NCBI GenBank assembly: GCA_950295325.1
Contig: OX485809.1
Location: forward strand, 11,284,001 to 11,348,000
Direction: 5' to 3'
From: Polytrichum commune
Taxonomy: Eukaryota > Streptophyta > Polytrichopsida > Polytrichales > Polytrichaceae
Length of the DNA: 64,000 nucleotides
Below, one piece after another: positions 1-64,000 of the stretch (positions are counted from its first letter, which is position 1; the number at the start of each line of letters is the position of its first letter). The notes beneath the pieces were generated by a model, which worked only from the letters and a program-made list of their open reading frames with translations, had not been told where the DNA came from and did not search any database. The translations under genes were made by a program, and so were the position numbers.

Positions 1-1752
1 CTTTTAGGCCTTTGACCAAAGCAATTATGGTTTTAGTATACCGGAGCATTATTTTGGTCCACTTTAGCATGCTTGTACCATGCTATGATCACATTTCATG
101 GTCTAGCATAGTCACCAAATACGAGGGCTTAGTCCTCTTTAACATGAAAATCACATTTCTTTGCTTAGAACCCACCAAATGATGTACCATGGCATACTTG
201 AGCCATGCATGTCCTACTAAAGGTTCTTTAACACTAGGGGTGGTTGTAGTTGCGGTTGCGGTTGCAGTTGTGGTCGTGGTCGTGGTCATGGTCGTAGTTT
301 ACTTTCCTTGGATGTATTTCCTTGAGAAAAAAAACATAATAAATGCTAACCACAACCATAACCATGTTAGGCCCCATCAACCCCACTGCTTACTTCCCCA
401 TGGTTAACCATCCTTGGGGTGGTTGGTTATGCTTACGTGAGATTACTAGATTAGTAAAGAGCTTCAAAGCCAAGGTCAGGGGAGAAAGTGAAGGAGGCAA
501 CCATTTTAATGTTGCGATCTAAAACCAACAAGGAGAAGCAACACTTTGATTTCCTCTCTCTCTCGCCCAAAACAAAAACCATTTGATATTCAACTATAAT
601 ATAGAAGATCAACCCCACCAACATAACATTACTCAACCGATGAGCTATGTTCGGCTGCCTTGACTTCAAATTTTTAGTTTGAAGCACTGGGATTCCGACA
701 CCCGGAGGTTTTATTCTCGGATATACCATGGGGCCCATGAACACAACTCATCAACTACAATTAATATTATGAATGACCATACCCCGAAGATCAAGATAAC
801 AAGACGACGAACACACGACATCTAGTTACAAATAAACTCGTTTGAGTTTGAAAAACAACGAACTTGTTCATATTCAAAACTTTGAGGAAGATTGCCGATC
901 GATTTAGAAGAATTTACAAAGTATTCCTTGGTTTTCATAACGAACAACCGAAAGACGTTAACATGTAACCGATCGAGATTGGGAACACTAGAATCTCAAC
1001 CGATTATGCCCAAAAAGCTACCCGGGTCCCAACCCCGTTTATGGTGTAAACAACCTTCAAGGGTGACGCACAATTGCTTCTTTATTCATGTGTGGGGGGG
1101 GGGGGGTTTGTGTGTATTACGGTTTCTTCCCAAATTCTCTCTATGCGACTCGAGCCAAGAACTAGAGTTGCAAAAATCAAGGCAACATAAGGCCACTCAT
1201 TAGGCCTAGTGTGGGGCGCCCCAAAAAGATGGAGTAGTTCCCTCATCCCGGGACTTAGCCTCCAATCCCTCCTTTCTCTCCGGAATAGCCTCAAAGCGGG
1301 CCAACAACCCTCACCGAATCCCCAAAACAAATGCGGACTCCATCACAACTGACTCAAAGCCATCAAATTCTAAGTTGACGAGAACCCAACAGAGCAGATT
1401 CATGAAATCGAAAGGAGCAAGAAGGAGGACCGAGCGTGAACTTGGAGCTTGCCATGTCAAATGGCAATTTTTTAATTCCCTGAAACTCACTTGAAAGAAA
1501 CCAAAAGACAAAGGTGAGAGAATGTTGAAAAACAGAGAGAAAGGAAAGACGAAGTTGACCCGTGGATTTGGGAGCTTGCCCTGCTAAAATGGATTGAAAA
1601 GGGAGTGCACAAAGTAAAGCAATCTGGTGGCGGTGAGACACCTAACCCTTGCTCGCTTTATCGCAGCCTTCACTCCGGAATTGCGGAAAACACGGGTTGG
1701 AGAAAATCTCTGGAGTGTAGTGTGAGTACTAATATATTTTAAGCCTTTGATT
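1..1752. other. Upstream flank without a supported gene
   Basis: No open frame here shows a recognisable domain or convincing exon structure. The longest frames are about 100 codons and overlap on both strands. The stretch holds a run of 13 G at 1094-1106 and one copy of a dispersed repeat at about 865-1075. I see nothing else that I can name. Confidence 0.6.
865..1075 (+). repeat. Dispersed repeat, copy 1 (flanks the SAC gene)
   Basis: This stretch shares ordered blocks with 14065-14270 in the same orientation: GAAGAAT..., then GTTAACATGTAACCG against GTCAACATGTAACCG, then ACTATGCCCAAAAA-like blocks. The two copies are about 13 kb apart and diverged. Family unknown; most likely fragments of an old transposon. 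Confidence 0.5.
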
Positions 1753-2830
1753 TTCTACAGTTTGGCTTGGACTCTGATTAGGTGGAAAGAAGTGATGTTG
1801 TGGCGGATGACGAGACGGGCCTTCCATGTTGCATCGATCTTCTATTAGAAGTGGACGTAAATAAGTACAGTGGCATGTTTCTTTTCTTCAGTAAGAGGGA
1901 GAAGCTCGTCCGTAGTGGAGGAGGAGCTTGTCGTCGTGCAAAAGGAAAGAAAGCGCACTCTGGCGGTGGCACGTAGCCCTCGCTCAACTGTCGCTTGAGT
2001 AGTCCAATCCGAAATTGCAGAAAACGCGAGGACAAAAATTACGTAGTCTGATCAGGTGGAAAGAGGCTATGTGGCGGATGAGGAGCCGTGCCTGCCATGT
2101 GTCGATCTTCTATCGGAAAGGACGTAAAGAAGAGAGAGGACGAGCTTATTAGCAGTGAAGGAGGAGCTTGTTGTAGTGCAAATTGAAAGAAAGCTTACCC
2201 TGCCGGTGACACCTAGCCCTTGCTCTCTGTTCCGAAATTGCGGAAAACACGAGGAAAACCCAAAAAACAAAAAACGTAGCGTACTGGTAATAAGTCGTTG
2301 GTTGTCACTAGTTTGGTAAGGACTCTGATCAGGTGGAAAGAGATTATTGTGGCGGATGAGGAGCCGCCGTGCCTTCTATATTGCGTCGATCTTCTCTCAC
2401 AAAGGACGCAAAGAAGAGGGAGGAGCTCCGTAGTGAAGGAGGAGCTTGTTGGCGTAGCCTACTAGTGCTACAGTTTGACTTCGAGAACGAGGTGGAAGGA
2501 AAAGTTTGTGGCGCGGATAAAATGGCCGCGCGTGCCTTCCATGCATCGACCTGCCAGCAGGCAGCACGTAAACAAGAGGTAGGAGCTAAGCTCCCGCGGT
2601 GAAGGAAGAGCGAATTGCCCGTGCCGAAAGGAAAGAAAGCTGACCCTGGCGGTGACACCTAGCCGTCGCTCTCGCGGAGTCCAATCCCAAATTGCAGAAA
2701 AGACGTGGAGAAAAATTAAGTTAGTAGTATTGACTAGACTGGAGCTGTAATTTACTGCTCTGGAGTCTGCCAGGAGGCTATTCATCTTACAGGTGCTACA
2801 GTTTGGTTAAAATTATGGCGGATGAGGAAG
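1753..2830 (+). repeat. Degenerate tandem repeat, about 275-bp unit
   Basis: Units begin near 1773, 2048, 2323 and 2490, with a partial unit near 2795. Each starts with a version of TCTGATCAGGTGGAAAGA followed by GTGGCGGATGAGGAG. Each continues with a GTAGTGAAGGAGGAGCTTG block, a GGAAAGAAAGC block and an AAATTGCAGAAAA block. The third unit is cut short and joined to a fourth that begins GAGGTGGAAGG. Short ORFs in this stretch come from the repeat and none has a recognisable domain. Confidence 0.75.
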
Positions 2831-3121
2831 CTTAATTTCCGTTCCACACTCACTTTTCACGCATCAAGCTGCCGGGAGATGGAGATGGCGTGGCACGCAC
2901 GGGAAGTTATGTAGTGCTGCTCGCTGCTACTGAAGTTTGGAGTGAGATCGCCTTGCGGATTTTGGCGTCTCAGATTTTCTGCGCCTGTGGTGTGCATTAG
3001 GATGAGAGGAGGAGGTAAGTATGTGGCGTTGTGATGTGATTTCGGTACTGGACGGAAAATACTTGTCTTGGAATTGCAAGCGTTGCCAAGTTCCGCAGGA
3101 GGTTTTCATGTTGCTTGCCTT

Positions 3122-3725
3122 CTCGTGGCGTTCGAATTCAAGCTTTGAATTCGAATTTCAATTCCCCTAGGGTTCTTCATTTGCGGCTGTTTTTGCCTAT
3201 AGAGAGAAAAGGTTACAGGAAAATAAATTCATGACGACAGTCGGTGTATGCCCGTTTGCACGAATTGCATTCTAGATTATTTTAAAATTTTATTCCAACA
3301 GACGTAAGCCACTACACCTTCTATACCTTCTATACCTTACATTAGTAAGTAATCAAATAATCAATAAATCGAGGGTCTTGTTTGTTAGATGAAAATTAGA
3401 AATGGCCGGAGGTCAAGGATGAGGGGAGCATTCAAGCTTTGAATTCGAATTCCCGCTAGCGGCCATTGCTTATAGAGCAAAGAGGTTTCAGGAAAATTCA
3501 GGTCGACAGCCGGTGTGTGTCACCCGTTGCACGAATTGCAGTCTGGTTAATTTGTTAATTTACTTATATCTATAGACGTGGGCTGCTGGGCATGTGGACA
3601 CCTTGCATTAGTAGTAATTAAAAAAAATCAAAACAGAGGCTCTTGTTTCTTGAAAGAAGGGAAAAAGAAATGGCTGGAGGTCAAGGATGAGACGAGGGGA
3701 GAAAGACATGGGAGCATTGAAATTG
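3122..3725 (+). repeat. Tandem duplication, about 300 bp, upstream of the SAC gene
   Basis: The halves 3122-3430 and 3431-3725 align in order. Each has TTCAAGCTTTGAATTCGAAT, then TATAGAG...AAAGAGGTT-like, CAGGAAAAT, GACGACAGTCGG or GTCGACAGCCGG, TGCACGAATTGCA, and AATGGCCGGAGGTCAAGGAT or its near copy. The copies differ by substitutions and small indels. They lie 570-1170 bp upstream of the phosphatase start codon, so they may be part of its promoter or 5' leader. Confidence 0.75.
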
Positions 3726-4296
3726 CGAGCTTCAGATTACTTACAAGTAGGCAGACAACAAGTATTAGGCTCTGCTCTTGAAACTGAAATGCCGGTCTCA
3801 CTCATCCAAACCCGCCGAGGTTAGGGCTTAATGAAAAGTTGCTATTTGAGTCCTTGATTTCAGTACCGAACTCATCCTCACTAGAGAGGTGTAAGTACGA
3901 CATGTATCAACAGGTTGGTTGTGGTTGTTGTATTGACCAATTCTGCAAGTCACAAAGCGTCATGTAATTTTGAAGTTGAAGTGATTGAGGCATTGTAGTG
4001 GAAGCACCTCGTCGTTGCTTCTTGTAACTCATGTGTAATGTTTTTACACTTGATGTATGCAGGTGGTATGAGATTGCCGAATTTAAGCTTAGGGCGCACA
4101 GGAATTAGGACGACGGGCGCTGCAGTTGTTTTAGCAATGGATGGCAGAGTTTGAGGGTTTAGGGTTTAGGGTATTCTGTACTCTTTTTTGTCGAAAGGAG
4201 GGGCTAGTGAGGCTTTGGCAGGTGACAAGGAGCATTCCAGAGGGGTGAACTGGAGGCGGGTTTTCCTCTGAAGTCCCATGATTGACAGGAACCGCA
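3726..4296 (+). promoter_or_regulatory. Probable 5' leader and promoter-proximal region of the SAC gene, with telo-box
   Basis: Two head-to-tail TTTAGGG units sit at 4158-4171, about 125 bp before the start codon. Telo-boxes of this type are common in plant promoters and 5' leaders of housekeeping genes. No clear TATA box was found close by. The transcription start cannot be fixed from sequence alone. Confidence 0.45.
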
Positions 4297-7200
4297 ATGG
4301 CTCCACCCATGGCTTACTCGCATCGAATGGTAGCCACGGATGCAGATCTGGACCCTAACAGCTACACGCTTGAAAAATATTGTTTGTACGAGACTCGAGC
4401 GGTATACGTACTTGTCCTTTTGCAATTTACGCCTCAACTCTTTTGCAATCATAGCACCACTGTGTTCAGTGAAGGAGTCTTTAACATATGTCTTTATCAC
4501 CTCTTATCAATTCCATCCTGTAGGGTTCATTTTTCTTTGCACATCTTGACAACAATTGTTGTGAGTTCTGAGAAAGGACAAACAATTTTCATCAGTCTCA
4601 GAATTATTTGTATAAAGGGTGTTTCTGGCTGTGATTCTACTGTTGCAGAGATATTATTTGGTTGGAAGGGACAAAAGCAAGCAGCATTGGCGTGTGCTGA
4701 AGATTGACAGATCTGAACCAAAGGAGCTTAGTATGTGTGAGGATCCTGTGGTGTACACACATCTTGAATGCAAAAATCTGTTGAAACGGATAGATGAGGG
4801 TAACAAGTCAACTGGAGGCTTGACCGAGGTTACCAAAGCCTACGGCATTATTGGTTTGTACACTTTCCTTTCTGAGTTTGTCCATATATACAATGAGCAG
4901 TCTATTTATATGCTTTTAGTTTACCTCCTTTTTTGTTTTGTCATAGGTGATTATCAACAAGAGATCCCTAAACATTTGTGTAAAGTCACCTTTGCCTTCA
5001 GTTTGTTCATTTAAGTAAACACGATTGAACTAGTCTGTGGCATCTGATAGTTGCAGGATCCAAGCTCGTAGTGAAGCTCTGATCCTTACTTGTATAAGAA
5101 CTATATATATCAGAAAGTCAAGGGGAGAACTGTATATCTATATGCTTCATTAGTGTGGGCATAACATCTGGTTGGATTGCTATACGCAGGCTTCATTAAA
5201 TTCCTTGAGTGCTATTACATGCTTTTGGTCACAAAGCGTCGACAAGTTGGGACTTTGTTTGGACATGCTATCTATACTGTTGAAGAAAGTCAAGTCCTTA
5301 CAGTGCCTCATCATTCAGTGCAGTCAGAGATTGCACTTTCAAAGGTGGAGGTCAGGTAGTCTTCTTCACCTGGCCATGGATTTATTATTGTGAATTTCAC
5401 AAGTTGTTTTAGTTACTAAAAATGGAGCTGCAACTGATGTGAGTCTATCAACCAGATACAAGAAGCTGCTTCAGGGTGTGGACCTCAATAAAGACTTCTT
5501 CTTTAGTTACACCTACAGCATCATGCAGAGTGTGCAACGAAATGTGCTCTCAAAAAGTGATGAGTATATGCCATATGAAAACATGTTTGTGTGGAATGCC
5601 TTCCTTTCGCGTGGAATTCGACAGCGTCTCAACAACACGCGCTGGACAATTGCTTTGGTGCTAGGATCCTTTGAGCAGGTTCACATGCTTCACACCATTT
5701 CTGTGTTGCTTTTTCGTTTCTCACTATGTATAGTTTGTGTTGGGGGCATCTCTTGCTTGGAGATGTCTATGTTAGTATTTGGTGAGTAGACGATGTGTTG
5801 AAGATCCTGAGAAGCGTATCAGATGAGAAGCTCTTGACAATTTATGTCTTGTGGTTGCAACAAAGTAACCGGCAGTTGATGCAGGGGTTATGAATTCCAA
5901 AGCCTCCTTGAAATGCATTGTTTATCATCTTGTTGTCATTTGTCTTCTACATTTTGGTGAGGCCATTGTCCTATCTAACTCACTGTGAGCTTGCTGTGAT
6001 TTCTGCAGGTTAATCTGTCCACTTTTGGGCATATTTTTACTGTTGTTCTCATTGCAAGAAGATCCCGACATTTTGCAGGCACAAGGTTATGTGTACACCA
6101 GCGCACTTGATTATTTAGATATGAGTTGCATTATTTTCAATTGATGTAGGTTCACAATGAGGTGACAACTGATCTTTTTGGTATCTGGTGACAGGTATTT
6201 GAAACGGGGGGTTAATGACAAGGGACGTGTGGCAAATGAGGTTGAGACAGAACAAATTGTGGTGAACGGAACTGGGGTTGGACCTGGATTTGGGCAAATA
6301 AGTTCAGTAGTGCAAGTTCGTGGTTCAATTCCCCTTTTCTGGTCTCAAGAAGCATCTCGCCTTAGTCCAAAGCCTGACATAATCTGTAAGGCAAATTCAG
6401 ATTCTACAGCTGGCTTGTGTTGTTCCAATTGACTTCACATTTCTGGTCAAACTTATGTATGTACTGTCTTTGTATTATTCCTACAGTGCAAAGGTTTGAC
6501 CCAGTGTATCAAGCAACCAGGCTTCACTTTGAGGACCTAGCAAACAGATATGGGAATCCCATCATTATTCTTAACCTTATCAAGGTACAACAATCTGGAC
6601 TATGAGTCACTTGATTTAGTGCTCAAATATAGAGTCTGAAAGGATGTTAGAACTCCTGATATCTCTTTCTCATAAGTTTCCAAGTGCAATTTACAATTCT
6701 CAATGTATGTGACACTTGATGAAACATTGTGATGTCACTTTAGATGCAACTGAGAAAAATCACTAAGACTAGGATTATGTAGTTCTCAAGTTGCTCCATC
6801 TCCCTGTGTTTGCAGACGGTGGAAAAGAGGCCTAGAGAAATGATGTTGCGTCGAGAATTTGCCAATGCAGTAGGGTACCTTAATTCAATACTTCCTGTGG
6901 AGAGCCGCCTTGAGTTTATCCACTGGGACTTTCACAAGTTCGCAAAAAGGTATATGCACTTGTTTTAAAGCATGTTCTAGAGTGTGTTTGATAGGATTCA
7001 CAGAATATGTCAGTCCTAAAACCCTGCACAGTGCATGATGCAAGTTTATTCTTGTCCTGCTGCAGCAAATCAGCAAATGTACTTGCAGTCTTGGGAGGGG
7101 TGGCCAGTCAAACCCTAGATCTTACAGACATTTATTACAGTGGCAAACGCTCAAACTCCAAAACCTGGACACAACATCGAGAAAGACTCTTGACTTCTTC

Positions 7201-10200
7201 AATGTAGGTTTCTTCCACTCCCAAGGTTCTAAGTGGTTGGTTACAGTCTTGGGCGTGTAACTGCATTCTATGCACGATCCCAAAATTTCTCATGATTTAA
7301 TCAGTGATATGAACTGGTTTTATTGGGTTGCAGCTGGAACATGTTTTGTTATGTGCTTTTATTGCCTTCCTTCTTTCATTTCTTGCCACTCATATTCTGC
7401 AAATCCATTGGCTTCCTTTATTTAAGTTTCACTGTCAAATTGAGGATGTGGTATTTGAAACAGTGAATTATACTTATTTCATCATTCTTAGTCTGAAGAT
7501 TACATTTCTAGTAGGGGTTCTACAGCTTGCATCACCTTGCTGGTTTGCAGGGAGAATTTGAGAAAGTCATCGCTAACAGATCAAGAAAGGAGAAGAGAAC
7601 CACGATTTCAAAGTGGGGTGCTTCGTACAAACTGCATTGATTGCCTTGATCGTACCAATGTTGCCCAGTATGCTTATGGGCTAGCAGCATTGGGATGTCA
7701 GCTCCATGCAGTTGGGTTAAGTGATGATAGAAAACTGGATCCAGAGGGAAGTGTTGCAGCAGCGTTGATGTCTATGTACCATAATATGGGAGATGTGATA
7801 GCAATTCAGTATGGTGGCTCTGCTGCCCACAACACTGTGAGTATTATTGTCCTCAAAGATGTTGAATGTCTGACGAGAGTTGTAGCTTTCTGGTATGACA
7901 ATGTTTATGCCGTTGTTTCATTCTGTTTTACAATTAGAACTTATATGTGAAACATATCTATCTATCTATCTATCTATATAGGCGTAAGCACAGTATCCTG
8001 GTAAGGACAATTGCTGAATAATCTGCTACTGTTGTTTCTTAAAAACCATAACTGGACCAGCCAAGTGCTGCATCCGACATTGTATGTATGGAAATGTTTG
8101 GTAAGTTCCAGTATTGGACATTTAGAAAACCTACAGTATTACAGCTAAAGATACATGTAATGATGTGCATAGGTTTTCCCAGAGAGACAGGGCAAATGGA
8201 AGGCAACGACCCAGTCACGAGAAATTCTGAATTCGATCAAACGGTATTACAGCAATACCTATACTGACGGAGACAAGCAGGATGCTATCAACTTGTGAGT
8301 TTATCAACAACCATCTGTCTGTGCTCACATGTAAAAGTGGCTGTGTCTTAGTATATTTGCCAGTTGTGAAACTGTTGCTATGAGAAGTGGTCAACACCAA
8401 GGGGGATTGTGACTACTTGAATTAAATTGTGTGCTCTTCATGAGCAAGTTATGCAGGGTATACACAAAGGACTGGTAAGTAGTACTAAAATGGGACATCT
8501 CAGTTTGTTGGTAGTTTCATTTGATGGTCTCAATTGGCAGGTTCCTTGGTCACTTTCAACCACAAGAGGGAAAACCAGATTTATGGGAGTTGGACTCTGA
8601 CTACTACTTGCATGTGGCTGGTCATGGGGATGAGTGTCCTCGAGATAATAAGTAAGCTTTATTAGTCTTCACTATGCTGCTTTGTTTATCTTGCTGCTGA
8701 AGCTATTCAGTTTTGTCAATAGGTGCTGGGAGAATGCCATCTGTTATTCTGTCCCAGACTTTGTAAAACCTTTGACTCCTGCTTTATGTCAGGCAAGCTT
8801 GTAGGTCTACTTCTCTGATTCTACTATTGAAGTAAACCTTAAATTGGTGAAAATCTATATTACCTTTCCTCATCAATTTTTACCATATGCCTCAATAGCT
8901 GAAAGATGCAATTTCTACACCAGTACTGCATTCAGTGAAAATATGAGAAGAGTTGGAAATGTTTAAGGTTGAATGAATTTCACGAAATTTGAATTGTATG
9001 CCACTCTTGAAGGACAATGGACGAGCATTATTCAAATGTTGTCGAGAGGTGGTCATTTAAAGAACATTAGAGTGCAAGTCAAACGTCATTCAAGTTTATA
9101 ATAGAGAACAAGTTTTTGCGATGAATTTTGAGCATTTTCTGTGTTGTCTTTTATCCTAAATATATCTATGCTGGGCTTAGTCTTTGTTGGGTAGCTTGTT
9201 ACTTGCAGATATTCTTCAAAGAGTTTAGAATATTGATGACAAATGCACATACCTGTTTGATCTTATCCATTGAAAAGTGTGCTGTTCTTTTTGGCTTTGC
9301 TGTGCCATGTGAAGAAACATCCTGCAAAATTCTGTTACAGAAGTGGTATCTTCTCAACAGAACATGACTAGTTCAATATCTGCAGCACGTCAACATCATG
9401 ATGATTACCACCGTATGAAGCTGACCTCCTTTGACAAGCTTCTCCAGGTAAAGTACAGCTTGGGCATGGTCTTGTTCAGTATTGATTGCTTAATTTGATC
9501 TTATATCAGTGCATTCAGAATTTTGGCTTGTTGAGGAGTCAGTAATAGTGGTTTCTCTCTGAACACAGGTGACTTGTGGCTCACTTCAGAATGTGAGGCT
9601 ATATGGACAATCGGTTGCAAAATCCAGAGGACTTGGATTAGGAAATGGAATTGCTCCTGATGCTGAGTATGCATACTTCGAAGTTTCTATCTCAGTCTTG
9701 TGCTTTTCCGTAGATTTACACCATGATATATAATGAAAAGAGGAGTGGAGCGCTACTTGAGAAAAAATAATTGGAAAAGATTGTAGGTTCATACACTGCC
9801 TTGCAGAGGCAGTGAATGCAGCTTGTGTGCAATCCTTAATCAAGAAAATGCATACATCAAAGGATAAGATTTTGTAACTGGGATCAAGGATTGGAACACA
9901 GATGTTATCACTGCCACTTACTTGTTTAATTAGTTAGTCAATAAAACATGAGCCCTTGAATAGTGTAGTAACAATGCATCTTCTTGGACTAATCTTAATT
10001 TAGGTGTTTGTTGAAGAAGCACAACTATGCTAACACAACAAATCGAACTGTTTCTTTTTAGTCAGATGGATATTGTCGTGTATCTTGATATGCCACTTTC
10101 AACAGTGCTGATGTTTGAATATGGACATGCTTCCAGGGAGGTCCAGCTTAAAAGTCCAAATTGGCTCTTTCGACAGCGTAAACAAGAATACTCGGCCCCA

Positions 10201-10945
10201 GCAAGTGCAGATCCTGTTCAACAAGCACTTCCGAAGAGAGTTGAAGATGTTTTGGAACAAGAATTCTCAAACCTGGACTGGCTGTCATCGTATGGCCTTC
10301 AAGCAGAGGAGGAGCTTTATGACAAGTATATCTCAAGCTGACAGATCTTAGCTTTTTTTTTGGGGGGGGGGGAGTTGGTTGGGGTTTGCTTATTTCTAGT
10401 TGGTACTCTTTGGATATTGTGTTACTGAGGATTTAATCCGTCAAAATTGTGTGACTTGTGCCCAACTACAGGTATCTAATGCAATCTTCCATGGAAGATT
10501 CGTGGTATGGAACCGGGCTTCTTCCGGGGTCTGTTGAAGATAGTGAAGCCAATCAACACTATCATAAATGCTGCAAGGTCAACACTGCTCCTTGCATGTG
10601 ACATTCCTTATCGTAAAAGTATTTTTGCAATATAAACTTGTGGAATAGGATGATAATCATATGTTAGGATCTATGCTTCATCCAAAATGACATTCTCAAG
10701 ATGCAATGCTGCTTTTTGTGATCCAGGGACCTGAGCTTGAATCCCTGGATTTGGATGCTAGTGAAGGGAAAGAGTTTGACTCAGCGCTAACAAGAATAAC
10801 TGATGCGTGTGACGAGGAGATGGTGAAACTATCCATGGAGTCTGCTCTTAATCAGCTACAGAATGTCGATGTTGATTTTTCCAGCATTATTCCAGAATCA
10901 GCAGAATCCATTTATTTCTGTAGCACTCCTAAATTTAGTTCTTAG
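4297..10945 (+). CDS. SAC-domain polyphosphoinositide phosphatase (plant SAC1-5 / FIG4-like group)
   Basis: Multi-exon gene. My exons are 4297-4401, 4649-4853, 5190-5355, 5456-5678, 6009-6085, 6195-6385, 6487-6584, 6816-6949, 7066-7203, 7551-7836, 8173-8294, 8541-8651, 8723-8800, 9341-9447, 9569-9666, 10137-10325, 10472-10577 and 10727-10945. All introns are GT..AG and phases match, except at the join 8800/9341, where an exon edge or a 1-nt change is unresolved. The product is about 890 residues. SAC-family blocks run in order: [85 protein letters not shown] and the catalytic CX5R loop NCIDCLDRT in exon 10, followed by GSAAHNT. Known family role: removal of phosphates from phosphoinositides such as PI(3,5)P2 on endomembranes. 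The first ATG fits because the family N-terminus follows at once. The C-terminus is less conserved and the last exon less certain. Confidence 0.93.
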
Positions 10946-13184
10946 CACGATACAATAAAAAAATAATCTAATTATTATACTCTGAGGTCTTGGAAAACCA
11001 AATTTTCCTCAGATTCTGTAATATACATGAACGAAATCCAGATAATTTTAGAGATTGAATGGTGAGGTTCTGTAAAACTCTTGTCACAGTTTGTGTGTTT
11101 GTCAATATATCTCTAGCTCTCAGTAAAATTCTGATGGCACTGAGGTGCATTTATCTGTTTGTGATTACAGCTTGACTAGATCTTTCTGGAAGGCACTGTA
11201 TCTTCACGTCACAAAGTTGCACTTTCACACCTTAATGACTCAAATCATCCAGATTATGATCTTGTTGTGTACGGCATTTTGATTAGTGAATATGCCCAAT
11301 CTTGTATAGGTATTACCATGGAGTTGTACACTGGTATATGTGCAAATATTAACTGGTACTGAAGCGAGTCGGGTATTTTATACCTGTACACACGCCCACA
11401 TTCATACCTGGCTTAAATTCAAATACCTGCAGAGCACTGGTTGGGACTTTGGGACCCGGGCTGTAATGAATCATTACAGCTGTTGCTTAAAAATTCTGTT
11501 GCTATTTGGATATTTACACCTAAGGCTACTCTCCATTGTGTCTGTTGCTCTATGATCCAAGAATAAACAATACTGAGAAGAACATGGTCACCAGGTTCGA
11601 GGATTTGTAAGAAAATTTAGCCGGTGCTGCCAAATCCACCTGCAAATCGTCCTTTACGTCTGAATGCATACCTGTCTTCCCGAGTTGCGCTGCAGATGGT
11701 GCGGCTGGAAAAGAAAATCAGCATGTTGGTAACTCTATGTTTCAATATCACCAGGTTATGGCATCATTGCAATTTTTGTGTCGAACTTAAGTTTTGAGTG
11801 TTGAACTTTTCCATATGCAGACCAAGAGAGAAACACCAGGTTGTCACAACAGACGTGATGATCAACCAGGCCGTTGAATAGCCGTGTCCTTTATGAAGGT
11901 GATGGGTTGTGACAGCCTTCCTGGGTGACAGATTAGGGGCAGTAAAAAGTGTAAATTTCTATGCTTGCTCTAAGGGACAGGGGGAAAACATTCCAGTAGA
12001 TCACACCAACCCCTTGATTTGTGTAATTGACCAGGTGGCCATCGGAAAAAATTGATTGGTTTGGCAAGTCGTTGACGAGACAAATCCAAAAGAATTAGCT
12101 AGTTGACATTTGACAATAAAAAATCCACCATTCGGTGCCAGTGTCTAGGGAGATTTTTGGGCATGATCATGTTTCCACGTCCAACCAGTTACATGTTGAC
12201 ATCTTCCGGTTTTTCTTTATGAATTTGAGGCATATTCTCTAGATTCCACTAGAATGATTAGTAATTTTTCTGAAGTCTTGAACTTCAACCAGTTGTTTTT
12301 CAAACTCAACTGGTTCATTTGTAACTACACTAAATTTGATATTTATTGTAACTTACTATTTGGAATTATGCAATGCTGTATCTGTTTACTATATGTTTCA
12401 TGTTTTACCAGAAAATGTCAAATTGATTGTTTAGACAATATAAAACATTGACAACTTTACTTGGCAAAAAATTACATCAATAGTAGAAAGATGCAACGTT
12501 GTGTAATTCTAAATAGGAAGTGACACTAAATATCATATTTAGTGTAGTGTAGCAGCCGGTTCTCCCCATTCCTTGAACCATCCAACAAGTTGGCTAGGCT
12601 ATTTAACGTGTCCTTGTTCTTCACTTTGCTTTTCTTTTAACTTGGGCAGACCGGTTGACAACCCGGTTGAAAACTCAACCAAGGAGTCGATTTGACAAGA
12701 CAACATGGACTTGATTTTGGTTCGTTAATTTTCCAGAAGAAAAATAAAATAAAATAAAATAATTCCCTCCCCGAACTACCTTTGTTTCGATGATGTGATA
12801 GCAGGTCTTATCACATCTATGCATGGGATATGATAGCTTGTCATTTGACAACCTCATGTATTTTTGTACTCACATGAGTTCAACTACATTAAACATTTGA
12901 TTAGTTTGACATTAAAATTGGTGTGCCAAGTTAATAGAGTGGTCTTCGTGACTTGTCGTGTAGCACCACGTGTCATCTAACACCCTCTCTAGTTGTCATG
13001 CAATGATAGTTAGGACAAGTAGTGTGGGTTGATGATAAGAAAAAGAAAAAGAAAAAGATGTTGGGTTCTATCCAACGTGAGAATCATCCATTAATCATCC
13101 TCGTACTAAGGATCAATGATACTTAATGTGGACAACACTACATCAAACATTTCGTGTAGCGTTGGAGTTATCCTTTAATACAAC
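10946..13184. other. Region downstream of the SAC gene, no supported gene
   Basis: The first several hundred bases probably contain the 3' UTR and terminator of the phosphatase gene. The rest is AT-rich, with no frame longer than about 70 codons that resembles a protein. A perfect 23-bp palindrome lies at 12523-12545. Confidence 0.5.
12523..12545. repeat. Perfect palindrome ACACTAAATAT-C-ATATTTAGTGT
   Basis: Two 11-bp arms flank a single central base. Closely related 23-bp palindromes occur at 61567-61589 and 62010-62032, and a half copy lies near 21083-21100. They may be fused ends of short inverted-repeat transposons. Confidence 0.7.
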
Positions 13185-13545
13185 TGGAGTTGTGGTCGGG
13201 AGTTGATTATGTTGCATACAATATTTGCCATGTTATGTAACTTTGTAGTGCATGCTTGGAGTTGGTGTGGAGGTTCGAACGAAGAATTTTCTACATCAGT
13301 TCATTGAAAACCAAACTCCTTTTGGCATCCCAAGAGGTGCTCAAATGAGCTCGTATAGTGAACCACTATAGAGTATTCTTTGTCCAACCCTCCACACCAA
13401 CTTCAATCATGCACCAAAAACTCAGAGAACATGTAAAGTATGATAGATCTACAAAATACCCAGCTCCCGGATCAAAACGCCGGTTGAATCAATGGACAAG
13501 TCTACTACATCAAGTGTCGAGTGTAGCAGCATCATATAGTCAATT
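13185..13545. repeat. Inverted-repeat (foldback) element
   Basis: The left arm (about 13190-13305, containing GGAGTTGGTGTGGAGG and GAAGAATTTTCT) pairs with the right arm (about 13345-13530, containing CCTCCACACCAACTTC). The arms are imperfect and the loop is short. It looks like a MITE or foldback relic just downstream of the minus-strand gene. Exact ends and target duplication were not found. Confidence 0.5.
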
Positions 13546-13580
13546 AGAATGGTGAAGCTTTGGGGTTCAAATTGTTGCGG

Positions 13581-16500
13581 CTAACCTTTGGTAACCTTGA
13601 ACTCCGCAGCCATCTTTTGCACACTGTCACCGCGGTCAGTACCCACGTATATTCGAAACGTTCCTGCATCGTTCACGTAGAATATGATCGTGTAGTATCC
13701 AAGATACATAGTATCCAGAATCCTGGGCGCTTTTAAAAGAGTCACGGGGGCTTCAGTTTGTGGGGACTCCAGTTTTGTGACCTTCACAGTGAAATTGAAC
13801 GGGAGTGGCACATCATCGGCTCCGCTGGATCTTGCGATTGGGTTGCCGTAACCATCCTGAAGGTAAACCCTCAACACACCTGCGTCCTCGACTGTGAATG
13901 AATTTTTGCCGCTATCCCAAGCCCACCCGCCGAGAGTTGAGGCCGGACCTGCCATTCCATTACACAAAGGTTGAGAGAATTTTAAGTCTTCAAACCTATG
14001 TCCGCGAAGAGCCGGCGGTTAGTTACAGATGAACCGGCTGAGTTTGAGAAATAACCGGTTGAAGTTGGAGACTTTTTTCAGGGGAATTACCGATCATTTT
14101 GAAGGAATCTGTAGAAGAATATACCTCAAATGAATGAATACAAAACCGGAAGATGATGTCAACATGTAACCGGCTGGATTTAGAACCACTAGGATCTTGA
14201 CCGAGTGACTATGCCCAAAAACTAACTTCCTGGGCACTGCTTCAATCCAAGGTTGCGAGGTGCATCAGGTACGTGCGTGGGCCTTACATGGTCACTTTTA
14301 GCTCTGCACTCACTTTTCCTACGATATTGAATGTGCAAATCCGAATTGAGGCCGTAGTCATTTTTCTCATAAACTTTGGAGCTCATATGAATTTCTTGTT
14401 TATTATCAAGTGGAGATTCTTTTCTTCTTTTTAAGTGATAATCATAGGTCCCCGCAATTATGTTGACTATTTGAGATTAGACTTGGTTAACATTTGTGGG
14501 GACACATAACCTAATCTTTTTTTAGAATGCACATTTACTCGCATCACAGACCACTCAAACGTAGGTGTCTGATTATAATAAAAAAATGAATCAGGAGTGT
14601 GAACTTTCACTCATTCGCACATTTCATGAATTTGTGTCATTGGACAAGACTATAACATCTGGTGGTAAAATCGAGCACTAGGCTACCACTTCCTCCAAGG
14701 TCAATTTCGCATGTGTTTCAAACTATTCACACAGGTGCATCTATTTTGGTTAGTGACCTAATATATTGGACATCAAAAAATTAAGAGTATAATAGACACG
14801 ACTCTTATGCTATACGATAATTAGAAAGATAAAATTCAAGTAGAAACATAGCATGACCTGTGTGCACACATGGCAAGTTCATCATACAACACACATCATG
14901 CAAAGACAAATACCTAGATGGAGCATAAACTGCAACATATGACAGCCGATGACAATACCTAGACTCAAATTGGGCTTTGTGGGTGGGACGAGCATGCAAA
15001 ATTGTACAAAAAGAAGAACGTAGAATGCCTCATATTGACATAATCTTCGATTATTGTCGGACAGTCTCTAAGCACCCAAGCTCGTCAAAGTGTCGTGAAG
15101 ATGTACAACTGCCTTATGATCGTTCCGTGCCCAAGATTTGTAGAGAATGCAAAGCCATGCAGTTATACCTGGCACGATGAATGTGTTTAGACCATGGTAC
15201 CCCGTGAAGGGAGGATACGTGTAGTTCCAAATGACTGGCACCAAAAGGCTTGCCATCCCTCGGCCTGTGAATGTGCACGTGCCTTGCCAACTCCCCTTGG
15301 AGTCCGCTGGGCCGCTGTCCGTTGAGCAGTTTAGGAACTGCGTGTAGATTGTGGACATATTCTTGGGCGTAAACATGCCGAATTGAAAGCCTGGGTTCTG
15401 GCCTGCGTAATACTGGCAACACTCGCACGCCATATTACACATGAGGCCCGTATCCCAACACTTCCTGCCCGCGCACTCCCGGATCAACCCACGCACTGTG
15501 AAACTGATGGGCACTCCGGTTTGCCAGAAGAGCCATGAAAGGTTGTCATTGCGATAGTATCGCACGCAGTTCCAACTCAAGCCCGTGGGGTCTGACACCG
15601 AATTGCAGTCTGCTTGAGAATCACACCACGCACACCACCCTCCATCCAACGTCGGTTAGGTAGATACACATGTCATTGACTCGGGGAGACAAACTCTTGT
15701 GAACTACTCGTAGGAATCCTTAGACAACAACTCTGATGATGTTTTTTTGGGGAGCTAATCGTAAATTCAAATACGTAACCGTTTGTGCATCCTCCAACGT
15801 CATTAGATGGCGACAACTATTCGTTACTGGCAAGGACCCGCAATTCATAACAATGTTTTGGAGTTGATTGTGCATTTGTAGCGTACATAGATAACCAACC
15901 TGTGGGATGCGACACTAAAAGAGATTGAATTGCACTGTGCTCAGATTTCGCCTTACAATGCCATTTTACATGACCCAAATGCTGACTCTTATATTACTTG
16001 CAGGGGCTCCTCGTAGAATAACAATGTCTTGGAGTTGATTATGCATTCATAGCATGTTACTCTAGAAAGAAAGAAGAAAGAAAGAAAGAAGTTTGTTCTA
16101 CGTTCACTTACCCTAGTCCACAAAGAAAGATGAAAATGATGGGAGAGGTTATTGACCAACCATACCTGGGTTGCTCGTGTATTTTCTTGACCCTACTACA
16201 CTTGATCCCGAAATATTAGAAGTGTGATCTTCCATTCCATATGGATCCTGCTCATACCCTATCCCCCATTGTTAAGCTCAAAGTGTGTATATATAAATAT
16301 AAATGAAGGTAGGAGACAACTTACGTGCCCTAGTTCCATAATGAATGGTGCCACATAACATTACTCAGCCCAAGGGCGAATTTTGTGGGCCCCAATACTT
16401 CAAGAATTATTCCAACACAAACCCAAGGATATACTGCACATTCAACCTCATTTTCAAAGTTGAATATGCATTATTCCAGGATGTTTTAAACTGGAAATAG

Positions 16501-17103
16501 ATTGCTTAGCTCAACTAACGTGTAGAATGAAAGAGAACAATTCGCGGCTAACAAATGTCATGCAGTGGCTTTGCAATAAGTTGATTATAAGATAGACTGT
16601 GCTAAGATTATCACTTCAAATGTCGAGTTTTTCTGTAATTATTAGAAGATTCATTGTGATTTGTTGCACTCGTATACACCAAGAAAACGTTTTGCAAAAA
16701 ATCACAATTTTGATACATTGATGACCCAGATTACATCAGGGAGGCCTGACAGCAGTGAAGTGGTGGTCGAAGTCGAAAATGTACTTATCAAGCAATATTT
16801 TAGGGTGTATTGGCATTGGGTATGGGTAATAGAAAAATAGCATGCTCTAACCTCTTTCTTTAGCATAGTAAAGGTGTGCGGAAGTGGCACCTGAGGAGAC
16901 AGCCAATCCAGCTCTGCTTGCATTTCAAGTGATAGTGGTACAAGAGGATTCTTCACATCATAAATGCCCCAATTGTCAAGATTTGCACTGAGAATGTTAC
17001 AATGAGTCCGTTGATTATGAAGTAGAATCAAGAGCAGTGAAACCGAAATCACAAATCTCCCCCCATACAGAGCGCTTGGCAAAAATCGCAATGCACTGCT
17101 CAT
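13581..17103 (-). CDS. Secreted cysteine-rich protein with C-terminal filamin-like Ig domain (unrecognised family)
   Basis: Minus-strand gene of at least three exons. The first, from ATG at 17103 to about 16853, starts with a signal-peptide-like segment (MSSALRFLPSALYGG followed by VISVSLLLILL) and then a hydrophilic stretch ending LKKE before a GT donor. A middle exon, about 15640 to 15159, encodes a cysteine-rich region (WCAWCDS, CAGRKCWDTGLMCNMACECC, NCSTDSG) and ends at CCAG/GTATAA. The last exon, about 13952 to 13581, begins after ..GGCAG and reads GPASTLGGWAWDSG, DAGVLRVYLQDGYGNP, GYYTIIFYVNDAGTFRIYV, then stop. The DAGVLRVYL...DGYGNP pattern resembles a filamin-type Ig repeat, seen for example in plant GEX2 gamete-adhesion proteins. 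That similarity is my impression. The join of the first and middle exons is not in phase, so a small exon between them is probably missing. Confidence 0.55.
14065..14270 (+). repeat. Dispersed repeat, copy 2
   Basis: Diverged direct copy of 865-1075, with the shared blocks CAACATGTAACCG and TATGCCCAAAAA. It lies in the long intron between the last two exons of the minus-strand gene. Confidence 0.5.
16060..16092. repeat. GAAA-type microsatellite
   Basis: Short run of GAAA/GAA units in the presumed intron of the minus-strand gene. Confidence 0.8.
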
Positions 17104-17872
17104 CTTTAAAGCCTTTGCGCTGACATCTGTGGGCTTGGGAATATTTGAGAATAGATATACGCTAGGAGAATTCCACACTCATGTTGAAATGGGTGCAGAT
17201 TCAATGTGAGTCTGGATAGGTCAGGAAGTCAACTTTTATAAAGAGAGCATTGGCATGGGTGCGACTGATAATATTATGGACTTATTGGTGGAGATGGTCA
17301 AAGATAGAATGATATCGTGGTGTTTCTCTCACATTTTACCTCACACACCCAAACTACAAGGCTCTCAATGATTTGCAGAAAGAAAAGAAAAACAAACATC
17401 GGCACTGATGCCAATGCAAATTTGAGCCTGCTGGCCGTATCTCAACACATTGACTACTGTAATTTGAAAATAATTCTCCTATTGTTGTAGTGTCGAGGAT
17501 TGAAGGTGAAGCGAATATGCATGATAAATGAGTGTGTTAGCAACGATTTTCAAATTGGAAGAGGATTTAAGGGTGATGCAAAGTATAGAGTTCCTATGAC
17601 AATCCTAGCTTCATGCTACACGGGTCAGTTGTTGGTAAGGTAGGTGCATTTATTGCATTTTGTGACTTAGTATGGACACCCAAAATCAAACTTATGATGG
17701 ATTGAAAAGCATGTGCTACATGATTCAAAAAAATCAAGGGGAAAACATGACCTATGTGCACAAACAGAACATCCATCTTGGAGCACATTGTATTGGAGAC
17801 ATGTGATTAAAGGCTCCAATGTACATAGGAATATGGACTTGCCAAGTTTACAATTTAATGGATTATATATAA
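17104..17872. other. Upstream region of the minus-strand gene, no other gene
   Basis: The promoter of the secreted-protein gene should lie in the first few hundred bases, but I find no unambiguous TATA box. The longest ORFs (about 70 codons, both strands) have no recognisable content. Confidence 0.4.
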
Positions 17873-18418
17873 GGGCCAAGTTCCATGTGCCGGTCCCGGT
17901 CCGTTTTTTTCAAAATAAATGGGTGGGCCGGTGAAAAGAGGGTGGTGCCATGTGCCCATCCTTCTCACCCAAGGACCGGTACCCCCCATGGATGGGTGTC
18001 CCACATTTTGTGTTGTGCAAGAACGGGTGCCAAAGGACCGGCGGTCCTAATGGCCACAAGAAGGACATGTGCCAGTTAGAAAGCTCCGGTGACCGGATCG
18101 GCCGGTCACCTAGGGTACACCCTTGGATACTAAAGGCCACTTTGTTCTTCTAGTCCCTTCTTTTGAGGAGTAATCCTAGGGAAAGCGTATTTTATGATGT
18201 TTTTAGAATCTAGATGACCTTCATTGCCGGTGACCTTCATAAAGTGTCATGTCTTATCACTCACCAAATTTAGTTAGAAAGTAGGAAATAAAAAAAACCG
18301 GCACCCCACATAGAAGTACCCCTCCATAAAATGGGTGACATCACCCATTTTTTGGATGATGTCACCGTTTCTCACCCATTTAAAAAACGGACCGGGACCG
18401 GCACATGGAACTTGGCCC
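17873..18418. mobile_element. 546-bp MITE, PIF/Harbinger (Tourist) type
   Basis: Perfect 37-bp terminal inverted repeats begin GGGCCAAGTTCCATGTGCCG on both strands. They are flanked by the direct repeat TAA (17870-17872 and 18419-18421), which fits the 3-bp TWA target duplication of PIF/Harbinger elements. The interior is rich in GGTGACCGG/CCGGTCACC-like and CCCATTT motifs and has no transposase, so the element is non-autonomous. The 80-codon ORFs inside are fortuitous. Confidence 0.85.
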
Positions 18419-18649
18419 TAAGGCATGTTGTACCTACACAAAGAGTAGCAATGCCGATTGTGGTCCCATATTCTCACAATCATGAGGTTTAGGTGTGGTC
18501 ATAATAGGTTGCTCAAGAAGCAAGAGCACAATTTCTATGTTAAACAAGTAGGGGCACCCATAATGAATAATAATTAGAGGCAACAGTTTGGCAAGCCATT
18601 TAAATTAGCAATTATATGCACTGAAGGATCCATGTGACTCGCTACCGAC

Positions 18650-18995
18650 TTGCTCATAATAATCATCGACTATCGAGCCTAGAATGGTTAACATTTTGAT
18701 CACGGAGTCCAATCTCTTTTCAAACACATGTCTTTTCGGTGTCTGTTCTTGGATGCACACCTAACCACACACGACTCAAATCAAATATAGGTGTCCAATC
18801 AAGATAAGCAACCAAAGCCGGCACGTCGTCTGCCTTAGTAGTTTCGTCTAAACAACCTCTTTTGAGGTTCTTGTTGACAATGGCCTCCACAGTCTATAAT
18901 TCATGTAGAGCTTTTGTAATCAGGGTTACCATGCACAGACATGCCCTTGTGTGTCCACGATTGAACTCGTGTGTCTGATGGGCAGTTATTGCGAG
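18650..18995. repeat. Diverged fragment related to the foldback element at 61683-63175
   Basis: The block with ACACATGTCTTTTCGGTGTCTGTTC, then CACACCTAACCACACAC, then TAGGTGTCCAATCAAGATAAGCAACC, matches the order of blocks at about 62870-62950. A GGCCTCCACA block nearby matches TGTGGAGGCC at about 62665. The copy is old and incomplete. Confidence 0.5.
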
Positions 18996-19076
18996 GCAAC
19001 TTTTTTTTCGGCAGTGGGCTGAAGAGCATGGAGATGTTGTATGGCATTAAGCATATTCTCTTTGTTCAATAGGATG

Positions 19077-19238
19077 CATAACATTATTCAGATCCATAAC
19101 ACTATGTTTTGTGGGACTGACAATATTTCATGGACTCTTCCCCCACATTGAGACCGACTGTGGAGAATATATGGGATTATTTGATGGAAATCTATCAGTC
19201 CCATGGGACACTGCTATGGATATGAATAATGTTATGTG
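19077..19238. repeat. Imperfect hairpin of about 160 bp
   Basis: The left arm CATAACATTATTCAGATCC... pairs with the right arm ...GGATATGAATAATGTTATG. The match continues with mismatches through TGGGACTGA/TCAGTCCCA. Size and shape fit either a tiny MITE relic or a microRNA-like precursor. I cannot distinguish these from sequence alone. Confidence 0.5.
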
Positions 19239-19631
19239 TAGGTTTGTGTACCTTATAGTGAAATAAAAGGTGTTAAGGTGGTTTTGTGCAAGAAGTTGGG
19301 AGGGATCTTGTCACCATGGTTTATGGAGTCACATGTAAACTATAAACTACACTAATACATTTATGTCAATAGTTGAAAATGATTTACTTGCGAATGTGTG
19401 CAAGAAGACCACACCTTTCATTAAAAACCAAGAATTATGTGGGTTCATGACATACTCTAAAACGCCCCTATAAAAAAGGTTTATTTATTTATTTTATGGG
19501 TTGGTTGGTTTGTTTGTAAAATCAAGCAATACACATACAATTTCAATGATAAAAATACAAGTGAAAATATGTTTAAATTAAAAAATCTACATTCTTATAT
19601 AGTCATTAACATATAAGTATATCAATACACT

Positions 19632-19908
19632 TTTGACTAAATCACTATATTCGTTAATTTGGGACTTTTTCGGCATTTTGAGACAGTTACAAATATAAGA
19701 ACATGGATAAAATCACACATATATTGGAGAATGTTGTAAGATGCAAATACTTTGAAGCGGGTGTTCATATCAAGAACCCAATTAAGAACTCATATCAAGA
19801 TGGTTTAGGTAGGATGACCCAAACATTAGACCATGTTGTTGTGGTCCATATATTAATTTGAGACAAGAGAAAGTCTCAAATTAACGAATATGGTGATCTA
19901 ATAATGAA
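19632..19908. repeat. Short inverted-repeat element
   Basis: ATATTCGTTAATTTGGGACTTT at about 19647 is repeated inverted at about 19879-19900. The inner part forms a perfect stem TTAATTTGAGAC/GTCTCAAATTAA (19855-19887). AT-rich, no coding content. Probably a MITE relic. Confidence 0.5.
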
Positions 19909-20327
19909 CCCTTATCATATGTAAAAATGTAAAACTTCAGCATTCATTACCAAAGCCGTTAAAGACTTTTTCATTCCTCAGATATAATTCATAAGCATCT
20001 AGGTCTATAATATATGTCATAGAAGCTAATGCAATTATTGTTTCTAAATCTAACATCAAATGATCTGTAGGATCGTAAGTCCACTTATTATTGGTTTCTT
20101 TTTGATGAGACAATTTTCATGTTTGATTGTCAATCCATCAAGTCAGTTGGATCCCTATACTCCACCTAATGATTACCAAATTTTATGCACATCCTATAAA
20201 CCCTCCCTACAAACCAAACCTTAAATGGAGCTAAATTTTTGGTCTACCATGTTTTGTTGGCAATTCTAGCTATAGGCGAGTTTAAAAAAAATGCTCCACA
20301 TAATCACAACCACGACTTAACATAGTA

Positions 20328-20609
20328 CTATGATTTTGCGGCAGTAAGGAGTTTAGGCTTCATATATAATATGCCAGCCTTAGTCTGAGTCAATCGATTT
20401 TTCCATAAAGTTGGATTGCCATTCAATTGACTAAGAAGTGTACTTTTGAAAATTTTAGATTCCCCTACCTTCATATAAGCTAGAATGGACTTCATATTAG
20501 ATTGAGAGGGCATTTCAATATTTCCATGTTCATTGATTAGAACATCCAAGGCACATCGAAGCTCATGTTGCAACTCCACATTTTCATGTAAATTGTTTTC
20601 AACCTGCAA
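20328..20609 (-). pseudogene. Coding remnant, family not recognised
   Basis: An open frame of about 94 codons contains ..STLLSQLNGNPTL.. and ..LTQTKAGILYMKPK... No domain is recognised. Its isolation in gene-poor DNA and the lack of upstream exons suggest the tail of an old transposon protein. That is inference, and the frame could also be chance. Confidence 0.25.
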
Positions 20610-20994
20610 CTACATCAATTCCATCTCTATGACAACATCCTTGCACATGTTTGGATTGTCTTCTCCAAGACTACGATTTTACCTGTCACCACCTTAGGCA
20701 TTGGCATCATCAATCAGTGTGTGATCATCATCAAACTCCTCATCCTTTCTCCATACTTTTAAGTAAACAAGCCTCAATAAGTGACCCTACCAAACAAATA
20801 CAAATGTTGCATATTTTCTAGTTGTCCTCCATACATCTACATACGAGTATAATTTGTGTGACACATGTATACGTAGTATGGAAAGGTTCAAAACAATACC
20901 CCTTTTGTGTACTCATGTATTCTCATATGTGTTATGAAAGGTGCACCTCCAAGGGGAATTTGGACAATGGATGAACTCATCCATCATCCATGAC

Positions 20995-21105
20995 AATATT
21001 TGTTCACTTATTCATAAGAAGTGTCATCTGAAAAGTTACCATAGTGACATAAAATATCATATGGCATGAGATATTATATTTAGTGTAGTACTTGCTTGTG
21101 GCAAA
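20995..21105 (-). repeat. Dispersed repeat related to 61560-61665, inverted
   Basis: The reverse complement reads CACTAAATAT..., CATATGATATTT.., ACTATGGTAACTTTTCAGAT, GACACTTCTTATGAATAAGT. This follows the block order at 61567-61660, just right of the giant hAT. Confidence 0.6.
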
Positions 21106-22834
21106 CTCCTCTCATCACTTACACTATCACTTGTCATAGGTTCTATATGTACTTCATGACACATGGTGCAAGTAACACTGTTACCTGAGAACAACAATCG
21201 ATGACTTGAAATATGACTTTGAAAACTTGAGGCTATACTATGTGAGGAGACTTAAAGAAAGAAAGAAAGAAATATGTGTGTTTGCAAATATTATGTGGAG
21301 ATGCTGGAGTTGAAGAAAGAAAGAAAGAAAGAAAATAACGCCCGTAACTCGGTACCGGCATGAATGTGAGTCCATTAGCCTTGTGCCGATCACGGTATCC
21401 CGTGATGTAGCATAAGGTATTTTGCCTCCATGTGAGGTGGGCTCTGATAGTATATTAGTAATCCCAATTCATTATGGTGGGGGGACAGGGGTTTGTTTGT
21501 TTTCTAGTTTTCTTTTGTTTAGGACTAGGTATGTGAGGAATTTTGATGACATTTTGGTGTATACTTTTCAAGAGGGTTTTGATGTTGGATTTGGGATTTT
21601 TAGTTTGGTCAATTTATGTATGGAATGTTCGTGTATGGCTCCTCTAACTCCAGTGGTGATGGTAATGAGGGGGTCGGTCTTCCATCCATTGAAGCTGGAG
21701 TTGAAAAGTGCATGAAATAACATGAGTGAGGCAAGAGGGTGTCACGGGAAGGAGTGTAAGTGCTCCTGCAATGTGTGTTCAAGCTCTTCCTTGAGTCTTG
21801 CTTGGTTGACTCTACCCACTTCCTTGAATTAAAAGACATGTGGACTTCTACTTTTTTGCCTATTAGAAGATAATAACTAGCACAAGTTAGATAGATTGTT
21901 TACTAGGGAAATGTGCAAAATGTGGAGTCGAAAGGCTCGTTACTTGCATGTCTCTCTAAACACCCCCAACGAGCGTTGCACTCATTGGGCGGCAGGCAAG
22001 GGCAACACCGAAAAGCTTGAGCCTGGCTTGCCCCGACCTTGGCCTAACCCCCATCCGGTCTCAGCCCGGCTATCGTGTAAATAACGATTGTATGTTACTG
22101 CAACTCGAGTATCAACCATCACTAACAAATACAACAAAACATGGCAAAAACACACATAAACAACACACCTCCATAGAGAATGAAGAGAGTCAAACCCTTG
22201 CAAGAACTCTAATTCTCTCTTCAAATGCATACAATGAGTCAAGTTATCTCTCACTCCACCATGAGAGAACCCAAGAGTGTAAGTAGGGGAAGAATAACTC
22301 AAGATTTATTACAAAAATATGCAATTTTCACCTCACACAATTCTCTCCACACACTCATTCACAAGGCTTGATTTGGCAAGAATGCCAAGCCAAGGAGGAG
22401 GCTCCTTACTTAGGAACATCTCTCCAACTTCTAAGATTCATCCATTCAAATCTAAATGGATGAAATCCCACGGATAAGATGTAGCCACCGACGTTGCATA
22501 CCGTGACACGGCCTCCAACATGGCCAACCCCTCTGCCTAATTTCAAAAAATAAAATTGCCTTTGCATTCTTTACAAAACCCTCATTAGCACTGAGGTTAT
22601 AAGTATTGTGACTTGCCATTGAAAGGGTCCTTCTCATTCTAAAATGCAACTAAAATTAGTTTTTTAAAATATTTTAGTATGTTTATTTTATAATAGCTTA
22701 GTTAAAACATTATACTTTCATAAAGTATTCATACACATTCAAATTGGTTAAGTGTGTTTAAATGTAATTAAGTGTAAATATCGATATTAAAAGGTAATTA
22801 AAGGTAATTAAGTGTAAACCAACCCCTTTCTCCA
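21106..22834. other. Gene-poor stretch with GAAA microsatellites
   Basis: Two (GAAA)n runs lie at about 21253-21275 and 21314-21337. The ORF at 21422-21715 has no recognisable content. A short AGGTAATTA repeat occurs near 22790-22815. Nothing else can be supported. Confidence 0.5.
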
Positions 22835-23104
22835 TTGGGCCAAGAGGCCAACCCACTTGCGGAGGAGAAACAAGAGGAACAAGTGGTTACGCGCGACGAT
22901 GATATGGACCTAGATGTTGAAGGCCCAGAAGGGCCTAGTAATATTTCCAATCCCAAACCGATTAATGAAACAATACATGACATGCATGCGAAGACTGGTT
23001 TGGGACAAGGGCTTGATCCTCAGGTTGTGTTTGGGGGGTTCACTCCTTGGCCTAGGCTAGGAGTCATGTATGACATTGTTGACGTTGGACAAGAGATTGG
23101 TTAA
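22835..23104 (+). pseudogene. Coding-like remnant, acidic and Pro/Gly-rich
   Basis: A 90-codon open frame reads EEKQEEQVVTRDDDMDLDVE followed by GPEGPSNISNP. The composition is protein-like (acidic, low in stops), but no start context, introns or domain can be identified. The following 600 bp hold further short frames on the minus strand. Possibly a decayed transposon gene. Confidence 0.25.
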
Positions 23105-25213
23105 AAAGCCGAATAACCATGTTGTCAACCAATTCTTGAAGGTGTTAATACCCATACTCTAGGATCAATGCCCCACCATGATAGGTTGTCCCTACGATTT
23201 GTGACCCATATGTGACAACACCGTCATGGTGGATGCAACCCTTCCAGTAACATCTTGAACGTCGCCTCATTGGACAATCAAGAAGGTCCAAGACCAATTT
23301 TTGATGCACCTCGTTAGATATTTTTAGCTGTTTGTCGGGGGCGGGCTCCCCATCCCCCAATTTGTATGCAGTGATCCAATATGGGATAGATACATGGAAC
23401 CAAAAGACTACATGTACAAAGAGTTGTACGCTCACGCAAAATATAATAAACTTATTTGAGATTATTTTTTGGCCATGTATAACTATGCTTTGAATGTGTT
23501 TTGATTTTCACATATCCCTCTCCCTCTCCTCCCCTTGATTTGGTTTTTTCCCCTTATCCACTAGTTCTTCAAGGGTGTGGTCAAAGTCGTAAGTGACTCC
23601 AACTTGCAAAGCCTCTTCTACAACATAGCCTACAATGTGGTTGTCTATGTGTGTGATTGTGACCAAGTTTCCCTGTCTCGGTCTCGCGGTAATATGGCGC
23701 CTCACCGGCGTCTTCAAATGGGTGTTTAGTCAACATTGGATGCACCCATCCCTGGTCCCCCATGTGACCCGTTGCCCATCTGTGTTGATTCTGCACCAAC
23801 CGTCCCGCGTCCCAAGCTATGCTATAGCCTCTGCAAATTGCATTCCTGCGTTTCTCCACTTTGCTTCCCACTTTTTCTTCCTACTTTTCTCCATTCCTTT
23901 CATTCCACTTTGCTTTTCATCTTCCTTCTCAAACTACCCCCCCCCCACCCCTTCCCTTGTTCCGTTCATTTGTAGGTTGTGTCCAATCCAATACTAGCAT
24001 GTTCCAAAGGCAACTTCTCCATTGAATCAGAGTGTTTCTATGCAGTGCATAGAAGTGCAGAGCAATCTTCTTCCCAAATGGCATCCCATTCTAATTTGTC
24101 CTCCTATAATTTGAGGTCTTATCAACCTCCTAAATGTATCATGGGGGGGGGGGGGGGCACTTCATTCCGACCTTGGCTATAGCTGCAAAACAAAGTTTTT
24201 TCGAAATATTGAGGCCATGCGAGCGAAAGAAACAAAGTTGTAAGAAAAGGAAATGGTGGTGAGAGAAAAGGAAGTAGTGGCCAAAGCCAAGATGGCCAAC
24301 ATTAACATAGACATTGTACATAAGTAGGCTTAGTTTGAGTCAATTCATCCAATAATGGTTAATATGTGGCTGCTTATAAGTTATGCTCACCGGACCTTAT
24401 ATTTTCTATTTCCCTTTACATAAATATCTCCTTTATCCTCCAATATTGTCTTTGGTTTTGGTTGTCCTACCAAAACCATCTTAATTTGGGTTATTATTTT
24501 GGTCATGCCCTTCATTTGTGGTTGTATTGCCAATCTTAAATGGGTGCATGTTTGAGTTTCACATGCTAGCCCCCAATATTTTCTGGATTTATCTTATGAT
24601 CTTATACATATAAATGTCTCAAAATGCTCAAAAAATCTCAAATTATTGAATATAGTGTTCAATGTAGCTATTGATTTTAGTCTACAAGATACTCTCAATG
24701 TTTTAATAAACAATACAAGAAACCTATAACTTCGGCAACCCAAACTATATCATATATGTTAATTATTGTGGACCACACTATAAATGAGGAAATCAATACT
24801 AAAACCATTAGGGATGTTATTATGGATGCACACTATATTCCAACTCACAATATATTACATTAGAGGTCTATGTTGTAAGTTACAATATTTCTGTTGGATG
24901 GAAAATAATGCACATTTGAGGGGTTTCCATAAAAGTGAGATCCAATGCATACCCGTCCCTACTTGGGCAGTTTTGAATCTAAGATTCAAGATTTTAATAT
25001 GATCCTTAAATTAGACTCAACTTATATGAAAGCTTGTTTTCCTATAAAGAAATATTCTCTAAATGTCATTTCATTCCAAAAAAACAATTCCATAAATTTG
25101 GTATTCAATGAAATACTATATTTTAATTCAAAGCCACATGGGTAGGATGGACATGTATAGAGGTTAACACAAAACAAACTCCCTCAAATATAGAATTTCA
25201 CACTATTTCAATG
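23105..25213. other. Left flank of the giant hAT, no supported gene
   Basis: AT-rich sequence with a 14-G run near 24144-24157. The Pro-rich frame at 23635-23997 comes from a C/T-rich stretch. No domain was seen. From 24300 on the sequence is nearly featureless. Confidence 0.5.
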
Positions 25214-25221
25214 CGTGGAGG
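25214..25221. repeat. 8-bp target-site duplication, left (CGTGGAGG)
   Basis: Identical to 61539-61546 and directly adjacent to the CAGGG end of the hAT element. An 8-bp TSD is the hallmark of the hAT superfamily. Confidence 0.92.
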
Positions 25222-25315
25222 CAGGGTTGTCTATTGTGTCGTGACGGAGGGTAATCCCGACATAATGTCGTGCCGTCACGACATGTATCCGTCACGACAT
25301 TATGCCGGATGATGT
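25222..25315 (+). repeat. hAT left terminal and subterminal inverted-repeat region
   Basis: Starts CAGGGTTGTCTAT. TCGTGACGG lies at about 25239 and CCGTCACGACA at about 25275 and 25292, so the subterminal sites are palindromic copies of one motif. hAT transposases bind such repeated subterminal motifs in known elements; binding here is inferred. Confidence 0.85.
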
Positions 25316-25452
25316 CTTTATCCTGCCGGACTTGAATTTTACCGAATTTTTTGTGTATTTACATTACCCCATTGCGGACACGTAGGAGTTACGATGTCCA
25401 CGTGTGATGACATGTCAGCAAAGTAGAGGTAAAGTGGGGAATAAAATTACTA

Positions 25453-25925
25453 GCGCCCGTCCGCCCTCCCGTCCGCCCCCGTTCCCCGTACCCTAACCCC
25501 GCTCCCTTAGCCCATTAACATGTTCCCTAACCCATTCCCTACGTTCCCTCCCGTCCGACCCCCCCGTCCGACCTTTTCCCGTCCTCCCTTTTCCCGTCCG
25601 ACCTTTTCCCGTCCTCCCTTTTCCCGTCCGACCCTCCCGTCCGACCTTCCCCCCTGTCCGACCCCCCATCCTCCTTCCCGTTCCCCTCCCCCGTTCCCCT
25701 AATCCCGTTCCCATCCATCCCGTCCTATCCAAACCTCCTAAACCCGCTCCCATCCCCCGCTCCCCACGTTCCCACACGCTCCCCGCGTTCCCCCCCGTCC
25801 GCCCCCCCCCCCCCCCGTTCCCACTTACCTTCCCGTCCTCCCCCCGCCCTCCCCCCCGTCCGACCCATCCCCCCGTCCGATCCTCCCGTCCGACCCTCCC
25901 GTCCTTCCTTCCCCCCGTCCATACC
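25453..25925 (+). repeat. C-rich subterminal tract 1 (CCCGTTCCC / CCGTCCGACC units)
   Basis: About 470 bp is almost purely C with T and scattered G. It is built of CCCGTCCGACC, CCCGTTCCC and TTTTCCCGTCC units. The part 25681-25831 is nearly identical, in the same orientation, to 61001-61150 at the other end of the element. The tract ends about 25 bp before the TATA box of the kinase-like gene. The ORFs in it are artefacts of composition. Confidence 0.85.
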
Positions 25926-25948
25926 TCATGATTGGGCTCCCCTCTCCC

Positions 25949-25956
25949 TATATAAA
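25949..25956 (+). promoter_or_regulatory. TATA box of the kinase-like gene (TATATAAA)
   Basis: CCCTATATAAAGCC lies just after the C-rich tract and about 210 bp before the first ATG (26167). Position and sequence fit a plant core promoter. Confidence 0.65.
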
Positions 25957-26166
25957 GCCGGGGGTGCTTTACTTATAATCACTTTCCTATCTTCCCACCA
26001 CTTAGGGACCCGAGACCTTGTTACGTCCCAAGGGACAGCGGCACCGCGCGGGTCTTAGTGGTTTTGGGAGGTTAGGGCAAATTGTGGGGTAACCCTCGCA
26101 ATTTTTTTTCCATATTCACGCACTCGTTTTTACACTTACTCACTCATTCACGTGATTTTTTTCTTG

Positions 26167-28083
26167 ATGAAGGGGGAGGCCATTGCTCCTTACCAAGACG
26201 AGGATTCAAGGCTGCACCGTGATTGGCTCCAAAGCAAGGCATCCGCGAATACTGGTGAAGGTACAGGAAGCGATCCCGGAAGTGGAAGTACTGCAGCACG
26301 TAATCCACGTCCAGATCCTTTTCAGTTTGATGAGGAGTTCTTTGCTGTTGGTCATTCAGGAGGCAACCAAACACGGGGAAGCCGTGGAACACGTGGGAGT
26401 CGGGGAAATAGTGGACATAGAGGGAGAATAGGAAGGGGACCAAGCTCAGGCAGTTCCACAGGTATAAATGCACCCACTTGTTCGGAGAACGTGCCACCAC
26501 AATCTCCGACACCGTGGACATCAACACCGCTTAGCCCTGCTCGAGATGTACCTCAGGGTTCGGAGCATGATGAAAGACGGGGATTGAAACGCGCAGCAGA
26601 ATCGGGAGGGATGGAGGAGGGGTCTATGGCATCAGGTTCTCAATCAAAGAAAAAGAGACATAGAGGCAAACGCGATAAACATATCGATGAGGCTCGAAAC
26701 CATTGTAGGATATTGGTGTTGGGATGGTTTAACAAGCACAACATGGTTTTTTTGGAAAAAAAATACCTCAATGATGGTACAAAGGGTTTAGAGTTGGTGA
26801 AGAACGAGTTGATTCTTCTTCTCATGGAAGGCATGGCTGGAGCTGAGTTTGAAGAAGCTAGGGGCATGAGCGATTGGGACACATGGATTGAATCTCAAGC
26901 CAGGGAAGCAATCCACAATCCAACAATGACATATGATGCTGTGCATCCCGGTGAGGGAAGTAGTGGTGGCAGGAAGTCTGAGCTGTACGAGAAGCTAGAG
27001 AATTGGAGAAGAGGCGTAATAAGCGCAAAAGGAACATCCGCCCGCACCCTTCCCGTTTTCATTGATAGACAAATGGCAGACAACATTGCCACTCAGGGCT
27101 GACATGGTGTCATATGGTTGCCTAGAGATGTGGAGATCAAAGCCTTGGATAAGGAAATCTTCCAAGGGTCCTACGGAGTGGTGCGGAGGGTCACAATTCA
27201 TGGAGCATCATTCATTCCTAGCTGGATAGAGTGGGCTGGGAAGACCATGAAGGCCACGAATAGTTTGGAGAATCGAAAGGAGCGTTCACTTGAAGCATTG
27301 GCATGTCCTGTAGATCATCCTGGGGTAATCAAGATACAGTACATCCATGTGAAAACATACGAATCCTATTCATTGTGGTGGAATGGAGGCTCTTTGAAGA
27401 CCATGAGGGTCTATGACTACCAAGTTCCGGATGTCCACGAGAGCACAATCCTTGAAGCGCCAGGGCTCGACTTTGATTCACGAAAACGCTTGGTTGTATA
27501 TCGAAAGCATCGAGCTTATTTGGCATAGGCTCTAATGTGCATTGTGGATGTAGTGCACAAGCAGGGCGTGTTGCACAATGACCTTAACCCCAACAATGTC
27601 ATGTTGCATTTTCCACAAGACCGTGAGAACACGGTTTTCATTGGTGTGTGTGATTGGGGCATGGCATCATGGGGAGATGAGGACGCCCCCTCTAACTATG
27701 GAAAAGATTCAGTGGATGAGATGAACAAGCACAAAGCACAATACAATTGTGCTGGTCCTAAATTATTCCATGTATGAGGGCAGCGTGGAACATCGACCTC
27801 TCCAATGAGGATGGCTCGGAAACATAGGCACACATATCTCTCGGAGTCCTTCTCAGTGGGTGCTTTGGCAAAGAAGATTTATCACAAGGATTCGACTTCC
27901 CCCTTGTTTCAGCTAAATCGTGATCCAAATGCCTTGAAGATGCGGTTTGAGGTAGCATTGGATGCATTAACGAAGACCAATCCAGCGGAAAGGTCAACCG
28001 TCACACACGAAGTGAACATTTTGAAGTCGCCTCCATACAACATGGTTAACCCGACAATGTGCTTCCGAGACACGGCAAAATAG
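26167..28083 (+). pseudogene. Protein-kinase-like gene with RG-rich N-terminal region (decayed)
   Basis: One reading frame runs from ATG 26167 to the stop at 28083 and is interrupted by TGA (27100), TAG (27526) and TGA (27775). The N-terminal part is Gly/Ser/Arg-rich with RG repeats (SRGTRGSRGNSGHRGR), then a basic cluster KKKRHRGKR like a nuclear signal, then an unrecognised helical region. The second part has kinase marks: a Gly-loop FQGSYGVVRRV, a Lys in WAGKTMKA, a catalytic-loop-like HNDLNPNNVML and CDWG in place of DFG. Around 27470-27530 another frame (ENAWLYIESIELIWHRL) fits a kinase helix better, suggesting two compensating indels. The HND loop keeps Asp and Asn, so an ancestral active kinase is possible. 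It lies next to the hAT left end, after the C-rich tract and a TATA box, and reads as cargo rather than a transposition gene. Confidence 0.7.
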
Positions 28084-28530
28084 ATTTTTTCTGTTTTTTT
28101 TGCATCAATTTTGAATCATACCAATTTTGTAACCGTTGGAGATGTAAATAAAGCCATCAATTTTGCATACAAAACTTGTATGAGGTTTATGAAATGTTTG
28201 TACTCCATGAAGCTTTTGCTTCATAATCGAGAAGAAGTCTATGGAAGGCTAAGCAAGGTTCTCGCCTCTCGTGAGGCCACGTGTTAACTGCCAACAAAAT
28301 GGTACTCCCTTCTTTGTAAATCTGACTCTATAAACGTTAATGGATGAAATTCAACCATAACATGGATGATAAAAACTACACATCCAGTTACATTGATTCA
28401 TATTCACTCGTGATTTGTAAACTTGATATTGAATAAAGTTTTGATTGGGTGTACAATTTTATGAATATTATTCTCTCACAAGGACTATTCACAATTGCTT
28501 ATATTTATAATTATGTAATTCACAATCACT
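28084..28530. other. Spacer downstream of the kinase-like gene
   Basis: AT-rich 3' region. No gene seen. Probably includes the 3' end of the kinase-like transcript. Confidence 0.5.
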
Positions 28531-28860
28531 ATATTTTGGAAGTTTGGACATAGTCTCGGTTTTTTGGCTCTCAAAAAATCATATGAAGTCCAAAAAATGA
28601 GTTCTTGGTATCCATGGATAGGTAATGAAGTCCTCTACATGAATATGCAATAATATTTCTACTGCAAAAAAGTATATGGTCACAATTCTACGCTGTTCCC
28701 TTTGAATCTGCACTTTGTCACTATTTTTTGGAAGTTTGGATATAGTCTCGGTTTTTTGGCTCTCAAAAATTCATATGAAGTCCAAAAAATGAGTTCTTGG
28801 TATCCATGGATAGGTAATGAAGTCCTCTACATGAATATGCAATAATATTTCTACTGCAAA
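28531..28860 (+). repeat. Direct duplication of about 138 bp
   Basis: 28531-28668 and 28722-28860 are nearly identical. Both contain GGAAGTTTGGA, AGTCTCGGTTTTTTGGCTCT, ATGGATAGGTAATGAAGTCC and AATATTTCTACTGCAAA. The second copy ends exactly where C-rich tract 2 begins. Confidence 0.85.
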
Positions 28861-29012
28861 GTTCCCCCATCCACTCACCCCCCCGCGCTCCCTACCCCCC
28901 ATCCACTCACCCCCCGCCCCCGTTCCCTCCCCGCTCCCACCCGTTCCCTAGTGTTCCCCCCCCATAGCGTTCTATGAGATACTTTTAGAAGTCTCAAGTC
29001 TTTCTATATATA
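28861..29012 (+). promoter_or_regulatory. C-rich tract 2 followed by TATA box, with no surviving gene
   Basis: 28861-28970 repeats CCCCCATCCACTCACCCC and CCCGTTCCC. TATATATAG follows at 29005-29013. This copies the layout ahead of the kinase-like and transposase genes. Downstream, ATG at 29097 opens a short frame (MDKNHPTLVLRHR) ending near a GT. It could be the first exon of a lost gene, or chance. Confidence 0.4.
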
Positions 29013-29490
29013 GATACTTTAAGAAGTTTCAAGTATTTCTATATATAAACTTAATTCTCCTTTCTATATGTTTGAATTACTTCTTTATTTCTTCACATGG
29101 ATAAGAATCATCCAACCCTCGTCCTTCGACATCGCATTCATCTCATCATAGGTGAGGTTAAGTAGGTGAGGACTAGACCATGTTCGCTAAGGTCCCCCTC
29201 AATACTTTCGATGGAATTTGGGCCAAGGGGGAACTTTAAGGGTTGTTGTTGATAGGTGTTACGATGTACTAAAGTCATAGAAGTATGCAGTAATAATCGG
29301 TTGGTGAATTAAAAAAAATAAAAATAAAAATCATAGAAGTGGTACAACATATTATACAAGTCATAACTTTATTATTGCGACAACGGTACAAATGCCCTTT
29401 ATTAATCATATACATGAACAAACCATGCAAACTCTAATATTCCACTTCATTCCGTCAACTTGACTTCCGTCATGCCAACCTCGTTGATGC

Positions 29491-30030
29491 TCATGGCTTC
29501 CGGCGAGGGTCCATTTTTGGAAGAGGATTCGGCCGAAGTAAATCAACATAGCTAATTGTTCGGTCTTTCATCCATTCCTTCAACGGTAGCCGATGAGGCG
29601 ATAATCCTTTCATCTTCTTACGAATAGGCAAAGTCTTTGAAGATTCACCTGCTACCTTGACTATTTCAATGTCGATTGAAGTCTCATCCACATCTACATC
29701 CCCGGGCTTTTCCAAAATATCCGCACACAAATCAATCAGATCATTTAGATCTCCACCCACGCATTGTGTGTTGTCCTTCTCCACCGCATAGATCTCAAAG
29801 TTGTCCGCATATCGTCGTTGTTCCTCCTCCGCCCTCATCCTCCAAGCTTGTGTAGATTGTGAGAAGGAAGTCATGACATATTCATCACGAAATCGATCTC
29901 TAGCACTTCTATCATCTCTCTCACGCTCGAGTGTTGGATTGAATGGAATATGGAAATCGTCTAAATTGTATATCTCCTCATCGCATTCTAGACCCTCAAA
30001 CATGACTTTCTCCTTTCCCATCCTATCCAT
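29491..30030 (-). CDS. Intact 179-codon acidic/charged protein, unrecognised
   Basis: Uninterrupted frame from ATG 30030 to the stop at 29491. The product is highly charged. It has an acidic N-terminal region (ECDEEIYNLDDFHIPFNP), an Arg/Asp-rich helix (ERERDDRSARDRFRDEY), a helical EEEQRRYADNF stretch, an acidic middle (DVDVDETSIDIEIV) and a basic tail (PLPKMDPRRKP). No domain is recognised. A TATA box on the same strand (30071-30079) lies about 41 nt upstream, so the leader would be very short. It sits between C-rich tract 2 and the satellite array, inside the hAT, and is the only cargo frame without a premature stop. Role unknown; a small hAT accessory protein or a captured host fragment are both possible. 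Confidence 0.55.
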   Translation of the reverse strand: MDRMGKEKVMFEGLECDEEIYNLDDFHIPFNPTLERERDDRSARDRFRDEYVMTSFSQSTQAWRMRAEEEQRRYADNFEIYAVEKDNTQCVGGDLNDLIDLCADILEKPGDVDVDETSIDIEIVKVAGESSKTLPIRKKMKGLSPHRLPLKEWMKDRTISYVDLLRPNPLPKMDPRRKP

Positions 30031-30070
30031 GATATTCTACCTTCGTTATATGTATGGGTCTCAATGATCT

Positions 30071-30079
30071 ATTTATATA
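30071..30079 (-). promoter_or_regulatory. TATA box upstream of the 179-codon ORF
   Basis: The minus strand reads TATATAAAT ahead of AGATCATTGAG, about 41 bp before the ATG. Confidence 0.55.
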
Positions 30080-30299
30080 TTGAGCTCTAAGGACTTGATG
30101 ACGATGACCAATAATTGATGTAATCCAATATGTAGAGGATCCAATTCTCATTGGTAAGATAAAAGTCAACGCAATCGGAATAAAAATAAAGTTGGTTAGG
30201 TGAAAAATGTACACTTTTGAAAAAGTCTTCCGACATCCGCATTGCAAACCTCTTCGATACCTCTTTGAACTTTCCATATTTGATTAGTTATCCACTCAT

Positions 30300-33200
30300 T
30301 CAACAAATCATTAATTTATGCTTCAACCTTAGTGGTCCATATAGTTTCACAACAACAAGTCAATAATTTATGCTCCAACCTAAGTGGTTCATATGGTTTC
30401 ACAACCCGTGTCGCGCACCCGAATGCATTTTCATTCAACAAGTCACTAATTTGTGCTTCAACCTTAGTGGTTCATATGGTTTCATAACCCATGTCGCGCA
30501 CTCGAATGCATTTTCATTCAACAAGTCACTAATTTGTGCTTCAGCCTTAGTGGTTCATATGGTTTCACACCCCATGTTGCGCACCCGAATGCATTTTCAT
30601 TCAACAAGTCACTAATTTGTACTTCAACCTTAGTAGTTCATATGGTTTCACACCCCATGTCACGCACCCGAATGCATTTTCATTCACCAAGTCACTAATT
30701 TGTGCTTCAACCTTAGTGGTTCATATGGTTTCACAACCCATGTCGCACACCCGAAAGCATTTTCATTCAACAAGTCACTAATTTGTACTTCAGCCTTAGT
30801 AGTTCATATAATTTCACACCCCATGTCGCGCACCCGAATGCATTTTCATTCAATAAATCACTAATTTGTGTTTCAACCTTAGTGGTTCATATGGTTTCAC
30901 AACCCATGTCGTGCACCTGAATGCATTTTCATTCAACAAGGTACTAATTTGTGCTTCAACCTTAGTGGTTCATATGGTTTGACAACCCATGTCGCGCACC
31001 CGAATGCATTTTCATTCAACAAGTCACTAATTTGTACTTCAACCTTAGTGGTTCATATGATTTCACAACCCATGTCGCGCACCCGAATACATTTTCATTC
31101 AACAAGTCATTAATTTGTGCTTCAACCTTAGTGGTTCGTATGGTTTCACACCCAATGTCACGCACCCGAATGCATTTTCATTCAACAAGTCACTAATTTG
31201 TGCTTCAACCTTAGTGGTTCATATGGTTTCACACCCCATGTCGCGTACCCGAATGCATTTTCATTCAACAAGTCACTAATTTGTGCTTCAACCTTAGTGG
31301 TTCATATGGTTTCATAACCCATGTCGCGCACTCGAATGCATTTTCATTCAACAAGTCACTAATTTGTACTTCAGCCTTAGTGGTTCATATGGTTTCACAC
31401 CCCATGTTGCGCACCCGAATGCATTTTCATTCAACAAGTCACTAATTTGTGCTTCAACCTTAGTAGTTCATATGGTTTCACACCCCATGTCACGCACCCG
31501 AATGCATTTTCATTCACCAAGTCACTAATTTGTGCTTCAACCTTAGTGGTTCATATGGTTTCACAACCCATGTCGCACACCCGAAAGCATTTTCATTCAA
31601 CAAGTCACTAATTTGTACTTCAGCCTTAGTAGTTCATATAATTTCACACCCCATGTCGCGCACCCGAATGCATTTTCATTCAACAAATCACTAATTTGTG
31701 CTTCAACCTTAGTGGTTCATATGATTTCACAACCCATGTCGCGCACCCGAATACATTTTCATTCAACAAGTCATTAATTTGTGCTTCAACCTTAGTGGTT
31801 CATATGGTTTCATAACCCAATGTCGCGCACCCGAATGCATTTTCATTCAACAAGTCACTAATTTGTGCTTCAGCCTTAGTGGTTCATATGGTTTCACACC
31901 CCATGTCGCGTACCCGAATGCATTGTCATTCAACAAGTCACTAATTTGTGCTTCAACCTTAGTGGTTCATATGGTTTCATAACCCATGTCGCGCACTCGA
32001 ATGCATTTTCATTCAACAAGTCACTAATTTGTGCTTCAGCCTTAGTGGTTCATATGGTTTCACACCCCATGTTGCGCACCCGAATGCATTTTCATTCAAC
32101 AAGTCACTAATTTGTACTTCAACCTTAGTGGTTCATATGATTTCACAACCCATGTCGCGCACCCGAATACATTTTCATTCAACAAGTCATTAATTTGTGC
32201 TTCAACCTTAGTGGTTCATATGGTTTCATAACCCATGTCGCGCACTCGAATGCATTTTCATTCAACAAGTCACTAATTTGTGCTTCAGCCTTAGTGGTTC
32301 ATATGGTTTCACACCCCATGTCGCACACCCGAAAGCATTTTCATTCAACAAGTCACTAATTTGTACTTCAGCCTTAGTAGTTCATATAATTTCACACCCC
32401 ATGTCGCGCACCCGAATGCATTTTCATTCAACAAATCACTAATTTGTGTTTCAACCTTAGTGGTTCATATGGTTTCACAACCCATGTCGTGCACCTGAAT
32501 GTATTTTCATTCAACAAGGTACTAATTTGTGCTTCAACCTTAGTGGTTCATATGGTTTGACAACCCATGTCGCGCACCCGAATGCATTTTCATTCAACAA
32601 GTCACTAATTTGTACTTCAACCTTAGTGGTTCATATGATTTCACAACCCATGTCGCGCACCCGAATACATTTTCATTCAACAAGTCATTAATTTGTGCTT
32701 CAACCTTAGTGGTTCGTATGGTTTCACACCCAATGTCGCGCACCCGAATGCATTTTCATTCAACAAGCCACTAATTTGTGCTTCAACCTTAGTGGTTCAT
32801 ATGGTTTCACACCCCATGTCGCGTACCCGAATGCATTTTCATTCAACAAGTCACTAATTTGTGCTTCAACCTTAGTGGTTCAAATGGTTTCACAACCCAT
32901 GTCGCGCACCCGAATGCATTTTCATTCAACAAGTCACTAATTTGTGCTTCAACCTTAGTGGTTCATATGGTTTCACAACAACAAGTCACCAATTTGTGCT
33001 TTAACCTTAGTGGTTCATATGGTTTCACACCCCATGTCGCGCACCCGAATGCATTTTCATTCAATAAGTCACTAATTTGTGCTTGAACCTTACTGGTTCA
33101 TATGGTTTCACAATCCATGTCGCGCACCCGAATGCATTTTCATTCAACAAGTCACTAATTTGTGCTTCAACCTTAGTGGTTCAAATGGTTTCACAATCCA

Positions 33201-33505
33201 TGTCGCGCACCCGAATGCATTTTCATTCAACAAGTCACTAATTTGTGCTTCAACCTTAGTGGTTCATATGGTTTCACAACAACAAGTCACCAATTTGTGC
33301 TTTAACCTTAGTGGTTCATATGGTTTCACACCCCATGTCGCGCACCCGAATGCATTTTCATTCAACAAGTCACTAATTTGTGCTTCAACCTTAGTGGTTC
33401 AAATGGTTTCACAACCCATGTCGCGCACCCGAATGCATTTTCATTCAACAAGTCACTAATTTGTGCTTCAACCTTAGTGGTTCATATGGTTTGACAATCC
33501 ATGTA
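30300..33505 (+). repeat. 83-bp satellite array, about 38 copies, with higher-order structure
   Basis: The unit length is 83 bp: GAATGCATTTTCATTC recurs at 30421 and 30504, and so on. Each unit holds CACTAATTTGTGCTTCAACC, TTAGTGGTTCATATGGTTTC and CATGTCGCGCACCCGAATGC. Variant units recur as blocks. CACCCGAAAGCATTTTC appears near 30749, 31579 and 32328, spaced about 10 and 9 units, and the GGTTTGACAACCC variant near 30978 and 32558. This suggests block duplication by unequal exchange. Shortened units with CAACAACAAGTC occur near the left edge and near 32970 and 33270. ORFs across the array are periodic artefacts, since 83 is not a multiple of 3. Confidence 0.95.
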
Positions 33506-33793
33506 TTTTCAGATACAACAATTCAATAGATACATGTTATTTATCTTCTTGGTAGTGGTACAATGCGTTTGCTTGAGTATCTCAGATCGAATCTAGGATA
33601 TGCATGCATGGTGTAAAAATAAGATAAAATTGGAGCTTTTGGATATGGTATGTCTAATGTCTTGTGTAGTGTTGCCGCATCATCTTCATGTTTACCCTCT
33701 AATTCTAAAATGTTCATATGTTTCTTCAAATGATGAAGATGGTAGCCCAATCCATTGCATCCACTTCAAGCCCACAAATAAAGACCCGCATAA
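33506..33793. other. Spacer between the satellite and the nested MULE
   Basis: No gene supported. Unremarkable AT-rich sequence leading to the MULE target site. Confidence 0.5.
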
Positions 33794-33803
33794 GAGCATC
33801 AAG
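33794..33803. repeat. 10-bp target-site duplication, left (GAGCATCAAG)
   Basis: Identical to 49401-49410 and directly abuts the MULE terminal repeat. Mutator-like elements typically make 9-11 bp duplications. Confidence 0.93.
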
Positions 33804-33857
33804 GGCAGACGATATGGTACCCCCTACGAGCTTTTGTAGGGGGCACCTGACATGTCA
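33804..33857 (+). repeat. MULE left terminal inverted repeat, with internal hairpin
   Basis: Matches the reverse complement of 49347-49400 with about five differences. It contains a small stem CCCCCTAC...GTAGGGGG conserved in both ends. Confidence 0.92.
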
Positions 33858-35040
33858 GGGTCAGCCCGGATGGAGCTGCCCGAGGTAACCGGTGCGACCG
33901 GTAAAGGTGACCGGTTCGGCAGGTGGATCGTGGATGAAGAACCTGGGGCTCCGACCCTCGTTCCGGAGGTTCTTCGAGGGGTGGGTTCAGGGTTGTCTTT
34001 TCAGGTGTACACTCAAGCTCATGTACTGTCACGTTTTTCAGGGTTGTCTGTTCTCTTGAGTGTACTGCACGAATCGAAATGATTGTGCAGATCCTTGTGG
34101 TGATGACGGCGATGAGGACAGATTTGGTGTTGTCATTGCGATTGGACTTCGCGGCGAAGGATGTGATTGAGCAGTCACACATCAACAGCTAGGGTATGAT
34201 TATGCTTGGATTTCGACTTCAATGAATGCGGTTCAGGTTCAATGAAACAACTTTGATGCTTCAGTGCACAATCATCTTGCTAATACTCTGTGATTGGGAG
34301 TCGCATCTTGGATTTGGGACACATTTTGGGCAGTTGAGAGTGTTTAGGGTTTAGGAGTGAGATGGTGTGGATCGGCTGTATGGGCATGAGGACATGGAAG
34401 AGGGAGGGGAACTGATGATGGCGAGTGGCAGGAATGGGGAGGAGAGCGTAGAGAAGCTTCAGGTTGGTGATCTGCCGGCACGCTAATTGGGACAGATTGC
34501 TGGACTTCGGAGGCGACATGACAGATAAAGGTGCGTTTCTCGAGGATCCTCGTATTCGGAGTGTGGGGAGCGATAGTGGCATTGTGGGAGTGTGTGGGTC
34601 AAGACCATGAGTATAGGTCATCTCATAAGCTTGTTAGTGGGGATTTTGGCACTGGGAAGGAAATGGATGGAGCCACTGATCAACCCTCCTTAAAAAAATC
34701 AATGATGGAAGAGAGTGCCGCGATAGGAGGTGGTAGAGTGCCAATTGGTGCACGTGGGTAGTTTCTCCATTTAGTTTAGTTGAGGGTAGCCGTTCTTTTG
34801 GGGGCTGGGCGGACAACGCTTTTAAGGGGTTTCCAAGGATAATGCATTCTGAAAGTTCAGGTCGAATTGAGGATGTCTCCTCTGCGTCCACTTTGGACCA
34901 TGTGTTCGCATCATTACGAACTCGAACCTTCGTCACTTCAACAGAAAGATGCGTCATAGAGGCGTCGTGTAATACAAGTAATGTACAACTTGGGACAAGA
35001 CTCGATAGATATACACAGGTGGGTATTTGCATAAGCTTCA
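33858..35040. other. Left part of the MULE, no supported gene
   Basis: Mixed-composition DNA with ORFs up to about 140 codons on both strands and no recognised domain. A TTTAGGGTTTAGG stretch occurs near 34345. It may hold captured gene fragments too decayed to name. Confidence 0.4.
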
Positions 35041-35870
35041 GAACAGGAAACATACAAGAATTCGGGCGGCTGGAGTTCCAAAGCGAACTTGAAATTTATC
35101 CTCGAGTCCCGTCGTGAGGATATCAGGGTGCATGAATTTTGTTTTGTATTTCCATAATCATTCTTTAATCGAGTGGGCAGAGGACTATGTTTTCCACACA
35201 TAGTTTGTTCATTCCTTGACCTAAGGAGGCATTTCAGCGACATTATCTTTCGCAGAGGTGGGTTCACTTTCTTTCACTTCATCGAAGGTTCCAAATGCTT
35301 TCTCATGGGCTCTTGCAATAGTCCAGTTAAACATCGATTCCCGAGTGCGAAATCTATGAACTCCTGTTTTTACAAGGTGTGCTTCTCTATTATATTCTCT
35401 TCTCATGAATTCCCAATCTGCCCCTCCGAATTGATCTTCTGCCATTGTGTTTGGTAGAGAAAGAAATTTCCCAGTTCGACATCGATTCCTGAGTGCAATG
35501 CCCATAAACTCAGAAGCCCCCCTTTTCACAAGGTGTGCTTCTGTATTTTCCTCTGATATATTCCAAATCCAAAATGGTTTTCTGTTGGTGTGTTTAGGTA
35601 GAGAGAGAGATGTGAATTTCAGAAAGCTTAGAGGGTTTCGTTGAGGAAGGGTTTTTAAGGAGGTTTAGTGCGTGAATGAGGTCTTTGACTTTGGAGGCTG
35701 TAGATTTGCAACAGGATGGTTGCTTGGACAAATTGCAGGTATTTCAGCAACATTATCTTTCGCAGATGTGGATTTGCTTTCTTTGACCTGATCATAGCTC
35801 CCAATTCTTTTCATGGGCTCTTGCCAGTGACGACAATGTACTGAGGGGGATTTGCATCAAATTCGTTCGC
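35041..35870 (-). pseudogene. Repeated gene-fragment-like cassettes on the minus strand (possible captured exons)
   Basis: A frame at 35529-35221 reads ALRNRCRTGKFLSLPNTMAE..., YNREAHLVKTGVHRFRTRES, ARAHEKAFGTFDEVKESE... and DNVAEMPP. The stretch AACATCGATTCCCGAGTGCG...AAGGTGTGCTTCTCT (35331-35393) recurs as GACATCGATTCCTGAGTGCA...AAGGTGTGCTTCTGT (35478-35550). ATTTCAGC(G/A)ACATTATCTTTCGCAGA recurs at 35230 and 35737 with CTTTCTTTGA/CATGGGCTCTTGC downstream. This resembles several copies of one exon picked up and duplicated, as in Pack-MULEs. The source gene is not recognised. Confidence 0.4.
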
Positions 35871-36057
35871 AGGGTAGCCTTATGCCCGATTGAGATTCTG
35901 AACTGGGAGTGATTCAAGAAGCTCCAGGTGAAGAATTTTTCAAGATACCAATTGGCAAGCTCCAATTACTCTTCTTTTGTGTACCTTTGAATGTGTTGAT
36001 TGTGAACTAGGTAATGAATGCAAGGAGCCCGGCCATAAGCTGTAGCGGCGAGGTAGG

Positions 36058-38210
36058 TGTTGGGTGGGTGCCTACTGTTGAGTAGCAACATTATGGAAGA
36101 GAAAGAAGCAAGATAGAGCACATAACGACATCAAACAACTCCGGAGAGGAAGAGGAAGAATGCCAAGGAAGAATGCCGAAGAAAAACACTGAAGAGAGCT
36201 CTCCGAAGGTCGGCCACGGTAATAGGGTCACTGCCACGGCTTTACACACCTTACGCGCGGTTATAGGTCCTATTACCCACGGCAATGGGTACCCAGTGGG
36301 TTAGCAAAGGAAAACTTAGAATTTAGGAAGGAGGACTATTATATAAGGATGAAAGGACTTATGTAAGAGGTATATAAGGGTATATAGAGTTACTAGGAAG
36401 TATGAATTACATTCTATTAGCATAGTATGTAGGATTTTGAGGATGAAGGATTATCCGAAGAAGGGAATATATTAGAATGAAGGATTTTGAAGGGACATGA
36501 TTATGAAATTTTGAAGAAGCATGATTATGAATTATGTAAGAATTTTGGATTCTTATGATACAAAACATTATGAAGATGCATTATGAGCATATAGGACAAG
36601 AATAGATTCTACTAGTATGTTTAATACAAATCATTGGAATCAAGCAAATGTGAAGACTTGATTGCATTCTCAAAAGGAATTACAATGTAGCCACGACAAG
36701 GATATAGTAGAATCTTAGAGACTTGAACATTCAAATGGTAAAACGGTTGTAACCGTTTAGGATAGATATTATCTACACATATCAAAGATAGTTAGTATCT
36801 AGGAAAGTGGAAGTTAATAACCACTCTTAGTATAGATTTTGGATAGGAAGAAAAGACTATATAAGGGAAGCAATTTAGGAGACTATTACCTCATTTTCTA
36901 CACAACGAAGTTATCATAAATTTGAGTGTCAAGAATCACTTGAAGCTTTTGTAACTCTCCTCCCGGAGCACTTTTGCAATACATTATCTTTTCTACAAAT
37001 GCGTGCGACCTTTCTACCTCTCTCTCAAATTGTCTTACAAAGTTTGTCAAGCGGTACTTGGAACTTGAGTGATTAAGCAACCGAGAGTAGAGTAGATTGA
37101 GTAGACTCTTTTGAGAAAGAACTCAAGAGATAGTGCGAGGGTGAGAACAAAGCGCTCAAGACAAATTGGAGAATCAATGGAACTTTGAGAGAGATTGATA
37201 TAAGAAAGCGATTGTCAAACTTGAGTGAAGGAAACAAGATTATCTCTCAAAGTGGAACTTATCATTGATCTCCTCAAAAGGGAATTATAAATATATATGT
37301 GATTGAATGATTAAAGAATTATATGCATGTTATGATTTGAGCAAAACTACTTAACGATTACAAACTCCTTCAAAAGAAGAGGAGCTTATTATTATAAACT
37401 ACATAATCGACTTATAAGCATTATACATATTATACTATATATTGATTGTTGAACTTATGATTGACAAGAATGATGAAGACATTTATTCATATCAAAGTTT
37501 GAATACATATGAACGAAGTAATATTAATATAAGATAATCTACTTACTACAATTGTTATTCAACCTCTTTCTTTCATAATACTTTGTGAGTTGTTGGATGT
37601 CATTAACAATCGGAGAAGAGTTCTTCTCTCTTGAGTAAAACTCAAGAGAGTATAATTATTCTTGTTATTAAAACACTTTGAAGTTCAACGTGACATTGCA
37701 AAACAATTAATGAAGTGTTCATGAACTTATAACTACTATATGCATAATTGTCAAGTTACAATATTATACGTAGTAACACTTGAGCTTAAAAAGGAAGACT
37801 CAAGAATAATATATCTTCTTCATCATTATAAGATACTATCATTTATGTGATTTATGCTTATGAATTACGAGTCTTAAAGACTTATATGATTTATTGAAAA
37901 CTATATTGTTATCAAGCATATTGTACACCTCTTGAAACATTTTCTAAATCTAAGGATTCTTATTATCGATGATGCCTTACTTTGATAGTGAGAATTAAGA
38001 TAATGAAATTGTGTTCACTCCAATAATATATTCATATCATAAGGAGAAGAGAGGGATTTTTAATTCGGGAACCGAGCATATTAATGAGGCACGGTAGTTC
38101 TCAAGCGAATATAAATTTACGTGATGTCTTACCATGAGTCTTCTTGAGCTAAATTGTAAGGGAACGACCCACGGGGTGCATCACCTACTAATGTTGCTTG
38201 AGGGCCAACA
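36058..38210. other. AT-rich 2.1-kb segment, possible solo LTR
   Basis: The composition switches abruptly to AT-rich. The segment begins TGTTGGGTGGGTGCC and ends GAGGGCCAACA, giving TGTTGG...CCAACA ends like an LTR. Direct 5-bp flanking repeats were not found (GTAGG against CAATG), and no internal protein domain or primer-binding site is visible. It is therefore only a weak LTR candidate. No gene supported. Confidence 0.3.
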
Positions 38211-39149
38211 CAATGCTTCCAATACGTTTATTTTGCTTTCGTGAATACCTGGATAGTATAATGTCATCAAATTTGGGCATGGTCTTTATACTGAACCATG
38301 AATTTGTGATTTCTCTGTGCAGTTTGAGATTGTGCTTGATTTTGGGCGGCAGGTAGATCATTGAGCTTCTCCAATTTTGTGTGATCATGTAGGTTGATCC
38401 GAGAGCTCACTGATGTAAATTGGTCGAGGTCCTTCCCTTGTCCACTCTACTTATCTGTTTTGTATGATCATTAGCTTGTAGAAGACTTGCAGTCCATAGT
38501 CTGATGCCATTCTCAAGTATTGACAACACGCCAATGTTGGTGAACAGTCGTATCCTCCATGAGCACCTTCTGGAAAATTTACTCCACCTTCACCTGCTGA
38601 GTTATGGTTACCATCTCCGTGGGAAGGTGGAGACACTCCTTAATCATGTATTTCTTCGCTCCTATTTCATTTTTGTTTGAATGCGATTATTCTCCAGGAG
38701 TTATGTGCTTACATATATGACTTTTATTGTTTGCAGTAACCCCTGGCTATCATGGACACCCTGTCTCCCTTAAATTCCAAGCCCTCTGTGTAACTCAGTC
38801 TTTGTAAGATTGTCAAATTACAAAATAATTAAACCTGAAGCAACTCTCACTAGGCAGCTTCACTGCACACGAGTCTAACCTGATACAACGTTTGTGGACT
38901 TTTGAGATTGATGAGGGACCCTGCCTTTGTTTTGGGAACGATGCCATCATTTGCAGGATCAATGTGGCAGTTCAGCAAAAGCTTATAAATTGAGGAATTG
39001 ATGTTATACTGTCATTGCTTGGGGAGTTGAAGTCACATTTTTTGTACTGACGTTGATGTTTATGATCCACTACATAAGTTATATCGTATGGTGCAATCCC
39101 TTGACTTGTGTCCTTCAGCCTTCCGGTTTTGGTGCAGATTTCTTGCAAT
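38211..39149. other. Region upstream of the Ulp1 gene
   Basis: No gene supported. It probably contains the promoter and 5' leader of the protease gene. The first TGTCCTTCA motif copy lies at 39109. Confidence 0.4.
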
Positions 39150-42100
39150 ATGACATCCAAAGGCGTTGCTGAGGTTTCATGGACGACTGCAACACTTGTT
39201 CCTGAAGCGCTGGGTTTAGGCTTTCATGCCTTGGAGGACGATGACATGATCAAGTGGCTGGGAAGAGACACATTTGTGGACACCTGCATCAATGGTACTC
39301 CAGGGTGGCAAGACAAGGTAAGGCATTGTGTTTCAGTTATAGAAGTGCTTCTTGGTTTAGGGCCCATGTCCTTCATTGTATAGTTGTTTAGGGTTTAAGA
39401 TGATGATTCATTTCATGTCCTTCAATGTTTTCCTGTTGATTTCCAAGTCCTTCGATTGCTTCTTGATTACCAACCATGTCCTTCAAATAGTGGTGTCCTG
39501 GTTTTGGGTTTAGGGTTAATTTCATGTCCTTCAATGCATACATGTGTATTTCCATGTCCTACAATTCCAAATAATGACAGTAGTCATGTTTTTTGCAGCT
39601 GCGTGGTGGAGAGGATAGGAAGTCGCGCATCTTCCGAAGCACTATGACGCATAACCGGAAACAATGCGTCGCTCTTTATTTGGAGGAAGAGTATGAGCAA
39701 CTCGTACTTGAATGTTATTGGACAGCCCGTTCAAAGGAGAAGATGCCAAACAACAGGTATAGATTCTCCTGCATCCATTGTAAAGAGTCTCACAAAGATA
39801 AGAATACTACTTCTTACCACAGGATGTTCAAGCTTTGTAACGTGTACAAAGGCACGACGGCATTGAAGATGTATCCGACTTGGGACAAGAGCGAGCAAGG
39901 CGAGAAGCAAAGGATTGGTACCAAATATGGAAAACGCGGCTCACCTCGGGTGTCCACCGCTCCACCTCCATCCAGGCGGCCGCATCCTCTCAACCTCGAT
40001 GGAGAGGCAGCCTCAACGGAATGTGGTGATGCGGTTTCAGCAGCTGAGACTTCACCGCCACACAAATCGCGCCTCCAACCGGTGCGGCCTTCGAAGAAGC
40101 GCAACCTTGCATCCCCTTCCGTTGTTCAACGTCCTCCGCCTCCACGTACGCACACCGCCCTTCCACTCGACAAACATGAAGTCCCTCTACCCAAGAAAAG
40201 TAAGAATAGTACGCATCTACCTTCTGAGCGTAGCAACTCGCGAGTGTCATTTGAAGAACACCATCCCCGGGTGAGTTCCCCTAGCGAGTCACTCTCCCCC
40301 ACTGCAGACACTGCTCCCGATTCATCCGATGTCGAATTTAGGATTGTAAGACATTCTGTTGATGTTGAAGTTCTTCCGCCACCGCCGATTATCAGGCAGG
40401 ACATTGAACGCAATGCATGGGCCGAGGCCGCAAGGCTTTTTCGTCCAGCCGATGTAATTCCATGTCCTCCACCTCATGTGAAGGACAATGGATTATACAT
40501 CCTAATTGCAGAGACAGATGATCAGTGGGCACCTAAGGAGCTTCTAAAGGACCCTGATATACATGCATGCAATACTTGCATGCGCAATTGGAGGACGGTA
40601 CGATTGGCCAGCATATTGGGAATGCCTTTGGCCAATGGTACCTTTATGGCAACCCAACAGTATGTCCTTCACCTCCTTCTTCGCTGTTCTTCATTTGTTT
40701 TTATGTACTTCAGAGTGGACTTTATGCATAACATGCCTTGGAACTCAAGTGAATTCATATTTCATTGAAGTACATTTTAGGTGTTATCATTGACATATGG
40801 TGCTAATGTCTTCTCGGCAGATTACGCGCACGGATGAAGAACACAATGCTCTTCGGGACACCATCAAATCGCAGGTCCGTTGTTTCAAGTGTAATTCCGA
40901 TGTCCAAAGGTACGAGGAACTAAAAAACCTTAAGGACTACTTGCATTACCGCATTGCGTACACAGCGTACGAGGGCCAAATTGCATCCGCCGTTCTTACC
41001 GTGGACGAACTGCGCAAGAAGCACGTCGATGCCGAGCTGTTGAAATTTGATATGGCTGAGAGACAGCGACGCGAAGCAGAGAAGTGGCATTGGTCCCCTC
41101 TTTTTCAGATTTTTAAGAAGTGGCCGCTTCCAAATTTTCCTGCCGCTCCTTGGGAGCATACAGAGGTTGAATGGGTTGAGATGTCTGCGGTTCTCTTGGA
41201 GAATACAAAATCTGACCCGTTGTCCCTTGAGACGGAGTGTCCTCATATCTTGAAAGCTTTACTGTCTTTGGTTAGGACACTTGAAGGCTACAAACGCCCA
41301 CTTGCTCATCCCAGCAAGGGATTGCACTTGCAGTATATACTTGATATTGCGCGTAGCAAGGACTATTATGTTGCTTTATCTATGATTGTGCAGGGTCTAC
41401 CGCATACGGGCTGGCTTGCATTCCCTGGCATCTATGGTGCAGTGGATACTTTTAGCGAACTACATGCGGACACTGTTGCTCTTCTTGGCTATGACCATTC
41501 CAATCAAGTCACTGTGGTGGAGAAAATTGAAGCGTTTGTAGGGAGGATGGCACACAGGTCAGTTGCCGATATGGTGCGAATGCATCGTGAGGAGCAACTT
41601 GCACAAATGTGGTACAAGGCCGACACAACCGAGCAGGAAAGGGAAAAATGCGAAGAGGTAGGTTCTTGTCGTTTGCAATATGTATGCTATTTGAGTGCCA
41701 ACATTTTCTGTTCTGCAACTAAGTTCTGTAACCATGGCTTGATCTTGGTTTTTTTGAAGTAATATTATGCAATTGGTGTTAGTAACTTCAGCTTAAACTC
41801 TGATTTCGATGTCCTTCAACTATGTCATGCTTGTCCTTCAACCAATGCTTATAAATTCATATTCTGCGCCCTAATACTATGTCCTTGTCATGCAGGTTCT
41901 ATGTTCTTCATTCATTTTCCGTGAAGATGTAGATATTGGTTCAGCTATAGTTGGCGACCTCTACAAAAAGAGCAGGTGCTTAGAGCTGCGCGTTCAGGAG
42001 GAGCAAGAAGGACTCATCAATTTGAGAAGGATGCAACTGCAGCTTTTGTTTTGTGGGTTGGGTCTAGAGGAGCCGACTGATGACATTGCACCAGATGTAG

Positions 42101-43376
42101 CTTATGTTCGGTCCTTGATAGGAGAGCTACCTGCATTACCTTCAAGTGGATTTGGACTCGTGGCTGAAGTACAAGCCGCCATAAGTTTGGATAGTATGGA
42201 TAGTATCCCTATGCCATCGCAACGGTCGCTTGAAGGACTTGAAGGAATTAGCACTCAGGACTTGGCTTTGTCTCAATTCAACAGTACTCAATGCTCACCA
42301 AGCAGGATTGTTTTGCCGCCACCTGAATTGTCCCAGCACGAGAGTCTTTGCAACATGCATTCCAAGAACCCACGCTCGCCAAGGACACTTTCCGAAGGAC
42401 CAGGTCCGTGGTTCTCAAGAGCTTTGTCAGTGGACAACAACAGAGATGGTGTAGAGTCCAAGGGTGACGAGGGGGCAGCCACGAAGACTGAAGTTGCTTT
42501 GGAGGCTGTACAACATGAAGTTGGAACGCATGACATCGCAAATGTGCGTCCAACTGCTTTGGACTTGTCTCTGGATGATGTATTGGCAGCAACAACTCTC
42601 AAGCCTGATGGACGGTAAGTGTTTTCATTGTTGTCATTCGTTGTGCACTTATGTCATTCCCTGCCACTTATGTTTAGGGGTTGATCCATTCACTTCTGTA
42701 ATGCAGGTTGGAACAACTTGTGAATACGATCTGCACAGAAGTAGGTGGGACCATGGTCAACAGTTTCGACTTTTTGTACCGCGGTGACTATTTGAGTTTA
42801 AGCTAGGTGGGCGATGTGTTGCCCCTAACAAAAACATATGGAGAATTATCCAACCATATGATGGATTGGATAAGAGCATGGCTTAATCCACAGATTGAGG
42901 ACGTAAAAACCTATGTATGCAGTCTTTATTTGGTTGGTCTGCTTAAATCGCATGTCCGTAACAAGAAAGATAGTGTAGAGGTCTATAAAGACTTTTTGCA
43001 TGTCAAGTACACCGCACTTCCAAGTTCGGACGTAAGAACATTGATAGTGCCTTATATATGTGGTAAGCACTGGAGTGTATATGTGCTAGGGGATAGGGGT
43101 TTTTTTCATATTGACTCCATGCCAGGGTGTGGTCTCCACTCCGATGTGACTATTCGCACATCGCTTGCCAAGATGTGGACCGTAAGGAGTGGCAATGTGC
43201 AGGCACAATCTTCACATGTCCATAGATGGATAGAACCATCTGTCCCCGAGCAAAACTCGGGTTGGGCATGTGGTTTTTATGTCTTGAGGAACATCATGGA
43301 GTTTGTCGAAGCTCTGAGACATAGACCACGTTCATTGGGTGAGGTTAGTGATGACACTACACAATTAGGTGTTTAG
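39150..43376 (+). pseudogene. MULE-encoded Ulp1-like (C48) cysteine protease gene with long N-terminal region
   Basis: The exons I can place are 39150-39317, 39599 to about 40660, about 40818-41656, about 41897-42614 and 42708-43376. The N-terminal exon begins MTSKGVAEVSW. The second encodes a basic, Pro-rich region with a possible Cys/His pair (FSCIHCKESHKD). The middle is helical (ITRTDEEHNALRDTIKS...). The C-terminal domain has the Ulp1 triad: His in CGKHWSVYVLGD, Asp in FFHIDSMPG, and the QNSGWACGFYVLRN block with Gln and the active Cys. Such enzymes cleave SUMO or related modifiers; its use in MULEs is unknown. A single in-frame TAG at 42804 (...YLSLS*VGDVLPL) separates the protease domain from the rest in an otherwise continuous frame. 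The junction near 40660/40818 is not cleanly in phase. Confidence 0.8.
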
Positions 43377-44507
43377 ATGACACTGAATGACATCAATTTT
43401 ATTTTTAATTTGATGTTCTTGACGGCTAAGATTGATGAGGGGTGGTTTTGATGCAGGAATTTAGGCTGAATTACATGAGAAGCTATGCAATATAGACAAG
43501 GAACATCGTTTCGGAAGCGCTGGTGGCTGTCATTCAGGCTAGTTTTAGAGAGGAGACTGCATGGAACGTGAAGGTTGTAATGGCCCAAGAAGATGACCCG
43601 TCTACGAGTGGAAAACAACCGAGTAGACGAAGCTGTAGAATGAAGAAGTTCTAGCCCTTGTAGATATGAAGGCAGTTATTAGGATGACATTCCATATGTT
43701 AAAGTATGTTTGTACCGATATGCATTTATGTGCATCAATTTTAATGAACTGGATTTCTATCACACAATAGTGCCCATTATACATGAATGACCATCAGAGC
43801 ATCATGTATTTCACATTATGAAGTAGTATGGGCTTTCATACCGAAAACAAACGTGAAGGACAATGCCCAAGGTATGGAAGAACACTAAATGACATTGCAT
43901 TAAGTCTGCAGGAACACCATTGGGCTACATGTGGATAGGATGAACCCAATGTGAGGCGCGAGGCTTTTATTACATGTGGTTTTTATGTCTTGAGGACACT
44001 GAAGAACACTGAAGGACAGTAATATGACAATGTGCACCATGTTCATGCAGACAAATGCACACATATATAAGTGAAATCAGAGGTCCTTGCAAAAATGTGT
44101 AGGACATATCAATAGGCCTTGCGGAACACTGAAGGATATTGTATTAAGATCCTTGAAACACAGAAGGACACTGTATAGGGTGTAGTACACAGCTTTGAAC
44201 ATCGAGGAACACATAAGCACTGTGAAAAACATGGATATCATTAACGACTTCACTAACATGACAACCAAAAGACACGGTTAGTTACAGAAGCACATTAGTA
44301 CTATGTAATATGCACTGATTTTTTACGCCTTCGCGACGACATCTCCAAGAAACTTTGATGCTGTTTAAGAGAATTGTCGCCCATCCTTTCAGGAAAAGAA
44401 CTCGTCGTGGGAGATATTTCCATTTTGGCGACCCCCCTCGCAATCAGCTGGGTTTGCTTACCTCGTATATGCCTCAAGTCTGCAAGTAAGTAATCTTGGA
44501 GCGCTGA
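43377..44507. other. Spacer between convergent MULE genes
   Basis: No gene. It contains many short imperfect repeats of the type GAACACTGAAGGACA (43854, 44004, 44124, 44160). It should include the 3' ends of both the protease and the transposase transcripts. Confidence 0.6.
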
Positions 44508-46727
44508 TTACTCGTCGGCTGTCCTCGTCAAGTCAATGTATATGTCATGCGCCTTTGTTTTAGGCCCAGACTGTGATAGCCGCTCTTGTGATAGGTCGAT
44601 TGGATTTTTGGCGTCTCCCAATGGTATATTGGTGATCATGTCATTAGAATTGTGAGAGTCAATGACAATTGGGTCTGCAGGCCCACCTGAGATGTGTCCT
44701 TCATCGTCGCGAATATGTAATTTGTTGTCATGCAGGTCTGCGTCGAGAGGAATTGGCTGCTGAGTTGGCCTTGCGAAGCACTGCGACAAGGGAGTTGCAC
44801 GGTCAATGCCATGTTTGGTGCCTGCTTCACGAAAAATGACGCCATCCTCAACATCCGGGTGCAGCATTTTGAAGACCTTCACAGTATGTTTGCATATCAT
44901 GCCCTCTTTTGCGATGGGACAATCACATTGGGCCCACTCGGAGTCCGGAGAATGAATGGTCCAGACTTTGGGTCGGTTGTTAATGGATCCAACATAAGCA
45001 ACATCTTCATCCGGGCAAATGAGGACGTTTGTATCAGATATGGCATTGGCCCTGATTATTGCTGTTACGACAATACCTTCTTGTTTTGTGTTGCGTATGA
45101 ATCCAAACGCCTTGCACTGCACACCATACTAGTAGTGTGTAAGAACATCTCCCATTAGGTGATAGATTAGCCAATCTATGCGTCTTCCCACAAACCTCTC
45201 CTTTGAAGAATTGAGAATATTTTTCAAATTGGAGTGGTATGATTCAATGGCAGCGTTTGTGTTTTGGCCAGCATGTGGAATGCGTTGTGCTGCAGCACAC
45301 CACATTGTTGTTTTGGATCTCCAAATGTCATTCATGTACTTCATGAATGCTACAGCCCGCGGTCTGGTGTTCGTTATTGTATCAAGTTGTCGGACAGCCC
45401 AATCGACTGGGTCTTCATCAACCTTGCACCCCCTACCATACATTATGTCTCCAAGCATTTGAAGAACAGTGGCCCTCTCAGCAACTGCAGATATCTTCTT
45501 CACTGCATTCTCAGCCCAAGACTTGCGGACGTGCCATAGACACAGAAATTTTTTGGCCTCCGGCCATATGATGCTGAACAAGAACAACAGTAGTTTAAAA
45601 CACCAGGTTCGTATAATTGTGCATGAAAGACATATATGGGACAATGAATATCAAAGAAAGTGAGGCAAGACCATGAATACCTCAAAGTATTGATTTCTGC
45701 CTGGGCATTGTCGACAACGATCGAAGAAGGTGCCCAATCTCGCTTGAGTGTGTGAACTCTGTTTTGAAGTGCTTCAAAAACAGGGTGCAAATCTTGTTCG
45801 CGAGTGCGGGATATGACAAAGAATGCCACAGGTATGCCATTTCTCCACTCATCAAATACCATGATTGTGTACAGCGGATACTGGAATACGACAATGTGTG
45901 GATTATATAAACTAGATGGTTTGCAATGACTACTGCCAATTTTGAATACACAAAGTACTGAATGAATAACCTTGAAGGACACGGAATTGGAAGTATCAGA
46001 ACCATGAAGAACACTGAATGACATGAAAATTCAAAGGACACTGAGATATGGCTTACCCTAGTTTGGCTTGTCCCAAATGTAGAATCAATAGAGAAGGCAT
46101 TATTGTGTCCAAATTTCACCATCATCTCCAACTGCCACCCAGATTGGACGCCAAGAGTGAAAGGTGAGTCATTTTGCACTTGTGAATTAATGTCCAACAA
46201 GGAATGCTCTTGATAATAGAACACATTTTCAGGGTTTTCCATAACCCACATTCGCACGCTTATAGGGTCGGACGGGTGTTTTTCCCAAAGCTCCTCCGCT
46301 CGCTTTCGACAAATGTTTCTCACATCAACCGGCAACAAGAATGTATCGCGGGTGACAACACCATTAGAAAGGGCCAACTCTCGTACTTCCTTTGTGTGTT
46401 GTTGCATGATCTGAGCAGGAGAAAGTCCAAACGCATGCATTTGAGCTATTTTCTGCTTCAATTCTTCTAAAAGTCCAGCGCCTAGTGCATACCTAGTCCC
46501 ACTAACCATTGTGCCATGGCAGAGCTCGCCGTGGAGATTCAAATGTTCGGTGTTCTCATATATCAACACACATAAAGCACCATCGAGGTACGGCTGTTTT
46601 GCCACAAAGGCCCGTTGACACCCTCGCTTGATGGAGTTTCCAGCCGTGGTTTTCCCAATACGCTTCACCATTGCTACAGATGTTTTATTCACAGGAAATG
46701 AATCATACTCAGGTACAACCTTCTTTC
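44508..46727 (-). pseudogene. MULE transposase (DDE plus SWIM finger), main exons
   Basis: Three minus-strand exons have matching phases: about 46727-46057, 45880-45681 and 45573-44508. They carry the MULE catalytic residues: first Asp in AFSIDSTFGT, second Asp in IVVDNAQAE, the CxxH-type block CLWHVRKSW, and Glu in NAAIESYHS. A SWIM zinc finger CDCPIAKEGMICKH follows, then a long acidic tail. The enzyme family cuts and pastes MULEs via the terminal repeats. One in-frame TAG at about 45128 (..VLTHY*YGVQCK..) fits a Trp codon changed by G to A; otherwise the frame is open. An upstream exon probably lies at 48783-48430, across an intron that now holds the small nested MULE. Confidence 0.88.
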
Positions 46728-47221
46728 CTCATTTTTTCTTATGTGTATGGATGTTCTTCTTCCTTTTTGTCTGTGTGTATTTCAGCAGCATTTGCATGTC
46801 CTGCGGGACAATTCCTGTCTTGTCTTCAGGACCAAAGTTGCATCTGTACCTGCTAGGCCACATGAAGAGGATGATGCAATGCATGAGTGGTGTATACTTT
46901 GTACAATCTTGGGTGAGTATTAATCATATCTGTAGTATAGATGGTGTTCAATGAAATCTGGGTGATATTTGAAAATCAATTAAGAATCACAAAACAGTCT
47001 AAGGAAGGACATTGTGGAATGATTGACATATTATGAATTGCTTACATATCGAAGGTGATTGTTAATCATATATGTAGTTAAGATGGTGTTGAATGAAATC
47101 TGGGTGATATTTGAATATCAATTCAGAATAACAAAGCATTATAGGGAAGGACATTGTGAAAAGAAATAGATATTCTGCATTGAGTACTTGTGTTTACACA
47201 TGTGAACCCTAAATGCTGGGA

Positions 47222-47231
47222 AGACCTACTT
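47222..47231. repeat. 10-bp target-site duplication, left (AGACCTACTT)
   Basis: Matches 48337-48346 exactly. It flanks the small nested MULE. Confidence 0.75.
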
Positions 47232-48336
47232 GGGGAAAGTTAGTATGCGAGCGGAGAGCGGAGAGCGGAGAACTCCATTTGAGACATGAATTGAGAGGGG
47301 AAATGCACCTATAACCGTGAGATTATGGGTTTAGGGTAGAGCTATTTTTAGACTCCGTGCCGGTGCCAGCAGATGCGGACAGGTATCCTGGGAAGAGAGA
47401 AGGGAAGCTCGTTAAGCGCACCGCAACCCGTCCAAACCCTCAGCAGCGGTTATCCATGGGCTCTGCGGACTCCCTCAAAGCTCAACTCCGCTCGGTGACG
47501 ATGATTCCTCACCCTGGACATGGCTGCATCATTGCGCTAGACTCGATGACGCCACCCGACGTGACACAATACCACATCACCATCAGTTACCTCCCGGGTT
47601 GCACCTGCCCTGCATTCAAGAAGACAATGACCAACTTTCGAGGGCGGAGTCAATTCTCGTATTGCAAGCATGTTTACTATATTTTTTTAAAGGTCTGCCA
47701 TCGCAATCCTGATGTAGACCTTTTCATCCACGCGCCAACCTTCAGCTTCAACGAGGTCAAAGTTATTCTCGAGAGTGGAATTTTAACTCACCCTTTAGAT
47801 CGGGCCTAGGATTTACTCTAAGTGTCCCTTTCTCCCATCAACATGATAGATGAAGTAGTGCCTATTCATCCATGTTTCTAATAGAGTACACCATAGATTA
47901 AGTGATATAAGATTTTCATTGAATAATTAAATATTGTCAGCTCAAAAATATAATAAATATAATCCCATGGATTATTTTTATTCAGCTCAAAAAGTTGGAT
48001 TACAATACTCAACCGTATCATGTGTCTCTATACATATTGGGATCATCATTGGTTTTCATCATCTACTTAATTATTATATCACAATTTTACGATCATTTTG
48101 GCACTTCACGGTTCTCAAACTAAATCAGACCATTTCAAATTCAGGGCATTTATTTTATTTAGTGTCCACACATTCCACGGAAATAGGTCCCAACAATTTT
48201 CTATTTTTGGCAAAACCTGGAATATTCTAAGTATATTCTTTTACTATTTTTAGGGAATTCTAAATTTAATGAAGAATCTATCCTATTTTTACCACATTTC
48301 CGCTCTCCGCTTTCCGCTCGCATACAAGCCTCGTCC
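47232..48336. mobile_element. Small nested Mutator-like element carrying a SWIM-finger ORF, 1,105 bp
   Basis: The left end reads GGGGAAAGTTAG then TATGCGAGCGGAGAGCGG. The right complement reads GGACGAGGCTTG then TATGCGAGCGGAAAGCGG. About 20 bp of the terminal repeats matches almost perfectly, in GCGGAGA/GCGGAAA units. A perfect 10-bp AGACCTACTT flanks the element (47222-47231 and 48337-48346). It contains one coding frame and no transposase, so it is a non-autonomous or Pack-MULE-like element. It sits inside the large MULE between the main transposase exons and their probable first exon. Confidence 0.78.
47321..47809 (+). CDS. SWIM-type zinc-finger ORF in the nested element (partial)
   Basis: The frame is open from 47321 to the stop at 47809. 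The first in-frame ATG is near 47456, so the start is unclear and an upstream exon may be missing. It contains GCTCPAFKK...YCKHVYYIFLK, which matches the CxCx(n)CxH pattern of SWIM zinc fingers. Before it lies a basic region (KREGKLVKRTATRPNPQQR). SWIM fingers occur at the C end of MULE transposases and in some host E3 ligases and MEKK1-like proteins. No DDE core is present, so this is either a captured host exon or a relic of another MULE transposase. The reading frame has no premature stop. Confidence 0.55.
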   Translation, partial: DYGFRVELFLDSVPVPADADRYPGKREGKLVKRTATRPNPQQRLSMGSADSLKAQLRSVTMIPHPGHGCIIALDSMTPPDVTQYHITISYLPGCTCPAFKKTMTNFRGRSQFSYCKHVYYIFLKVCHRNPDVDLFIHAPTFSFNEVKVILESGILTHPLDRA

Positions 48337-48390
48337 AGACCTACTTCCAGTGCAGTAATGACACCCTAAAACCATGAAGGACATGGATTA

Positions 48391-48783
48391 TCATAGCAAA
48401 TCAATTTTGAAAAGGACAAACCTCACAACCATAGCTGCACTATTTGCACGAGGGGACCTCAATGAATTGGCTGCAGTAACCCTAATGATTTCTTTGGTGA
48501 ACTTGTAGGGATAGAGAGGGTGGTGTTGCTCTCCTTGAATGAAATCAGGGAGCCTATCCCATAAAATGACTGCCAACATCGATGTCCTGTATTTCCCCTT
48601 CCCATGCGTCACATGCTTTGTCCATACCAAGTCTTGGAAGCAAAATTCACCAATAGGGGGGTTTTGGACTTGGTCTCTCATCTCCATGATGAGGTCAACC
48701 TGCTTGGCCTGATCTGCAACAAGGTCTGTTTGGTGCAGATCATCGTCCACATTCCATAATGAGTCAAGTCCGCCATTTGCCAT
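48391..48783 (-). CDS. Probable first exon of the MULE transposase gene
   Basis: Minus-strand frame from ATG 48783: MANGGLDSLWNVDDDLHQTD..., then GEFCFQDLVWTKHVTHGKG, ILWDRLPDFIQGE, then ..AAMVVR at a GT donor near 48425. No domain recognised. The WDRLPDFIQGE segment suggests a DNA- or protein-binding region like N-terminal parts of MULE transposases. It lies on the same strand, upstream of the main exons, with only the nested 1.1-kb MULE and intron sequence between. Splicing to 46727 is inferred. Confidence 0.45.
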   Translation of the reverse strand: MANGGLDSLWNVDDDLHQTDLVADQAKQVDLIMEMRDQVQNPPIGEFCFQDLVWTKHVTHGKGKYRTSMLAVILWDRLPDFIQGEQHHPLYPYKFTKEIIRVTAANSLRSPRANSAAMVVRFVLFKIDLL

Positions 48784-49346
48784 TGGAGAAGGTTGATCAC
48801 TTGCAAATCATATGTGCAGATGAGGTGTGCAGATGATAAATGAACCTGCTGATAAAGGCTGAACCCTAAACTATGTAGACATGAATATCTGCATCACTTG
48901 TATTGCTGCCACTCTATGTGTGTATGAGCAAAACCTAAACTCAACATGTTTATGTTGGTTGAGAGTTGGGTGTGATTCAGAAAGTTCAGCAAGCATCAGA
49001 ATGCTAAACATGCATGAGGAGTTAGAGGATCAAGCATCATAATGAAAGTGAATGTGGTGGGTTCTAACAAACCACCCTATCAATCCACATAGCACATCAC
49101 AGACAGCATAGACATCACAACGTAGTAACCCGAAAAGACACGAAAAAGCACACTGGCTCCATATGATCCAGATCTCAGATCCGGAAAACCCGGAAGGACA
49201 TGATCCGGAATGACATCATCTGAATGACATGAACTGCCCATCTGTATGTCAATCGTGTTGCCGTCTTTCCGTCGATCGCATGGATGAAAAGACACTGGAT
49301 GTAAACGGCTGACGTCACTGACCGGGCAGGGGCGCCGGGCAGCTTC
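48784..49346. other. Right subterminal region of the large MULE
   Basis: No gene. Presumably the promoter of the minus-strand transposase gene. Short ORFs only. Confidence 0.5.
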
Positions 49347-49400
49347 TGACCTGTCAGGGCCCCCCTACAAAAGCTCGTAGGGGGTACCATATTGTCTGCC
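49347..49400 (-). repeat. MULE right terminal inverted repeat
   Basis: Reverse complement of the left end from GGCAGACAATATGG on, with the same internal CCCCCTAC/GTAGGGGG stem. Confidence 0.92.
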
Positions 49401-49410
49401 GAGCATCAAG
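49401..49410. repeat. 10-bp target-site duplication, right (GAGCATCAAG)
   Basis: Perfect copy of 33794-33803. Confidence 0.93.
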
Positions 49411-49944
49411 GGGCTTCAAGTTCACCCTATTGCGCAAGTGCCATCAAGTAGCAATGCTAGGAGGGTACCCTTTGACTATTCGGAAAAGTGCAACTACCTT
49501 TTAGACATCACCAACTATTCCGGGGCTTTATAGCTATTGAGATTTGTTTAGGCCCTAATTTAGCCTTGGACGGGTTCAAATCCACTTTGGACGGGTTCTA
49601 AATACAACATTAACAAAATCCCCCCCAAAAAGGTACAAATATCAATTACATTATGTCATATAGAGCATGTGAATATAAGCATAATGCAATCAATCCACTA
49701 ATATCCAATCAAAATATCAATCTTGAAGTGCTAGTGAATAAGAATTAGTATATTTAAACATGTTGAACATTTAAAAAACAAACGAGATACTTATCCTTAA
49801 TAATATGACTTAACACCAACATAGATCCTATGTTTATTTTTTAGAATCTACGTTTATATTCTAATTATATCTGACATATATTATATTTAATTAAACTTCT
49901 ATTTAATTAAATAATCATCCATTAAATTAGTTAATTAATTTAAC
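49411..49944. other. hAT internal spacer
   Basis: AT-rich. No coding or repeat content recognised beyond short TTAATTAA runs. Confidence 0.5.
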
Positions 49945-50238
49945 GAACCTCCCCTCCCCTCCCTCTCCCTCGCCTCTCCCTCCTCTCTCCCTCCCCCTCC
50001 TCCCTCCCCCCCTCTCCCGCCCCCCCCCCCCGTCCGCCCCCCCCCTCCCCCTCCCCCTCCCCCCCCCTCCCCCTCCGTCCGACCACCCTACCCTACCCGT
50101 TCCCGCACCCGTTCCCGCCCCCGTTCCCCCCCCCCCCCCCCCCGTCCGACCCGTTCCCGCCCCGTCCGACCTCGTTCCCCCCCGTCCGCCCCCGTTCCCA
50201 CTCTAGATTCGTTAACCTCCTCCATGATTACTATAAAT
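49945..50238 (+). promoter_or_regulatory. C-rich tract 3 plus TATA box, upstream of the hAT transposase gene
   Basis: 49945-50212 is C-rich with CCGTCCGACC, CCCGTTCCC and CTCCCCCTCC units. It is followed by CTATAAATTAAG (TATAAAT at 50232-50238). The first transposase ATG (50469) lies 230 bp downstream, after a CAG acceptor-like site at 50454, so a leader intron is possible. Confidence 0.6.
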
Positions 50239-50468
50239 TAAGGGTTCAAGGTGCCATTTTTGCCTCCACTGTCATAGTGTGTCTCAAGACTTTTGATTCT
50301 CCTCTAAGGAGTGAGGATTGAATGCGTGAGACCCGATTGCAGAGGATACTTTGTCCATTCTGGTCACTGTGAATTAGGGATGCCCTTGTGGCACTCTTGA
50401 ACATGACCTAGTATGCGATCAAAGCTACTTGCTCTACATTGTTTGTATTTGCAGGTTTTGTTGAAGTC

Positions 50469-51071
50469 ATGCCACGCCGAAATGATCCATGGGATCATTG
50501 GTACGAGGATAAGGGGCTGGTTCCTGGTAAATCACAAAGGCAGGTTAAATGTAGGTATTGCTCGTTCGTCATATCTTACCGAGGAAATAGAATGTTGGCC
50601 CACCTTGGTTATAGACCTCCTTTAGGGGGTGCTTCTGATGTTTCCTCATGTAGGATGGTACCCCCGCATATTAGGGTCTTGTTTGAAAATTGCGGAGGCA
50701 ATGTGCCCTTACATGTAGGCATTGTAAATGAGGACTCTCCGATGCGAGATGATGTACCTCTAGAGCCTATTATAGCGGACTCCGTAGTTAGTGAAACAGA
50801 GCCTTTGCTTATGTCCCAATCCACTCAGCATTATGATCTTGTGATATATAGCACACCTCCTCGTGAACTACGTCAACTCAACATACCGGAGGGGTTCAAT
50901 GTGTGTAAGCCTCAATCTTCCTCACCCTTCGATTGCGTCCTAGTCCGGGTGAGGAATCATGGGCTACACTTCAAATTGCAATTCACATGTGCAAGCAAGG
51001 GAAGAAGATTGGGAGAAGTGGTGTATATAACACCCTTTTCCTTTTATTTTATTTCGCAAGCAAGCGTTTAA
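50469..51071 (+). CDS. hAT transposase, BED zinc-finger N-terminal exon
   Basis: From ATG 50469 the frame reads MPRRNDPWDHWYED then VKCRYCSFVISYRGNRMLAH. This is a BED-type finger pattern (C-x2-C...H), which binds DNA in hAT transposases. A less conserved region rich in Pro and Ser follows. The frame ends at 51071; a donor may lie at a GT before this. The catalytic part resumes at about 53702, more than 2.5 kb on, so the intervening DNA is a long intron with insertions, or the gene is broken there. Confidence 0.7.
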   Translation: MPRRNDPWDHWYEDKGLVPGKSQRQVKCRYCSFVISYRGNRMLAHLGYRPPLGGASDVSSCRMVPPHIRVLFENCGGNVPLHVGIVNEDSPMRDDVPLEPIIADSVVSETEPLLMSQSTQHYDLVIYSTPPRELRQLNIPEGFNVCKPQSSSPFDCVLVRVRNHGLHFKLQFTCASKGRRLGEVVYITPFSFYFISQASV

Positions 51072-53084
51072 GAACACTCGCTTCACAATACAATGTCCTT
51101 GGATTATATTAACTGCTCTATCTATCTATGGTCCTACTGTTTACCCACTTCGCTAGGGGGGACACTCCACCTCTTGTGGAGTGCAAGTGTGCAAGCCCGC
51201 CTAGGCCCTTACTTCCGTTGCCGCAACCTCCACCATTTCCTCGGCTGTCCCTGCATTACTCCTTCTAGACCCAGCAATGCGAACCCCGAGTCACCACCCT
51301 ACCAGCTATGTCTCTCCTCCCCGTCTGTTGCCAGCGATTGTACCTCCAGCCCTCGTAACAACTTGCTTTCACCTTCTTCCCCTTATTCGCCGATTTCGTC
51401 CACCATGACTAACTCCGGGCCCTCCTCCCAGCCGTTGCATCATTGCCCTGATGCACGCCAACCTCGCCTAGTGTGGTCCAGAGAGGGGGCCGGTGGCGCA
51501 CAAGGTTGGTACGAGGAGGTTGGCTCATACGGTGTCTAAAATATAATGCATTGACGCATTGGTACTGACGTGGTTGTTATGTTAAGCTCTGTTGTGCATT
51601 TTTGTGGGACTCAAGGATGGGCGTCCCTCAATCAAGGCTAGCTGATTGAAGCTCTAATGTTTAGAGGCGCAGTTCAGAACTCCACTCTGGACCACAGGGG
51701 GGGGCAGTGGTTCAGAGAGGGGGCCGGAGGTTTCAAAGTGGACCTCTGCACCTCTCTAGTCGCAAAGTCGTTGGATGCTCGATTACTGTATTGTCTAAAC
51801 TGCCTCAAGGTTCACAGTCACCGTTGATGCACACGCGGAGAGGATTATGAATCGGAGACAGCGACAGGGGTACTCGATCAGCAATTGACTCGCGACTCTA
51901 CAAATTCCCTAGTGGGACTGTGAGCCAATAATCTTCCCTTATTCTTCGGTTGTGCCGATCTCAGTCCGACTTGGACTTCTTGGCTGAGATGAGACCCCGC
52001 ACACGGAACCTGCTGTAGTGGAGTCGGCGTCACCTATCCAAACCCTCACTACCCCTCTCACTCGGAATCGCAAAGATTCGGCGCACGGCTTGACATCCCT
52101 TAGCCTAGCCAGTCAGAGCAGACTGTTGATCATACGGCTAAGAACAAACAACAAAAAGAATGGGCCAATGAAGTCGTGCGGTAGCACCATCCTCGGAACC
52201 TTAAGTCGGACAACAATCTATGCTTGACTTCGAATCCTCACTAGTCTGCTTGTGAGAAGATCACTATCTTCAAACCATTTCCCTACCTCGTTACACTTCT
52301 CCGGTTCACACTACATTTCCAGATCTCAACAACTAGTTGCAGTTACGGCACACCTGGCATCCCTTGTAGAAACAATTACGATATAGCTCTCTATGACACG
52401 ACGCAAATCGGGAATAAGGGAGGGGAAAAGAATTAGCTCTCCCTGGGAAGAGACTGCTCTCTTCGTCGATCGTAGCAGTACGCTCCTCGGTGAGCTTCCC
52501 AAGCTCCTTGCCCGCTTCTCGTGCCCTGTACCGCCCTTCCGTGGCCGGCCAACTGCTCTCCTCCTTAGTTTTCTCAGATTCCCATTCCTCCATCATGCCC
52601 TCTTAACCAGCAAGATGAGCTCCACGCAGGAACCACATCACCATGATGCCGGAGGACACCACCACTGCGCAACCAACGTATTCCCCACCGAGACACCAAC
52701 CTTGCCGCTCTCCCTCCATTCTCCCTTCTCCTGTTCTTGCCTTGTCAACGCAGCAGGGCTTCGCCCTCTCTCACCACTCTCCCCCTTCTACCTCTCTACC
52801 CATCTCTAAACATGCATTCATTTCCCACTGGAGCAGGGCTTCGCCCTCTCTCACTTTCTCCCCCCTCCTCTACCTTCTAACATGCATAATGAGCTCCCTA
52901 CCTCCTACCTCCCGAGACCCCTCCAACCTCTACCTTTTTTCCCGGGTTGCCCGGCATCTTTCGGGCCGCCCGAGAGAAAAAGCGGGTCAAGACCTTTTCT
53001 TTTGGCCTCTCCCCCTTCCAAACCCACTTTCCCTTTTCTTCAATTGACTTCTTCTCCCCCTAGCCTCATAGATAAATAAAACTC

Positions 53085-53085
<1 letters not shown>
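51072..53085. other. Probable intron or insertion inside the hAT transposase gene
   Basis: GC-richer DNA with many short ORFs in all frames. A GCAGGGCTTCGCCCTCTCTC block is repeated in direct order at about 52752 and 52837. Proline-rich ORFs near 52393-53047 follow the CCT/CTC-rich composition. The transposase coding between BED and catalytic parts could be hidden here, but I could not find it. Confidence 0.4.

Positions 53086-53120
<35 letters not shown>
53086..53120. repeat. (GATA)n microsatellite
   Basis: About eight and a half perfect tetranucleotide units. Confidence 0.95.
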
Positions 53121-53221
53121 GTAACTAGATAAGATAAAAGTAACCCACCATAGTTGTTACCAAGTAATCACGCTCGCGTTGTGGTATAAGTTGTGAGTCG
53201 TTATGGTTGTGGTCACCAAGT

Positions 53222-53430
53222 CATGTTTCCTCGGTTGGTTGAGGGAGGGAATTTGTACGACACTTTAAACGGTCCGGGTTCGACTCCCGTCGAGTTCGTG
53301 TGATCGTTTCATGTGTTACACATGACTTGGCTAGTGATTTCTAGGTAGGAAATTAATACCCAACCAACCGGCGCTTACCCATTCTCTTGAGCTATTCATG
53401 TAACTATCGTTCAATAAATAACGGTCATCA
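53222..53430 (+). mobile_element. tRNA-like SINE candidate
   Basis: GGGTTCGACTCCCG at about 53276 is a perfect pol III B box (GGTTCGANNCC). TGGTTGAGGGAGGG about 40 bp before it fits a degenerate A box. A tail of about 140 bp follows. There is no intact tRNA cloverleaf and no clear flanking duplication. The B-box spacing favours a tRNA-derived SINE or a tRNA relic. Confidence 0.45.
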
Positions 53431-53701
53431 TTATGACTCCTCCTTTATTCCATTGGCTTTTCTTGGTATTCCTAAGTACGCTTTTACTAGGCTCTCCATC
53501 AACGCTTATGCCTTCGCATCCCCTTTCTCCTCTAAGGTTAATTTCACTTCTAGCTCCTAATTACCTCTTAGCCCAATTTTACCAAGATATTCAACGCCTC
53601 ACCTTTCTCATCCTTTGATAATTCCATCAAGCGTGAAATCGACGTATTAGCCATGTTTTTGCGATTAAGGATTAATGTGAGTACGATTTCGGGCTCACAA
53701 T

Positions 53702-56278
53702 GTGTCAACAAAACAACTCCTTGACAGAGCATGGGCAACGGCTTTTTATGAAGCTAACATTCCTTTCAACATTGTGAGACATCCAGCATTTGTTCATGCT
53801 GTGCGTGAAACTGCCCGTCATCGAATGCCAGCCTACACACCACCATCGTACAATGCCATCCGTACGAAGTTGTTAACTGATAAAAAGGTTGACCTAGACA
53901 GGGAAGTGAAAGAGAAGCTGGGGAATTCCGTTGACAAATACGGCGTTACAATATGTTGTGATGGATGGGACAACGTGCAAAACAGACCTCTCCTAAACGT
54001 TCTTTAATGTGGCACAAAGGGAGACGTCTTCTTGGGTACCATTGATACCATGGGGAATCACAAGGATCATGTCTACGTTGCTACTCAAATTCAACTATTT
54101 GTGGAAAAGGTTGGTCGACATAATGTGGTCCAAGTTTGCACCGACAATGCCCCGGTTATGGCCTCCGCTTGCCGCGACTTGATTCAAGCAAATCCCGATC
54201 TATATGTTCAAGGATGTGCTGCGCATTGCCTAGATCTCCTCTTAGAAGATTGGGGGAAGGAGGAATGGGTGAAAAAGTTGGTAAAAAAAGGGTGCCATAT
54301 TTGTGTTTTTATAAAAAACCATCATGCTCCTCAAGCTATATTCCAGAGGTTGTCACCAAATCTCTCACTCCGCCTACCTGTAGAGACCCGTTTTGCAACA
54401 AGCTTCATCATGATAGAACGTCTTCTTCAAGTACGCAATGCTTTGGAAAGAATGGTGGTTGATGATGATTGGTCTACTCTAATGCGTGATTTGAGGAGGA
54501 GATCAGGCACCGCTTGGACGAAGGGCTTTGCAGTGCGACGCTTTATACGTTCCGATGGATTCTGGAACACGTGCAAAAATTTCTTGTATATGGTGATCCC
54601 GGTTGTTAAAGCTCTTCGTGTATTTGATGGCAAGGCGCCTGCAATGGGATTGGCTTGGAAGGTCATGCATGATTTACAAACCCATATTCGTGGATTCAGT
54701 AAACCTCCATTTCGCTTAAGCCCTGAGCTTGCTGCAAATGCTATGGTAACGTTCGAAAATAGATGGAGGTTGATGTTGAATGATCTTCATTGGGCTGGAG
54801 CGATGTTAAATCCGCTTCTACGTGGTTGGGCCCCACTCCATGAGCATGAGAATTCGAGGCCAATCCTAAATCGAGTTCTTCGCAGACTTACTCCAGATCA
54901 AGACACTTATGTCCAAATCCTCCACCAGTACCAAGATTTCCTTGAAAATCGAGGGCCTTTTGCTGATTCTACAGAACCGAACGTGCATGCCGCACCTCTC
55001 CATGAATGGTGGGATGCAATGGGAGGTGGAGCTAAGGCCCTCCAAACAATAGCGAGACGTATCCTTGCACAAGTATGTTCCGCGTCCGCATGTGAGCGCA
55101 ATTGGAGCATGTATTCATATGTTCACAACAAGAGTCGCAATCGCTTGAAGCATAGTCGTGCTGAGGACCTCGTCTACATATATACCAATAGTAGGCTCAT
55201 TCGACATCAGAGGGGCCCGAGACCTGCACAATGATACGAAGTGAATGAGGTCCATTCTGACGATGACCTTGACGAAGAAGATGACAACGAAGTTGACGTG
55301 GATCCAAATGATAGGGCCGGAAATGATGACGACAACAATGTTGATGACATTGACGATGATTTGGATGATCTCGATTCAGAGAAATCTGATTCTTATGATG
55401 AAGATGAGGGTTATAATAGTAATGATAGAAACCTTGGGGTGTTTGATTTTGATGAAGCGGATGTCCCCCATAATAACGATGGAATGCATGACGATCATGA
55501 GGGGTCTATTGGAGGTCCACCCCTTGAAACCCTCCATACTGGACAAGGTTGTCGCCTTGACCATAATGTTGCTATGGGGGCAACAGAGAATGTAGGAATT
55601 GAAGTAGATTCCTTGCAACCTCACAGCGATTCCCTTTCTTTTGGTGGAGGTGACAATGTACTACCCGCAAACGAGCCAACGCATGTTCAACAGGATCCAC
55701 TTCCAGCCAGAGTACATTCCGAATCCATGGACGCCTCCCTCATATCCAACCATCGTACCGAAGTTCAAACGTCCAATGTTGCTGAAATGCCTATAACCCG
55801 ATGTCGTGCTCTTCAAGGAATTGCATCCACCTCTACTGTGCAAGTGCATGCACAACGTCAACATCGTCCTCTCACTCGAAGTATTGCCAATACTTCTAGA
55901 TTGGGTGTTTCACTAGCAACTACTGTGGGTGCTACTTTGGTTGCTATACACAATGTTTCAAGTCGTGGTAGGGGTGGAGGGCGCCATAGAACTACGAAAG
56001 GTGTCAAACGTACTAGGAAGAGGTATCAAGGAAGATCGCTTCCGTTTATTGCTAAAGACTACAATGAAGATGAGGGTAGACCACATCTAGATGAAAATGG
56101 CATACAGGATGCAGAAGGCTCCCGGCCCACCAAGAAGATAATTATCTCACAACGTGACCGAGAGTTGCGTCTTCGGAGCGCGACTCCCCAAACAAATGAT
56201 GATTTCAGCACAGACGAGTCTGAAGAGGACCCAAGATGTGTCGAAGCAAATGATCCCACAGTACGGATTCGAACGTAA
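53702..56278 (+). pseudogene. hAT transposase, catalytic and dimerisation parts plus acidic tail (two in-frame stops)
   Basis: One frame of 859 codons is interrupted only by TAA (54005) and TGA (55232). The first part has KYGVTICCDGWDN, the first catalytic Asp region of DUF659-type hAT proteins. Then come VVQVCTDNAPVM (second Asp), QGCAAHCLDLLLEDW (Cx2H of the RNase H fold) and a helical insertion. The hAT C-terminal dimerisation motif follows: SASACERNWSMYSYVHNKSRNRL. After the TGA the frame stays open for 345 codons: a very acidic Asp-rich part, a basic RGGGRHRTTKG segment and Ser/Asp tail. This long acidic extension is unusual. It may be the true C-terminus, with the TGA an Arg codon mutated by C to T. 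The gene serves the 25222-61538 element by its position and superfamily. Confidence 0.88.
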
Positions 56279-56869
56279 TGGTTTTGCAAAAATGTGGTCT
56301 TTCGGTGTTCTCACGTAATACCGTAATTTATTACTTACGTCAAAATTGATACAACCTTAGGGCCTTCGGTGAGACATTTAGACCACAAAGCGAATGCTAC
56401 CTTCGTAGTTATATTGTTTATTATGATGTATTATTCTTACGGTGAATAGAGTTTTGTTTTTATTTATTGAGCTTCTTGAAGCAAATGTTTTTATAAATAT
56501 TGCAAGCCATCTATTGTTCGATTGTACATGCTTCGTTGGTGGCTTCCTATTTTTTGGAATATTTCTATGTGTTTTACATAATTATATCTTTATATTATTC
56601 AATATTGGCTATGTAGTTATTAGTTAATAGTACTCTTGGTGAGACTATCATATGAATGACTATTATTCAAGTAAGTTTTTAAAAATTTCAAAAAACATTA
56701 AAACATATGGCATCCATATGATATCTTTTATACGTTCTAATCACTTTGAAATGAAAAATTGTCAGTAAATCCTCTTCATATTACATATTTTTTTAACATG
56801 AAATGTGTTCATTGTGTCCAAAATTTTCCTCCCTTCCTGTACAACTTTCTAAACAATCTACAAAAATTC

Positions 56870-57610
56870 CTAATCCGAATCTGAATCGAGGTCTATAGCC
56901 ACTGAACTAGCTGGATGAAGATGAAGTCCTCGTCGTGCTCGTGATGATTCACCAGCTTCTATGCTTCGCGCTACTCCACGGGTGAGATATGGGCGACTTC
57001 CGGGAGACAATGGAACGGCATTATGTGGTCTAGGCCCACCATTTAGCCATTTCAAAACCACATCACCCGTAACTCTATGCAAGATTGCATCAATTGCACT
57101 CAATTGCAGCCTATTCTGCTGGTACCCCTCCTTTAATTCCAATTCAGGTCTCAGATCCCGTTCCATAGGCATGTCATCTGCATCTTATTCCAAATCATGC
57201 TCCGATACTGATTCGAGACCTGCTGCATTGTACCAAGGAGGGTGTTTGCCGCTCTTTAATTGTCTGCTTGTTGTATCCCAATGCCAACCAAGAATTTGGT
57301 AAAAAAACTTTTCAAGTCATGCTCGGGGGGCTTGTTGGGATACAACTCGTCTGCAACATACAAAATTTGACGTGCACTCCGTGTCCATGCTCCATTCTTA
57401 TTTTCGTTCCATAGCTCAACCTTGGCACAATTGTATAACCAACTCCACTCAACACACTGCCCATCAAACTCTTGAAGTTCGAAAAGAAAGTCTCATGGCT
57501 TTAACACCCACTCGTTAGGCATGTAATCCCGAAGGCTGTCACCAAAAAACCTCCATCCTTCAATTTCGTCCTAGCCCGAATGGAGAAGTTTATAATGACA
57601 TGTAGAGATT
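56870..57610 (-). pseudogene. Broken gene of unknown function
   Basis: Reading the minus strand, the frame gives DEIEGWRFFGDSLRDYMPNE, then a TGA, then DFLFELQEFDGQCVEWSWLY and ARQILYVADELYPNKPPEH. At the A7 run (57301-57307) the frame must shift by one to continue as ILGWHWDTTSRQLKSGKH. It ends at 56870 after ..SSVAIDLDSDSD. TAG and TGA stops plus this homopolymer slip mark it as decayed. The tryptophan-rich, charged sequence looks protein-like, but no domain is recognised. It follows the hAT transposase tail-to-tail. Confidence 0.5.
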
Positions 57611-58968
57611 TCTCTCTTTGTAACATAATGTATGATTCCAATCTATCGTTGGAATATACACAACTTAGCCAAGTCTATACTATGTCTTCTTACACTCCTT
57701 AATCTCGGGTAATGTTACATCCTTGTACTTCTCTAAAGTCCACCCGACCGCTTTGGCCACGCATGCCTTCAAAGATATCCTTCTTGTGAAGCGAGTCCTT
57801 GCCGTCGACTCCACACTACTACATGAGTTCTCGCTTATTGATTCCATGAATTACACAAGTTTAAGTATTGATAAATATTTGTCACTTATTGTAGTTTTCT
57901 CCTCACGCTTCAACAACTATATTGGTTTAATGAACTAATGGTTATCCCTAATGGAACCAAACAAACTTCCTTTGTTCCCCTAGACTTTACTAGCTAATAG
58001 TGTAACTTTCCCATTACTTCTCGGAATGTCCTGAAATTTTATCTGTAACTAGGGAGACAAAGGAAAAAAATCTCACCAATTTGTGAGCCTATCCCATTTT
58101 CTGTCCGACAGTTATGACCATTTTAGGGTGTCAGTCTACCCAGATTTCAGAATATCATAACTTCCTCTCACAGGCTCCAAAGAACTTCAAATTTTGGAAG
58201 AAATCACAAAAACTAATAATTTATGATCCCCTGAAATTTCAAACTATTTTCATTTTCTGCCAAAACGTTATGGCATTTTTAGTCTGCAACTCTTGAAAAC
58301 ACTTCAGAATGATATATCTCTTTCTCATCTACTCGGAAGTTATGCCCCTTACAACCTAGACTACTCAAGAAATACCCAAGAAATATGAACTCAAATACTA
58401 CAACTTGAAGCCATAAAATATCTTAAAATTATTCACACCAAAACTAATTCTAACAAGAGGTCAAGCCCTCTTCAAGGCCAACTAGCCTTGGCTCTCCAAC
58501 TAAAAACTAAGCACACACATGTGCTCCAATCTTGCTTCCAACACACCCACACTTATAACACGTGGGATGCCTTGGAGCACGAAGGGAAGAGAGGATGAGT
58601 GGGGGAAGAATGAGGGATTATATAGTGAGTTTGAGGGGATGAACACCCTCAAGGCTCACGATAAGCCCTCGAGATCTCCTCCTACTTTGTAGGCTCTAAT
58701 CCTATCTCCTAAGCCTTCCTCCCTCAAATGATCAACAAGGATCCTAATTCAAACATTTAACTAACCTTGGCTTTCTACCTACCACACTTTACCAAGGTTT
58801 GTCCTTCTCCTACTTAAATCCACTCCACAAAAGCCTAATGCTTCAAACTAAGCTTTCTTCAAGCTTCACTCTTTTTATATTTTTATGAATAATCATAAAT
58901 CACCAAAACACCACTTGTAATATTTTACAAGTGTTAACAACCAATGTGGGCATCAATTTGGGCTCACA
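57611..58968. other. Spacer between two minus-strand cargo genes
   Basis: AT-rich. No gene supported. It probably includes the 3' region of the RING gene and leader of the unknown gene. Confidence 0.5.
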
Positions 58969-60636
58969 TTATTGGCCAAATTGGAGGTACAAACGAGGGT
59001 GAAAGGGTGATCTACAATGAGGACATTGACGGTTCTTGATCATATTCCCTATTAGACATTGTGGATGAAATTGGGCCCCACATGATCCAACTTGAAAGCA
59101 TCCCTCTGGGCCAAATTGACATAAGCAAATCGCACACACAGATCCATAAAAAACCATTGGATGTGGATTTGGCCATAACTTCTCACCAATAATGCGGACA
59201 GAATATTCATGCACTTGTTGCATATCCCAATGGTGATTTTCATCAGGCACTTGCTTCCAATCGATGCTCCCGCTTGGCAATGTCCAATTACACTCATCCC
59301 ACCAACTAGGGTACATCTGCTCATCTTCTGGCCACGAAGTGAGCATCATGTTCCGCATTCTCTGATTGCGGTTCCATTCTTTCTGGATGCTCTCAAACTC
59401 AGCTTCAAATTGCCGGGCCTTTGCCATAGCAAACAATGTGCTTGTCCTCATATTTTTGCGTTCCACAATCGCATCCAACAGAATTTTCTTTAGCTTGCCA
59501 TTCTGCTCCTCCAGTTGACCAAGAATATCAAGGTCAATCTTGGCTTTGTAATCAACAACAACTTCATTGACCACTTGAAGTTGTTGATGCATGTCAAACA
59601 CCTCTTTCTGCAAAGCCTCCATCTTTTATTGTATTACTTGATTCATCGTACATACTTCCAAAGTTTGTGACTTTGCAATCCTGGCTTCTTCTAAAGCTGT
59701 GTCCCTCTTTACTTGCAAAGACTAAAAATTACTGTCAGTTGTTGCCATTGGTGCACTGCTTGAACTGCCAACCCCCCCCATCGTAAGTGTTGCAACTTGA
59801 TTTTCCAAATCGAGAATCCTTGCTTTGTACTCACGAATTTTCTCAGCATGTTGCTTATACAATTCTTCCATTTTGCTCTCCAATGTGTCCCCTCCAAGTT
59901 CACCAAGGTTTACCTCGTTACCCACCTCGTTGACCAAATTGTTGACCTCAACTTCTACAATGTTTTTTTGGTTTACAGTATCCTCTATACCGTCCTCCAT
60001 ATTTACAACCACCTTCCCACTTACTGTCTCAATGTCATTGTCTACCCGACAATAATGACGTGGTTTTTTTTGTTCCCGACCATCTGGCACTGGGGTCCTA
60101 GGATCATCTACTAGTCTGGAATTCTCCCTGAACCATTCCGGAACGGGAATGTATAGAATATCTGAAACTATGCACTTAGTGAATGCAATTCCAATACCTC
60201 CAAATTTCTTCTCATTCAGAACACCCAAACTTGACCAATCCACTCTAACTCGCAACACGTGCTCTGCATACATCATACATGTCACTGACTTCGGAATTGC
60301 GCCCTTGCGCCATCTTTCCAAATTGGAGATATTTCTAAGGATTGTTAAAAATCTCCATTTTGTCTCCACATCTTAAAGTTGGTTATAATTCGCACTGATG
60401 GACCTGCAATGTATCTCGTGACAAGGTCTTGGCCACAAACGATCAAAGTGAGGGAAACCCACATATTGCATTGCAATATTCGCAGTCCACGGCTGTGGTA
60501 CCCTCTCCCAACCTGTCCTCGTTTTTTGGGTGTGGTCATCATAAATATCCCACTCCAACTCAGCGAACTTGCGTTGATATTTTTTGGCCTCCCTTGATCT
60601 TCCACTTGCCATGTCTATAGATCCTCCACTTGCCAT
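58969..60636 (-). pseudogene. Coiled-coil RING-finger (C3HC4) protein, probable E3 ubiquitin ligase, with three nonsense codons
   Basis: A single frame runs from ATG 60636 to the stop at 58969, about 556 codons. It is broken only by TAA (60373), TAG (59720) and TAA (59624). The N-terminal region (..EWDIYDDHTQKTRTGWERVP, CMMYAEHVLRVRVDWSSLG) is unrecognised. The middle is acidic and then coiled-coil (ESKMEELYKQHAEKIREYKA, ALQKEVFDMHQQLQVVNEVV). The C-terminus is a RING: CAICLCQFGPEGC...CGAQFHPQC...CPHCRSPF, with all C3HC4 ligands present. RING proteins recruit E2 enzymes to ubiquitinate substrates; the target here is unknown. All three stops are one C-to-T change from Gln codons. It is the right-most hAT cargo gene, reading inwards from the right end, with a TATA box and C-rich tract 4 upstream. 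Confidence 0.78.
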
Positions 60637-60976
60637 ATCCACCCCAATTGTGGTTTCTAAGTCTAGTGTATAACTCTAAAGTTTTAAAATATTACTTGCA
60701 CTTCATAATAGTGCTACAAAAACATCCAAGCATACACTTTAAAATAGTGTTGCCGTGGAATAAGTTCAAAAATGTTGTTAAAAATTAAAATCAAAAAACA
60801 ACCACCAAAAACACACCCACAAAACACGTGAGTATTTCCCCAATAAAGATAAAAGGGCCCCCAAATAGGGACCCCATACTCCCCCGAGTGCCCCGCGTGC
60901 CCCACGCTCTCTTTAAGAGGAGGGCCGACCGGGCTCCCACAAGGAGTAGAATGAGGTAGATAAGTGGTCCCCCCAC

Positions 60977-60984
60977 TTATATAC
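60977..60984 (-). promoter_or_regulatory. TATA box for the RING gene (TATATAAG on minus strand)
   Basis: The minus strand reads GGGGTATATAAGTGGGG directly at the edge of C-rich tract 4, about 340 bp before the ATG. Confidence 0.55.
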
Positions 60985-61262
60985 CCCGTCCTCCCTCCCA
61001 TTCCCCTCCCCCGTTCCCCTAATCCCGTTCCCATCCATCCCGTCCTATCCAAACCTCCTAAACCCGCTCCCACCCCCGCTCCCCATGTTCCCACACGCTC
61101 CCCGCGTTCCCCCCTGTCCGCCCCCCCCCCCCCCGTTCCCACTTACCTTCCCCCCCCCCCCCCCCCCGCCCGACCCTCACCCCCGTCCGACCCCCCCGTC
61201 CGACCCCACGTTCCCCCGCGTTCCCACACGTCCGCCCGCGCTCCCCACCCGTCCGACCTACA
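60985..61262 (+). repeat. C-rich subterminal tract 4
   Basis: C-rich repeat of CCCGTTCCC and CCGTCCGACC units. 61001-61150 is nearly identical, in the same orientation, to 25681-25831 of tract 1. As the hAT ends are inverted but these tracts are direct, the similarity is not part of the terminal inverted repeat. Confidence 0.85.
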
Positions 61263-61445
61263 CCCTCCTTAGTAATATTTTATTACTTTGATTTTAACAA
61301 AATGGTAGACACAATGGCAAAATGGTTTACATGCCAAGGGAAATATGCACATCCACGTTGGCATTTTTTGCCACATTGGACGCCACCTTGGCAAGAAGGT
61401 AAGTATTTTACCCACCCTACTAGGTTGACCCTAGTTTGACCCTAC

Positions 61446-61538
61446 GAGGAGCCTATTGTGTCGTGACGGAGGGGTCCGACCCGACACGACGCGTCATGAC
61501 GGCACGACCCCGTCATGACGTCGCGATAGACAACCCTG
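61446..61538 (-). repeat. hAT right terminal and subterminal region
   Basis: Ends ...ATAGACAACCCTG, the inverse of the left end. Subterminal CGTCATGACGG, CCGTCATGACG and TCGTGACGG motifs match those on the left. Confidence 0.85.
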
Positions 61539-61546
61539 CGTGGAGG
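61539..61546. repeat. 8-bp target-site duplication, right (CGTGGAGG)
   Basis: Perfect copy of 25214-25221. Confidence 0.92.
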
Positions 61547-61559
61547 TATATCCTATGGG

Positions 61560-61665
61560 GCACACTACACTAAATATTCGATTTAGTGTGATATGGTAGT
61601 TTATATCATTGTGGTAACTTTTCTAATGACACTCTTCATGAATAAGTTTACAAGCACTGTCATCC
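61560..61665 (+). repeat. Dispersed repeat with palindrome, right of the hAT
   Basis: Begins with the 23-bp palindrome ACACTAAAT-ATTCG-ATTTAGTGT (61567-61589). The following 75 bp matches the reverse complement of about 20995-21085. Confidence 0.6.
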
Positions 61666-61682
61666 CAACTTACTTTTAGTTC

Positions 61683-63175
61683 AGTGAAGACTTGTAAATC
61701 TATGCTTGAATCATCTTAACCTAATCTCACCGTACTAATTCGGACTCTTCTCAAAGAACTTCCCGAGCTCTTATAAGTTGACGGAGTCCATGTTTTTACC
61801 TTCAACGTACTTGAGTGGAGTGACTCCTTGGCCACCTAAGCAAGGGGGTTTGTGGACTCCAAAAATCAACATAGGTAAGGTATAATGTGGGTGTTATTTA
61901 GTTGCTTTTCTTAATCGGACCCCTACACTTGATTGGTGTGTAGTTAGGTGAAGATCAAAGAACAAACACCATAAAGACATGTGTTTAGAAGACTTTGAAC
62001 AAAATTGGTGACACTAAGTACAATATTTAGTGCAATTATTATAATGACACGAAGGGTAAAATCACACTATAAATATGCCCACAATATGTACTATAACTAG
62101 TGTTCAATATTGAAGTCATCAATACCCTTCAAACGTGATTTGGCCCTTCAGAACATACCTCTTTCAAAACAACCCTTCAAAATGCAACCCCAAATTGAAA
62201 ATGAAGACGTCACTTGAAGTCCTCAATATAATTTGCCCGCCACAAGAACCAACGAGCGTAGGGCATTGTCATTACAAGAAGTGGAGTTGGATGGTAGATT
62301 CTTAACATTTCAAATTGTACTAGAAACATGTACCATATAATTCATGCACAAGTTTAATATGTGTTTTGTATTTCGTTTCTATATTCTTGGATTGATGTCT
62401 TGAATTCGAACCATCCCTTCAACTGAAGAGCTAAAATTTGAGAGCCCTTTAAAATGAAACTCATATGAGGGCTTCACTCTCGAGCAATGACTATAACCGG
62501 TGTACCTAACAAGACAAATTGGCGTAGTAGACAAATATTAATGGGGTCCACACTAGGAGTCTAGTCTTAAGGTAGCCCTAAGACCTTTGGTCTTGCCATG
62601 GCCTTCCAAAGTCTTTCGGCATCTCCACATCTACCTTTCCAATACATGGCACACATCGCACGTTGTGGAGGCCACAATGATTGTCAATGATGAGCATAAG
62701 TAAGTAGGAAGGTTCAAAGTGGGTGCAAAATTGATGCAAAATTGATGCAAAATTTGTACCTTTCCACTATCATCCAGTAGTTGAGGGTCATCTAGGACCC
62801 GTTGTGTTCACTATTGAGTGTGGCATAATTAACAAAATTTGAAGGTTTATCTTAATGTTTTCTAAACAAGTGTCTTTATGGTGTTTATTCTTTGATCTTC
62901 ACCTAACTACACACCAATCAAGTGTAGGGATCCAATTAAGAAAAGCAACCGAATAACATCCGCACAATACCTTACCTATGTTGATATTCGGAGTCCAAAC
63001 CCCCCAAACCCCCTTGCTTAGGTAGCCAAGGAGTCACTCCACTCAAAATACATTGAAGGTAAAAGCATGGAATCCGTCAACTTATAAGAGCTCGGGAATT
63101 TCTTTGAGAAGAGTCCAAATTAGTACGGTGAGATTAGGTTAAGATGATTCAAGCATAGGTTTACAAGTCTTCACT
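61683..63175. mobile_element. Foldback element with terminal inverted repeats of about 305 bp
   Basis: 61683-61985 and 62868-63175 are inverted copies. The outer ends read AGTGAAGACTTGTAAA on both strands, then ATGCTTGAATCATCTTAACC, GAGCTCTTATAAGTTGACGG and ACACACCAATCAAGTGTAGG. The interior of about 880 bp has no coding frame. No clear target duplication was found. A foldback MULE or a large MITE is possible. A diverged partial relative lies at 18650-18995. Confidence 0.75.
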
Positions 63176-64000
63176 CTACATGCACAACATTGATGGCATT
63201 GAATACAACTAAGGCATCGGGTGTCATGAACTGGAGTTTTGACATTCACATGAAATTAGGGTTGATTTTATCAGGAGGGAGGAGGGTTGCAGTTAATGTG
63301 AAGCATCGGTGCCACATGACTGCAAAATAATGGTCCTACCTCCTAATTTAAATGGGATGGTCTCTATTTAATGTCCAAATTTTGAATGTTATCTCATTAC
63401 TTGCATAGTATCTTTCATTTGGAAATGAAATGAATCACTAAAATGAAATGAAAGTGGTCTTTAGAACCAAGGTGAAAATTTGAATCGAAACATCTCATTG
63501 TTTACTTTGAAGATTATAGAAAATCCATTCACAACACATAAACAATTTTTTGTCAAATAATTTGCACAAAGCTAGACATATACATAACTTTCTTATAGCA
63601 TTCCCTTTACACGACTTGTAAACGTACATAGGGGTACCAAAACTACTCTCATGTGATATTGATCCTCTACATAGAGTGGATTTCATAGTGCCCTTATGTT
63701 TCTTTGACAACATTGTGTCAAAGATTTGGACAACAATAGACATTTCTAGTTGATTAACGTGTATTGAGTTAGACATGACCTATTTGGAAAATGCGAACTG
63801 CACCCCATTTTTTTTCCAATCACCTAATATGTTAGTTTCTAATACCGATTCACTTTGGTCAAAATCTAGAAGTTATCAGTTTGTATTTATAGTACGAACC
63901 ACAAGACTGATTAGGAAGGGACTAGGGGAGAGAGAGGAACTTGGTGGTCTTTGTATACAACGCACACAAGCTAAGGAGAAATAGTCATCTCTTAAGTTCA
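63176..64000. other. Right flank, no supported gene
   Basis: AT-rich sequence. The 93-codon minus-strand frame at 63495-63776 has no recognisable domain, introns or promoter. Confidence 0.5.

Follow-up and report, generated by a model that had tools for sequence, protein, structure and literature searches.

A large hAT element with four reading frames, present at many places in the genome of the moss Polytrichum commune

Elements of the hAT superfamily are usually seen as small transposase-only units of a few kb, typically with terminal inverted repeats (TIRs) beginning CAGGG, subterminal repeats and short derivatives. The length of hAT TIRs is quoted as 5-27 bp in the accessible text of PMC12506042, and Tol1 and Tol2, of 4.4 kb and 4.7 kb, are presented with a transposase and TIRs in the available part of PMC10175614. 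Capture of coding DNA has been described for the Pack-TYPE elements, which are non-autonomous (PMC8903248, in its accessible part). The nearest known system by size is ToxhAT/ToxTA of fungi, for which the accessible text of PMC12506042 gives a 2-bp TA duplication, a placement with Tc1/Mariner and the qualification of non-autonomous, the same text assigning a tyrosine recombinase to the Starships. Arkhipova's review of giant transposons considers elements >20 kb, and the term 'hAT' was not found in the portion of its text at hand (PMC6431247). Here we show that a large hAT unit carries four reading frames (a transposase, a kinase, a coiled-coil RING protein and a small ORF) at many places of the moss genome, and that the element from which the analysis started is very probably a dead representative of an autonomous hAT family of large, multi-gene elements that was recently active.

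The element in the window and its nested insertions

The window is a stretch of 64,000 nucleotides (C7:11284001-11348000) of a genome assembled into 64 contigs and totalling 407.8 Mb, and contains one hAT insertion, at 25222-61538 (Table 1). The CAGGG inverted ends and the perfect 8-bp target duplication claimed in an earlier note on this DNA were both recovered: the 13-bp CAGGGTTGTCTAT occurs exactly at 25222-25234 (+) and 61526-61538 (-), and nowhere else in the window, and CGTGGAGG adjoins both borders of the element. One further occurrence of CGTGGAGG lies inside the nested MULE, and host-like genes (SAC-domain and GEX2-like) are found to the left of the element. The presence of a hAT transposase was likewise confirmed, with Pfam matches to DUF659 (7e-22) and Dimer_Tnp_hAT (PF05699, 6e-11). 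With its 8-bp duplications, short TIRs and C-terminal dimerisation domain, the family belongs to the hAT superfamily. A subterminal motif, CGTCAYGAC, is common to the left and right ends, occurring in five copies at 20-32 per kb within 200 bp of the termini and at 0.2-1.2 per kb inside, and these clusters are likely transposase binding sites. The C-rich tracts mentioned in the earlier note are real; the two at 25664-25896 and 60984-61206, of 91% identity, repeat each other in direct and not in inverted orientation.

Table 1. The hAT element of the window and its parts, in positions of the 64,000-nucleotide stretch
Feature	Position	Strand	Remarks
Target-site duplication, left copy, CGTGGAGG	25214..25221		sequence match
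Left end: 13-bp TIR and subterminal CGTCAYGAC motifs	25222..25310	+	
C-rich tract 5' of kinase gene	25440..25930	+	
Protein-kinase gene, broken	26167..28083	+	2 TGA and 1 TAG in frame; other copies intact
Small ORF, about 180-190 aa	29494..30036	-	found in other copies read through
Tandem array, mostly 83-bp units	30296..33504		other copies' arrays shorter
Nested MULE with both duplication copies	33794..49411		not the element's own; absent from c7M
C-rich tract 5' of transposase gene	49948..50200	+	
hAT transposase gene	50469..56278	+	N-terminal part 50469-50904, rest 53706-56278
Nested insertion with both 8-bp duplication copies	50897..53705		not the element's own
Coiled-coil RING protein gene	56890..60640	-	limits approximate (relatives' length)
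Nested insertion of ~1.4 kb	57537..58973 (approximate)		not the element's own; absent from compared copies
Right C-rich tract	60984..61260	+	
Right end: TIR and subterminal CGTCAYGAC motifs	61440..61538	-	
Target-site duplication, right copy, CGTGGAGG	61539..61546		sequence match

The 36.3 kb of the element are the result of three nested insertions, which were recognised by comparison with the sister copy c7M (C1:7121406-7135537), a copy with the same gene order as the window. One of them is the nested MULE of the earlier note: it is flanked by GAGCATCAAGG at 33794-33804 and 49401-49411 (9-11 bp, with an ambiguous border base), has inverted arms of 55 bp (33804-33858 / 49346-49400) and amounts, with one copy of the duplication, to 15,607 bp; its pre-insertion site is visible in c7M. 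The label of MULE is based on these arms, on the 9-11-bp duplication and on a transposase domain near 45.5-46.0 kb on the minus strand (PF10551, 1e-5, slightly below the gathering score); a Ulp1 peptidase also lies within it, at 42807-43376 (+). The second insertion, absent from the compared copies, covers 50897-53697, that is 2,801 bp including one copy of its 8-bp duplication CAATGTGT, which flanks it at 50897-50904 and 53698-53705. For the third one, of 1,437 bp, no clear duplication was seen. The size of 36 kb in the earlier note is thus that of an enlarged element, and its estimate of 20.7 kb without the MULE was rejected, since the comparison with c7M shows the two further insertions and leaves 16,472 bp for the cleaned element.

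Copies of the family in the genome

The idea of a family of large gene-carrying hATs was borne out by the existence of many copies with the same ends and genes. In the whole genome, the outermost 26 bases on the left side gave 293 + 292 matches (585) with up to three mismatches, and the control gave 0. At least 43 full-length transposases were found, with 95-100% identity to the intact one; 31 of them have no stops. The count is a lower bound, given that the best candidates alone were scored (43 of 294). At least 69 kinase copies, some of them partial, were detected at 83-100% identity (65 of the 69 at 93-100%), again a lower bound from 69 scored among 250 candidates; stops were absent from 42 and present in 27. 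Copies of both genes are spread over contigs C1-C7. A kinase lies within 15 kb of 26 of the 43 transposases, downstream in all 26, against some 0.5% expected by chance for each transposase, and on the opposite strand in 23 of these close pairs; for 13 of the 43, no scored kinase was found within 40 kb, only the best candidates having been scored. Coding sequence of the RING gene was present in all ten copies probed (out of the 26 close pairs, and all with a transposase-kinase spacing of 7.6-8.3 kb), 95-99% identical and in the predicted place and strand, with a probe covering residues about 377-464, which correspond to the coiled coil and not to the RING finger. Other copies therefore share the gene set, a point that the earlier note had left to be checked together with the existence of other loci with these ends.

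Both ends were examined in 16 large copies, not taken at random but from the list of left ends or by the usual transposase-kinase spacing, and the 8-bp duplication was perfect in 14 of them. These are the window, C1:7.12-7.14 Mb, C1:14.04-14.06, C1:16.61-16.63 and C1:21.87-21.88; six copies of 15,702-16,266 bp at C3:44.38-44.39, C6:13.56-13.57, C2:2.23-2.24, C7:27.94-27.95, C1:56.88-56.90 and C1:27.82-27.83 Mb; and those at C1:32.57-32.59 (18,404 bp), C6:19.37-19.38 (16,790 bp) and C1:62.918-62.932 Mb (13,737 bp). A seven-out-of-eight duplication was found at C1:46.38-46.40 Mb (14,593 bp), and one of 1/8, with unrelated flanks, at C3:37995923-38011867, a copy that may have recombined. Two more were left out, C3:9.39-9.41 for its missing right terminus and C1:21.95 as a segmental duplicate of 21.87. 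End to end, the 15 both-ended copies other than the window measure 13.7-18.4 kb including any insertions, whereas the two copies that could be cleaned come to 13.0 kb (c7M) and 16.5 kb (window). These cleaned sizes fall under the 20 kb considered in the accessible text of PMC6431247, and the 'giant' class of the earlier note does not suit them.

Short elements share the same ends. For the first 16 exact left ends of contig C1, the adjoining 10 kb of inner sequence were surveyed: ten led to short elements (0.5-1.8 kb) that also have a right end, nine of them with duplications of 8/8 and one of 6/8; four led to a hAT transposase, and two to neither, one of these having right-end sequence without a terminus. 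Moreover, one short element sits inside the kinase gene of c7M between two copies of TCGTGATC, of which the window has a single one (27918-27925), an occupied/empty pair indicating that the ends of the family move with an 8-bp duplication.

Gene order, proteins and constraint

Three gene orders were found, of which the window carries a rarer one. In A1, read through at C1:14.05 and judged to be the commonest from strand and spacing, the left end is followed by the transposase, the RING gene (-), the small ORF (-), repeats, the kinase (-) and the right end. A2 (C1:16.6 and C1:21.87) is A1 with the kinase module inverted, and is about 95% identical to it. In B (window and c7M) the kinase comes first, then the small ORF, the array, the transposase and the RING gene; C1:62.92 and C1:46.38 were assigned to B through kinase position and right-end sequence. 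All four genes are kept, at least as remnants, in the window and in the five copies read through, which cover the three orders.

In the window, an insertion and stops break the transposase gene. Both the transposase and the kinase frames are open in the copy at C1:14.04-14.06 Mb, the former being of 1065 aa with matches to DUF659 (3e-35) and PF05699 (3e-9). No Pfam match was obtained for a BED-type zinc finger at the transposase N-terminus, where a C-x2-C ... H pattern is seen by eye only, and the best named relative is a protein of Ceratodon purpureus (63%). Among viral contigs, nothing was found for the left end, and the four stretches that matched the transposase pattern encoded no relative.

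As for the kinase and RING genes claimed in the earlier note, the RING finger was found in the window (zf-RING_2, 4e-6), whereas the kinase ORFs of the window (match at C7:11310167-11312080, window 26167-28080) have no Pfam match and a kinase domain was only detected in an intact gene of another copy (Pkinase, 2.3e-6; 27.7 bits, under the gathering score of 31.7). The predicted model of this protein of 635 aa comprises a low-confidence N-terminal stretch and a C-terminal kinase fold, where K356 belongs to a strand and E373 to a helix, and a Foldseek search with it gave kinases as all 50 matches listed, at about 1e-8. Residues K356, E373, D469, N474, D493, W494 and G495 are invariant in 20 aligned sequences, DWG replacing DFG. 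From its modelled fold and catalytic residues, the product is predicted to be a protein kinase. Its relatives amount to 79 proteins, the better-scoring named ones being from metagenome bins of Gyalolechia (51%) and Bacilli (33%), both probably contaminated, followed by Ceratodon (24-25%).

The RING protein has 24 relatives, the long ones of 738-909 aa with a conserved N-terminal part, a coiled coil, the RING and a conserved C-terminal part. In the window, its gene is split by the ~1.4-kb insertion and has in-frame stops, and in the best intact copy (C1:14.05 Mb) the frame seems shifted just before the RING. Of the eight zinc ligands expected of a RING-H2 E3 ligase, one His of three distant relatives (P0211-P0213) is Ala or Gly in the clade of the window. 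The structure prediction, with a mean pLDDT of 45, was too poor for use. No Pfam match was found for the small ORF. Furthermore, the RING protein P0215 and the hAT P0115 both come from contigs of 244,620 bp, and the RING protein P0217 and the kinase P0145 from contigs of 476,656 bp, which suggests that the paired relatives may be neighbours on one contig there too.

Taking C1:14.05 Mb as reference, and the in-frame part of the RING gene, the two B copies gave dN/dS of 0.42-0.48 for the kinase, 0.40-0.44 for the transposase and 0.42-0.45 for the RING gene, values of 0.4-0.5 being a mixture of constrained and neutral time and reflecting past constraint at most, as broken genes occur in both B copies. 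In the same comparison the small ORF gave 0.65-1.56, with no evident constraint. Among A copies the values were 0.46-0.76 for the kinase and 0.33-0.36 for the RING gene. The similar figures of kinase, RING gene and transposase between subfamilies (0.40-0.48) point to a standing complement of the element; 'cargo', the word of the earlier note, is probably wrong, since the genes occur in fixed architectures and the kinase and RING genes are constrained like the transposase.

Origin of the gene set and relation to known systems

A composite of two elements, an assembly join and segmental duplication as the main cause were all discarded. An origin of the ends from two smaller, separate elements flanking unrelated DNA, as a composite or a chance pair, would fit with the abundance of short same-ended elements (ten of the 16 left ends surveyed on C1) and with the one large copy with unrelated flanks; however, the left end differs in sequence from the right one and every examined large copy pairs one of each, the copies read share their internal DNA, and the perfect duplications in 14 of 16 make this possibility extremely improbable. 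Copies could also have arisen mainly from segmental duplication and not from transposition, which does account for C1:21.87 and C1:21.95 Mb, sharing duplication and neighbours, and might be suspected for C2:35.85 and C2:35.94 Mb, with equal spacing. Against it, no two of the 14 perfect duplications have the same octamer, and they lie at distinct sites on C1, C2, C3, C6 and C7, so that this second possibility is very unlikely.

A more serious rival takes the kinase and RING genes for passengers: a hAT ancestor would have captured them once from its host, and they would since have been copied with the element while serving no function for it. Transposases with no scored kinase nearby, kinase copies with stops, a small ORF without evident constraint and the loss of one RING zinc ligand all speak for it, but the dN/dS of kinase and RING genes resembles that of the transposase, most scored kinase copies are stop-free, the four genes persist at least as remnants through three orders, and the paired relatives suggest shared contigs elsewhere. 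On balance, we find passengers a rather doubtful explanation. A more far-reaching view, for which we would put the chances at about even, is that a moss lineage of autonomous hATs became a multi-gene mobile element, in which a kinase and a RING-coiled-coil protein, predating the present species, act together with the transposase (modifying it or blocking host silencing, for example), the gene modules having been rearranged into at least three architectures while the full set persisted. In the explanation that we consider best, that of a recently active multi-gene family with accessory genes, the transposase would recognise the CGTCAYGAC repeats together with the ends, moving the whole unit through cut and paste; the perfect duplications indicate that large units are mobilised by the machinery that moves these ends, and the short elements of 0.5-1.8 kb would be mobilised in trans. 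The kinase and RING protein would be retained by selection on the element, with the transposase, host silencing or the control of the cell cycle as possible targets. A family with dozens of near-identical large copies bearing kinase and RING genes would show that cut-and-paste transposition of a hAT is compatible with large size and regulatory genes. The moss offers a tractable case for what kinase and RING genes do for a transposon, and there is a risk that annotations list such genes among the gene families of mosses.

The size and gene set lie outside the hAT descriptions that were found. Among the titles listed by literature searches, in a library without preprints and most subscription journals, none was of a large gene-carrying plant hAT; one may nonetheless have been published. 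Like the Starships and other giant eukaryotic transposons, the moss element is a gene-carrying mobile unit. It resembles ToxhAT/ToxTA, of about 14 kb, in carrying non-transposase genes, and the reclassification of ToxhAT after its 2-bp TA duplication leaves it as no precedent for a large hAT. As in Pack-hATs, going by the accessible text of PMC8903248, hAT ends enclose non-transposase coding DNA, but the moss copies often have an open transposase frame (31 of 43 stop-free) and the same further genes. With Ac/Ds, Tol1 and Tol2 the moss family shares the 8-bp duplication, the short TIR, a DUF659/Dimer_Tnp_hAT transposase, subterminal repeats and short derivatives; unlike Tol1 and Tol2, its cleaned element reaches 13-16.5 kb and carries three further reading frames.

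Nested insertions and flanks of the hAT element

The MULE-like element nested in the large hAT insertion encodes an Ulp1 peptidase besides its MULE transposase domain. Inside it, close to the left arm, the hAT end sequence occurs twice with one mismatch each (window 33988-34000 and 34039-34051), both copies lying on the same strand at a spacing of 51 bp. The two further nested insertions (50897-53705 and 57537-58973) have right ends of similar appearance (TGTGAGCCC...) and may represent one unclassified family.

Features within and around the hAT element (window coordinates)
Feature	Position	Basis	Remark
MULE-like element	33794-49411	55-bp inverted arms, 9-11-bp duplication, MULE transposase domain	15.6 kb
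Inverted repeat pair	61683-61996 and 62854-63175	90% identical	immediately right of hAT element
Host-like gene, SAC-domain	5394-5789	Syja_N, 2e-11	
Host-like gene, GEX2 N-terminal domain	13581-14018	7e-8	

A duplicated block on contig C1

A block with one short and one large element occurs at two left-end loci of C1, L025 (C1:21863588-21873587) and L027 (C1:21949000-21958900). It is repeated with identical target duplications, as a segmental duplication of which a third copy likely lies near C1:21.92 Mb.

Kinase relatives in Ceratodon purpureus

Distant relatives of the hAT-borne kinase were found in Ceratodon purpureus, namely the proteins P0192 and P0198 (KC19_VG055000). The latter represents a cluster of 126 sequences, and its name suggests a location on the V sex chromosome, a hint that transposons may carry this kinase family in C. 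purpureus too.
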